A stretch of 64,000 bases of DNA from Diadema setosum (lineage: Eukaryota > Echinodermata > Echinoidea > Diadematoida > Diadematidae). The DNA lies in NCBI RefSeq assembly GCF_964275005.1, contig NC_092685.1:13129571-13193570 (forward strand), read 5' to 3'. The translations under genes and the position numbers were made by a program. Under the pieces are notes generated by a model. It saw only the letters and a program-made list of their open reading frames with translations. It did no database searches and was not told the origin of the DNA. Shown piece after piece: positions 1 to 64,000 of this stretch (its first letter is position 1; each line of letters starts with the position of its first letter).

Positions 1-2039
1 TTATAAATGAGGTGATGTCATTGGCTCACAAGCCTCACATTAATGCATGCACACAAATTAATCTCCACTATAACTTTCCTTTTCTTTGATGAAAGAAAAT
101 ACTGCAGACGTACAGAATGATCTCTACATTACACCGTGTATGCCTAATCATTTGTAATTGTTTACACGTCATTTCTTAAATATACCTTCGTGTCCAATAT
201 GTTACGAGTAAATTTCACTGGTTTTGTGATGTGTATTGCCGTTGATCCATTACGTGTTTGTTCGTTTGTTTGTTTGTTTGTTTGTTTATTAGAAGTGGAC
301 TAATAAACAAACTATAACTGAAACTGAAACTGAAACATCGATGCAAATTGTAGAGGTGATAAATCATCACCAATGTCTTCTAGAGGGATGCCGAATGTTT
401 ATGATAATCATGGACTAAAACATGATTTTATGGTATCTTGTTTTACAATTGTGAAGCGATGTCATCATTTTTTCACATGTTTGTCCGTGACCTATATACC
501 TGTTTCCTATAAAAAAACACTTCATATCTTTAATAAAAAAAAAGAATCACATAATCATATTCTTGCTTTTGGATAAGTTTATGTCAATTTGAAACACAGG
601 TTTGGGTGCTTCATCTTAATCACCCCTTTGAATTTGACATTCCTCCTTTGATGGTCGTGGTAATCTCTTCAGCAAATTTAGAGGCGTGTACAGCAACGCT
701 ACCCTAACATAGGGGGGGGGGGGGGAGACACAAACGAAAAATGTCATCATAAGAATTTAGGACCATATTATAGACATGATATTTCATATAACATTCATCC
801 AAAGATATAAATCATAGGCAGATCCAAAGTTAAGTGATGTCTCGAATTAGCTTTAACTCAGTTGATATAATCTGATGGATAAATATGGACATCTAAACAA
901 TTTGAACAGCTCCCTTTAGTAATCCACCTTTATCACTCCATAACGCAAAACGCATGTTTACGCGGTGCCCTCACATTTTTTAACAACGTGCTTCGATGAA
1001 CTTTATTTTCATATGCTATATATATAATGATTTTAATTATGGAAGTAATTTGCTTTAAAAATCTTTTGACTGTTTTGAGTGAAGCTTATGATTATCCATG
1101 CACCAATACTAGTTTTTGGTTAGTCATACTTCACTTTGATTGTTAATCGCTTTCAGAAATTGCTTTCAGCTCAACACATATGGAAATATGAAATTTGTTA
1201 GAAATGTTTTTTACACACCACCCAGAATCCCAGGGAAAATGATAACGTGGTAATCGCGCGTCACATCTTGGGGGTTCATGTCATGTCGTGCTGTGCTTGG
1301 GAGGATTGAACTTTTCTTCAATCCTTTTGCCAGTACATTACTTCAATCAACTCTCGGATAGGACATAAAATGGAGGTCCCGTGTATGAGAGAGTAACAAC
1401 TCATGCACGTAAAAGAACCCGCTTCATTCATTCATCGCAAAGAGCAGGGTGTTTAACCCGGTGAAGTGGTCCCACCTCACATCCAACTGGACCCCATGGA
1501 AGACCAGCTTAACATAGCTGAATATGAGCTATCCAGCCATCTTCACAGATGGAAAATGAACAAACAAACAAACAAACAAACAAACAAGCTGTCATTGCGC
1601 CAGTCATTGCGTTAAGCGTGTCAATAATGGAGAAATGGAACTATAGGTAGATAATGAATCTTTAGAGCGTCAAACAAACAAAAAAAAAAAAGCATGGTGA
1701 ATTTGACTTCGGTGTGATTCTCTAATCTTCACAAGGCGACAGCGTTAGCATGTATTGATTATGGAGATTGCATGCAAGAGAGTAGGCCTACTCTCCTGAA
1801 TCAATCTAAACGTCCATTCATGTTATCGTTCTGCAGGTGATTAAAACTGTCCTCATTCCGCTTTGGAGAAAGGCATGTCTAGTCAATTTTTGAGTGAGGA
1901 TAAACATCGTGGTTTTAAAAGAGAAGAGACGTTTCGAAAGTGAAAGTCCGATTGTGAACGAAGCGGTCATTTGTGTCAACAGTATTGCATTACTGTCTGA
2001 ACTGTTAATCCTAAAGCAGCTAAAAATAGACCCTGTTCG
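1..2039. other. Upstream flank of the actin-related gene, no gene seen
   Basis: AT-rich non-coding DNA with no convincing exon. It contains a (GTTT)n run at about 261-288 leading into a 13-bp perfect hairpin (280-292 pairing with 300-312), a G12 run near 713-724, and a retroposon-like stretch at 1376-1587. Short open frames here look random. Confidence 0.6.
1376..1587 (+). repeat. Retroposon-like fragment ending in (CAAA)n
   Basis: The segment contains GCACGTAAAAGAACCC at 1405-1420, a motif I associate with conserved bodies of marine-invertebrate SINEs, and it ends in a (CAAA)n simple tail at about 1558-1587, as tRNA-derived retroposons often do. No tRNA head is visible, so this would be a 5'-truncated copy. 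The family assignment is from memory of the motif only. Confidence 0.35.
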
Positions 2040-2295
2040 ACGGGAGGAGGACATGGCAAGCTGCCATTCTTAGCATTGCTGCGCTTGCGCCGGGGCCCCC
2101 CGCAGACTGCCATCGCAGAGCTGGGATTGGATGAGCGCGATCTCTCAGCAAGAGGCTAGGGAGGAGGAGACCCGCGGTGGACACTCGGCGCAGCATCCAT
2201 CGCATCATCTTCAAAACCATCTCCTTTCTCTGCCGTAGCAAGACGGGCTTGCTCCCGAACCGTCAGTAACCCGTGAAGAACGTAACTCGTCCAGC
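2040..2295 (+). promoter_or_regulatory. GC-rich 5' flank / putative core promoter and 5' UTR
   Basis: Base composition changes abruptly from AT-rich to CpG-rich just upstream of the first coding exon, typical of a TATA-less promoter plus 5' UTR. No TATA box is obvious. The start codon at 2296 lies in a strong context (A at -3, G at +4). The transcription start is not defined by the sequence. Confidence 0.45.
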
Positions 2296-3235
2296 ATGGC
2301 CTCCGTACTGCTTTATCCGATCGTGTACGGACTAGAGGTGTTCCTGGCATCGGCGCTGAGCACGCAGATCGCGGTCTCGCTGGCCGCCGTGCTGGTGTCC
2401 ACGGCTGCAGTAATCTATTGCCAGCGGACCGTTGCCTTGTGGTGGTCGCTGAGGTCGACGACCACGCAGACGAGAACGAGGTTCATCCGACCTCACGCTG
2501 TGGTGGAAGTAACGGAAGTACGACATGAGCAAACTTCAGACAGACCACGAGATCGGGGAGGGGGTGAAACAGCAGAAAACTCGGAATCTGGCTCGGAAGA
2601 GAAAACGGCAATTCAAGAGAAAGCAATAACAGCGACATCGGCCAAAACTACGACCACGGCAGCCGCCACGCGGCATAAATTAAGTGACGATTCGGAAGGC
2701 AGTACGGAGGGCAGTACCAACGGGGAAGATAGCGAACATCGAAGAAGAAAGTCAAGTTCGGGGAGCAAAGAAGGCCAACCTGAGCAAAGTTGGTTAACCA
2801 GGCAACCGGCGTATATGCACCGTTCGCACTGGGTCGCCAAACCAGCGCAGCCGAGAAATAATCCGCTCATTTTCAAGCCGTCCTTGTTACGACGTGCAAG
2901 CGCGGACAACAATGGTCACCATCAGCATCGCGCCAGCGAGTTTGCGAGGGACGCGGATAAAAAACGCGATGATGATAATCACGAGGCGAGTGAGAGAGGA
3001 GGGGAGACGCCTTCAAAGCCTAACCTGGACCGAAGGTCATCGTTCCCTTCTTCCTTACCCTCTGCAACCTTTAGCTCCCAACCTCCAAGGACACAGACCT
3101 CGTCATCCATGGTTACCACATCTCTGACGTCATCCTCTACGTCATCCGCCAAAGCCACGCCATCTTGTTCGGTGCCCACACTCCAGTCGACGTCTCCTGC
3201 AGACGATCACGGTGGAACAACCGAGAGAGCGAGAG
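2296..3235 (+). CDS. Actin-related gene, exon 1 (signal anchor and disordered linker)
   Basis: Encodes residues 1-313 and the first base of codon 314; donor AG|GTAAG at 3236. Residues 4-21 are moderately hydrophobic and 23-42 form a clear membrane segment (TQIAVSLAAVLVSTAAVIYC). Arg follows at 44, 53, 60 and 62, whereas the N-terminal side has one acidic residue, so by the positive-inside rule the C-terminal side should be cytosolic. The remainder is rich in Ser, Thr, Glu, Arg and Lys with no recognisable fold. Codon use is GC- and CpG-rich compared with the surrounding DNA. The start is the first ATG of the long frame and has an excellent context. Read-through past the donor hits a stop at 3268-3270, which supports splicing. 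Confidence 0.8.
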
Positions 3236-6200
3236 GTAAGTCTTGTTTTCATTGTATTTTATTGATGTAAAATTGCGTATCCACAGTTCAACAATTTCAA
3301 GGGCATTAAAACTTGTTCCTGCTTAGTTGTCATGTTTAAGGGTACCTGGGAGAGAAACAAGCTGGCCTCGACTTGGCGCGCTTTTCGTCGCTCACCTTGA
3401 ATCGCGTCAGACGACAGGTCGAGCAAACAATTTGTGACATGAGGCCGATCGGATCGTTTATCATCGCATGCCATCGGTGCAAGCGATAGTCCTGTTTAAC
3501 GTCAGTACCTTTGCAACGTCAGAGCTTGATTTCTCCCCATTTCGATTTGGCGGATGAATCGCGTCTAAATAGCTTGCATAGCGGCGCCAAGGAAGGATCA
3601 CATGTCATCGTTGGACGCGGTAAATAACCGCTTCATCGTGCCAGACAAAGCCATGATACCAGCTCCAGACATCAAGTTCGGCTCACATAGCTCTCGACTT
3701 GCTCTACAACGTTTGTTACGGCTTCGATATTAACTAATCTCTAGGAATAAGCGCTCAATTCAAGTGTTTTTGCACTATTTAAAACATGTTTTGAAAGAAC
3801 CGGATCAAATTAAGCTATCATTCATTGATCCATTACCAAGGATGTTCCGTACTCACTAAGTAATGATCAATTCGAGCCTTACAAGTATTTCCTCACTGAT
3901 TATTTCGGCTGTCAAAGTTACAAGCAAACTGATGACTTAGAATCCCATCCAAATATGCAAGATTATGTAAATTACTCAAGTTCTACTGCCTCTAATCAAT
4001 TTGGCGATTCATGTTTACTTATGATTTGCGGAAATTTTGGCTGCGTTAAAGGAGAAGCATTATTGAAGGTAATTTTTTAGTCACCAATATTAGTAGCACC
4101 ATAAGTGAGATCATCTAATCTATTTATTTCTTCTATCGTATTTTAAAGAACAAAATACATTCAATTCCTAATTTCTTGATAATTTCTCATATTAAATGAC
4201 ACAAGCAAACGGGTGACGTGAATGAATTAATCAGTCATTAGAATAGTATTATCAAAATAATCGGTAACATTGGCTGAAATGTTGGTACAATGAGTAATAT
4301 TACTTTTCTTTGCATTGTCACGAATAGCATTGTCATTAGTAGAAGTCGTAATCGTCATTATAATTTAGGAATGATTACGTGAACTTTGAATTATTATCTT
4401 CTCTCGTATCATTGTCACTTTTTATCATCATAAAATTACAGTCTTATAAATTAATTGGCATTGACTATCTAGTTCCATCCTCGATACGCTCTGAGAAAAG
4501 TGTTAAGGTCGAGCTGGAACATAGGAAAAGATCTCTAAAGGTAAAGTGCGAAATGTATGGTGTTAGTACAGTGAAGGTATGCGAAAATCTGTAGGATGAT
4601 TGTACTTTACTATACTCCGATAATCACACCTCTAAGATATGCATCCTCGGATATCAAATGAGATCAAACCAATGCCTAAAAGAAGGTGGTTGATCCTGAA
4701 CAAGGACTATTAACAATTTTGCAAACTTTAGAGACTGTGGCTTTTTTGGCATGATAGGCCTGCTATCATAACTGTATCTGCCCGCTGCTCGTTAACGATG
4801 CCGAAAGGAAGAAAACGGTTTTCAGTGTTTTTCTTACCGAGGTTGTGGTTTTATTTTAGAGTGGGTTTCTTTCCTTTTGTCTGTTTTTTTTTTTTTTTGC
4901 TTGTTTGTTTGATGTTTGTTCTCTTCGTGCGTAATATTTCCTTACCGCATGGCGCCTCCGAATATTGTCGCCAATGTCGATGTGTTCGTGAACCGAAGTA
5001 TGAATTCAGTCGAGCGCATTGAAGGTATTTCCGGCTCTGGGCAGTGATTGAGTGGCATAGCGCTGGGGATTAATCTATGAACGACACATCAACAACCTCT
5101 CATCAAGTCATCCTTCATCAACGGCGATCATGTCAAAATGTCGTCGAGATGAGAATGAGATGACTTCAAAGTCTAAACGTATAATGTGACATTTAAACGT
5201 TCGTGACATCCTGCCATCGGGTATACAGGCTAATATGCGATATGGACATGTCTTATGTCATCTTCGAGAAACACATGAACAAACAAAAACAGCAAACAAA
5301 AGAAATATGATTATTTTTTACCTTAACTGCGAATGCACGTCCACAAATATTTTTAGCGGAAGCAACTATATAGTAGATTTTAATGCCAGCATTATTACAG
5401 TCAAGCGAGGGAGGGAAATAGCGCGCAGGAATTAGAGTACGACAGAAACGCATGGACAGATAGAGGGGCAAGCAGGCAGGCAGGCAGGCAGTAGTTGGGC
5501 AGGGGAAGCGTTAAAAGATCAAAGAATATTATCAAAGCTCCATTTCTGGGACATATGCTAATGTTGTCTCAGATCATTTGATTACAAGCTTGAAAATAAC
5601 CTGTTTTTGTAGCTCACAACTAACTGCCCAGCAATGCCAAATAAATCTCTACGATTGTTATGTTTCCACCAGCGGTAACAAGATTACTCTAGTTTCCATT
5701 ACACAGCGATAGCGAAATTTTTGGATTTCGTTAACAAACGAAAACCAGGGCGGAGAATCACTGTAATCTTTGTCGATTTTGACTGAAGACTTGGAATATT
5801 ATAGGTTATTAATAACCATTGTTCAAAAAAAGTAGCAGAAAACAAACGCAGAAAGTACTGCACGACACGAGGACCGTTGAGTGCAAATCATGGGAACTTA
5901 TGGTAGCTTGATTGTCAGTAGATATGGCATACCAATGACCACCTCCACTCGTCCTTGTGGTCATCTCAAACGGGCTGAAATATGTGATTGTGACGTCACT
6001 TACGTTGCATCCCTCGCTGCTATATCCGTCTGGATTAGTCTTGACTCCATATTAAGATATAGTGGAATGTCTCTATTCTAAGGTGAAGTGAAAGCGTCAT
6101 CTCACCGGTATATTCTTACTTGAATTAATTGCCAATAAAAGGTAGGGCTCTGTTTTGAAATGGTGTGTTGTATTTTCTGTCTGCAAATCTGTATCATAAT

Positions 6201-7384
6201 ATGAAGCATAAACTAAACACAGTCTTTCGGTCTAAAAACCATACAAAAGTCACCTATTCAGTTAGTAAGGTAACAATTAATCGCATCCAAAGAGGAAGGT
6301 ATAGCTGAAAAGTAGGGCCTTTCGTCAATACTGCGTTTCAACATTCGGAGGTTGCAAGAGCTGACACAATATTATCAAACGCTTGATGACGTGGCAGCCC
6401 TTGGGAGCTAAACGTATTCGATGATGTATGTATATAGGTGCTGGTGCAGGTGCAAGCATCATGGAGATGGGATGACTTTGTCCTAGAATTATTTTTTGTA
6501 AGTTATTTATTTCAATTAGATGTGATAAATCCCGCATTTCATTTCAAAATTACCGTAAAGAAACGACTTTTTAGTGAGACATTTTACACAAGATAATGAC
6601 TTCGATAAATATTTCACACACAGAAGCGTTGTTTTATGTTCATGTGTTTTTAATAACTTTGCACATCCAAGTCCGTGAACACCTTCCTATAAACTGTCTT
6701 TATGGTTCAATTTATTCAAGGTACGTTAAGTTACCGTGTCTGAAAGTATTTCCAATTTCTTCCGATTTCCTCACTCAAATTTCGTATGCGCGGTATGTTT
6801 CTAGTCAAATCAACCTCCACATTTTTCAGGTTTTAGTGAGGAAAGAATTACAGTCACAGATGGTGAAGTCATCAGGGAGTTTCTATATAGATGTGGTCCT
6901 CTGTTTAATAGGAGAAATGAAATATGATAGAGATATAGGTTAATTCCTTGAAGTCTATGAAGTAGTATTTTGGTGTACATGACGTTAACTCAAATAGCGT
7001 TTCAGTGGTAAAGAAAATACATCAGTGCGGAGGGAACAAGACGTCGAAAGTTTGTTATGGGAGGCCGGATTTCCGGAACGGATGAGCGAATTCTATTTCT
7101 GTTTGATATTAATGGGGGGGGGGGGGGTTGTTTGCGCGCGCGGCGCGCGCGCGTGTGTGTGTGTGTGTGTGTGTGGGGGGGGGGGGGTGATGGAGGGGAG
7201 AGGATAAGTATAGGACCAAATCAGGGTGCCATCAATCTCCGCTAGTTTAAAAAAAGCAAGTGCGTCACGTAGATCGACCATCCATACTTAGGAATCTGGC
7301 CGAAACCACAAACTGACCCAGGCAACAACTCAATACCGAATTCTTGATAGATAATAGAAACTCTCTTGACTACTTCCCACATCA

Positions 7385-7433
<49 letters not shown>

Positions 7434-9612
7434 AGAATGCATCATTATCGATCATAAATCCTGTGAATGTATATTGTCCGTTTCGATCTTGTCTTCCACG
7501 TTACTCGCACATTTAGACAAACTCTTTTTTTTTTTCCATTCATGGTTTAGAAAATGGTGTATTTAACCTGTAGCGGCATTTTGGAGCGACTGTGGTTATT
7601 CCAGGGAGGGATGGAGGAAGCTTCGTCACTGATTGAAAGTTTTAATTGACACGCCTACTTCGAATGCCAGGGAGCTTCCGAAGATAGGCCATGACGTCAT
7701 CGTCAGGGGGACGGGTGCAGCTGTTATCACGGCTATGCCTTTATACCATGCCTATACCCACAGCGGCGCTCTCGGCGTTTTAAAGGGGATAGTTGCTAGC
7801 CTCAAATCACATGGTCAGAAGATAATTGGGGTGATTGTGAGATAAACATCAATGAAACCTGACTGTAGATCATTATTATGGCAGAAATTGAATTAAATGC
7901 AAAAATATTTAAATGCAGAAAATCGCTTCGTATATAACTCAGTCGTATTGCATATTAATCTGATGTATGCATGTGATAAAACATTCAACATTTTCATTAT
8001 AGTGATGATTACGTATACATTATCAAGAATGCATGTGTACACAGAAACACACACACATATTGTTTGTGTGCGTGTAGAACGAAAGAGAGAGAGAGAGAGA
8101 AAGACATATTACCTCATAGTAATACTCTAAAGTATAACATGTTTTTCATCTTCATAGTTGTATTAAACATACAATGACTGTACGATGAGCTTAGGCTCAT
8201 TTGAAATGAAAATGCACCAGAATGCCAATCATATAATCTTGAACTAAGGTGTGCGTATAGCTCTCAAGCTACAGACAAATCAAGTAAAATATCCCCTCCC
8301 CCTCCCTCTCTCTCTTTCTTTCTCTCTTTTATTTTCTCTCTTTATTTTTTCTATGCTTGAAAATATCTGGTACCTGCGACGTTAGCCTTCCTTCTCAGCG
8401 TGAAGGGTTGACTGCACTTTTACTTCAGCTGGAGTCCTGCTACCAGCCTCGTTCTCTTTTCTACGATGTGAATAATAATGATGATCCTGCGCAAAATCGC
8501 GATCGCACGATATTGCGCATTAAGACGGGTCGTGGTCGCATACGAGTTGCCCCCACATCAGAGGAGCTTCTGGCGGGAAAGGGGAGGTGTGGCGTCGCAA
8601 CAGCCAAGATCTAGTTTACCCCTTTATACCTCGGAGAAGCATGTCATTTAGTCAAGCGTGCCGAATTTATCAGTAGTGCAATATAAACGGAGAAAGTGCT
8701 CTCTCTCCAAAATCGTAAAAGCCTTTTTCATAGTGCGAGAGAAACCACGAAGAGAAATTGCCCATATATTTCCCCCAGCCCCAACCGTGATGTTAGGAAC
8801 AATACAATGATAATTGGAAAGAGAACTCAACAACCTTCAGAGCTTCCCTCCCAAATCGCAACTCTCCCCCACCCCCGTGCCTTTCAGGCGGAGCTGCACC
8901 ACTCGGCATGGCACCGCTGGTATATGGCTGAACACACACATTAATAATATACTACTCAATTAATCAGACAATAACTCTCTCTCTCTCTCTCTCTTTCTCA
9001 TAATTTATATGACACCTCATCTTCCGATACGTAGACGCACGCATCCCTATTGAACCGTCAAGTTTTGTCTGATATAATTATATATATATATATTTTTTTT
9101 CTTGAGAGTAAGATTGTACGTTCTAACGCTGTCATTGTGCTCCACACTAACCAGTGCTAACCGTTCGAGAAAAATCATGTCACGTGACCTTTGATGAGAC
9201 CTTTTAGACAATTGTTTTTACGTGCATTTTAGATAATGCCCCCTGCATAATTAAAGTACGAAATAAGGCGAAACTTTTGCAACAATCTCAAAATGCACAT
9301 TGAGAGCTCTTGATTAACATTTTGGATTTAGGTCAATTTCAGATCTATTAAAATTACAGTGTAGTTTAATTTTGATTACTGAAACTGCACTGGTGTTACA
9401 ATACTCAGTGGGCGGTGCCAATTTTGTTGAAGTTAGTTAAAAGTTCACGTTGACGAACAATGAAATATGTGGGGGGATCTTTTTTCTCTCTTTTGTCCGA
9501 TTCACGACCAAAGGCACCTACATAATATATTGTATGGGTGTGTATATACACACAACAAATATGATGTATATGTATGTACATGTCACATACACACATACAC
9601 ACACACACACAC

Positions 9613-9678
<66 letters not shown>

Positions 9679-10776
9679 CTATATTTATATATATATATAA
9701 TATATATTATATAATATATATATATATATCATATATATACATACATGTGCCATATCATTATGTATGTGTATTATGTAATGCAAGCATTTTACTTACAAAT
9801 ATATCCCTAGTGCTTTAAATCATACACCCAGCGAGAAGTTTCTATACCTGTATTCATTCACTATATACAACATTTTAGAATTCATGATTCATGTCATTAT
9901 CAGTTTCCTGGATGCACACGACGAAAGAGAGGCATTTTTTTTTTTCCAGAATTCGTCACACCGGAGCTGCCACGCTTTGATTGTCAGTTTTTGGCAAACC
10001 TGGTATCCCAGATGAAATCTATTTTAAGGAACGCCGTAGCCAGGGAACCAAAGAGCTGTCCAGAGATTCTTCGCGGTAAATGGCGGGAGGCGAAAAACAG
10101 AGCGTATTGACAGCAGCGGGGTAAAGGGAGAAACTCGCTCGTCACATTGTATGGTGTGTAGGAAATAAGGAGGCGAGTAAATATTCATCTCCCACCGTGA
10201 ACGAACCTGGAGCGCGGGTAAATTATGTTTTCCAACTGCTGCAGGACGTCGCATGTGCGACAGAAGGTATCTGCTTTCTACATAACGTCAACGTATGTAT
10301 TTAGTATGTGGTATATTGCATTTTGAAAACACGAACTATAACTTTGTGTCTCTGTTCGCCGCACCCATAGAAACAGTTCAAAGTGAGGGTAAAGACACGC
10401 ACAATCTAACTCGCAATTAGGGCATACTGCACTCAAAGTTTGTCGTTGGCGTCACCTTATCACCACCGGACACTTTGATCTTCGGTAGATGGTGATGTAG
10501 TGGTGTATTTCGTTTAAAGTTTATATAAGATGCATAAAGGGAGAACCATATGATAAAGCTACTAGTATATACTTTTCTCTCTGTTTTGAGTAAAGTTAAG
10601 CATTATTGTAGATTTGACTTCTGCGGTGTGAATTTACAACCCCATAAATCTTGAATTTGAGCAATTGTAGCACAGCAACTAAAAATGAGACAGCTTTGAA
10701 CGGTTTCCAAATTAATGTTTATCCCCCTCCTTCCTGCCCCCACACTTATATGTATACACATGCACAAACACATACA

Positions 10777-10819
<43 letters not shown>

Positions 10820-11162
10820 GCACACACACTCTCATGTGGAAAGCCGGACGGTGGATGGAATACTATTCACCGGCCGTTTCACGACTCACTTGCAGCGGGC
10901 TATGTAGAGTGTGCTGACGTCACGCCTGTAACCTAAGAACGGCAGGGCGGGCCGTTCGTTTGTAGAGCACACGGCTGTTCGTCCAGGGGCCATCGGTGAG
11001 AGTACATGAAACCGTAGATCCTTTATTCTTCTCCTGTTTTTAGACTGCAGCTAATGGTATACCAGTTCCAGGGGAAGAAATAGGAGAGAGAGAGAGAAGG
11101 AGGTGGGATAGGATTAGTTTTGATGAAGTCTTATAAAAAGTAATGAAATACGAGATAGGATT

Positions 11163-11206
<44 letters not shown>

Positions 11207-14200
11207 TATCGAATTGATAGTATCCTGTGCTAACAGGAAACATTTGCATTTGGTTTTAGATAGAAGAAAGGTAAAGGTGTTCTCATTCTTATGTAGACCG
11301 GTAGTAGACCTACATGTTCAGAAACTTAAGGGCAGTGTTCAGGCATCAGAGATCACAAGTTCTGTCTTTCATTAACTCTTTGAGTGCTTAGAGTGCCGAC
11401 ATGGACAGAAAACCAGATAGCGCTGTATAATAATGATAATAATTGACAGTACGTGTACTTATATAGCGCATAACACATAGTGCATAATGTCCCTATGCGC
11501 TCTAAAAAAAAAAAAAAAAATGGAAAGATTATACAAAATACATACAATTACAATTACAGTGATGGCGCCGAGTTTCATGTTTGCTTACACTGTAAACAAA
11601 TGCGTTTTCAAAGCAGACTTGAATCTATTTGTATCAGTGATTTGTCTTAAATTCTGGGGTAGATTATTCCACAGGGTAGGGTGTAGGGACATGCTATAAA
11701 CATAAGGTAAAAGAAGAAAAGGTTAACGTATTTTTAAGGAAAGAAAGTGCGATTAACTGTTGTTCCCTATCTCTGTACTCTAATCAGCAACTAAATAATC
11801 TTTCTCATATGATATTTTCGGATTCTATCACGTGCTAGGCGCGCATATTTTTGTCTCTTCTCTTTTCCCTGTAAACGTGATGTGCAATATGTACAGGTGA
11901 ATTTGTTTATTCCTTTTAGCATATTGAATTTAAAAAAAAAAACGAATTAAAATGAGAATTATCTGTGTTAAACTCGTTATCTTAGCGTCTACTCATATGG
12001 AATGATAGCACATGGTGTAATTTATTTCCTTTCATGTATACAAGTTTGTCAGTCGGTTTCTTTGTATTGCTAGGCTATACTTTCTGTCATTGACCTGATT
12101 GAAAAGGCTCTAACCTGGTGTATTTAATCCTACGTGATTCCCGTAGATCACGTCAGACCACGTCGATGAAGATTATATTCCTGACATACTGCTCAGTTTC
12201 AATACAAATTAAAGCTATCAGCTGAGCGTGCAAGTACAAAACTACATTGTAGTCTGATTTACACGGCAGTAAGCAAGTGGGACTAAAGAGTTACTTTAAT
12301 ATGTGCCAGATTTGTCACAGGGTAACAGACATGGCGCTGTGCATGCTGTAGACTATTATTGGTGTATAGATCGGTGGTATTCCAGAGATCACCCCCCCAA
12401 AAAAAAAAAAAAAATAATAATAATAATAATAATAATGGTAAATAAATACAAATAAAGTGTACAATTTCTATTCCTCCCTTTCTGAATTTCTGAATGCAAC
12501 ATTCCAAAAACAAACAAGCGACAACAACAACAAAACGCATTGGGAGAAATGCGACGTTGTTCATCACAGAGAAGACGTGTAAGCTCGGACGAGGCAAAAC
12601 AACCTTTACCCACATCACACGATATACTTCAGAATCCGCATAGTATTATGCTGTACGACCATGATCTGAATTTGTTTGTTATGTTTTTTCCCCCTCCGCT
12701 CACGGAAGCAGCTGGCTTTCAAACGGAGAGACTTGAGCCTATATATGGAAAACGCGCAGAATCTCCGAAGAGCGATTATATTTTTCCCATTGCTGTTTTT
12801 GGATTAGACGGGGAATGACGAGAGAGGAGTGGACAGAGAAAGAGAGAGAGATCAAGAGAAAGAGAGTACGATAGAGATGCGGTGAGAGGGAAAAGAAAAG
12901 GGGTAGAGTGTCTTTAGGGTGGGGTGTTTGCTACTCCTCCGTCACATGATCCAGAGGCTTGGTTGCGATCTCTCTAGTGAGCTCCTCCCTCGCTCTCTAG
13001 CTCGCCGGCTAGCACGCTAGCATGCTCTCTCGACATCGGCGGAGAATTCCTGGGATGGTTTTCTGACGAAAACAATCAAATAGCAACGGCTACTACCACT
13101 CTGGGTTTGTAGTCTGGCCGCTTGCAGACTCAATTAGCGTGGCCATTATGATGCTAGCAGCGATAACCACGGAAGCATCGTAGTGCAATCATTGACGAAA
13201 TTGCTTGCACTGAACTCTTGGTGACTCCATGCGAAAATGTGGAAACTTCTAAACATATTGAGAAGTTTTGTTAAAAACAGCTTAAACAATCGCTGCCAAT
13301 AACTGCAATGATTACATTGTGCGCGATTGGTTGATTTCTGTTACCTGTACTTTTCTCCAGACACAGACCCCCCCCCCAAAAAAAAAAGAGAGAAGAAAAC
13401 AACAGCACACCACGAAATGCTAATTATAGAATGTTCAACAAAGACAAGTCACAACATTTAAGCATGGCAGGATTTTACCTACTCAGTAGATATACTCAGC
13501 TCAGCAAAATGCGATACAGAAAATATATTACTCATCAACTCCTGGGTGAAATAACACACGACGACCAAATGAATAGATACAAATATACGTAGATACAAGC
13601 ATGTATACACATTCATACGCACACATACATACATACATACATACTTATCAATCAAGGGCGCCGGAAGCGGGGGGGGGGGGGGGGGGGGCAGGGGTGTACT
13701 TGCCCCCCCCCCCCCAAAAAAAAAAAAAAAAAAAATGTTGGGGGCAAAACGAGTTTTTGCCCCCCCCCCCCGCCAAAGTGCCCCCTGTAACAAATAATTA
13801 ATCACTGATTTAAAGACCAAAATGAACAATAAAGGCATATTTCTTGTCTAAATGTTGTAATTTCATAACTGAAAATGCGACAATAATAATACACTAACAA
13901 CATACACCATTGTATCTATACACTAATAGCAACCTATGAGTAAATTTAGTGTATAGATGGTAGCCTCGTGTACTCGAGTGTGCCCGCTGAAACATATCTT
14001 TAGTAAACCTTACATTTTTCATTTTCTTCTTTACTTTCTAGCCGTATGTATAAGAATATTTTTTATTGTTCGAACGATGCGATCACGTTTAAGCTTTTAA
14101 TGAGTACATTTCAGATAAATTGCAAAGTGAAAGTGGCTCGCTCGTTCTGCCCGTACTTATTTATAGTAAAATGAAAAATTTTCATAAGTTATTATCATAG

Positions 14201-17200
14201 TCCTTCGCAGTGATTTCTTCTACTATGTTTAATTCCTCAGAAATTTAATTTAAAATGAGAAATGCTCTATAAAAGCGACTTTTATACTCTGTTTTTTACA
14301 AAAAGTCCCTACCGTCGGAGGGGGTATCCCCCCTCCCACACCCTCCCCCGCTTGGTCGTTTCGCTCCCTCGCCGAGGATCTCACACCATCACATTATTAT
14401 GTACTCACATTATTATGTACTCCCGTATGTAATAATCATAGTCCTTCGCACTGATTATCTTTTACTATGTTTAATTCCTTTGAAATTTGCTTTTAAATGG
14501 TCGCTTCGCTCCCGCGCCGAGGATCTCACATCGTCACATAAATGTGCCCCCGTTGAGATTTTGCCCCCCCCCCCCAAAAAAAAAAAAAAAAAAAAAAAAC
14601 AGAAGTGTTCCGGCGCGCTTGCTTATCATATACATGCTTTTCTCCTGCCCCCCCCCCCCCCCCCCAACCCAAAAACAAACAGCAATTATTGTCAGGTGTC
14701 TAGTTTTCGAAGACTTTATGTCACGATATTTTAACAATTCGTTCGAAAAAAAATAAAAAGAGATTCGAATTTTCTGTCGCTGGAAGGTTAAAATGTGAAC
14801 TGACGCCACGTTCAAGTTGTCTTGGGTAAAATGAGCAGAGCCAGTGAATGCTCTTACAAACTATGAGGAATTGATGGAATTTGTGAGGTTCACACATTTT
14901 ACGATACATTAAAATATCGGTCGCAATCACATTATGCAAATTAGATCATTCATTTATTCAGTTAAATAATACAATGTTGGCTGTAGCTCAACAAGTATCC
15001 CAATATTTAGCTCATTACAATCATTTTGAAATACTCCATCAATAATCGAGTAATGATAGAATGAAAATACAAAATAAAGAATTAAACGCCATCACTGCCT
15101 TGCGATTGCAACACGACTGCAGTAATTATTTTATGCAGAGGAAATTATATCCCTATGTTTATTTAATGACAAATCCTCAACGCTGCTGGGTTGCAGGCCA
15201 ACAGGAGGGATCTTCTGAGAACATTCATTTCAACTCTATTTCGATTGTAGTAACACAGGATGCCTGTACATATTGATACTTACAGTAACCATTAGCCACC
15301 TAGCGGCTTATAAAAGCCGAATGAAAAACGTCTGTAAAACGTCTTGGTGCATCATCATACAAACTTTCTATAAGCCAACAACTTTAATCTTATGCCTTAC
15401 TTTCTCCTAGTTGTATTCCGATCCATTCAGTTATAAAATAGATAAAATCATTGTCATCTTTTCTGCGTAAACGTATCTTTCTGCACCTGTTTCTCATCTT
15501 GGTACGTTGTGTATATCCAAAGATGATTTACAGTCGTGCGTGATAAAAAAAGAATGGGAGTTCAATAACTGACAGCAAGAGGGTTAATCGTAGTGTTGTG
15601 GGCCATGGCTTCTCTGTGTGTTTTTGCTGGTTGAAGATGTATTCCCATGTCGGTGGGGGCATGTAGGGGATAAATAGACGCTCGCCTCCACTCCGGCCCC
15701 TGGATTCAGCCTCCGGGGTCGGAGATATTAATTTAGCGGCAGACGAAAATAATCATGGTCTCTGTAATGAAACACAGCTTGCCGGGGTTCGTGGAAACCG
15801 AATTGTTGTCAGGAGTGGACGGAGATATAGCAAGATAGATTGATAGAGAGAGACATACAGACAAATATAAAAAGAATATGAAAGAAAGAAAGAAAAAAAA
15901 AGAAAGAAAGAAAGAAAAAAAAAAAGAAAGAAAGAAAGAGAAAAAGGTGAAATCATTCACGTGCCTATTTTTTTTTCTCTTGTTAAACAAGATTCAAAGA
16001 ATAAAGATAAAAAAGGAAACAGAACGTAAGAGTATTGAAGGTAGATTGACATCAATTATGTTCTTCATCAACAACAACTGCTATACACAAAAACGTGGTC
16101 AAATGTACTCCAGTTTGGTGCAATATGAAAGTCTTTTATTCATATTTGGATATTCAATCCAATAATGAAGTATAGAGTAGATACGTGTGCGGGTTCAGTC
16201 AAAAGGGATAAACGCCACAGAAAACGGAGAGAAAATGTAAAGGAGGTAAAAGGCAACGGTCAGCATGTTATTGTTATTACTATATAGTATCTTGACGATT
16301 TCAATGTTGATTGGAGCTCCTTTTATCAGTGTTCCAGGTCGGAACTAATCGCCCAGGTCCCTGTCGCTGGATCGCCCCTTGTTTACAAGGCTCGTCTCGT
16401 CTCGATAACACTTCGACATCAGCACTAGACAACTCGCCGTCTCGCAGTATGTTGAAAGAACGAACCCTGGGACGGAGTGGTGCGGCGTGAGATAGCGGCG
16501 CTTCTGACTGCAGTTGTTTCGTAATAATACATGCAGGGGGTGAACACAAAAGAAGTTAAAGATTGAAACGAAGGGAAAGGTAGCCCAGCAAGCAAGCTGA
16601 AACATTGGCAGACAGGACAGGAGACAAACAAAACAATAAATCATACTTGGGGCCGGGTCAAATCAAGTACTGGACGTTGGACAGAGAGTGTGTGTGGGGG
16701 GGGGGGGGGGGACGGAGAGAGAAAAAGAGAGGTAAGGATGGAGAAATACATGTAGAGAAGTTAGGATGGCTGCAATGGTGCGACAATTATTCATTTCATT
16801 CTGAACTCATCGCTAAGACGAGTGTTCTGCATTTTAAGACGCTTAATACAGAACTGAGTAGATTTACTGTAATAGAATCATTTTCTGAAGAAAGAACCAT
16901 GTCATTTACGTGTTATGGATATGAAAGTAAACTGAAATGAAATTCACTGAGTTTTGTAAGCAGTCGTCATCTCCACTGAACATGATGAATGATAATTCCT
17001 TTTTATTCAAATGGCACTCGGAAGAATTACTGTCCGCACTTACTGATTGTTTGCATGCACTGAATAAAGAAACAACGATAAGGCATTATAACAGACGGAA
17101 AAAAATGGCAAACAAACGCTGAAATCAATGTGGCATGATCTCAAATTCTGTTCAGGGAGAGGGAAAGGAATTTGCGAAACGTTTGTATTTGTCGGGTACA

Positions 17201-20200
17201 TTCATGACAAGGAGTAGCAGAGTGAGATGCACAACAATGATCGTAACCATGGTAACCGAATAGAGTGTTCGCACTCTCATATAGCATGTATGGTATCAAA
17301 TATGGCAGGATAATGTTTCCAAGTGGAGCAATTCCGTTGTTGAATGTTTTGTTATTAAAAGAATTTACTTTCCACTACTTTAGTTGTGGCACTTTTGTTC
17401 TAATTCAACAATTTGACTGTTTTGCGTCAGATAAGGATATAACGTAGTTGCATGCCCCGATTGCATGGAGTGTGTTCATTTCAGAGAGAAGTCATACTGA
17501 TGGTATGCCCATGTCCTGGCCTGATTGTCCATTGCAAAACCGCCACAACAGAATCGTACCAATCTACGCGTATATGAAACAGACTATGTATTGCTTTCGT
17601 TCATGCAATAATGAAGGTCACATGGTATGTAGGAAATTGCGAAAGTGCGGAAATTATCGGTTCAGTGTTTTCCCTAAGGTGCCAAAAGTAAACCTTCAAA
17701 AATGCTTAACAAATTGGATTTCATGCACGCTGATTTGGGGTTCTTCTTGTGAAGAAATTCACTATGACTTATATTCCAAATATGTATTTAATGTTCCAGC
17801 GCAGCGCAACCCCCTGAGCGTTTTTGTTTTATTCAGTTTTTGTAGGCTTTGTAGACTTTATAGTTTTTGACAGCCAATTTATATTTTGATTTAATTTGGT
17901 GAGCAATTGCATTTTACTGGCTAAATATTTCGTCAAATTTTGTGCGATTTGAAGGAGTGGACGAAATTGAGACCAACTTCTTTTTTAATCGTTTTTAGAT
18001 GGTACACTCAAGGTTCATACCGCTGAAATGTATGTCAATGTATGTTATAAAGTTTGAAGCCTTGACTTGCAAGTTTACAAAACTCATACAAAAACTACAA
18101 TCACGAGATATACCATATGGAATATTGCTAGAATGTTATCCACCGAACTTTCATGATATAAGAAAGTTTTGAAAGTAACGCTTAGGGAGAAAAACAAACA
18201 AAACTAGACAGAATGAATATATGGAATAAATAGGAGGAACATAGGGGGATAAAAGGAAAGCTCTTGGAATATAATAGAATGAATAACAGAAGACGCCGGG
18301 GGACGATAAGAAACAGAATGGAGACGTAACAGAAGATAGACCTTAACAGTGACACAAGGATAAGACAAAAACAAGATTTGTTTGATTCGCGCTTTATTTC
18401 TGCATGGCATGATATCGGTTTGGATAATATGTCTGTGTGAGCGGTATGGTATAAAGACAGCGATATGATGTCTGTGATATGACGAGGTTACATATCGCCT
18501 GGTGACGTCTGCGCACGGAGTAGTGTCGTCAATCCCTGCACCAGCGGTATGTTTGGAATGCGGTACTACTTCCATCGCGCTGCTGAGCTCCTGCTCGGCT
18601 CGGCTCCTGACGGCGCAATATAGGACAAGCACGTACCATCCACGGTACATCCGGACTTGTCGCGGGATTCGCCCAAAATGCACTCACTCCGCCCAGATTT
18701 AGCTTCCGCTCTGGCAGGCTCGATCTTCGACGATGTGACATTCATACAATGATAAGGCTTGTGTTTTATCTCAAGCGCGTTCCAGAGACATTATTTTCGT
18801 CAGAGTCATATCTAGAAACGATTTTTTTTCTTCACTTTCACTTTCTCGTTTTTGTTTATCAGAGGATGTTTTTAGAAGAATAAAAACATGTTTTTCAGTC
18901 AACATAAATTAGCCTTAAAAAATGCAATTCCTCGCTACGAAATTATACTTCGTAATAATCCCCAGAGAGCCGTTGGTTATCTTCCGACAAATATGTATGA
19001 AAGCAGTCACTATATTTCCTCTTACGGTAGCTCTATGTATACTACAAACATGTATGTTTAACACACATCCACATAAGTTGCACATGCAGAACTAAACAGC
19101 ATCTACTGTATAGTTCCTACACAATGAGTTCTGTTGTTTCTTCGGAAGTTGCGTGTTCTTTTCTTCTTTTTTTTAAATATCAGTTCTTGTATAATTCAAG
19201 ACTTGGGATCTGTTCATGCAATCAGGTGCTGTCGTTTAAAGGGGAAATCCAGTCCAAATATAACATTGATAAGAAAGAGTAAACTACTACGAGTTCAACG
19301 ATATAATTTCGATCGAAATCGGACGAAAAATAAGGAAGTTATGACATTTTGAAGTTTCGCTATTTTTTTTGGGGGGGGGGGGGGAACAGTTCTTGAACAG
19401 TGAATATGCAAATGGCAAAGTGAGCATGTCATTCCCTCACCCCATATAGTTTGTACATAAAATTTTGAAATTTCCAGTTTTTCATTCAAACGCAATATGC
19501 CCGAGGTTCAAATCCTCGTATGTCTAACTGATCACTATTCTGAAATGGGGAAAACTTCAAAATGTCACAACTTCCTCATTTTCATCCGATTTCAGTCAAA
19601 TTTTTACTGTTGAACTCGTAAGATTTTACTCTTTTTTATCAGACTAACTTATATTTGAACTAGATTTCCCCCTTTAAGACTTTATAAACGACCCGGGCAG
19701 GCAGCCTATATGCAAAATGTTCATGACCGGTAAATGCAGTACAAGATTTCACCAGGCAGTGCGTCTTCATTTAAGACTAGCATCACCCACAAGGACCGCA
19801 TTATGTCAATTAGCAATCGCAGAACCCACTTCTACAACATTGGCCGCGTGAATCATTAGGACTCCAGCGACGGTATGAATTTTGGTTGCAGAATCTAGAT
19901 ACATTCATACCTCTGCGTTTTTATTCGTCGTGATAAACAAACCTGATTCTATTTTAGGTAGCTGTGTGTTTCAATTTCTCAAGGACAAAGAGGGGCAATA
20001 CTTGTGGAACACAAATAAAAACAGGGGAATTGGTACTTGCCAAAGTAATAGATTCGAATCTATTTGCTTGTTTATAATGATGACCAAACGTGTCATCCAG
20101 ATCTTTCCATATCCTTTTTTTTCATTGCGTCCAAACGCCCCAGCCCCGCATTAAAGGGTAGAAACCACCTAATCATTGGTGGATGAAAGAACGAGCTAGT

Positions 20201-20367
20201 CTAGGAGGTCGTGATAGAAAAGGGCAAGACAACTGAGATAGAGAGAAGTTATGCACCAACATTCGAACATGGAAAAATAAACTTGCGTTCCCCATTTGTA
20301 CAAGTAAGCTAGTGTAGACATGTAAGTGATGATAATAATCTCATGTATACATTCTAGATAGGAAGAT

Positions 20368-20412
<45 letters not shown>

Positions 20413-20420
20413 AAGATAGG

Positions 20421-20474
<54 letters not shown>

Positions 20475-23400
20475 TTATGAAAATGGACAAATAGACGGAT
20501 TGGAAGTTTGGTAATAGATGAATAGATACACGGACAGAAAACTACACATATAGTTTGTTACATAAATGAATGAATAGGCAAATAGATAAAAAGCTTCGTA
20601 GGTTTGTATAGATAGAAAAATGAATAGACAACATGCAGTTTATCAGATATGGTAGGTTGGTCATATTAAGATAAATTTATAGATTCGGATCTATCTATCT
20701 GCCTCATTATAAGTAAACACTTTGTATTTACCTGTCTGTTACCTCTTGACAAGGATATCAGGAGAGGAAGTTCCTGAGGAACTTCCTCAGGAGAGAAAGT
20801 TTTATGCTGTCTTGGCTTGTTTTATCTGTACTCGCATTTTGTGATTATACTATGATGTGTAACAATACTTGAAGCTGTCTATAAGAAACATTTTATACAG
20901 GACTGAAAAATAACAATAGTCAGGTTTACAGCTAAAGAAATTAATCATTTTATGTAAGAAATACAGGTTACACTGATCTAGTGAAAGAGGAGAGAAACAG
21001 TAGGAAAGGAAAAAACGAAAAAAAGCGAAAACGAAAGCTGTCATGGTGATAATATAGAAAGAAAGAAAGAAAATGATTACGTTGCCATAAGTGAGGGTTG
21101 GAAAATAGCTTAAAGGGGCATTCCAGACGATTTTTTATAATTTCACATCATCGAGTACATAAATCAACAGCTCTATGTATGTCTATGGATTTGTGGAATT
21201 TATTGTGGTCCTTGAGCAGAGAAATCAGTACTTTGGTAACACAAAACAAATTACACTGAACAAGAATGATGACATAGGAGCCTCACATAATATATTTCAG
21301 AAATGTAAATTGATAGCAGTGTAATTCCATTTCAATACCATGTGCTCAACAGGTTCACCTGTGTAGATGCATGCTTTCTTCTTTTGTTCTGCTTCCTTGA
21401 GCCCCTACTCATCTGTCTTTATAGTGAGGCTGCCATGTCATCATCCTTGTTCATTGTGATTTTTTTTACAAATTTTGAAAACATTCTTATTTCTCATCCC
21501 AACCACAAAATTCTGAAACTCTGTACCCAGTATAACCAATTTGTATTTGTTCATAATGTAAAAGTCTAAAAATCACCCGAGGTCTCCTTTAAAATTAATA
21601 AGGTGAGACCATAATGGTAAAATGAAAAATAACACTTCGTGTTCACGTTTATTGGTACGGTGGAATTACGACTGAAATAAAAGTCTTTGCCCTCCCAGGT
21701 TGCCTTCAGAAACCAAAAGCAGGAATTAATACCAATCTCCGATAAATCCCACGACCGCACCAGGGCGAGAGGTTAATGTCGTCAATGACCTGCGTGGAAT
21801 GGAGACACGCAGCATGATCGGATCGAGCCCGGTATGGGTCCCGGGTGCCGCGGCAATACACCAAGCTGCGGAAAATGCTGCCCGATGATAACTTTGCAGC
21901 AAAGCTCAAATCGCAGCCATCCGCCATAACAACCACGGGCGCTTTCTGCAACGTCGTGCTCTCGTCGGCGGGCGATCCTCTCTATTCATCGGCGACTTGA
22001 CTCCAAATAGCTCAAGCGCCGGAACATGACCTACATCCCTGCCGCAGCGGAGGGAGAGCAATATCTCGGGATGTTTAATTGACGCAGCAATCTATCTTGA
22101 AGATGTTTACGTCACATGCCAAGCTGTCAAGCGCGCCCATCTCAGCGCGAAGAGACGGCTAACAACAATCGTGGGGTAGTAGCTGTGCCACAAACGTCCG
22201 TGATGATTAAAGATTTGAGCTACGGGGTCAAGCGGAGATAACTACCAGTCGTTTGCAGGGTCGATTTCCGTCACTTATTTCCACTGGCAAGTTGCCAATG
22301 CATCTTATGAATATGCCATGATTGGGATTCTTGAAAGATGGCAAATCTATTTTAAAGATACTTTCCTCTATTGTGTGCAACAAAGTCTTACAATGGAGAT
22401 TTATCATCCTCTTCTTTTTTTTTCTTCCTCTCTCTTGACAGGTCAAGCGAAAGAAGAGTCAAGCAGCGCCAAGAAGCTGGGGCCTGAGACAAGTTGCCCT
22501 TCACTTCCAGTTGTGCCTTCTAATCTAAGCGAGGATTCCACCAAAAGTGCTGCGCAGACAAAGGGTTCTTTACCATCTATCTCTGTGATGGCCCCTGCCA
22601 CCATCCACGAGGAAACCGAGTCAACGGAACCGTCTACGATACCAAAGAGTGTCCCAAAGGTCAAACGTGTAATCCCACGACTCTCCTTTACAACGGAAGT
22701 GACGTCATCTTCTGTGACATCATCCTCTGAACCGTCATCACCTGAATATAAGGAAAAAAGGTGCAAAATACCTACCAAAACGAAAACGCATATAGATCAG
22801 CCGCCTAAAACGAGGGTCATGCCGATAATATGTGTCGTTCCAGAATCTGATAAAAGCGACAGTGAAGGTCAAATGCCAGGTCAAAATACCACACAGAAAA
22901 GTGGCTCTCCTCCTGTCGAGAAAAGCAATGAACTTCATGTACAGTTTTCGGTAAAGCAATCATTTGAACGTCCAAAGGGTGTTCCGCGTAAGGAAAGTCT
23001 GGGCATACCATCTGTTGTTACAGGGGAGATCGCATACCCCGGGGCTCGGAAGAAACAACCTAATCAGAGAGAGTCTGAACCTTTGACAATTACAGTTCAA
23101 CCTCCTACAATTTGTGAAACTGAGCAAGCTAAGGACCAAAATATTACCCAGGAGGTGGTCAGACCTATTCCTCAGAGGACTGACAGTCTGGGAATTCCGC
23201 AGGTTTTCACAGGTGAGGCATCTTTTCCCATGAAACAACCGCAATCTGGAATTCCGGATGATCGAACACTTGCAACTTCTCAACCTAAAAAGCCTCCAGG
23301 GGCCAGGAGGAAAGAAAGTCTGGAGGTCCCCTCTGTTCAGATTGGAGAGGTTTCTCTCCCTCCCGTAGAAAAGACATTAATGGGACCTCCTCAAGACAGA

Positions 23401-24984
23401 CCAGTCAAGCGCCATCGTCCTCGAAGCTTAGATATTCCATCCTTGTCAGCTTCGCCAGCTGTCGACCCTACCGTCGGTGATCCTCCAATGCCCGCTCCCT
23501 CTTCTAAAAGGAAACATGCTTCCATTTTGAAACATGGTAACAGTCAGGAAAAACCAAGTAGGAAGAAGTCCGTCACTTTTTCGCCAACTGTTTCACCCCA
23601 AGAGTTCAAACCGGAGTTCAGCTTCGATCATGAATCTGATGGCGCCATATACGCAGCCCCAAAGCGACCCAAGATATTCCGTCATTACAGCATTGATGCT
23701 TCCGAAAGTTCATACCGAAAGGAGAGGTACCGGGCCTCCGGAAGACAGATTGCAGAAGCAAAGGAAGCTGGCATTCTCTTCACGGAGGACATCCCAAACA
23801 TTACTGGTGTGGCTAGGACTAACGACGACAATGAAAACAGTGCTATTCATGAGCTTGATTCACCTATGGAGACAAGGTTGGCCTCAGCTGAGGAGAAGGA
23901 TGACGACGAGGAAAGTGATGATGTGTTTGTGAGTACCAGGTCTATTGAATTAAGCAATGCCAAAGCTCGTTTTCTTGCCGCAGGAGGTGCTAAAGCAGTG
24001 ATGTCCGTATTGTGCACGCAAGACTCATGTGACTCCCATGGTCAAGGGACCAAGTATTCTAGTGTTGACCTCCTCGAGGCGGAAGCGAAAGCTATTTCAC
24101 ATTCTTTGACCCCGCCAAGTGAGCCCGAGGAGACGCCTTCCGGCGGTGATACTGCAACTGAAGACATCTGTGACCAGTCACCGGCGGAACCGTGGAGATC
24201 TTCCAAAACAGCATCAACCAAAGAGAAGTCGTCTGGCATCGTTGTGTTGCAAGACACCGAGTCAGCCAAAACTACCACTCTCGCCTCTCCGGTCAGAGAA
24301 AGTAGCGAGAGGGGTGCCAGTCGGTTCTTTTCCAACGAAGACTTGAACCTCCGTGCGTCACTCTTGTTTGTGGAACCCGTGCGTAGTTCCATGGAATCAG
24401 ACCTTTCGGAGGGTCGCTTCAGCCATTCCTCTGAGGAGAGCGAAGGCTCAGTCAACGACGAGCTGGATGTTGTGCAGCCTGTGTCAACGAGTGCCAAGAG
24501 CAGATTCTTCCTGTCGTGCCAGAACGTTGAACCAGGACCCAAGATCCATCGCATCCATAGTGACGACATTTGGACGACCCCAACGATACCAGAGCTTCCA
24601 GAGCCTCTAGGTGAGTTACATGAACCGAGGATGGGGATATTGTCTTGATATGTTTGCTGTTGATATAAGTGACGCAAAGATTCTATGGAACGTTTAATGA
24701 AAAAAAAATAACATGAAAACAGTAATTTCTTTATTGTCACAAAAACATCCTGGAAAAAGCATTTCTCAAAATATGGTATTGTTTATGTAATATTGTGCGA
24801 TGTCTTGTTAATATGATTTTTGTTAACCATAGTTATCTACCCCATTTGGAGCGCGTAAATTCACTTTCAACCAAGCGCACCCTCTGGGCACTGTTCCAGA
24901 TATCACTCAAGCTGTAACGTTTCAAAACAATGCGGTGTTCTCAAAGAAAACAATATCATATACTTATATTATAAATATAATATA

Positions 24985-25036
<52 letters not shown>

Positions 25037-28000
25037 CATTACACGTCATATATATCATTGTGTACAAGCTGCTGAGGTGGTAACGCAGGTATACCGTCAT
25101 TCTTTCATACAAGCTTGTCCTATTACCACGTGTTACTGATCTATCTATACAAACATTCAACATAGCCATCACTGTTTTGAATCTTTTTCCCCGTACAGGA
25201 GAAACTTTTACCTTTATTCTAACTTGCTTGGGTAAAATTTAATTTTCATTATCTATCTCATCATTATCGAAATATATAAAATGTATCATTTATGTTTCTT
25301 GCGTTATTAAAGAGTAGAACAGGAATAGTAGAGATGACTGCACTGATTCGATTACTTGTGATACAAGACAACACAATTACCAGCTAGTCATTTGATGCTT
25401 TACCTGCTGGTCGAACAACAACGTTGGTATCTTTCGAATCAAAAGAAGATAACAAGGCAAATTTCCGATTTTCAGGATATTTCCTCTCACAGCATTGATT
25501 AACTTCCAAACAATCTATCTTTCAGCACAACCAATAATCCATTCTGTTTTGGGGGCAACACTTATGATTACAAGGAGACGTTTTTATGTGTGTGTGTTGT
25601 TTGTTTAGATTTTTTCCCCATTTTCATGCTTTGAACACACATTGCAGTGTGGTCTATGTCTGGCTGATAAAAGATATGTTTGGCCATGCAGAAACTATAA
25701 TCATACGTCAAGTTATGCACAGAAAAAAAAACCAACATTACGCTCGTATATGACAACAGGAACAGCAACGGTACGGGCCTCTCTGTCTTTTAAAATCATT
25801 TCAGATGTTGTATATCAACCTTTGTTTTCTTCGTAATAGAGAATAATCATTTCATATTGAAGAAGTAACAAAAATGCTGTAGAACCGATATCTTTGGCAG
25901 TAGTCACAACCTCTATTCTAGTTCTTTCATAAGTAAATTCTGTTTCCAGCAGCGGTGACCTCTCTCTCGTTCTTGTCCCAGAGAAAAGCTCTTGTTAATG
26001 GGCAAGCTCATCAAAATATAATGATGTGTAGATTAACGAATGCAGCAATATTAGTGGAACACATCATCACATCAGTACGATTTGGCGAAAATCTGAAAAT
26101 CTGTTCAAAAGTTATAAAATTTCAAAGTTTTGGTGCAGCCGTCGCTGAATGAGAAGACTCCTGCAGTTCGTTGTGCTGTACATTATGCACAACGCTATAA
26201 AAAAAAAAAAAACGAGAAAAGTCAACAATCTTTCCTTTTTTATGACAAGTACGAATCTCTTGACGTTTTATAGACGTTATAAAAGGCTATATCATCCCCC
26301 CCCCCGCTTTCTTAAAGAGGTGAGTGAAGTGTTCTTTCACTATGCGAGTAAATAGGAAAATGTGTTGTGTCTTGTCTATATTTTCTTTATATCATTGTGC
26401 ATACAATGTCATGACGTCATAAAATGTTGTAGTCTTCTCATCCAGCGATGGCTGCACAAAAATTTCAAAAGTTATGCGGAATGTTCCATTATCCTCAAAC
26501 TTTCACTGATACCCTTTACTGCTATCGTTGCATTCACTCAATCCACGTATCTATTAAACGAACTTGTCATTTTAAGAGCTGTTGATAAAGTGATATTGGT
26601 AACAAAAAAAAATGACTTGTGGCGATGATGTCTATAGCGGTGCACCTCAAGCCACTGCTCGTGATTTGATTTAAACAAACAATTTTCCCACATTAATCAT
26701 ACATTGGACAAACAATATGTAAATATATTTGAATAATCGTGTATACAAATCATAAAATATAGAATACGTATACATAGCCACACACGAACAATAGACCGGT
26801 TCTGTAATGTATTCAGATTCTATGCATGCTTTGTTCACAAAAGCTGCCCTTAGCAACCACAAAGCTTGCCAGAGGCCTGCCCGACTTAGCAACAACCATG
26901 GACCTAATACACATGGACATATTCATTCATCGTATCGTTAATTAATTCATGCATCGGTACATCTCAAAAGCGCCACAAAGACATTTTTAGCATGCTTCAC
27001 TGTTTTGATCCCATGATCGTCACCGCCAGCAAGCCGGGTAAAGAACAAGGCGGGCATTCGAGAAATCTAAAACTATATGCGCAGAAGAAAATAACTCACA
27101 AAAATCAAGTAAAGTGAATGTGCAGTTGTGGTGTATGTTAGGAAATCACACCTCAAACAATCTCGCTTGGGAGAAGCAGGCGGTTTTTAAAAGAAAGCTA
27201 ACATTTTGGCAGAATGATTGTGATTTGTGATCTCAATATTTCACTTTTCCGCAACTTATTCCAGAGCGAAAAGGGACGGTAATGGCAGAGAACAGGTGTA
27301 TCTTGCCATTAGGCAAGGTCTTATGCGTGTGCGAAAATGTGCGAATCAGCATTTACCAATCTTTTGACACAAAATTTGTCATGATCTCAGGTTTGCTGCT
27401 CCTCATCATCTGTATTTATTTAAAGACATTTCCGTCTGAAAAAGGCACATCAGCGAAACAAGACTGAAATGAGGGAAAATATTCTTTTGTTAGTGACAAT
27501 ACATGATCACGCTATATTAATCGTTGTTGTCCAGACACCTGAATTTACTTATTAAGATGCACATAATCAGGTGTCGGCGACGATCATTACATCAAAGAAA
27601 GACTGCAGTGAACAGTCCATGTATATTAGGTTCATGCAACAACTATAAGCGAGTTCCTGCCTATGGAACTTAATAGGCGTTTTCACATCAGCCCGATGTT
27701 TCGAAATAGCGCGATATTTTCTGACTTGGGAAATTAACCCGATCACGAAATAGCGTGCTATTTGATAATGTGAATACAAATTGGCGCGCTAATTGATCGA
27801 GAAAATTTCTCGAGTCCAACTCGGAAAATTTCCGAAATAGCAGGATAATTAATGCGAAAAGCGCGCTATTTGATAATGTTCGGGCTGATGATGTGAATAG
27901 GAAATAAAATAGCGCGCTAATTTGCGATCGCGAAATATATCTCGAGCTTGGACTTTTATCGGGCTGATGTGAAAAAGCCTACTGGGAAGGGGCAGGTTAA

Positions 28001-31000
28001 TGAAATGCTTCGTTACTAGGCTGTAGGAAAAAAAAATCCATAAATTGTAATACATTACAGAAATGGACTATATCGTTGACGATTCAATCAGGTTATTAAT
28101 CACAGAATGCAACTTTGCACACAAGACATCTAGTGCTCAGCTTGAGCTGATAAGCTGAAATAATTCAGTGTGCTCAGTTTATCATTTACGTAATATTTCA
28201 TGCATCTTCATTAGTCACATGATATTGCGCGATCGAAGGAGTACTAGTAATGGAATCTATATAGGTCCTCTTAAGTTGTGACCGACGACTTTCATTCCCA
28301 TCCCTTCATGTCTGTTTTCCTTCTCTGAAATACTGAGAGACTGTAAATAATTATGATTCGTGAATTTCATTTCATTTTCATTTCATTTATTCATTTCTAC
28401 TTTTATAATTGGTTTACAAACTTTGCATTAAACAACAAACAGACAAACAAACAAAAATACTAGAGCTGTGTTCAGACGGAGGCATTTTTGGTCGGAGTAA
28501 CTTCGGAGGAAGGGTCGGAGGAAGCTTGGTCGGAGTAACTTCGGAGGATAGGTCGGAGTAGTGCCCGTCTGAACAAGGTCGTGGTAACTTCCTCCGACGG
28601 AGGAACTTACCACGACCTCTTCCTCCGAACGAGATACTCCTGAGTTTTCTCAGGAGTATCTCGCTACCACGACTAGCCGGTCGGAGTAAATTGCCCGTGC
28701 GGACAAGCCCTCGGAGTATTTATGAACTTACATACCTTACGACCTAGGTAAAACTTCCTGGGTCAAATCGCAATGTTGACATTTTGCGAGTACACGTGAG
28801 CGTGTAGTGCAATTCTAACCTAGTCGATCGCGATGAAGAAGCTAGCGCTCATGCAGAAATTTCCATCAACAAGAATGGAGGAGACAAATGCAACTGGTAA
28901 AAAACAATCACATGGTCGACGTGCGCGGCGCTACCACTTCCGGAAGTTACACCGACCCTCGCACAGAATTGGTCGGAGTTTCTTCCCACGACCGTCTTGT
29001 GGACACAAGGGTCGTGGTAAGATATGCATTAATTTGAAGTTTAATTGCCGTGCCATAAATTTTTACTCCGACTAGAAATACGTCTGAACATGGCTATGGT
29101 GTCAAATATGATAGTGGCGGAATCATGAGAATCACAAAGTAGGCTTATTGAAAATGATCTCTTAACAAATATCGTGATGTAAATATTATGTGTAATCATT
29201 TACAGTCATTTGTAATGTACTGAATTGAAACAAACATAGATACAAAATGCGATAAGATTCACAACTTGAAATCAATTAAAAAAACGGATACGTGTACGAT
29301 ACGGATACGAATAATGAAACATGTTGACGTCAGTTCCAGGTGTTTTGGTGATGCTATTGTTGTTGTTTTTTTTTTTTGTCTTAAGTGCCATTTTTGTGTG
29401 TGAATGTGTGTGTGTGTATGTGTTATGTTCTTGGCGGTGCATCAAAACAGCGGCATGAATAAATGTAAAATACGAACGAAATGATGATAAGTTGCAAAGC
29501 TCCATAAAATGAATGTTTTACTTTGACACCTTTGATATCGAAAAAAAAAAAAAAAAAGGCACATCAGCGAAACAAGACTGAAATGAGGGAAAATATTCTT
29601 TTGTTAGTGACAATACATGATCACGCTATATTAATCGTTGTTGTCCAGACACCTGAATTTACTTATTAAGATGCACATAATCAGGTGTCGGCGACGATCA
29701 TTACATCAAAGAAAGACTGCAGTGAACAGTCCATGTATATTAGGTTCATGCAACAACTATAAGCGAGTTCCTGCCTATGGAACTTAATAGGCGTTTTCAC
29801 ATCAGCCCGATGTTTCGAAATAGCGCGATATTTTCTGACTTGGGAAATTAACCCGATCACGAAATAGCGTGCTATTTGATAATGTGAATACAAATTGGCG
29901 CGCTAATTGATCGAGAAAATTTCTCGAGTCCAACTCGGAAAATTTCCGAAATAGCAGGATAATTAATGCGAAAAGCGCGCTATTTGATAATGTTCGGGCT
30001 GATGATGTGAATAGGAAATAAAATAGCGCGCTAATTTGCGATCGCGAAATATATCTCGAGCTTGGACTTTTATCGGGCTGATGTGAAAAAGCCTACTGGG
30101 AAGGGGCAGGTTAATGAAATGCTTCGTTACTAGGCTGTAGGAAAAAAAAATCCATAAATTGTAATACATTACAGAAATGGACTATATCGTTGACGATTCA
30201 ATCAGGTTATTAATCACAGAATGCAACTTTGCACACAAGACATCTAGTGCTCAGCTTGAGCTGATAAGCTGAAATAATTCAGTGTGCTCAGTTTATCATT
30301 TACGTAATATTTCATGCATCTTCATTAGTCACATGATATTGCGCGATCGAAGGAGTACTAGTAATGGAATCTAGGTCCTCTTAAGTTGTGACCGACGACT
30401 TTCATTCCCATCCCTTCATGTCTGTTTTCCTTCTCTGAAATACTGAGAGACTGTAAATAATTATGATTCGTGAATTTCATTTCATTTTCATTTCATTTAT
30501 TCATTTCTACTTTTATAATTGGTTTACAAACTTTGCATTAAACAACAAACAGACAAACAAACAAAAATACTAGAGCTGTGTTCAGACGGAGGCATTTTTG
30601 GTCGGAGTAACTTCGGAGGAAGGGTCGGAGGAAGCTTGGTCGGAGTAACTTCGGAGGATAGGTCGGAGTAGTGCCCGTCTGAACAAGGTCGTGGTAACTT
30701 CCTCCGACGGAGGAACTTACCACGACCTCTTCCTCCGAACGAGATACTCCTGAGTTTTCTCAGGAGTATCTCGCTACCACGACTAGCCGGTCGGAGTAAA
30801 TTGCCCGTGCGGACAAGCCCTCGGAGTATTTATGAACTTACATACCTTACGACCTAGGTAAAACTTCCTGGGTCAAATCGCAATGTTGACATTTTGCGAG
30901 TACACGTGAGCGTGTAGTGCAATTCTAACCTAGTCGATCGCGATGAAGAAGCTAGCGCTCATGCAGAAATTTCCATCAACAAGAATGGAGGAGACAAATG

Positions 31001-33125
31001 CAACTGGTAAAAAACAATCACATGGTCGACGTGCGCGGCGCTACCACTTCCGGAAGTTACACCGACCCTCGCACAGAATTGGTCGGAGTTTCTTCCCACG
31101 ACCGTCTTGTGGACACAAGGGTCGTGGTAAGATATGCATTAATTTGAAGTTTAATTGCCGTGCCATAAATTTTTACTCCGACTAGAAATACGTCTGAACA
31201 TGGCTATGGTGTCAAATATGATAGTGGCGGAATCATGAGAATCACAAAGTAGGCTTATTGAAAATGATCTCTTAACAAATATCGTGATGTAAATATTATG
31301 TGTAATCATTTACAGTCATTTGTAATGTACTGAATTGAAACAAACATAGATACAAAATGCGATAAGATTCACAACTTGAAATCAATTAAAAAAACGGATA
31401 CGTGTACGATACGGATACGAATAATGAAACATGTTGACGTCAGTTCCAGGTGTTTTGGTGATGCTATTGTTGTTGTTGTTTTTTTGTCTTAAGTGCCATT
31501 TTTGTGTGTGAATGTGTGTGTGTGTATGTGTTATGTTCTTGGCGGTGCATCAAAACAGCGGCATGAATAAATGTAAAATACGAACGAAATGATGATAAGT
31601 TGCAAAGCTCCATAAAATGAATGTTTTACTTTGACACCTTTGATATCGAAAAAAAAAAAAAAAAAACCAAAACCGGGCAATCAGAAATGCTTTGCATCCA
31701 AAATATGGTAGACGCCTTGCATATCTGCTCTTTGATATTAACATATAATTTGATACATTAGATGATATCAATTGCCGGCCAGAGGACTCAATCGGTGCAG
31801 GACTTGCTGGCATACAAATTTCACCTTACAGTAATCGCCTTTGCCCCAGCTCTGCGGATGTAGTCATCATGCTAAAGAAAATCTCGAGTGGAAATCGGGA
31901 GAAGGAGTTGGGGGGGGGGGGGGGGCTTGCCATGTAGGTGATTGCTCTGTGAAAGATGAATGCGTGGCGTGCATGGTGTTGCTGGCCGACACACACGTGA
32001 ACCTGTCACAAGAGTTCAACTTCCTCATGAGTTGCGCCACGGGCCATAGGTTGGTACGTGTCGCCGGCCACTGACTTCCGCGGCTGCTGCTGTCAAGCGC
32101 CAATATAAAGCGATTCACTGGACAGCAGCTTCCGCGTGTAGCGCGAACCTTACGGCGTATTACGATAACGAGCAGAGCAGATGACCCGCCCGCGAGCCAG
32201 ATTTAGAATCCTGCCTATACGTGAAAATAGCAGTCCATTTATTTCCAGATGGTTATATTTAGCCGCCAAGGACGGCTTGATATACGAGATTTTTAAACTT
32301 GGGTACTTTATGGGCTCGGCTGGCGAAAATATGCCTGGAATTAGCCGAATGCAACCGCACTTTTTCACTGAAGCGACCATACGCCCATAAAGGACTACGA
32401 ACGTACAGTAAGCCTGCAGAAACTGTGTGAAGAAAATATGACATGGTACTAAATGTCATCGTCTTATATTGTCTCATGTTGCTTACAGACGTGCCGTCTT
32501 CAACTGTTTAATTGAAACCAGCTGAGGGTAGCATTATTCACATCTGTTAAAATCGATGTTTGTTTTTCAAACGTGTTATCGCGAAGAAAAAAAATTACTT
32601 AAAAAACTAAGCATGTTGTCTGTAGAAAGCGAATCATTGAAGTTGTATCTCAAGCCTGAAATTCAACCCTAATCAGGAGGCAAGACATGATAACTTGACG
32701 TGTTTTTTTTTTTCAAAAATTATTTTTCCCAATTTGCAAGTGTATTTTTAGCAACAGACTTATCTACTTAGATTGTTATACAGAGTTCAACGCGAGGTTT
32801 TTAATGTTCGGCAGGTCTGTAGGAATGAGAATGAATAGTCCTGTACAAAGCACGATTTTCGTTCACCAAAATAAAACGTCATAACGACTCATTTTATTCT
32901 CATATTAACAGACGTATAGAAGTGACTTTTAATGGTTACCCAGTCAACATATTCATCAAGATATATACAAACTTCCAAAACATGAAAGTACCAATGTTTT
33001 GCCTTTCTCCATTTTCGTTCTTCCTCTCTCCATCCCCCTCTCTCTCCTTCAATCTATCAATCTACACACACACAAACACACACACACACACACACTGATG
33101 CGCGCAGACACACACACACACGTAC

Positions 33126-33178
<53 letters not shown>

Positions 33179-36100
33179 ATTATCCAATCATCAAGGCTGT
33201 CCGACCTGTCCGATGAAGATGTGAATTCACCCGAACAAACATACACTATGCTTCTTGGAAGAGTCAAGGGAAAGGGGTGTTATTATGGCAGTAAATGTTT
33301 GAACCGGAAAGGCCGGGGGATTAGCATGGGGTAAAAATAGCGGTCGTTTTTGTTTGGCCAAGACCTGCTGGACGAGAGATGACAGGATGTCCGCTCTTGC
33401 ACGCCATCTATGTCGGCGGCGGTGTTTCAACCGGCACCAGTGACCGTTGATTACTCGCATTCCAAATAACTATTTGCGCCACTCGTCCATCATATGTATT
33501 AAAAACTATCGTTCACTGTGTGACCCCGATATGATCAGAGGTAGCTTGTCACACAAGCACACATACGCACACACACACACACCCACACACACAGAGCCAT
33601 GCATATGTATATATATATAAAGATAGATAATAGCTGCATGCATGAAAGTGGGACGAGCTTTAACAATTAGTGTTTCAAGGGATAGACTTGACATAATATG
33701 GTTTTCGTGGCCACACAGGTGAATGTAACAAACTGGCGGACTCAAGGTCTTTCATCAGCAAACACTCAACGTCACTCAACATGCTTGTACTTAACGTTTT
33801 CAATGTACAGCGACGTGTATTGGCAAATTTGCATGCATGTAACTGCGGTGGATTCGATTAAGCTAATCAATTATGACGGGAACAGACGTCATGATTTCGC
33901 TGATTTCATATGAAAATGCAACACTAGATAGTCAGTGGACCTGAATGGTTAAAATGGTCATACAACAATAGCACAAGATGTTCTAAGAGCACTTATACAA
34001 TCCTGCAGAAGAATTGCGTGTAACTTCAATTTATGAATCATTGTAATTGATACTAGCACACCTAGCTCTTGAAAAGTTTTGATCACATCCTCTTAACAGA
34101 TTCATCCGCCAGATTCATCTCATTGTTGTTTAAAGGTCTTTATGATATATGAAAACAGAAGGAAGTCACAGGATTTTAGTCCATTTATCTTTTATGTTAC
34201 ATTCACTGCTCAGTTCCAAGTACTCTTCAAGTCATTGGATTATATTTCTAATTTTACTCAGAAATCGACTCGCAGGATGAGGAGTCGACCTCAGCTGCCA
34301 GGGATGCCGACATTGATGAATCGACCTCGACGTCCAGCTCGCCATCATACAGTATGTGAAGTATAGATCCTTTGATTCTACATACAAGTTGTCCACAGTC
34401 GTCTCAGCTGTCCTCATTTTCGCAAGGCCTGAAATAAAGTTGCTGTGATTCAGAGCTGATTTATTGCTATCATGCACTGTCTTATTTATCTTGTTATAAT
34501 AATTACCATCGTTATAACAGTAGCGGTGGTGGTATACTGCAGGAGGCCTGTCAGCAGCAGCAGGAGTAGTAGAAGTAGATGCATAGTATTGGTGTAACCT
34601 GTAATGTGATCGTCTTTATTATCATCTATCTAAATTTTATCATTTCAACAAGATTGATGATGGTATATTTCACAACGGCGTAAATCCGTACTGAGAAGTG
34701 GGGGGGGGGGGATGGTCACCATCACCACGATCACAAGCCATAACCGGACCGGCGCAGCCTTGGGGGGGGGGGGGGGAAGAAGCTTTGTGCCCCCTTCCCC
34801 CCCCCCCACACACACACACTTTACAGGGATCGGATGTCCCACTCTTTTGCAGAAATATTAAGTGGGAGGAGAATGGCAGCAAAAAGACTTTTTGTTCTTG
34901 TTGTTGCTTTTTTTTGGCTTGTCAGATGACTTGCGGTGGAAAATCAGTTTGTTTTTGAAATATCTGTGAGAGGGAGCGGAGCGACCGAACGGGGGGAGGG
35001 TGTGTATGGGGAGGGGGGGGGGGGTGTATCCCTCCCACACGAGGAAGATTTTGCATTTTAAGACCTGAAATTCAGCGATCTGGCGCACACGTTTGGTGAA
35101 ATTTTTGTTGTTTTTTTTTTTTTCTTAAAAAAACCCAATAGAAAATGAAGTATTCACAATATATTATTGAATGACTAACTCGTGGTATTTCAGCTCTTGC
35201 TCCGCCTGTGCGACATCACTGGGAAGGCCTACTAAATAGTGGGGCCTACACCGGCGTAGACAGGATTTGATCTAGGGGGAGCGGTTATGAGATCGTGAGG
35301 GAGCGAAGCAAGTAAGGGGGAGGGTATGGTAGGGGGGTTTTCCCCCTCCCACGGTGAAATCTTTTTACATTGAAAATTTGACATTTTACTGTCCAAAAAC
35401 TGCCGTTTTTGGTGTATTTTTTCGCTTAGGAAATTAAGGGGGCGCACCGGGCGCAACTGCTAGCAGTTACTGGCAGCAACATCAGGGGAATGGCATAACG
35501 ATTAAATGCGAGCGAGTGAAGCGAGTGAGCTTGAAAATGTTGACTTTTACAGTCCCCAAACTGTCGTTTGTAGCTATATTTTTCGCTTTGGAAATTAAGG
35601 GGGGGGGGGGCGCACTGGGCACAACTGCTGGCAATTACTGGCAGCATGCAACATCAGGAGAATGGCATAACGATTGAATGCGAGCAAGCGAAGCGAGCGA
35701 GTTCGAAAATTTTGACATCTTACAGTCCAAAGTGCCGTTTGTGGCTGTATTTTTTCGCTTTGAAATTAAGGGGGGGGGGGGCACACCGGGACAACTGCCG
35801 GCAATTACTGGCAGCAACATCAGGGGAATGGCATAACGATTAAATGCGAGCGAGCGAAGCGAGTGAGCTTGAAAATTTTGACTTTTTACAGTCCCAAAAC
35901 TGTCGTTTGTACTATATTTTTCGCTTTGGAAATTAAGGGGCGGGGGGGGGGGGGGCGCATACCGGGCACAAGTACTGGCAATTACTGGCAGTATGCAACA
36001 TCAGGAGAATGGCATAACGATTGAATGCGAGCAAGCGAAGCGAGCGAGTTTGAAACTTTTGACATTTTACAGTCCCCAAAGTGCCGTTTGTGGCTGTATT

Positions 36101-37870
36101 ATTTTTTTCGCTTTGGAAATTAAGGGGGGGGGCACGCCGGGCCAACTGCCGGCAATTATTGGCAGCAACATTAGGAGAATGGCATAACGATTAAATGCGA
36201 GCGAGCGAAGCGAGTGAGCTTGAAAATTTTGATATTTTTCAGTCCCAAAACTGTCCTTTGTGGCTGAATATTTCTCTTTGGAAATCAAGGGGGGCGCACC
36301 AGGTGAAAACTGCTGGCAGTTACTGGCAGCAACATCAGGAGAATGGCATAATGATTAAATGCGAGTGAGCTTGAAATTTTGACATTTTACAGTCCCCAAA
36401 ACTGTCGTTTGTGGCTGTATTTTTTCGCTTTGGAAATTAAGGAGGCGCACCGGGCGAAAACCACTGGCAGTTACTAGCAGCAACGTCAGGAGAATGGCAT
36501 GATTAAATGCGAGCGAGCGAAGCGAGCGAGCTTGAAAATTTTGACATTTTACAGTCCAAAAACTGCTGTTTGTAGCTATATTTTTTCACTTGGGCGCATC
36601 GGGCGAAAACTGCTGGCAATTACTGGCTGCAACATCAGGAGAATGGTATAATGATTAAATGCGAGCGAGCAAAGCGAGCGAGCTTCAAAATTTTGACATT
36701 TTACAGTCCAAAAACTGCCGTTTGTAGCTATATTTTTCGCTTGGGCGCATCGGGCGAAAACTGCTGGCAATTACTGGCTGCAACATCAGGAGAATGGTAT
36801 ATAATGATTAAATGCGAGCGAGCAAAGCGAGCGAGCTTCAAAATTTTGACATTTTACAGTCCAAAAACTGCCGTTTGTAGCTATATTTTTCGCTTTGGCA
36901 ATTAAGGGGGGCGCACCGGGCGCAACTGCTGTCAGTCACTGGCAGCAACATCAGGAGAATGGCATAGCGATTAAATGCGAGCGAGCGGAGCGAGCGAGCT
37001 TTAAAATTTTGACATTTTTACACTCCAAAAACTGCCGTTTGTGGCTATATTTTTCGCTTTTGTTTGTCCCACTTTTATGGGGGAACCATTCCCCCCCCCC
37101 CATCGACGCCTCTGCATAAATATGAGGGTGCTTTTGTTAAGTGAAAGATCTGCTGCACACTCTTTGATAAATTAGGGAAATATTATTACGTCAATCTCAA
37201 AAGTGTACAAAGTCTATCAAAAGGGATCCTGTATAGCGGAGCTTTTGCATGTTTAATTAAGATTGCAATACAACTATCTGGTGCATAGTTCTGGCGATAT
37301 TTAGACAATTTTCCATTAAGAAGGTTCGAGATTTGTCCTCATCTCGGGAATTGCTTGGGGGATAGATTTGTCTGCCTAAACACTTCCGTAGGGGTGGCAG
37401 ATGCCCCTTTGCGAGCGAGCGAAGCGAGTGAGCTTGAAAATTTTGATTTTTTTCAGTCCCAAAAACTGTCCTTTGTGGCTGTATTATTTCGCTTTGGAAA
37501 TCAAGGGGGGCGCACCAGGTGAAAACTACTGGCAGTTACTGGCAGCAACATCAAGAGAATGGCATAATGATTAAATGCGAGTGAGCTTGAAAATTTTGAC
37601 ATTTTACAGTCCCAAAACTGTCGTTTGTGGCTGTATTTTTTCGCTTTGGAAATTAAGGAGGCGCACCGGGCGAAAACTGCTGGCAGTTACTAGCAGCAAC
37701 ATCAGGAGAATGGCATGATTAAATGCGAGCGAGCGAAGCGAGCGAGCTTGAAAATTTTGAAATTTTACAGTCCAAAAACTGCTGTTTGTAGCTAGACCTA
37801 TATTTTTTCGCTTGGGCGCATCTAGATTTGTCTGCCTAAACACTTCCGTAGGGGCGGGCAGATGCCCCTT

Positions 37871-37903
<33 letters not shown>

Positions 37904-39123
37904 GTATGCCCATAGATGTATTCTGACTGAGTCACCAGTCACTGTCGTTTCTCAGGAATGATTCAGGAAATGGAGGGGGTTCTATTATGGCGATATAGTT
38001 TTTTTTTATTGTTTGTTTGTTTGTTTTTGTACATATTTTGCAGATGGTCCCAAGTTACTCGCGTCATAGCATGTTTACATGTAGGCCTATACTATGTGAC
38101 GTTGTCAACGTCTGAGCCATACCTTACATTGTACAGTATCGTCGGCCTCATGCCAAAAGGGCACTAATAGTGTACAAAGTCTATGGTGTTAAGGCCCTTT
38201 TGGCATAAGGCCGACGGTTATGTCGATGTTACTTTCTTCGCGAGCGAGCGAAGCGAGCGAGCGCTTGAGAAAATTATGTATACATTTTCCTACAAGATAG
38301 AATACTGTTCAGCTCTGTTACCTGTCTGAAGGCCGGCGTACAAACGTCACGCAATATGCCAAAATTGATACAATCACATTTCTGCTTCCTCCATTTTTTT
38401 TTTCAAAATTCAGGGGGGGGGGGGATGATTGTACAGGCCATCCCCCCCCCCCCCTCCTCCATTTCAGGGGGGGATATATCCCCCCCACCCCCCCCCCCGG
38501 GATTTACGCCCATGATATTTCATGACGTAGTAGTTCGATGTAATCAATGATCGTTCATTCCACTGTTACCGCAGTGTTAAGATCACATTAACATCACGAA
38601 ATGACATTGACCAATGGCGTTTAGTAATTCCTTTGAAATAACCTCCTTGTCATGTGACTGTGGATCTTTTCGACTAACAGTTGTCTCTTTTTTTACTCCA
38701 GAAGAAAAAACAGTAACAACAACTTCACTTTATTAAAGAGTAATCATGTCCTCTCGAACTCATACATAGTGTCATTGACCTATTCAGAGTGGAACAATGG
38801 GGGAAAGTACTTTTGGACAGAGTAGAATATCTACGAGCAAATGAAAATCTTTTCATAATCATGTGCTGGAATCACTGACAATCAAAATGTGGGTAATCTT
38901 AATGTCTATCATTTTTTTTTATAATGAGCACTTTTGAGTAGTTGTTTAATTCATGTCACATCACTGAATTCAAGCAAAAGTTCTCATGTAATGCTTATCA
39001 TTATTTGTCTATATTGACTTAGAATCTCATTCTTTTTTCTCGTGCTTTTAAACATGGCTTTCAAATCGGATAACTCTCTCCCTATAATATATTTCCTGTG
39101 TTTCCTGTTTTTGTTGCTTTTGT

Positions 39124-39156
<33 letters not shown>

Positions 39157-42100
39157 CTGCATTAGTATGTGGTTCATTACTCCTCTAACTAATTCCTTCA
39201 CTCCATTCACCACTAGCAGTGACTGTTTGATGCTTGAATACAGGCAGTAGCTGGTACGGCTTCCTCGAGCTCGACCCGAACAAGCCGTCGGCAACGAACT
39301 TCGGCTTCGAGCTCGTCGAGAGCACGGACAACGACCTCTCGGCCGCGTTCAGAGGCGACGACGATACCGGGGACGAGGTTGAGTACGATGGCGAAAGGAG
39401 AGAATGCGAGCCGGAGAGGAAAAGACGTTCGGAGGGGAGGTCAAGTGAAACCGACGGCAGGGAGGCGGTAGTGACCTCGTCATTCTCTGTCCCAGAGTTT
39501 GTCGGAGTCGGGACTGGGTCAGAAAAGGATGACGTCATTCGTCACCAGTGGCAATTAGCGACGTCATCAGGTATGGTTTGTGACGTCAATCTTTACGAGA
39601 AGCATTAAAAAAAAGGAAAGTCCGGTAGCCATAAAATCTTTCCTCAAAGATATTATGTTGGAATGTTTCTGGTATATATCGAGGGGCCTTGTGTAAATAG
39701 AAGAAAAGGTCAGGTTGTGAACAAATGGATAGCGTCGGATATATGTCGGTACAAACAGGCCTGCTGACAGTTAATGAGGCTAGATACCGCCTCTGCCATA
39801 GCCGAGATATTTACTGAGGGAGGAAGATTGCGCAGAGAGAAGGTCACTGTTACCTACGTGTAGAGGATGATTGGTATCAAACCAAGGATCGGGTAGATGT
39901 CTTTTTTTCATCATCTCTTGATATTCCCCGAAATAAAGACGTTCAGCTGTCTAAAGATGTCTTCTACGTTGCTTTAATGGTTGTTCGTCTTTATTCATCT
40001 ATGAACAGTTTTGAGTTCGTTTTCTTTCTGATGCATGTTTATTTCGAGTTAGGTCGAATAAACCGTGTGTAAGGACAATGTGTTCAGGAAATCACCTTTC
40101 ATTCATAGTCTATTAGCCTATCCAACGCCCAGCTTTCCTCGCAGTTGCTCAGATTGTACAATGATTAATTGTCTATATGATGTGATATCTTGTCACTTTC
40201 CTGCAATTTTCTTCCCTTAGAACAGATAGAACTGACTCAATTTTGTGTAATCATGTGTATTTGAAAGTTTATTTTCAGTTCCATTTTTTTTTTTGGGGGG
40301 GGGAATGAAATGAATGAAATTAATTTTTGGATTCTTTCAGTGATCACGTACAAAAAGTACGAACACGCACAAAATGATAACCTTCCACAATTCTTCTTCA
40401 AAGAGAGCCGTCAAGAAACTAAGACACGGTGAGCCCGAACATAAATATGGCACAAGAATTCTGATATGAATAGAAAGACTAACATGATGTCAGGTCAAAA
40501 ATAGAAATGAGAAACGGGAATGGAATTGCACACACAAAAAAAAAAAAAAAAAAAATGGGTGAACTTGATGTAAATACATTTGAGTTCTAAACTCAAAATC
40601 CATATCTCTATTCCTTCAATTAAACACTCAAACCCACAATAGTATCACGAATAGACAATAACAGTAAAACTGTCTGTGTTTTGGAGAATGGAAGGAAGAA
40701 GTGATATCTTTCATGATCCGAATCACGTGATACTAGTATATCGTGAAAGTAAGAATGGACACTGATTAGGTCCTTTAATCGACTTTAAACAAAAATCACT
40801 TTTCTACAATGATCAGCCTCTTCTGCATCAGCACCGCCTCCACGCCGGCTCTACAACACGCCCGTCATCATCGACAACGGTTCAGAGGTGATAAAGGCCG
40901 GGCTCGCCGACGGTTCCACTCCTTCCGTGACCATGCCTGCAATGGTCGGTCGACTCAAAGAGGACATCGAGAGCTTCCGTCAACGCTCCAATGTGTACGT
41001 TGGTGGCGCACTTTCGAAGAAGTATGGACTGGTGTGCGTCAACCATCCTATGTCAGGTGCCACTATGATTTTTTAACGATTTCATTTTTTTTTTTTTTTG
41101 TCTGACAGTAGAAAAACGAAGAAGGTAGAAAATAGATGAATGACTACCTCTCCTTATATCATCATCAGACCCGTGCTTGTCTTGAGTTTGGTTGTAATAA
41201 GGTGAGAATTATAATTTGATCTATCTGCCTTTCTATTTATCATATTATTTGTAGTATTAATAGCAGCATAGTTACGATATTACCCTAATGGTAATGATAA
41301 TAATTCACATGCGCGCTCGTTCACACACAATCAGATATATGCATATCTTACATACACGTCTACCAGACTTCTATTCACAAATCAATATTGCAATTCAGGG
41401 TCCCAGAAAGTCTCATTAAAGAGTTCTGTGAGTGTACGTCAAGCAGGCGTTGACAAATTATGTTCCTTCAACAGGATATTCGTCTCATTGGGTGATGAGG
41501 AGTTATGGTGAGATCCATTCATTGCCGTGACAAACAATGCAATAGAGGAATTCACACTTTCCACAATGCATACTTTTGTAGCTTTTATCTGATTATGAAA
41601 ATTAGAATGAAATGAATGTATGCAATATACGGTATGCACTTAAGATGCATCGATGGCAGTAAAAAGTGCTCGAAGTATATGATATTGCGTTAGTAGGCCT
41701 ATCCCCTGTTTCAAGAAAGAAGCTACCACTTTCATTTTAATATCAATGATTTAAATGTAATTCGGGTTCTTGAGCCAGCACTCGTTCGGTCTTAACTACA
41801 CGTACTTTGATGGGTTCGTCTTAACTCTTCTTTTATGCTATTATCATCATATATATAATTATTATAATATTCTAAATCACTTTAACTCGCGCGATGTCGC
41901 AGATGGACTGGTGGACAGCTGGCCGGATCTGGAGAAGGTCTGGGATCACGTGATCAGGGAGGAGCTGAACGTCTCATGGGAGGAACACCCGATCTTGTTG
42001 ACGGAAATCGCCTCGGCTCCACGACGGCAGAGGGAGAAGATGCTAGAGGTGACAATAATAGAATATTGACCTTTGACTCCAACCTTCATTAAAAGAAAAC

Positions 42101-42629
42101 CCATTTTGAGGCGCAGTATTCAAATTGGCAACGCTGTCCTCAAAGCTGCAATGCTAAGATTTATTTTTTATTTGTTTGTTTATTGATTCATTTGTCTATT
42201 TGTTTATTTATTTTTTATTTATTTATTGCAATTTCTCAGCATGTACTCGCATCACTCTATTTTTTTTTTTCAAGTTCCTTACTTGCAAAAGAAGAATTCA
42301 GGAACATTTTAATGGTCAATAGGACCGTCCAAATATGCTGTTAAATGGGCAAAGTCTCTGCAAGGACCAGTTTGCTGTCATATAATAAATGCAGATGGTT
42401 CTATGAATTTGCCTTGCTATTTGGTCCTTTCTTATATAGTACTCGCAGTTGCAGGGATTCCTGCATGGCAGGTCGATATGGGGACAATGTGACATGACTT
42501 TATAATAAAACATAACGGTATTCCAGGCGGTGATGTGTGTATTCTGTGTATGAGATATTACTATTGTTTTTCCTTTTCTTCCTTCTTCTCTGTTCTCCTC
42601 CTAGTCTCATCTTCCCCGTCTTGGGATAG

Positions 42630-42661
<32 letters not shown>

Positions 42662-43248
42662 ATAATCATGTTCTGCTGATTAATAAATGTGTATTAATTT
42701 CCTCCTTTATCGATGAGTACCTTGTGACTTAATAATTATTCTAGGCCATTACCATTTAGCGGTCTTTCTCGGTCGCTTGCTTAATGTGTGTTGTAGCGTG
42801 TGTGGGGGCGCTGTGGCATAGTGGACTCCTGGGCCCTGTTTCATAAAGCTGTTCATAAAGTTACCAACAACTTACGAGCGACTGGTGATCAGTTCTAATG
42901 TGCTATACTTATCAGAATTTCCATAATTCAACACAAGAACTGATCACCAGTCACTCGTAAGTCGTTCGTATATATAGTTGTATGAAACACCCCCCTGACT
43001 CCCGTTCGGCAGACCCGAGTTCGAATCCCGCCCAGTGCTTACGTCCTTGAACAAGATGTTTTTACCCACTATATCCCTCTCGACCCACGTGTATAAATGG
43101 GTACCTGGCAACGCTAGGATAATAATAATAGCAGGGCCCTCTGGTATAGCAGTGGCAACACTGAAGAGACTACCCTGGGTAAATAAGACCTTATTATTAT
43201 ATATTATTATTATCATTATTATTATTATCGTTATTGTTATTATTATTA

Positions 43249-43285
<37 letters not shown>

Positions 43286-43319
43286 CATTATTATTACTAT
43301 TATTATTATTGTTATCATT

Positions 43320-43411
<92 letters not shown>

Positions 43412-46400
43412 CATTATTATTATTATTGCCGGTCTCCAGACTCTCTTTGAGCAGTATCACGTCCCAGCGTGTTACGTCATCAACCAGGGGGCCCTAGCAC
43501 TCCACGCCAATGGGGAGACGTCGGGTCTGGTGCTGAGTAGCGGCAGCGGCGTGACCGAAGTGATCCCGGTTTACCAGGGATGTACCGTGTCCAATGCAGT
43601 GGTAACGGTAAGTCTATAAAAAGAGGAAAAACTTCTGTCAAATTTAATGTAGCAATATGAAGAGGAACAACAAGGCATTCATATTGATATCAACGGATAC
43701 TTCTGAATAAAGTGACTGGATTATTGCTAAGTGTTTGAAAGGATCCCCGAAAAAAAAATAATGGTCTCCGTTCCAGATAGAACATGATGGAGAATTTTCA
43801 GACTAGTACATGAATTGAAAAACATAAAACAAAAACACCCATACTTTTGTATAGATTTTCTTTGAGCAATAAGAATAATCTTTGTACTGATTTTGATGTT
43901 TCTGTTGAAAAATTAAGTATCAAGATGAATTGAATTGCTGTGGGGGAAACAACATTAGCACTATAGATGTTGACCAAAATACATTTTGACTTCACGCTTC
44001 TCAGGTACATTGTAGTGTCCTACTCTTTGCGACTGGCTCAACGCAACCTCTTATTACCCCCCAAGTTCCATAGTCCGAAAATAAAATAAAGTTCTTTAAT
44101 CTTAAAATGAAAATACCTGCGTACTTATACCGAACTTTATCTCGTTTGTGGAATTACGAACCGTCGGAATAACGAACCGTCGGAATAACGAACCTTCGGA
44201 ATAACGAAGTGACTGTAACCTTTTTGCCAGGATTCTTCATTCTGTAATGAGAAGGATGTTAGGCCTGTTGTCATTTGGAAGAATTATTTATTCCTTTCTT
44301 TGTACCAACGGAGTCTGAAAGAGACAACTGATACTTCCTGCACAATTATTCTCAGACAACTAAGTGGGTTGAAGGATATGAGAATTCTCCGTTCAGACCA
44401 TAGGAAAAATGCTTTAAAGGGTGACGACGTCATGACGTAACTCAAGTATTGAACATCATTGTCACAATAATCTAAGATAAACACATCGTCGTGCAGAGAC
44501 ATCCAAAGGTGTAGAGTGCTTTAAAGAGCGAAGAGTGTGCATTTGGTTAATCACTGAGGATAGCCAAATTAATGTGGCAAAGAGCATTATTTTGCTTGAT
44601 CGGTCAATATTCATACACAGGTCCGAGATGCCTGGGAGAGAGAGAAAAAAAAAGATATTTCCATTAAAGATTGATAATTCTTTATGATGCCCTGCGTCGA
44701 TGTAACACGTGACTGTGAAAGGTTGCTATTACTGAACTCCATACTCTTCATTCCATATAGCTCGACATAGCGGGAAAAGGAGTAACACGAAAGCTCCAGC
44801 GAATCCTGATGGACGAGCACTCGTTCACCACGTCGACTCCGTCCGATCACCGCATCGTAAGGGAGATGAAAGAAAACATGGCTTACGTCTGTAGTGGTAA
44901 GGCGCTTATCGGCACTTCGTTGTTCGTTTGTACACTATATGGATATGTACAAGTGTGACTAAATAATATTAAAAAAAGGAGCAAACTTAAACATCATCTC
45001 TGCACCATTTCTTCCTGAAGTTAACGAGTTTGTCTCATTTTCTTAACACAAAACCGATGAGGGATTAAAGAAGACAAGGCGATAACATCATCTCTGTGTT
45101 ATCAATCTTCTCAATCTGGATGATTTGTAGCAATATTGAAACTACCCTTTAAAATATAGGCCCCATGGGTTTGTTTTCCACGCCGTGGGTCTTGTTCATG
45201 ACCATAGGGATTTTATAGGCACAAATCTCTTTGGTTATGACCAACAGCGCGGCAATGAGGTGACGAGACCTTGCGCTCCCCCTCCTGGTTGCGCGCTCAC
45301 TTCTCCCGCACCGTTATAAACTAAATGCATGACTTGTGGTCTCAAATTAGTTGGTAGTGTAGAATATAAATATATCTAAGCCACCAGGCCTGACTCAAGT
45401 CTGCATGCCGTAATGATTACGTGTAACAATGTCATTTGTCCCCTCGTATTTGTTACTCAAATTCTAGTCGTGTTTCTCAAAGTCGCATGTACACAGTAAA
45501 CGATATGGATATTTATACACTTACAGTATTTGCTCACAATAAATATTTCACTGGAAGAGAGATTTGCAAAATATGAGGGATGCTGAATTCGAAGTGTGCT
45601 TGAATTACTAACCAAACGGTAAACTGATACCTTTTCACAGTTTCCATTCCAAAGTCCTTAAATGGAATATAACAATTATAACACTGACACGTAAAGCTTG
45701 GCAAGGATAGGTACCCAACTCGGATCTATAGAGCATGATCGGTCAGGAATAAGAAAAAAAAAACTGCATTAAGCATTATTTGTTTCTGACTGCTTGCACA
45801 ATTGAATTGTGGATTTAAGTTAAAGTTTCTCTTCAGTCATGTTTCGAAATTATTGATGTCCTCCCACTAGAAAACGAAACGAGCAGAGTAAAAGCAAACA
45901 CATAACTGTCATCTCACCAAAAAAAAAATAATAAATAAATAAAAAAAATAAAAAATATGTTTCCTATAACTTCCTATACCAATCCAGATATAATGATACA
46001 TGGAAATATTTACGGAGAGTATTATGTTGTGGCTGTTTTGATGACAGCTCGATTTTACAAACGCAAACGTGTTTGTATATAAACGTGTGTCTATTTGTCT
46101 GTTTGTTGGCTTCGATTGTGGCAGATTTCGAAAAGGAGGTGCAGCAGGCTGATCTGACGACTCCGATCAGATACACCCTGCCGGATGGGTCGGCGGTGTC
46201 GCTGCGACGACAGGACCTCTTCCACTGCACCGAGGCGATGTTCAGACCCGACCTTTTCAGCCCTATGCAGCAGAGAGGTTTGCTCGACGTGATCCAGGAG
46301 TGTCTTAGCAGGTACAGCGCCCTTTTTGACCCATACACTCCATTTTTGAAATATGGATTTAGAATTCAAGTTCATTTTCAAATCATGTCAGAGTTCTTGC

Positions 46401-48128
46401 AATGAACATAACAAAAAACAAACAAACAAACAAACAAACAAACAAAAAACAACAAACATGAAAATGATTTAAAAAAAGAAATACAGTCATTTTCAAGCTC
46501 GACGTGATCCAGGAGTGTCTTAGCAGGTACAGCGCCCTTTTTGACCCATACACTCCATTTCTTAAATATGGTTTTAAAATTCAAGTTCATTTTCAAATCA
46601 TGTCAGAGTTCTTGCAAAGAACGTAACAAAAAAAAAACCCAACAACAACAATAACAAACAAACAAACAAAAAACAACAAACAGGAAAATGATTTAAAAAA
46701 AAAGAAATATAGTCATTTTCAAGCTGTACATTCTAACATAACTAAAATTACATGTACATTAGGCCTACAATAGTCCGAGACAGAATAGGAAAAAAAGCTA
46801 ATTTTTAGTTATTTAGGACAGAGAGAAAAAAAAAAGACAGTGATTGAATGATTGTGTAGGATGTATTGGTATGGAAGGTAGACGGGTGTCTTCGAATATG
46901 TACCGATGATAGCCTGTCGAAAAATAAAACCTATGAGGTAAACCTGTATATTGGATGTACAAAAAGAAGCCAGTCCGTCATGACAAGAATATGATGATAA
47001 TCTCTCAAAGTCCCTGACATCTTGCAATCGATGCCTACTTTTATTCAGTAATCATCGGTCAATATACACATTTCAGTTTTGTTGCGCAAGTTGAGGGGTA
47101 TAATAAAGATGCATACTAGCGTAGGATTCTTTCATGTTAATCATTTCTTTTGCCAAAAACATTACAGCGATGGTATCAAATAATTAGAGTATTATTCAAT
47201 GACATGCCATCATCAAAGTAAAATATGACAAGAAAAAAAGAAAGGAGAGATAAGACTGGGATATCTACAGCAGTGAGATAATCTATAAACTGCACTACTG
47301 ACATTATTAGTTCTGTTCTAAGACTCTTTGAAATAATGTCGGGGACAACCGTTTAAATTGTTAGCCAGTTAAACTGGGGTTTTCACCCTCCAACAATAGG
47401 GAGCTTTAGATTTTAGACGCGCGGACGTTCAGAGGAAAAAACATGTTCTGAGCATGCGCAGACGTGCACGTCAAGTTGATCTATTTATAGCTTGCGTCGT
47501 CTGAGTTTTTCACTACGCGTTCTGGGCTATTTTTACGTCCGCTCAATTTGCGACGTAGAGAACTACTTCATGCACCGATCATATGGGGACGCCATTTTAT
47601 TTCTAGACGTTGCGTCCCAGCATAATCTAAAGCAACCTTTCATCACGACGCAAGGGAGAGGAGAACACCCAACGCACTCGTCGTCTCAAACGTCCGTGCG
47701 TCAAAATCTAAAGCTCCCTAATAATGCCGGTAAGAGGTCTTAAATGTACCAACGTCAGTCGCGAAAACCGCTTCTCTGAATACTAGTACTTGCTCCTAAC
47801 CAGTCCAACAGATCTGCCCCATGACCTTTTCACTGTCCTTTCTCTTTCTAGGTGCGACAATACCTTCCTGGAGAGTATCGACCCCACCATTCTCCTGGCT
47901 GGAGGCAACACCAAACTCCGCGGCTACGCCGAGCGGCTGCAGAGCGAGATGACGGCGCGCAACATCCGGAGGACGGTCGTTGCCCATGACAACCGCGACA
48001 TCACCACGTGGATCGGCGGTGCCATCCTCGCCTCCCACTCGAGCTTCCAGGAGCGATGGGTCAGCAGTCAGGATTACGAGGAATGCGGGGCACGTCTTGC
48101 ACACAAACAGACGCTCAGAATATCGTGA
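2296..48128 (+). CDS. Membrane-anchored, N-terminally extended actin-related protein (10 coding exons)
   Basis: Joined coding sequence: 2296-3235, 22442-24610, 34262-34351, 39244-39570, 40817-41056, 41903-42048, 43440-43607, 44761-44896, 46125-46311, 47852-48128. Every junction has AG/GT borders and matching phase (1,1,1,1,1,0,0,1,2), and the total of 4,680 nt gives 1,559 residues plus TGA. Order: hydrophobic signal-anchor-like segment (about 4-42), low-complexity Ser/Pro/acidic linker (about 60-1180), actin-family domain (about 1188-1559, close to actin's 375). The actin fold is supported by collinear motifs: DNGS phosphate loop, YVGG, LLTE, REKM, LDIAG, FEKE, LPDG, AGGNTKLRG and WIGGAILAS. 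Conventional actins lack the extension. Function is unknown; I infer a cytosol-facing actin-like module tethered to a membrane. Additional small exons in the long introns cannot be excluded. Confidence 0.85.
7114..7190. repeat. Composite G-run / alternating CG and GT tract
   Basis: G14, then alternating CG (GCGCGCGC GGCGCGCGCGCG), then (GT)n, then G13. Alternating purine-pyrimidine CG/GT is the classical Z-DNA-prone sequence and the flanking G runs could stack. Confidence 0.85.
7387..7430. repeat. (GT)n microsatellite
   Basis: About 22 uninterrupted GT units. Confidence 0.95.
9595..9740. repeat. (CA)n/(TA)n microsatellite
   Basis: A CA run leads into a long TA run with a few interruptions; it produces spurious Tyr/Ile-rich open frames on both strands. 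Confidence 0.95.
10764..10830. repeat. (CA)n microsatellite
   Basis: Continuous CA dinucleotides with two CACG interruptions near the end. Confidence 0.95.
13653..14621. mobile_element. Non-autonomous hAT-like DNA transposon
   Basis: Termini are inverted repeats: CAAGGGCGCCGGAAG on the left and, in reverse complement, CAAGCGCGCCGGAAC on the right. The flanks are near-identical 9-mers, CTTATCAAT (13644-13652) and CTTATCATA (14622-14630), sharing the first seven bases, consistent with an ~8-bp target duplication. An 8-bp duplication and CA(A/G)GG-type ends are characteristic of hAT elements. The interior has no transposase. It carries G18, C14, A20-21 and C12 homopolymers near both ends and degraded palindromic blocks at 14.3-14.5 kb containing the reverse complement of a GAGCGAAGCGA motif found again at 35-38 kb. 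Confidence 0.65.
15875..15945. repeat. (GAAA)n-type purine tract
   Basis: Polypurine run of GAAA and A-rich units on the + strand, giving Lys/Glu or Phe/Ser pseudo-frames. Confidence 0.9.
19236..19677. mobile_element. TTAA-flanked long-inverted-repeat element
   Basis: TTAA borders both ends (19236-19239 and 19674-19677). The ends are inverted repeats beginning AGGGGGAAATC; the arms stay recognisable for about 130 bp on each side, including the shared run GAGTTCAAC and GACATTTTGAAGTTT. No coding capacity. TTAA target duplication is the signature of piggyBac-type insertion, so this looks like a MITE of that type. Confidence 0.7.
20364..20475. repeat. (GATA)n microsatellite
   Basis: About 25 GATA units with one interruption (GAAAGATAGGTA). 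Confidence 0.95.
21110..21592. mobile_element. TTAA-flanked inverted-repeat element, second copy type
   Basis: TTAA at 21110-21113 and 21589-21592. The left end reads AAAGGGGCATTCCAGACG and the right end, in reverse complement, AAAGGAGACCTCGGGTG, each followed by ATTTTT, so the terminal repeats are imperfect. Interior is AT-rich without coding potential. Same general design as the element at 19.2 kb but a different sequence. Confidence 0.55.
21700..22200. promoter_or_regulatory. CpG-rich island before exon 2
   Basis: About 500 bp of GC- and CpG-rich sequence in otherwise AT-rich intron, ending some 240 bp upstream of exon 2. It could be an enhancer or an alternative promoter. An in-frame ATG at 22318 reads without a stop into exon 2, so transcripts starting here could make a form without the membrane segment. 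No promoter motif decides the matter. Confidence 0.35.
22442..24610 (+). CDS. Actin-related gene, exon 2 (long low-complexity region with repeats)
   Basis: Encodes residues 314-1036. Acceptor is a pyrimidine-rich TTGACAG at 22435-22441; donor CTAG|GTGAGT at 24611; phase 1 on both sides. The region is Ser/Pro/Glu/Lys-rich and predicted disordered by composition. A motif of the form R-x-(K)-x-S-L-x-(I/V)-P recurs four times (Ser499, Ser562, Ser606, Ser642), three of them followed by a V..(T/I)GE tail. A PP1-docking-like sequence KSVTF lies at 689-693 after R-K. A second short motif, A-(K)-(A/S)-R-F-(F/L), recurs at about 820-825, 939-943 and 998-1004. RxxS contexts suggest basophilic kinase or 14-3-3 sites. 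The single 2.1-kb open frame and the splice phases support it as coding. Confidence 0.85.
24979..25035. repeat. (TA)n microsatellite
   Basis: TA run with CATA interruptions. Confidence 0.9.
26025..26553. mobile_element. Foldback (imperfect inverted-repeat) element
   Basis: Two arms of roughly 150 bp are inverted copies: GTGCAGCCGTCGCTGAATGA near 26133-26152 pairs with TCATCCAGCGATGGCTGCAC near 26438-26457, and the flanking AAAAGTTATAAAATTTCAAA pairs with TTTCAAAAGTTAT. A GCATTATGCAC-type motif marks the inner ends. No transposase. Boundaries are approximate. Confidence 0.5.
27676..27979. mobile_element. TA-flanked MITE A (in duplication copy 1)
   Basis: Termini GGCGTTTTCACATCAGCCCG and the inverted complement ending in CGGGCTGATGTGAAAAAGCC, one mismatch in about 21 bp, flanked by TA on both sides. 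Sub-terminal blocks repeat GAAATAGCGCGCTATTT-like palindromes. About 304 bp, non-coding. The twin lies at 29790-30093. Confidence 0.75.
28464..29095. mobile_element. MITE B with GGTCGGAG sub-repeats (in duplication copy 1)
   Basis: Ends are inverted: AGCTGTGTTCAGACG on the left and ACGTCTGAACATGGCT on the right, followed inward by GGTCGGAGTAA and its complement. The interior repeats GGTCGGAG and GTCGTGG several times in both orientations. An 80-codon basic open frame (28833-29075) lies inside. Its relationship to any known transposase is not recognisable. Twin at 30574-31205. Confidence 0.65.
29790..30093. mobile_element. TA-flanked MITE A (in duplication copy 2)
   Basis: Second copy of the element at 27676-27979, carried by the tandem duplication rather than inserted independently. 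Confidence 0.75.
30574..31205. mobile_element. MITE B (in duplication copy 2)
   Basis: Second copy of the element at 28464-29095, with the same 80-codon internal open frame at 30943-31185. Confidence 0.65.
33061..33175. repeat. (CA)n followed by (TA)n
   Basis: CA dinucleotides interrupted near 33094, then an uninterrupted TA run from about 33126. Confidence 0.95.
34262..34351 (+). CDS. Actin-related gene, exon 3 (acidic Ser-rich mini-exon)
   Basis: 90 nt between TTTTACTCAG and the strong donor A|GTATGT. Read in the phase left by exon 2 it is open and encodes residues 1037-1066, beginning EIDSQDEESTS and continuing with Asp, Glu, Ser and Thr. It preserves phase 1 for exon 4, where A + GC makes Ser. 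The acidic Ser/Thr composition matches the adjacent linker and offers CK2-type sites. It can be skipped without disturbing the frame. No homology recognised; support is splice sites, frame and composition only. Confidence 0.6.
34697..35040. repeat. G/C-homopolymer-rich repeat fragments
   Basis: Three G runs of 10 to 15 bases and a C run interleaved with GGACCGGCGCAGCC and GAGCGGAGCGACC. The block near 34975-35040 is an inverted relative of 14.32-14.37 kb, sharing the GAGCGGAGCGACC motif and the GGGTGTATCCCTCCCAC-like stretch. Confidence 0.6.
35225..37060. repeat. Tandem satellite array, 150-180 bp unit
   Basis: At least ten diverged units. Each has GCGAGCGAGCGAAGCGAGCG, then TTGAAAATTTTGACATTTTA, CAGTCCAAAAACTGCCGTTT, a TTTTTCGCTTTGGAAATTAA block, a G run of 4 to 14, GCGCACCGGGCGAAAACTG, and CTGGCAGCAACATCAGGAGA. 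Unit starts near 35508, 35680, 35846, 36026, 36198, 36508, 36660, 36812 and 36977. Some units are internally shortened. Open frames of 60-110 codons through them are by-products. Confidence 0.9.
37411..37820. repeat. Second block of the same satellite
   Basis: Two and a half units most similar to 36198-36600, including the shared shortened unit and the CCAGGTGAAAACT variant. It is bordered by direct repeats of about 50 bp beginning TAGATTTGTCTGCCTAAACA (37365-37413 and 37825-37874). Confidence 0.85.
38141..38215. repeat. Hairpin with GTCGGCC(T/C)...GGGC arms
   Basis: GTCGGCCTCATGCCAAAAGG on the left and its complement GGCCCTTTTGGCATAAGGCC on the right, one mismatch, about 30 bp loop. It could be a very short MITE. 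Confidence 0.75.
39122..39160. repeat. (TTG)n microsatellite
   Basis: Ten or more TTG units upstream of exon 4; read on the - strand it gives a poly-Gln pseudo-frame. Confidence 0.9.
39244..39570 (+). CDS. Actin-related gene, exon 4 (aromatic motif plus charged linker)
   Basis: 327 nt, acceptor TTGAATACAG, donor CAG|GTATGG, phase 1 both sides. Encodes residues 1067-1175. The first part, SSSWYGFLELDPNKPSATNF, is unlike the rest of the linker: hydrophobic and aromatic, and it could be a short binding motif or pack on the actin domain. The remainder is acidic then basic (ERKRRSEGR) and ends shortly before the actin domain. Very GC- and CpG-rich relative to the flanking intron, as in exon 1. No family recognised. 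Confidence 0.75.
39571..40816 (+). other. Intron 4 (1.2 kb)
   Basis: AT-rich, with a T11-G10 run near 40286-40305 and an A21 run near 40535. No exon or clear element seen. Confidence 0.75.
40817..41056 (+). CDS. Actin-related gene, exon 5 (start of actin domain, phosphate loop 1)
   Basis: Encodes residues 1176-1255. The actin domain opens at about Tyr1188 with PVIIDNGSEVIKAG, which aligns with actin's first phosphate loop: Asp11 and Lys18 equivalents (Asp1195, Lys1202) are kept, but actin Gly15 is Glu1199. VGR and YVGG are present, yet the segment between them (LKEDIESFRQRSN) replaces the hydrophobic DNase-I-binding loop. Ends VNHPMS, matching actin's YPIE position. There are two in-frame acceptors, at 40815-40816 and 40830-40831, differing by five residues. 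The donor TCAG|GTGCCA is weak but the phase and the actin alignment across the junction fix it. Confidence 0.88.
41057..41902 (+). other. Intron 5 (0.85 kb)
   Basis: AT-rich; nothing recognised beyond a T17 run right after exon 5. Confidence 0.8.
41903..42048 (+). CDS. Actin-related gene, exon 6
   Basis: 146 nt, acceptor GATGTCGCAG, donor GAG|GTGACA. Encodes residues 1256-1304, opening DGLVDSWPDLEKVWDHVI, which lines up with actin's HGI..NWDDMEKIWHH, then EEHPILLTE and REKMLE, matching actin's [21 protein letters not shown]. Enters in phase 1, leaves in phase 0. A clear, well-conserved actin segment (subdomains 1-2 boundary). Confidence 0.92.
42806..43195 (+). mobile_element. tRNA-derived SINE, interrupted
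   Basis: GGCGCTGTGGCATAGTGGAC resembles a pol III A box, and CGAGTTCGAATCCCG at 43016-43030 matches the B-box consensus GGTTCGAANCC closely. A MITE separates them. The body contains TGGGTACCTGGCAACGC and the 3' end runs into TTA/ATT repeats, a usual SINE tail. Family name not assigned. Confidence 0.65.
42830..42996. mobile_element. MITE with GGGCCCTGTTTCATAA ends
   Basis: Left arm GGGCCCTGTTTCATAAAG and inner ACTTACGAGCGACTGGTGAT; right arm is the inverted copy ending in GTATGAAACACCCCC. Central palindrome AGAACTGATCACCAGTC with its complement. Flanks share GACTCC, a likely target duplication. A relative with GGGCCCCATTTCATAAA ends lies at 59031-59189. Confidence 0.7.
43186..43428. repeat. 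(ATT)n microsatellite
   Basis: About 240 bp of ATT with interspersed GTT and ATC. Produces poly-Ile, poly-Leu and poly-Asn pseudo-frames that are not genes. Confidence 0.97.
43440..43607 (+). CDS. Actin-related gene, exon 7 (phosphate loop 2)
   Basis: 168 nt, acceptor CCGGTCTCCAG, donor ACG|GTAAGT, phase 0 both sides. Encodes residues 1305-1360, starting TLFEQYHVPACYVINQG, the counterpart of actin's MFETFNTPAMYVAIQ. Gln1320 corresponds to catalytic Gln137 of actin. The second phosphate loop reads SSGSGVTE where actin has DSGDGVTH: Asp154, Asp157 and His161 equivalents are Ser1337, Ser1340 and Glu1344. Glycine and Thr positions of the loop are kept, so the fold should form, but metal coordination and ATP hydrolysis are probably impaired. 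Confidence 0.93.
43608..44760 (+). other. Intron 7 (1.15 kb)
   Basis: AT-rich, no recognised element apart from a tandem CGGAATAACGAACC(G/T)T triplet-like repeat near 44160-44205. Confidence 0.8.
44761..44896 (+). CDS. Actin-related gene, exon 8
   Basis: 136 nt, acceptor TTCCATATAG, donor GTG|GTAAGG, leaves phase 1. Encodes residues 1361-1405 beginning LDIAGKGVTRKLQRIL, aligned with actin LDLAGRDLTDYLMKIL, then SFTT and IVREMKENMAYV, aligned with IVRDIKEKLCYVA. Subdomain 4 helices are intact. No gaps relative to actin beyond a few residues. Confidence 0.93.
44897..46124 (+). other. Intron 8 (1.2 kb)
   Basis: AT-rich with A/T homopolymers (A9 near 45755, A/TAAA run near 45920-45958). No element identified. 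Confidence 0.8.
46125..46311 (+). CDS. Actin-related gene, exon 9
   Basis: 187 nt, acceptor GATTGTGGCAG, donor GCAG|GTACAG, leaves phase 2. Encodes residues 1406-1467. Contains DFEKEV (actin DFEQEM), YTLPDGSAVSL (actin YELPDGQVITI) and CTEAMFRPDLFSP (actin CPEALFQPSFLGM), then the LLDVIQECLS helix. All parts of subdomain 4 and the hydrophobic plug region are present. The last 30 nt plus donor are duplicated 215 bp downstream in the intron. Confidence 0.93.
46282..46722 (+). repeat. 215-bp tandem duplication including the exon 9 end and splice donor
   Basis: Copy 1 starts at 46282 and copy 2 at 46497, both opening GCTCGACGTGATCCAGGAGT. Copy 2 keeps the last 30 coding bases, the GCAG|GTACAG donor, the CCATACACTCCATTT block and a (CAAA)n run, with a few substitutions. 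Copy 2 has no acceptor upstream, so it is a non-functional intronic fragment unless used as a decoy donor. Confidence 0.9.
46312..47851 (+). other. Intron 9 (1.5 kb)
   Basis: Holds the duplicated exon 9 fragment and the MITE at 47397-47720. Confidence 0.8.
47397..47720. mobile_element. MITE with TAGGGAGCTTTAGATTTT ends
   Basis: Left TAGGGAGCTTTAGATTTTAG and right TCAAAATCTAAAGCTCCCTA are inverted repeats extending about 30 bp, including GCGCGGACGT. TA is present at both borders. Interior CpG-rich, non-coding. Confidence 0.8.
47852..48128 (+). CDS. Actin-related gene, exon 10 (C-terminus of actin domain)
   Basis: 277 nt from a strong acceptor (TTTCTCTTTCTAG) to TGA at 48126-48128. Completes Arg1468 and encodes to residue 1559. 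TILLAGGNTKLRGYAERL matches actin TVLSGGTTMYPGIADRM with the nucleotide-binding Gly-Gly kept (Gly1485-Gly1486). WIGGAILASHSSFQERWVS and QDYEECG match actin WIGGSILASLSTFQQMWIS and QEYDESG. The end is HKQTLRIS instead of HRKCF, so the conserved C-terminal Cys-Phe is missing and three residues are added. Confidence 0.95.
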
Positions 48129-48392
48129 TTGTTGCTCGGTTGTTTTGTTACTGGTTGGTCGCAGACCATTTTGTGGGAGAAAACGTGTATGATGGCATGC
48201 ACTCAACACTAGGACTGCGGAAAGTACTAAAGTTCTTATCATCAAGCAGGAAGCATAACATCTGCAAGATATCTCAAAGTCTTTATTTCATCTACTGTAT
48301 CTTATTAAGTGAAAGCCTTCATAGTGTCATCTAGTAATGTTTTTCGTTTCTTAGTCGATCATATAAGCTACTTGAAAAGACTGCATAAAGAT

Positions 48393-48398
48393 AATAAA
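48393..48398 (+). promoter_or_regulatory. Candidate poly(A) signal AATAAA (proximal)
   Basis: AATAAA about 265 nt after the stop codon, but it sits in an A-rich run, so it may be coincidental. Confidence 0.3.
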
Positions 48399-48611
48399 AA
48401 AAAAAACCCACTATTATTCGTCATCCTGTTCTATTCTCGAACATAGTATACTTCATACAATCAGTTAAGCATATTTCTTTGTATCATTTCTCAATCTTTC
48501 TTTCTGTTCCTTCCACAACATATTTCTTATTTGGTTAATCTTCAGAGTCGTATTCATATGATTGTATCATCCTTTTCTTCCCCAATTTCTACTCTGCTCG
48601 TTTCATTAGTT

Positions 48612-48720
<109 letters not shown>

Positions 48721-50442
48721 CTTTATCCCCCACTTTTGTAGCAGCTCACTTCATTGCCTGTTTAGGCTTGTTATTATGTAGTCTTTCGCAAGATGCTCGG
48801 GCCTCAGTGTCTCGATGTTTTATCGCTCACCACCAACTGGAGTTAAAGGTAGCACTCACTCCGCGAGTAATTAAAACTTATTTGCATTTCTCTAAGCAAA
48901 AACATCAGCTCAAGGAAAAAGGCCTGGATTACCAGGTCCTGTTGTGAAATTGCGCGCCATTTTTAAAATGAGCGAGAGAAAGCATTAACAACAACAAAAA
49001 GACCAAAAAGGAAAAAAAAAGAGAGAGAAAAAAGTCGTTGATTTCTCCGCAAGAGGTCCGGCAAAATGCAGCATGGTCTCCTGCAAGAATGAGACTTAAA
49101 CGAAACGTGAATTGCGATATGATAGGGCATTAATGAGTAGTGTTTGCGTATGACGAGTGCGTTCATGGATAGGCACAAACTTGCAATGTAACTTATAGCT
49201 ATTTCATTAATCTAAGTTATATTATAAAGACGTTATTAAGTATCTCATATGTGCCATGTAATATGCTGCTATTGGAGATAACTAAATGGACAAAACGAAG
49301 AGCATTTTTAGTTTCATTTTGCAACCGCATTGTACCTACCTTCCGCTGCTTTCATCATTGTTGATACTTTGTCTTTTGCTCCCATCTTGCCAGTTAATAT
49401 CAATATTTATCCACTTTTTGTGCTTTCAAATATTATGCTCTAAGATGTTTGCAGCATAGTTTTCATGTAATTTCTGGTTCGTTATACAGTGTTAGTCTTA
49501 TACAAGTGAACAATCGGCCTAATCACGATTAGCCGATATCTTTTCTCTTTTTGATTCTACCGTCAGTTCTGAAGTTCTGAACTTTGTTGTGTGTGTAATC
49601 TTCTAAATCGCTATTCCTTTCTTTAATCTTAGAGATTTGTTTTGATTGTTGAAATAACTGTAGACGTGTAACCCATTTTGTAGATAAGAAGTCAGTGGCT
49701 ATAAGGATCAACTATGCAACACCAGTAATCAACTTCTATTAGAAGAGCCAATGTATGATTGGACACTATGTTTGATTTATCTTTGTGAACATCTTTAGGG
49801 TCGTGCTGCAATCTTTTCCGAGTTCTAAGACCGTAGAATGGTTACGAGATTCACAACCATATGTTTACCTATAATATATAGTCTTGTACCGTGCCTTATT
49901 GGACAGTTAAACACCAAATCTATTCATACATGGACGGTCAGACAGGAAGACCAAATTGTTTATGAAAATAAAAGAAGATTATTACTGTCTTCCTTTTTTC
50001 TTGTTACGAGGGAAAACGCTCTTGATTGTGAAAATTATTAGCAGAATCTCTATCTTGCGTTGAAAGAAGTGTACATAGATGCGTTTCTCTAGGTGTAAAT
50101 GATCATCTTCAGATGCAGTGACCAATACTCATACTGGCTATTTGTTTTCGCGCATTTTGTATAGAATAATCCATGCACTAATTATTTTTATAACAAAGAG
50201 AACTTTCACTGCATTTCTAGACAAGTATCATAACTTCCCCTGCCATGCTTATTTTGTTGATGAAAGTAACATAATATATATATATTTTTTTTTCTGTTTA
50301 ATGATTTATCAATTCGCTTTAATCTAATATGGATGGTTGCTTTTCTTTTTGTCCTCTAGATGGGAATGATTTTGATAGAATAACTGAGAGATTTCAAGTC
50401 CTGCGATGTACATTAACATGTCATATCTGGAGTGTTTTAACA

Positions 50443-50448
50443 AATAAA
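50443..50448 (+). promoter_or_regulatory. Candidate poly(A) signal AATAAA (distal)
   Basis: AATAAA followed within about 25 nt by a GT-rich stretch (GGTGTTATCTGTTGTCTGTT), the normal arrangement of a cleavage site. It would imply a 2.3-kb 3' UTR. Confidence 0.35.
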
Positions 50449-50716
50449 AGAAATATTAATGTAATTTAAATGGTGTTATCTGTTGTCTGTTATCACGATT
50501 GAATCTGCATTGCCGTTTAAACGCCCTGATCACAGCTGGGGGGGGGGGGGGGGGAATCTGCAAATTAATGTCATGTGAAATTTTAAATGTCCCCAGTCAG
50601 AACGGATATGACTTGGTAGAAAATTACGTTATTGTTGATTTTAGCTATTATCAATTTTTTTTTGAAATTAGATTCAACCCCATGTTCAAATTTACGTTAT
50701 TGGAAATATACATACA

Positions 50717-50718
<2 letters not shown>

Positions 50719-50761
<43 letters not shown>

Positions 50762-50800
50762 TATAGATATATATATATATATATATAGATATATATATAG
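50719..50800. repeat. (TA)n/(GATA)n microsatellite
   Basis: TA run with interspersed GATA. Confidence 0.95.
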
Positions 50801-51688
50801 ATAGATATGTATATAAGATGAAAGTTTTTTTTTTTTAATCAGCTCTCATGGTATTTCATAGTTTCGGGGTGTTTTTTTTTTTTTCATGAAGCGGTGATAA
50901 CAGTCATTAGATAGTCGTTTCAATGCCAATTCGACTTGATGGACTGCTGATATCGTCACCTCACACGCTTACCCATTGATACATACACGGCACTATCTTC
51001 TAAAATGATGGCAACAATTGATTATTTTACATGTGGTGGCAATGATCTAGCGATGATGACATATCAAAGAGAGCGACCTATCATATTTGCTAAAGTATTA
51101 TGCACACTAACTGACATTTTTATGAGCAAATAAGTGCTGTGTTTTAAAGAAAGGAGAGAGAGAGAGAAAAAAAAAAGCAAATAAGACCGCGTTTACTTTT
51201 CACATCTGAGTAGGTCCAATAGCAACATTTCCTGGAGACACTATATCCACTTTTCACCACCTTGAACATGTAAGTTGGGTTCCCTTACATCCCTTGTCCA
51301 CAGATGGTAAAAAGGGGAGACGGTTGAAAGAATGCTATATGGTCAGGCATGGTCTTCATCAAATGTTTGATCAACAGTCTCTCAGTGGTCTCGAGAGGGC
51401 AGCAGACTTTTACATGAACGTTCAGTAATCTGTCCACCCTGGTCCACCACTCGGCGGTCCGCGCGTCTACAAATTTAATGCTTTGGGTGAATTTCCGCCG
51501 AAATCTAAAGAATCAGTGACAGCTATCAGTGGAAAAGTTATAGCACAAGACATTGAAATACTGCACAGTAAAAAAACGATGCACTCCAAAACGGGACTCA
51601 TGAGACATCGGCGAGAATAAGGTCCCTCAAAAAGTGCAAACGGATCTCCAGAATGTGCTGTAAGAAACTACTATCATTAATTTGTCGA

Positions 51689-51770
51689 ACTCCGTAAGCC
51701 AGTGGGATTCGAACCTGCCGTTTGCTGCCTTATGGCAGCGACACTACCACCGGGTTATCCCTAGTTGCCG
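51689..51770 (-). mobile_element. tRNA-like SINE head
   Basis: Read on the - strand: a D-arm-like CCCGGTGGTAGTGTC, a stem-loop GCTGCCATAAGGCAGC, then GCAGGTTCGAATCCCACTGG, a good B box/T arm. The anticodon loop is abnormal, so it is a tRNA-derived retroposon head rather than a functional tRNA. Oligo-A tracts lie near 51970-52035. Confidence 0.55.
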
Positions 51771-52239
51771 GCAGTGACACGATGAACTTGAGACACACAT
51801 CCAGGCTTCAAAATGCCGACATTGTTACATCAGCAGTAGATGACAAGTTACAATCCTACTAGTTTCGTTTTCTCCATTGTGTTTGTTAGTGTAGATCAAC
51901 AGTAGCTATCTTAAAAGGTCCTCAGCTCATCTCTCCCCTTCCACTTCCGGGTTTTCTTCCGCTGACAAGCAAAAAAAAAAAAAAAAAATGGTCCTCAGCT
52001 CACCTTTCTCCTTTCACTTTAAAAAAAAAAAAAAAGGTCTAAACCTTACCGCGATCACACTTCAAGATCTCTATATATTTCTTTTTAGTGCCACTTACGT
52101 ACTTCCGGGTTAAAAATTGCCGGCCAGGACAAATGCTAACAATTTCTTACAGCACATCTTTCCCCCTCTATAGTTATATTCTCTTTCAATCTCCAAAATC
52201 TTTGTTGTTGTTGTTGCTTTTGTTGGTTGTTGTTTCCTT

Positions 52240-53420
52240 GGTTAGTTTATGATACCCCGCATACACGAAGTGTATAGTTAAGGGGGTATAGGAATCAGCG
52301 TGCGGTCGGGCGGTCCGTTGCAAATCTTGTGTCGCGAACTCCTACTGTTTTGAAGCAATTTTGATGGAACTTGGGGTACATAACATTAAGATGTTGATGT
52401 GCAAGATATTTGTGTGTGTGTGTGTGTGTGTTTGTCGGAGAAAGCGTTGCCATGGTAACCACAATTTTCCAAAGACCTTGTGGAGCGAACTATTTCCACA
52501 GTATCGGTATCTATAATGATCTATAGGTGTAGTTATGCAAGACACTCTTTGTGCTTGTACCCGACAAGGTGTTGCCATATTAGCTGCATATTTTCTTGAA
52601 AATCTTGTGAACTACTTCCACAATTTCGAAGCAATTATTGAAATCAGATTTGGTGTACATGATGACACTAAGGTGTAGATGTGCAAGACATGTTTTTTGT
52701 CTATTTCGGAGAAAGCGTTGCCATGGTAACAATTTCCCAAAACCTTGTGGAGCGAACTATTTTCACAGTATATTTCCTATCTATGATGATCTATAGGTGC
52801 AGTTATGCAAGACACGCTTTTACCCGACAAGGTGTTGCAATATTAAAGGTATTGTTTACCATTGAGAGCAATGATATCAAAAATGTTCAAGTTATCACAT
52901 TTGACGCATATGTGTAGGTCAGTTGTTTCACAAAACATCCTACCATATAAAAAAATATTTGCAGTTAAGCCTAATTATAAGGAGATATCACTATTATTCT
53001 CAATAAACCGTAACTGTAGGCAGTTTAGTCTAGAAACATTCTTATTATAACTATTGTTCACAGTTTGTATATTTTAACAATACTTCACATTGATTATACT
53101 GATTAACTTTTTATTTTTACACTGGTTGTTTCTATCCCTGAGATTTTAGAACTATTTTGAAGCACTAAAGCTGGGTTTTTGTTTCATCTGCAAATGGTCA
53201 ACAATGCTTTTAACTGCATGTTTTCTTTAAAATCTTGTGAACTACTTCCACAATCTTGAAGTAATTGAAATCAAATTTGGTGTATATGATGACATTGAGG
53301 TGTAGATATGCAAGACATATTTTTTTGTGTTTGTCGGAGAAAGCGTTGCCATGGTAACCACAATTTTCCCAAAACCTTGTGGAGTGAACTACTTCCACAA
53401 TTAAGGGGCAATCAAACTCA
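52240..53420. repeat. Tandem diverged repeat with GTTGCCATGGTAAC
   Basis: Three related units contain GGAGAAAGCGTTGCCATGGT (52436, 52713, 53336 regions), CCTTGTGGAG(C/T)GAACTA and GGTGTA(G/C)ATATGCAAGACA. The left border has the GGGGGTATAGGAATCAG head. One unit is split by a TTAA element (52843-53213). Confidence 0.75.
52843..53213. mobile_element. TTAA-flanked MITE inserted in a tandem repeat
   Basis: TTAA at 52843-52846 and 53210-53213; ends AGGTATTGTTTACCATT and inverted AATGGTCAACAATGCTTT. The sister unit at about 52570-52595 retains an uninterrupted target (CCATATTAGCTGCAT), which defines the insertion site. Non-coding. Confidence 0.8.
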
Positions 53421-53577
53421 CAAGATACTCACAAAGTACTGCACCCACACACACAGACGCACACACAAACAGAATCTTTTACTAACCCTGGTTCAATTCT
53501 TTTTCATAAGAGTCTGAGCTGCCTGAGCGGGGGTACTCATTACCTTCTCTGATAGTTCTAGTTGTTATCACTGGTCT

Positions 53578-53622
53578 TTTTTTTTTTTTTTTTTTTTTTT
53601 TTGGGGGGGGGGGGGGGGGGGT
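53578..53622. repeat. T25/G18 homopolymer junction
   Basis: A T run of about 25 followed directly by a G run of about 18. Confidence 0.9.
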
Positions 53623-54808
53623 TGTTCGAGACTTCCGAGGGATTTTGTTTGACTTTCGTTGCCCACAGGTCTCTTTCATGAGTAAAAGGACCTTAACGGA
53701 ATATGAAAGTTGAGCTGAAAATCAATGGATGATAACAGCTGCAGAGATAATCGATCGTCCATCAACATGTCGGATATTATGGGAACATGGCATTCCGAAA
53801 CATGTCCGAAAAACATAAATGTTGTCATGGGGAAAGAAGGGAATATCAATAATTACGATGATAATAATAATGATAAATGATAGTAGTAATAATAATAATG
53901 ACAGTGATAGTCACAATAGTAATCATGAAAATGATAATACTTGTATAAAATAAACAACAGAACAGCCACACAGCTCGGGATGTTATGTACTTCTTCCACA
54001 GACCTGGACAAACAAACCAAAAACAACAGGATTCTCAATACTCCCCCTTATAAATCACAAAATATTTATTCAGGTACAGGTACTATGACAAAATATGCAA
54101 ACTGGGATGAAAAGGACAACTCCACAATAAGTACTCATCAGACATACCAGGTAATCTCATAATACTACAATGTACACAGATTCAAGAAATGCATTTATAC
54201 ACTGTTGCGAAAAACGCATGTTTTTTTACCGAAACTCAGCTGTTCTTCTTTTAAACTCCAATTCACATTTGAATCCTTGAGGACACTACCAATCATTCTG
54301 TACATTCAATAGAGTGTGCATACACAAGTACAACATCATAATATGTACATGATATTTTTGTGTGTGTGATGGAATGCTACTATGGAATTCAAATCTAACA
54401 GCAAGTCACACCACGGTCCATGAATGGCCCCACAGCGATGGTTGGGGAAGGAAGGATCCCCTGAACAAAGACGACAATGATGAATTGTGGATCTAGTTGA
54501 GCTTGGGAGTTCAACAGTCTACTGCATTACAACTCAATGCAAATGCGTGGGGAACAAAATTATAGTAAAATGCTTTAATACATTTTCCTATGCTAATCAA
54601 TCGAGCACAAGGCCGAAATAATGAAATGTAAACAAGGTGCATTCGAACATAGTGCATAGCAGTTTCTATTTCTAATTGCTATAGGTACATTTGATCAGCT
54701 ATGTTGTCATCAAGCATAACAGACAATTTTAGGAGTATGCATCTGCCTCAAACGCAAGTAGAGAAACTGCCACTCATATATCAAACTGCAGTGTTTTGTG
54801 GGAATGCA

Positions 54809-55173
54809 TTAAAGGCATAATTCACCATTTGCAGTTGAAATAAAAACCCAGCATTAGTGCTTCAAAATAGTTCTCAAATGTGAGTTAGGGATAGAAACAA
54901 CTAATGTAAAAATTTGAATTTATAATCAGTGTTAAGTATTGTTAAATATACAAAATTTGAACAATGGCTATAATAAAAATGTTTCCAGACTAAACCGTCT
55001 ACAGTTATGGTTTATTGACAAAATAGTGATATCTCCTTATATTTTAAGCTTTATTGCAAAATTTTTACATGGTAGGATGTTTTGTGATATAACAGACCTA
55101 CACATGTGCATCAAATGTGATATCTCAAACATTTTAGAAATCACTGCTCCCAAAGGTAAACAGGACCTTTAAT
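54809..55173. mobile_element. TTAA-flanked MITE, inverted relative of 52843-53213
   Basis: TTAA at 54809-54812 and 55170-55173. Read as the - strand it aligns along most of its length with the element at 52.8 kb (shared ATCACATTTGA, ACAAAACATCCTACCAT, AAGGAGATATCACTATT, GTTTAGTCT). Opposite orientation, about 2 kb apart. Confidence 0.8.
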
Positions 55174-55710
55174 GCCCACATGATGCATAATATCCAGTGT
55201 GAAATTTGTGAGCAAACCTCGGGAAAATGTAGTTGGTAACACCTTTAGGAGATATTCATAAAAGATTTGTTAAATATGATTTTTTTTTTTCCCCTCCAAC
55301 TAGCCAGATATCCTAACTTGTCTGGGTCATTGCAATGTGGATCTGGACGGGGGAGCACTCTCAAAACAAAATATAAACAAAATGTTGCTGCCATTTTCTA
55401 TATCTGCTACAACATGGATAATTCATTACGGCAAGCATTCAGAGGTTATTAAATTAGGTCTGACATTTCTACTACCATTTTCTTTTAATAATACAACATA
55501 ACACAAAGACAAACTTCATAAACAAACATCAGAAATTTGACTACACTTTCTTACTCCATGGGATAAGATTCGAGTCAATGAGGAAAAGCACTAGCATCTT
55601 CTACATACAGTACTGACAATACCACGGGAAAATCATACTAAAAATTGCATAAAGCCTCAAAGTGCAAATACATGTGGTTTAAACATAAACAGTAGCTGTT
55701 CAAACATCGA

Positions 55711-56036
55711 GGCCCGAATTCACGAAGGTGGTACAAATGAAACCATGGTTTAAACCATGGACAAAAACCAGGGAGCGCCAAGTGTCGCACGGAATATTTC
55801 GTTACGAAATTGGTCATTTCGTCGACAAAATGACCGTTTCGTTAACAAAATTATCATTTTGTGGACGAAATGTCCATTTAGTTACAGAATGTTGTCATTT
55901 CGTTACAAAAGAATCATTTCCTTGACGAAATGACTGATTTCGTAACTAAATATTCCATGCGACACTTGGCGCTCCATGGTGTTTGTCCATGGTTTAAACC
56001 ATGGTTTCATTTGTACCACCTTTGTGAATTTGAGCC
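55711..56036. mobile_element. MITE with ~85-bp terminal inverted repeats
   Basis: Left starts GGCCCGAATTCACGAAGGTG; right ends with the inverted complement CACCTTTGTGAATTTGAGCC. Arms share GGTTTAAACCATGGAC and AGCGCCAAGTGTCGCA. The centre is a tandem of diverged TTTCGTTAACAAAAT-like 15-20 bp units. Confidence 0.85.
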
Positions 56037-58701
56037 TAAGAATACTGAAACACACAAACATTACAAATACACACAGCCAAGAAACAAGCCTGACATTTCA
56101 ATTCCTTCCATTATCTAACTTGTAGCTCCATGTACTCATTATTTCATATGAATGAAAGTTGAAAACTTTGCACGGAAATGTCACAAATAATTTGGGAATG
56201 ACTATGCGGCATGTGGAAGTTGTAGCAACTTCTGGCAGAAATATATATATCCTTATATAGAATACTAAATATTAGGAACAAATAATAATGACAGTATTTC
56301 ATGTTTTTAAGTTCAGGATAGAGTGAAAGACGGTTTGGAATTGCTTCATGCCAGTAGAAAGAAATTACAATGCACATAACCCTTTTTTTTACCTATTCAT
56401 GTTTGATGTCAATATATACAAACAATGACAGCGATATATAGACAGAACTAGAAGGCTGTTCAAAACACTGGTGATATATTTTCAGAGATATACTGTACCA
56501 CATGACCGACTGAATACCACGCCCCTCTTTACTGTACCACTTTAAGATGTTATACATACAATGTATATGTTGAGTAGAGGATTCAAATATAAAAAACATC
56601 TGTTTCATTCACAGAGAGATATACAACTGTACACACATTTGAATAAATGATTCCGTTCATGCCCAAGGAGTGTACACACACACCATTATATGGGCCATAT
56701 ACTGTATACGCCATATATTTCGCCAGTCTAATTTTCCGTGAATCAGGATGTCGCCACAATTTCATGAGTGATTTAATTTGCCATCATGGAGTACAGTAAC
56801 ATCAGATTTTAAATTTTTTTTTAATTTCTTTTTTGTAGGCATGCACGTCACATTCATGTCGGGTTCAGAGTTAATATTTTAGCCTGTTGTTGAATTCGTT
56901 ATTAGCATCGACTTGTGAAATTTGCGAAACTACATTGTAAGTACCTTGTGAAATATATGGCGCATACAGTAACATCCCTCTTAAACATCGAAGATAGGAT
57001 GGTTTGTACTGTCTATTGGATGACAAATATTTTTGAACATGTCAACACAGAGCACCAGAAGACAAATGTATCAATATACAAGAATGGAGGTGTGACAAGC
57101 GGAATGAAATATTTCACTGATGGAGATCTATATAAAGTCACAGTAAAATCACAGAGCATCATCATCCACACTTGTTTAATACATGACACCGAATACTATG
57201 TCAGTTTCAAATGCGGTATTGTTCATGTACAGCACATACACGTGGTGCCACAAGCATTCACTTTGCCTTACCCTCAAGATTTCAATGTAATGTAATAGAC
57301 AGCAGAGGCATACATGTACATGTACATGCACACGTATAAGCTATCACTATAGCAATGAGTTTAAAACTCTGAGTGCATGGTATAACAATCACACAGTGGC
57401 TTTGCCTGTATGAAGCATACTCATATGTCCCATTATTTCAAAGACCAATCAACGGTTCATGTGTACGCTGGAAACTGATTTCTGGCAAATTGCACTCTGA
57501 TGTCGGACAATTCAAATCACGTAGTGCCTGACATGACAGCATTGATTTATTTTGTGCAAGCAGCATGTCCTTTCAAGTGTCTCATTCTGACATTAAATAC
57601 AGTAAGACCTCTACAATAAAATATAATGTATCTAATTTCTCTCACCTAAATCTGGAGTACTGTAAAACCCGAAATTTTCATATGCATTTTAATTTTGCAT
57701 TTTTTTTTTAAGGTTTGCGAAATTAAAAATGCAGGCAAAAGTTTTTGTCTATACTATTTATTCAACAAATTCCAGTGGCAATTCACGAAAAAGGCCATTG
57801 GCTCCAATTTCTCAAAAATTTCAAGCTGCCAAAATTTCCTGCTTTACAGTAGTTTGAATGCCATAAAGAAGTTTAACTATCGTGTATCTCAACATGCCGG
57901 GGACTTTTTTGTCTTGTTTCACTTTTCCAACACATTTAATGGCACACTCTTAAATACATGGAAAACTTAAAGCAGTGACAGTTTTTCTGCAAAACAATGA
58001 TGATGGACATCAATGATTTCTATACATGGAAAGGTTCGTCTGAAATAAGGGGGAGGGATTAAGGGTCATACTCTATGATCTCACCAAATATAAGAGAAAA
58101 AGAGAGAAAACTCACTAAAGATATACATATTGTGTACAACTTTAAAAAAAAAAGAGAGAAAAAGACAGGAAAATGATTTACATATCAATTCATATTGAAC
58201 TGTCTGCACCATCAAGGTTCAAGAACTTGAAATCAGCCATATCCCTATCATAATATCCTGCTTACAGCATCATGTCTTACAAGCAAAATACAATGAAAGA
58301 AAGTCTTCAGAGTGAGGATTCAGACATAACATCTTGTAACAGATCAGTGTGATCTTATGTGACAATTCCACTCAATGAAATGAAAACACAAAACTAAAAT
58401 GCAGGACAACTTCAAACTGACATAAAAGTACTATAAATCAAGCTAATATAACAACGTTCGTCGGTTGTTGTGTTTTTCTTCACTGGTATTCCTCCTTAGA
58501 ATGCTATTTTCATTTTAATGCGCCGTACAACACTTCTCCTGGCAAATGATAGACTACTGCACCAACAATATGTCTCATGCATTTAGATCTGCTGATCAGT
58601 GTGAATTCCATGAAATATCCACGATGAACTGCCTCGGTTGTACCACCCTGCGGGGAGGGTGTGAGGGTGTCAACACTCACAACAAACCCCTGGAGGTGCA
58701 A

Positions 58702-58911
58702 TCAGAGGTACATTCCATTGATGAGGTAGTCGGCATCGTGGGCACTGGTCTTGAGACGGCCGTAGCGCAGCCGCTGGTTCATGTAGCGCAGCCGGCAGCC
58801 GACCATGAGTAGGAGGCAGACAGTGATGATCAGGCCAACCACCAGGGCAAGGATGGCGCTCTTCGCCGTCGGCATTCCTTCACCGCGGACTACTTCCACC
58901 GCATCAACCTG
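58702..58911 (-). CDS. LRP11: LRP11-like gene, last exon (membrane helix and tail)
   Basis: Starts at a CAGCAG tandem acceptor (58911 or 58908) and ends at TGA, 58704-58702. Encodes (Q)VDAVEVVRGEGM, the helix SAILALVVGLIITVCLLLMV, a GCRLRYMNQRLRYGRLK juxtamembrane basic stretch and SAHDADYLINGMYL at the C-terminus. The basic residues after the helix put the tail in the cytosol (type I topology). The terminal YLINGMYL could be a sorting or PDZ-like signal; its role is not established by the sequence. Confidence 0.85.
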   Translation of the reverse strand, partial: QVDAVEVVRGEGMPTAKSAILALVVGLIITVCLLLMVGCRLRYMNQRLRYGRLKTSAHDADYLINGMYL

Positions 58912-61900
58912 CTGGTAGAAAGTCCAGTCCAAAATGTGTCACATGAATCTTTACATCCAAAATCCCATAATATTGTACAAAAACAAACTACAGGTAGATG
59001 CAGGGCATGCAGAAAAGATAAGATGTATCAGGGCCCCATTTCATAAAAGATGTTATGTTAGCAACTCTTGATGGAACGGCAACTTCCAATAGCAACAGCC
59101 AATCAGGAAGCTGGATTCTTGTCGTAACCATGACAATTGCCATTCCAGCAAGAGTTGCTATCATATCAACTCTTTATGAAATGGGGCCCAAGTATTACCA
59201 TGTACATGTATAACGTTCAAGAATGCTCATGCAATGTAGTATGTGTACTTCGTATGAGCTTCATCAAAATGGCCTGCGCATTCATTTGTAGTTAGTCATG
59301 AGAAAACTTGTAGTATGTGTCAAAGTTTCATTAAAATGATCACTCGTTCACAAGTCTTCTGTCTACAAATACTCCTAGCATGTGATTAATGTTTGATTGA
59401 AATGATCCAATGATATACAAGCGCTCAGGCTAAACAATATTCAGAGCAATTTGACATATTTTCAGTAAAATGACTCACATGCCAAGTTATATTGGTTGTA
59501 TGGCAAATGTGCAGCATGTGTTAAGTTCGCTGGAGTGGAAAGAGCACTCGGAGAATTGCTACAGTATAGCTTGCATCATGGTTACGGGATTTACTTTACT
59601 GTTGCTAAGGGGTTGTAAAAGCCTTTTTCCAGCAGTAAGTACATGTATTGTATGGAAACTTGTAGCAGCTAGTACACTAAGTACAGTATCATACTAGCAT
59701 CACTACCTCGTTTCATTTTCACATTCAACTAAATAAGGATGACGTACATTGTACTGTAATAATGCTGCTGTGAAATCATTGAGACTTGTTTACATAAGTC
59801 CCAGTTTTGTTCATGGAGTCAGACACCAATGGTATCATGATGAATTGCACCAAGATATGTTCTCCCTACCCTTATTTTATGAGCTCAATATTCCGAAGCT
59901 GGTGACTTGTACTTCACAAAGTACAAAGGTAAATACTTGTACTCCACAGTTGTGACATTGTATCATATGTACAGTTGTATAGATCACAGTTACCTCATTG
60001 GTGTCATCCATCAAGCCATTGCTTTTTGCCTCCTTGGCTGGGCTCGTCTTGTTGCCCCTGGTAGGTCTGGGTGTGGTGGCACCCTCAGTGTCTGTTCTGA
60101 CTTTATCAACTGTATCAACTGCTTCATGAACAAGTGAAGTTTGTGTGCAGAGGAGAGACAAGATACATACTTTTAGATAATACGTCAACTATGCAGAAAT
60201 CAAATATTCATAACTTATCAAAATCCAAATAAACATTAGTCAGTTGCAATGAATATACTGTATAATAGTGGTACATTTAAAAGTCAATCAAAATGGAAAT
60301 GTTCATGAAAGAATAAACATTTAGAAAATAGCATGGCACAAAACCAGGAATTTGCCCAAACATTGAAAGAGTTGACAGGATTAAAGAATTCATATACAAG
60401 TACAAGTAACATATTTTGATATCGTACATTGTATAAATAAAACGAAATAACAATAATAATAATAAATGGCTGTAATCAATTTTATGATGATAAAAGTATG
60501 AGAGTACGAAATGTCACATCTGAAGAAAAATTATTCCAATGCATTTAAATGGTAACATATACATGTACATGTACCTTCATGTTATAGATTGCACATTTGG
60601 GGGATTGTTAAACTCCTCATTTAAATAATGTTTGCAAAACTTTACAGGAGCAGGACAAATACAAATACAATCTCAAACTGCCTACATTTTTTTTTTCTCT
60701 CTCTCTCTCAAAGTAAATCATGCATTGCTGCATTCTTCTTTATCATATACAATATGTAGGTAAAATAGGAACATTAAACTTTCATGGTCTTCTGACAAAT
60801 CTTCCTGACAGTTTTAGCACCTACATGTGTATCAAACATGTGTATCAACATGGGCCTGAATATCAGTGGTATATAGTATATTGTACCACCTGCATACAAT
60901 AAAACACACTTAACAACTGCATACAGTGTAGGCAATTTACATACACTTAAATTTAACTTATTAGTAGAAAAATCAGCAAAGAAAATGGGATTTCATCGGC
61001 ATTCGAACCCCTGGATTGCTAGCCCAGTGCTCTACTGACCGAGCTATAAAAAGCCCTAGTTCAGTGTTCGTCTCAGAAACCCTAAATTCGCAATGCTCGG
61101 ATGGTCAGAAGCTCTTTCTTCACTTTGCATTTGTTACATACTCAAAAAGCTGCATCACTTCGACGATCCCTCGCATTTATCCCCAAGTTGAATTATCCTT
61201 CGTGTTTAAACAAACTGCTATATAGCTTCTGACCATCGAAGCATTGCAAATTTAGGGTTTCTGGGACGAACACTGAACTAGGGCTTTCTATACAATAAGA
61301 AGCTCAGTCTGTAGAGCACCAGGCTAGCAATCCAGAGGTCTCGGGTTCGAATCCCGATAGGATCCCATTTTCTTTGCTCATTTTTCCATTAATAATCTGA
61401 TACCCCTTTCATAAACTCAATAATGCGGATAATATCCACAACATTTGGTCGTAAAATCGGAGCGGGGAAAGAATAATGCGCTTTATTTCGACCCTTCTAT
61501 TATCCGCATAATAGCAGCATCGGGACCAGATTTTGAGTTTATGAACGCAAACCCAAATAATGCGGATATTTGCCGGGGTGCGGTCAAACGTCACCTGTCT
61601 TTCCCGCAGGAGGGACGTGTGCAGTCACCATGACGATTATCCGCCTTTTTCAGGACGGGCGCTCGTAAAAATAATGCGGATTATTTTCAGAGTTTGTGAA
61701 CGCATTTTTTATTGAATTGTCCGCATTATTCTTATGCGGATAATAGGAGGATGAGTTTATGAAAGGGGTATGAGTTCATTTCTGGTCAGTTTTCTTCTCT
61801 TTGCATTTGTTAAACTTAACTTGACACTGAATGGGGCACACTAGGTTCCTTTACAAGTAGGTCACAAAGTGATGAAATAATACTCTTCCTTGCCAATCAT

Positions 61901-63109
61901 ATAAGCAGGGCTCCACAAAAAACTTTCTTTTTTGGTGGCCCGATGGGGCCACCAAAATCATCAATTTCAAATTTTTGGTGGCCCGAGAGAAAAATTTGAT
62001 ATAAGTATGATGATTGACTTCAAAGTTTCTCTATTCTAAATACTCTGAATCAACTCTGTACGGCATAGCGATCACTCTGTAGACAAGGACACACTTCTGA
62101 CAAAATATGATATATTTTTCATCTTCTTTTAACATTTGAGATTCTCATTTGTTTTGTTCTGTTCCATTATATTTCTTCTTTATCTCTTTCTCCTTCTCTA
62201 TCTCTCTTTTACTATCTTCATCTAAAAAAGAAGAAGAAGCAATCGAAAAGTAACAATCAATCTAAATCTATAAAATCATGGGGCAAAAATGCTGCCATGC
62301 CAATGCTACAGAGGTAGTCAAATCAAGAGCAAAATATGAGAAAAATTATTTTCTGATGGAAAGAATCTAAAAATTTAAAGTAAATAGAGCAAAATACAGG
62401 AACTCTTGACAGCCAGTAATGAGATTGCAGAATGAAGTATAACTGAACATTGGAATATCATTTTTAAAGGAACATAATAACAATTGGAGAAAAATTATTC
62501 AAATTTGAACATAATACATTGCAAAACAATTCAAAACTCAAAACAAACATCAGTATAAAACAATGTATCAAAAAGCGGGTAAAGCTTAGAGCTCAAGTCA
62601 GCAGTGAAGAGTATAAGTGTTAGCAACATGCATGACTGGCTTCTTCATCGAAACAAAAGTTAGCTTTGGAAAGTAAAAGAACATTTGCAGGCTTGGCCAA
62701 TAATTATAACGCAGATTTGCCATGCATAATGTCAGTATTGCATCATGCACAGATTTGATACAATAATGCAACATTTATGATGCAACTTTCTATGCGACAT
62801 AATATCGGTAAAATGCATATTAGTAATACATGTTAGAAGAACCATGATTACCTTTGGTTACAATATCAAGTTGGAGAGGGGATAGAGTGACGGGCGGAGT
62901 GGGAGGAGGGTGAGTATGTGTGGTGACACTGTGAGGTATACCATTAGTCTGATGCACTTTGGGGCGGGGTCTGAGGCGGCTGACACCACTGCCAGCAGCC
63001 TGGGAGGGTTTCCCCCGGCCCGCACTATTGCGACCATGGACGTCATCATCGAACTCGTTTTCATCGACAACGCTGCTGGGGTAGTAATACGGCCAGGTGT
63101 TCCACAAGT
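58702..63109 (-). CDS. LRP11: LRP11-like single-pass receptor, three 3'-terminal exons (partial)
   Basis: Joined on the - strand: 63109-62852, 60118-59994, 58911-58702, phases 1 and 0 in agreement. The product fragment is a Pro/Thr-rich extracellular stalk, a 24-residue membrane helix and a short tail ending DADYLINGMYL. Known human LRP11 (a MANSC, PKD and LDL-A domain membrane protein) has a closely similar membrane segment and the same YLINGMYL terminus, which is the basis of the call. The MANSC, PKD and LDL-A exons are not in this window and must lie to the right. Orthology rather than mere similarity is inferred. Confidence 0.78.
58912..59993 (-). other. LRP11-like intron with a GGGCCC MITE
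   Basis: About 1.1 kb containing the MITE at 59031-59189; nothing else recognised. Confidence 0.75.
59031..59189. mobile_element. MITE with GGGCCCCATTTCATAAA ends
   Basis: Perfect terminal repeat GGGCCCCATTTCATAAA against TTTATGAAATGGGGCCC, inner GTTAGCAACTCTTG/AAGAGTTGCTA. Same terminus as the element interrupting the SINE at 42.8 kb, so both belong to one family or superfamily. Confidence 0.85.
59994..60118 (-). CDS. LRP11: LRP11-like gene, penultimate exon (stalk)
   Basis: 125 nt between GAAGCAG acceptor and GAG|GTAACT donor. With the upstream G completes Val and encodes VDTVDKVRTDTEGATTPRP, then a Thr/Asn/Lys-rich stretch ending MDDTNE. An alternative acceptor nine bases inside (GATACAG) preserves the frame. 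Low-complexity extracellular stalk, likely O-glycosylated, with NKT as a possible N-glycosylation site. Confidence 0.7.
60966..61394. mobile_element. Foldback element with tRNA-like arms
   Basis: Arms of about 180 bp are inverted copies, each carrying a tRNA-like body: - strand in the left arm (GGGCTTTTTATAGCTCGGTC...) and + strand in the right arm (AGCTCAGTCTGTAGAGCACC...). Both contain GCTAGCAATCCAG at the anticodon arm, which places AGC (Ala) as anticodon in the left copy. The right copy has a perfect T arm, TCGGGTTCGAATCCCGA; the left is degenerate. Acceptor stems are poor, so neither is called a functional tRNA. Confidence 0.75.
61401..61770. mobile_element. MITE with TACCCCTTTCATAAACTC ends
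   Basis: Left TACCCCTTTCATAAACTC and right GAGTTTATGAAAGGGGTA are perfect inverts, flanked by TGA on the left and TGA on the right (or TA as target duplication). AATAATGCGGATAAT and its complement recur inside. Non-coding. Confidence 0.85.
62852..63109 (-). CDS. LRP11: LRP11-like gene, antepenultimate exon (proline/threonine stalk)
   Basis: 258 nt between GGTAACCAG acceptor and AAAG|GTAATC donor, phase 1 both ends. Encodes LWNTWPYYYPSSVVDENEF, an acidic patch (FDDDVHG), a basic Gly/Ser/Arg stretch, and a His/Thr/Pro-rich segment (TTHTHPPPTPPV) to DIVTK. No Cys, so it is linker rather than an LDL-A module. Frame, phase compatibility and composition support it; sequence similarity to a known family is not evident for this part. 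Confidence 0.65.
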
Positions 63110-64000
63110 CTGGTTACCAGCAAGTGATTGGATAGACAGAGGAGGTGCGACAGGGAGGAAAAGATAAGGCATATACAGGCAATTATTACGTGGTGCCATA
63201 CAGGAGAAAGAGAGTGCCATGCAATGATAACTGGGATCCACTTCAAACAGAGGTCAATGTACTGTTTTAAAATGTACACTATATGTGTCAAATACAGTAC
63301 TGTATGTAAGTCAAAAGTGCTTTACAGGTTAAGCTTAGGATACATAAAGCTCCTACAATGTCCATACAGTAATGTACCCTGTACCAGCTAAAATCATGGA
63401 ACCCAAAACATGTTAATGTGCTGTACAATTGTATACAGTACATGTACATACTATCGTATGAGCCTACACAGTTTCTTGTCACTTTCCTTTACCAGTATGA
63501 GCATCATAGAGCCCATGGCTGATAAGTTTTGCCAATGGAGGGCCAGTCAGTCGAACAGTCCTGTACTCCTACCTGTACACCAGCACTGCACACTGGCACT
63601 GGTCCGACGGTCTCTGACCAGTAAAAATCACCAGCGGACCAGTAGAAAAATGGGTTATTGTGCAGCCCTGTGTACACTGTGTACAGGATGCCCAAATTCG
63701 TCATGTACAGTGTACAGGCATCATCAGTACAGACTCATACAGGTACATACAAATTGTATGTTGGAGTCTTTGGTACTCCCTGTGTGTACACTGTAAGGAT
63801 TGTCAGAAGCTGCCAGATACCTCAACATTTTCCTAGTTGAATTGCTGGGCTTTCCTTGAGGCATTTGAGATCTTATCAAAGACACCATACATTTTAGATA
63901 AGCCCAGAGATTCCAAGAAAGTCTGCACATCTCTGATGAAGCAAGTGGCTGCAATACAGTAAGAACAGGGTACCCTCATACAGACACCCTACAGGCCAAG
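63110..64000 (-). other. Right edge, LRP11-like intron
   Basis: No confident exon. A 37-codon open segment with a plausible acceptor lies at 63833-63946 (- strand) and is described among the findings. The remainder is AT-rich with TGTACA motifs. Confidence 0.55.

Follow-up and report, generated by a model that had tools for sequence, protein, structure and literature searches.

Actin has been described as a borrowed subunit of PP1 enzymes that end a stress response (PMC4394352, PMC4394351). In the PPP1R15A/B (GADD34/CReP)-PP1-G-actin eIF2α phosphatase, the membrane-associated PPP1R15 protein docks PP1 by an RVxF motif, and G-actin is needed for specificity (PMC4394352, PMC10743859), with PPP1R15A reported to contact actin residues Y169 and M355 (PMC10743859). 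Two docking motifs occur together in Inhibitor-3, whose structure delineates the SILK and RVxF pockets on PP1 and in which a short basic spacer separates a SILK-type motif from the RVxF motif downstream of it (PMC10066265), and in Rif1, for which the SILK-RVxF pair was found by sequence before PP1 binding was demonstrated (PMC4448129). Among proteins with N-terminally extended actin folds, filactin carries a domain described as close to conventional actin behind a long extension, and in the Dictyostelium actinome survey no member is reported to have a predicted transmembrane helix (PMC2441452). Drosophila Arp53D, a diverged actin-fold protein confined to its lineage, is localised by means of an N-terminal tail; this tail comprises 40 residues, and the word "transmembrane" does not occur in the main text of that report (PMC8291977).

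The gene described here lies in a 64,000-nucleotide stretch of Diadema setosum DNA (the window), and its predicted product combines a putative N-terminal membrane anchor, a long tether with a putative PP1 docking segment, and a C-terminal actin-like domain. It shares with the PPP1R15 phosphatase a membrane-associated N terminus, an RVxF motif, and an actin fold in the complex, but the actin of that enzyme is a separate soluble subunit, whereas the actin-like domain of the window protein is covalently attached and diverged; these likenesses suggest PPP1R15 as the closest working parallel, by analogy only. Phactr proteins (RPEL, G-actin, PP1) also couple PP1 docking to actin, but the window protein has an actin fold and not an actin-binding motif. 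The presence of both SILK and RVxF is shared with Rif1 and Inhibitor-3, which to our knowledge are otherwise unrelated and possess neither an actin fold nor a membrane anchor. POTE-actin resembles the window protein, as does filactin, in the position of the actin domain after a long N-terminal extension, but in our alignment the POTE domain is near-conventional. At E ≤ 1, Pfam reported Actin alone in the window protein, and neither the PPP1R15 core (PF10488), nor RPEL, nor the ankyrin repeats that POTE contains. In the openly licensed literature we found no paper pairing "actin-like domain" with RVxF and no membrane-anchored actin-related protein, echinoderm fusions included (titles and abstract starts for the latter).

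Splice phases join 10 exons on the plus strand into one frame encoding 1,559 residues (window positions 2296..48128; Table 1), reproducing exactly both counts of the preliminary description. All nine introns are of the GT-AG type and phase-consistent, their donors matching 6 to 8 of the nine positions of the 9-base consensus. The start codon at 2296, with A at -3 and G at +4, stands in a good context by the Kozak rule, and no in-frame ATG lies between the upstream stop and this position. Because the frame of exon 5 is closed by a stop two codons upstream of the exon, and because there is no methionine between residue 964 (exon 2) and residue 1215, which is already within the fold, the actin fold could not be translated alone from exon 4 or 5, given the exons seen; exons 3 and 4 contain no methionine at all. 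The earlier proposal that one gene extends from exon 1 to the actin exons agrees with the splice phases and with the gene models of five other species, to which annotation methods may be common. The protein parts encoded by exons 1 to 4 matched only their own locus among the 30 genomic places scored, and when 10 other open frames of the window were compared with Pfam, the sole match was the frame containing exon 7.

Several features of the noncoding sequence were also noted. Reading through the end of exon 1 (3236-3270) adds about 11 codons before a stop, which would give a short membrane protein isoform devoid of the PP1 site and the actin domain. In intron 2, a segment of about 2.1 kb is tandemly duplicated (27439-31685); of the stretches compared, two of 300 nt are 100% identical and one of 210 nt is 95% identical, and the duplication may have arisen recently or may stem from the assembly. 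A 175-nt segment that includes the last part of exon 9 with its donor recurs 215 bases downstream with 87% identity (46282-46671), a copy that could act as a decoy exon end. A long imperfect ATT-type microsatellite (43190-43435) ends just short of the exon 7 acceptor and keeps a long reading frame open across the intron.

Table 1. Coding exons and sequence features of the predicted protein, in window coordinates
Feature	Position	Strand	Basis or remark
Exon 1 (coding), residues 1-313, holds the anchor	2296..3235	+	Ortholog alignment
Hydrophobic segment, residues 15-43 (VFLASALSTQIAVSLAAVLVSTAAVIYCQ)	2338..2424	+	Kyte-Doolittle hydropathy
Exon 2, residues 314-1036	22442..24610	+	SL[GDEN][IV]P repeats, SILK/RVxF segment and AKxRF motifs all here
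SL[GDEN][IV]P motif, four copies, three followed by V..GE, residues 496-655	22987..23466	+	
SILK motif, residues 674-677, putative PP1 docking	23521..23532	+	
RVxF motif KSVTF, residues 689-693, putative PP1 docking	23566..23580	+	
AKxRF motifs, residues 818-1010, and acidic serine-rich S.LF...V..S.ES element	23953..24531	+	
Exon 3, 30 codons	34262..34351	+	31/31 residues identical to D. antillarum
Exon 4, acidic linker, without methionine	39244..39570	+	
Exon 5, start of actin domain, phosphate-binding loop (DNGSE)	40817..41056	+	
Exon 6, actin domain	41903..42048	+	
Exon 7, actin domain; Q137 retained, D154S, D157S, H161E	43440..43607	+	
Exon 8, actin domain	44761..44896	+	
Exon 9, actin domain	46125..46311	+	
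Exon 10, C terminus of actin domain and stop; L349H and M355R (barbed-end cleft)	47852..48128	+	

The signal-anchor-like start noted previously was recovered by hydropathy as an N-terminal hydrophobic segment and is conserved in all five full-length orthologs. The 19-residue Kyte-Doolittle maxima of the window protein lie at residues 25 (1.99) and 4 (1.73), and these are the only two separate windows of this length that exceed 1.3 in the entire protein. In all full-length members, 14 to 15 residues are followed by approximately 29 mostly hydrophobic ones (E[LV]FLASAL..), so that hydropathy predicts a helix of bilayer-spanning length in the window protein and 5/5 full-length orthologs. Within a 20-residue anchor block, 15 positions are invariant in Lytechinus, Asterias, and Saccoglossus, making it the most invariant of the nonoverlapping alignment blocks; the best actin-domain blocks in these three species are two with 14. 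In the urchins, where the second, weaker hydrophobic window begins at residue 4, the region may form either a single long helix or a hairpin. The flanking charge in the echinoderm proteins with an anchor, -1 before and +3 to +7 after the segment, supports a cytosolic location of the tail in these proteins, whereas the charge in Saccoglossus, -1 on either side, lends it no support.

The tether of more than 1,100 residues was found to be mostly disordered by prediction, as had been proposed: 10 of 11 windows of 100 residues fall below the charge-hydropathy line for folded proteins, with residues 355 to 454 above it, and the tether of the Amphiura ortholog mostly has pLDDT values below 50 in its predicted structure. 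SL[GDEN][IV]P occurs four times in the window protein and in Lytechinus, three times in Patiria, twice each in Asterias and Saccoglossus, and not in the truncated Amphiura model. Strict AKxRF copies number two each in the window protein and Lytechinus, three in the starfish and the brittle star, and four in the acorn worm, and in these six proteins some copies are followed by the acidic serine-rich element. Four short helical islands with pLDDT above 50 interrupt the Amphiura tether (block values up to 62, i.e., low confidence), three of them located within AKxRF repeats or an element following such a repeat, and the fourth within a glutamate run. Neither the repeated motifs nor the SILK/RVxF segment appeared in the preliminary description, and at E ≤ 10 Pfam gave no match for five sequences representing the anchor, the docking segment, and two stretches with AKxRF.

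A SILK-type motif followed by KSV[TSK]F, the two starting 15 to 18 residues apart, is present in the window protein and in 5/5 full-length orthologs, with PILK in place of SILK in Saccoglossus, and [GSP]IL[KR] has a single site in each of these proteins. Additional RVxF-like sites occur in the tether of Lytechinus (one) and within the actin domain of both starfish (one each); the truncated Amphiura model lacks SILK, and its single RVxF-like site is unrelated. When the tethers of the window protein, Lytechinus, Asterias, Patiria, and Saccoglossus (PILK allowed in the last) were each shuffled 20,000 times, the ordered pair within 10 to 60 residues arose in approximately 0.12 to 0.16% of the shuffled sequences, frequencies that must not be multiplied because the five tethers are related; RVxF alone arose in 37 to 45% and is thus common by chance. 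Identity to the window protein at aligned positions of the SILK/RVxF block is 100, 84, 72, 69, and 46% in the five orthologs, compared with 98, 67, 40, 45, and 45% for the actin domain and 97, 62, 29, 31, and 23% for the tether before the block. By this comparison, conservation of the docking segment equals or exceeds that of the actin domain in each of the five orthologs, barely so in Saccoglossus (46%, with 26 of 32 positions aligned, versus 45%).

The strongest support for the putative docking segment comes from a blind comparison with the PDB. A five-species profile retrieved a single entry at E ≤ 10, 8sw5 (E = 0.0039), which was also the only match at this threshold for the Patiria segment (E = 0.034), in a gapless alignment that spans both the SILK-type and the RVxF motif. 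The PDB name of 8sw5 is "PP1-specific Phosphatase-Targeting Peptide version 1", and its identity is taken from that name; no paper describing it was found in the openly licensed literature. The window protein's own segment did not recover this peptide, its best match being an antibody (E = 0.83), and the Saccoglossus segment had no match in the PDB, while the 13 chains matched by a control tether block, none with an E value below 0.19, are named as antibodies. With SILK preceding RVxF in a region predicted to be disordered, the protein would belong among the PP1 interactors that carry both motifs.

The complete actin fold that had been placed at the C terminus is borne out by Pfam and by the confidently predicted structure of the corresponding domain of the Amphiura ortholog. 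Pfam Actin (PF00022) covers residues 1159 to 1524 of a nine-exon version of the protein (1,529 residues, without exon 3) with 293 bits and E = 3e-87, and the best 60 of 164 PDB sequence matches are all named actin. For the structure, 37 hand-picked rows (31 of 40 eligible actin proteins and six orthologs) were aligned, and the likeness of the predicted domain to actin was partly helped by the inclusion of the actin rows; the 50 entries listed for the full-fold comparison contain no prominent Arps, which is uninformative given the listing. Residues were compared with 71 hand-chosen conventional rows, after 12 divergent or odd rows of 83 had been dropped; these are predicted proteins, many probably merged gene models, and only their actin domains were used. 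Under the actin residue numbers and roles that we assume (D154, H161, D-loop, cleft, contact sets), Q137 is kept, D154 is replaced by S or T and H161 by E in 7/7 family rows, and L349H and M355R of the barbed-end cleft are likewise found in 7/7, where seven rows amount to six lineages because the sequences from the window and from D. antillarum are nearly identical. Identity to conventional actin is 0 to 14% in the D-loop (14 positions) and 14 to 43% at the lower longitudinal contacts, versus 36 to 48% for the whole domain, whereas the upper longitudinal contacts (38 to 67%) and the barbed-end cleft overall (32 to 63%) are not clearly below this average. On balance these values argue against filament contact, though not decisively. 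Judged by these residues, the domain departs from conventional actin in catalytic residues as well as in filament contacts; it probably binds nucleotide but neither polymerizes nor hydrolyzes ATP as actin does.

The search of other echinoderms that had been recommended, for the same N terminus fused to an actin domain, recovered the architecture there and also in a hemichordate. With residues 500 to 1529 of the nine-exon protein as the query, three proteins were retrieved, from D. antillarum, Lytechinus pictus, and Asterias amurensis, each of which has every part of the architecture. Patiria miniata and the hemichordate Saccoglossus kowalevskii were found with the actin region of Asterias as the query, and the actin region of Saccoglossus in turn retrieved an Amphiura filiformis model of 780 residues that comprises the C-terminal half only and, having neither anchor nor docking segment, is probably truncated. 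Identity between the D. antillarum and window proteins is 97 to 98% in most regions, rising to 100% in the anchor and docking blocks. The L. pictus ortholog bears the name "mucin-5AC-like", probably owing to its Ser/Thr-rich tether. In a tree of actin domains, with rows chosen by hand (27 of 83 nonfamily domains, few true Arps among them, and seven family rows), the family forms one clade (support 100/100) with Saccoglossus sister to the echinoderms, although the bootstrap had not fully settled and the placement of Amphiura inside the clade is unsupported. It follows that the gene probably arose before the echinoderm-hemichordate split. No relatives outside Ambulacraria, chordates included, were recognized among the matches listed (in one list, 120 of 200), and this range is a lower bound, because the searches rest on shared 5-residue words, used a partial query, and were judged on listed matches only; the Asterias query missed both urchins.

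We consider it reasonably probable, from motif and residue conservation, that the protein is a PP1 scaffold anchored in a membrane, with a head that derives from actin, binds nucleotide, and does not polymerize. As a single-pass (or hairpin) membrane protein, it would fix PP1 at one membrane by its anchor and recruit it via SILK and RVxF in the long cytosolic tail, the flexibility of which would give reach to the actin-like domain; this domain may select or present substrates, or sense a partner, as G-actin joins PPP1R15-PP1. Since the family differs from actin at the positions corresponding to Y169 and M355, its arrangement is no simple copy of the PPP1R15 geometry, and substrate choice by the head, if any, would proceed through a new surface, with the invariant H349 and R355 marking a candidate site. 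More tentatively, the protein can be viewed as a self-contained actin-PP1 holophosphatase scaffold, its nonpolymerizing actin-derived domain built into a membrane-fixed targeting subunit; the remodeled cleft (H349, R355) would then hold the protein's own acidic repeats or a substrate, and the phosphatase, with an origin before the echinoderm-hemichordate split, would be independent of the cellular actin pool. A search of the genome itself with PF10488 and the human PPP1R15B core gave no match, in a run in which no positive control responded; if PPP1R15 is truly absent from the lineage, the window protein gains interest as an eIF2α candidate.

Emphasis could instead be placed on the head. In a membrane adaptor, the actin-like domain would perform the main function by engaging regulators of actin or acidic repeats of the protein itself, the PP1 site being minor or separate; the new invariant H349 and R355 look as expected for a new ligand, and some tether repeats are acidic and serine-rich, but the conservation of the docking segment relative to the actin domain, even if marginal in Saccoglossus, renders this reading doubtful. 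The preliminary description had envisaged a membrane-bound capper, scaffold, or nucleator. A complete actin fold on a membrane anchor, with upper longitudinal contacts and an overall cleft near the domain average, would suit a capper, nucleator, or filament anchor that adds to actin filaments, and Arps joining filament ends can diverge too; the divergence of the D-loop and lower contacts and the invariant L349H and M355R nevertheless speak against capping and nucleation, and we regard such a role as unlikely. The scaffold survives from that proposal, with filaments a less likely client than PP1.

It is highly improbable that a membrane/PP1 gene was merged with a neighboring actin-like gene during annotation. 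Many long "actin fusions" across eukaryotes do resemble merged gene models (for instance actin joined to a nucleoporin, a P450, or an argonaute), which surveys of such fusions should take into account, and the Amphiura model covers the C-terminal half only. Against a merger, order and motifs are alike in 5/5 full-length models from urchins, starfish, and the hemichordate, the phases fit over all 10 exons, and the first methionine of exon 5 lies inside the fold, behind two exons that have none. As far as gene models can tell, the actin-like architecture with its putative membrane anchor is real and conserved.

The family is an uncharacterized protein common to sea urchins, starfish, and acorn worms. 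It represents an old, conserved addition to the divergent Arps, the roles of which are described as mostly unknown (PMC8291977). If the PP1 scaffold reading is true, an actin fold and PP1 docking are encoded together on a membrane, so that a partnership otherwise formed with a borrowed subunit would have been made permanent, and the family would provide a natural model for the contribution of the actin fold to PP1 enzymes.
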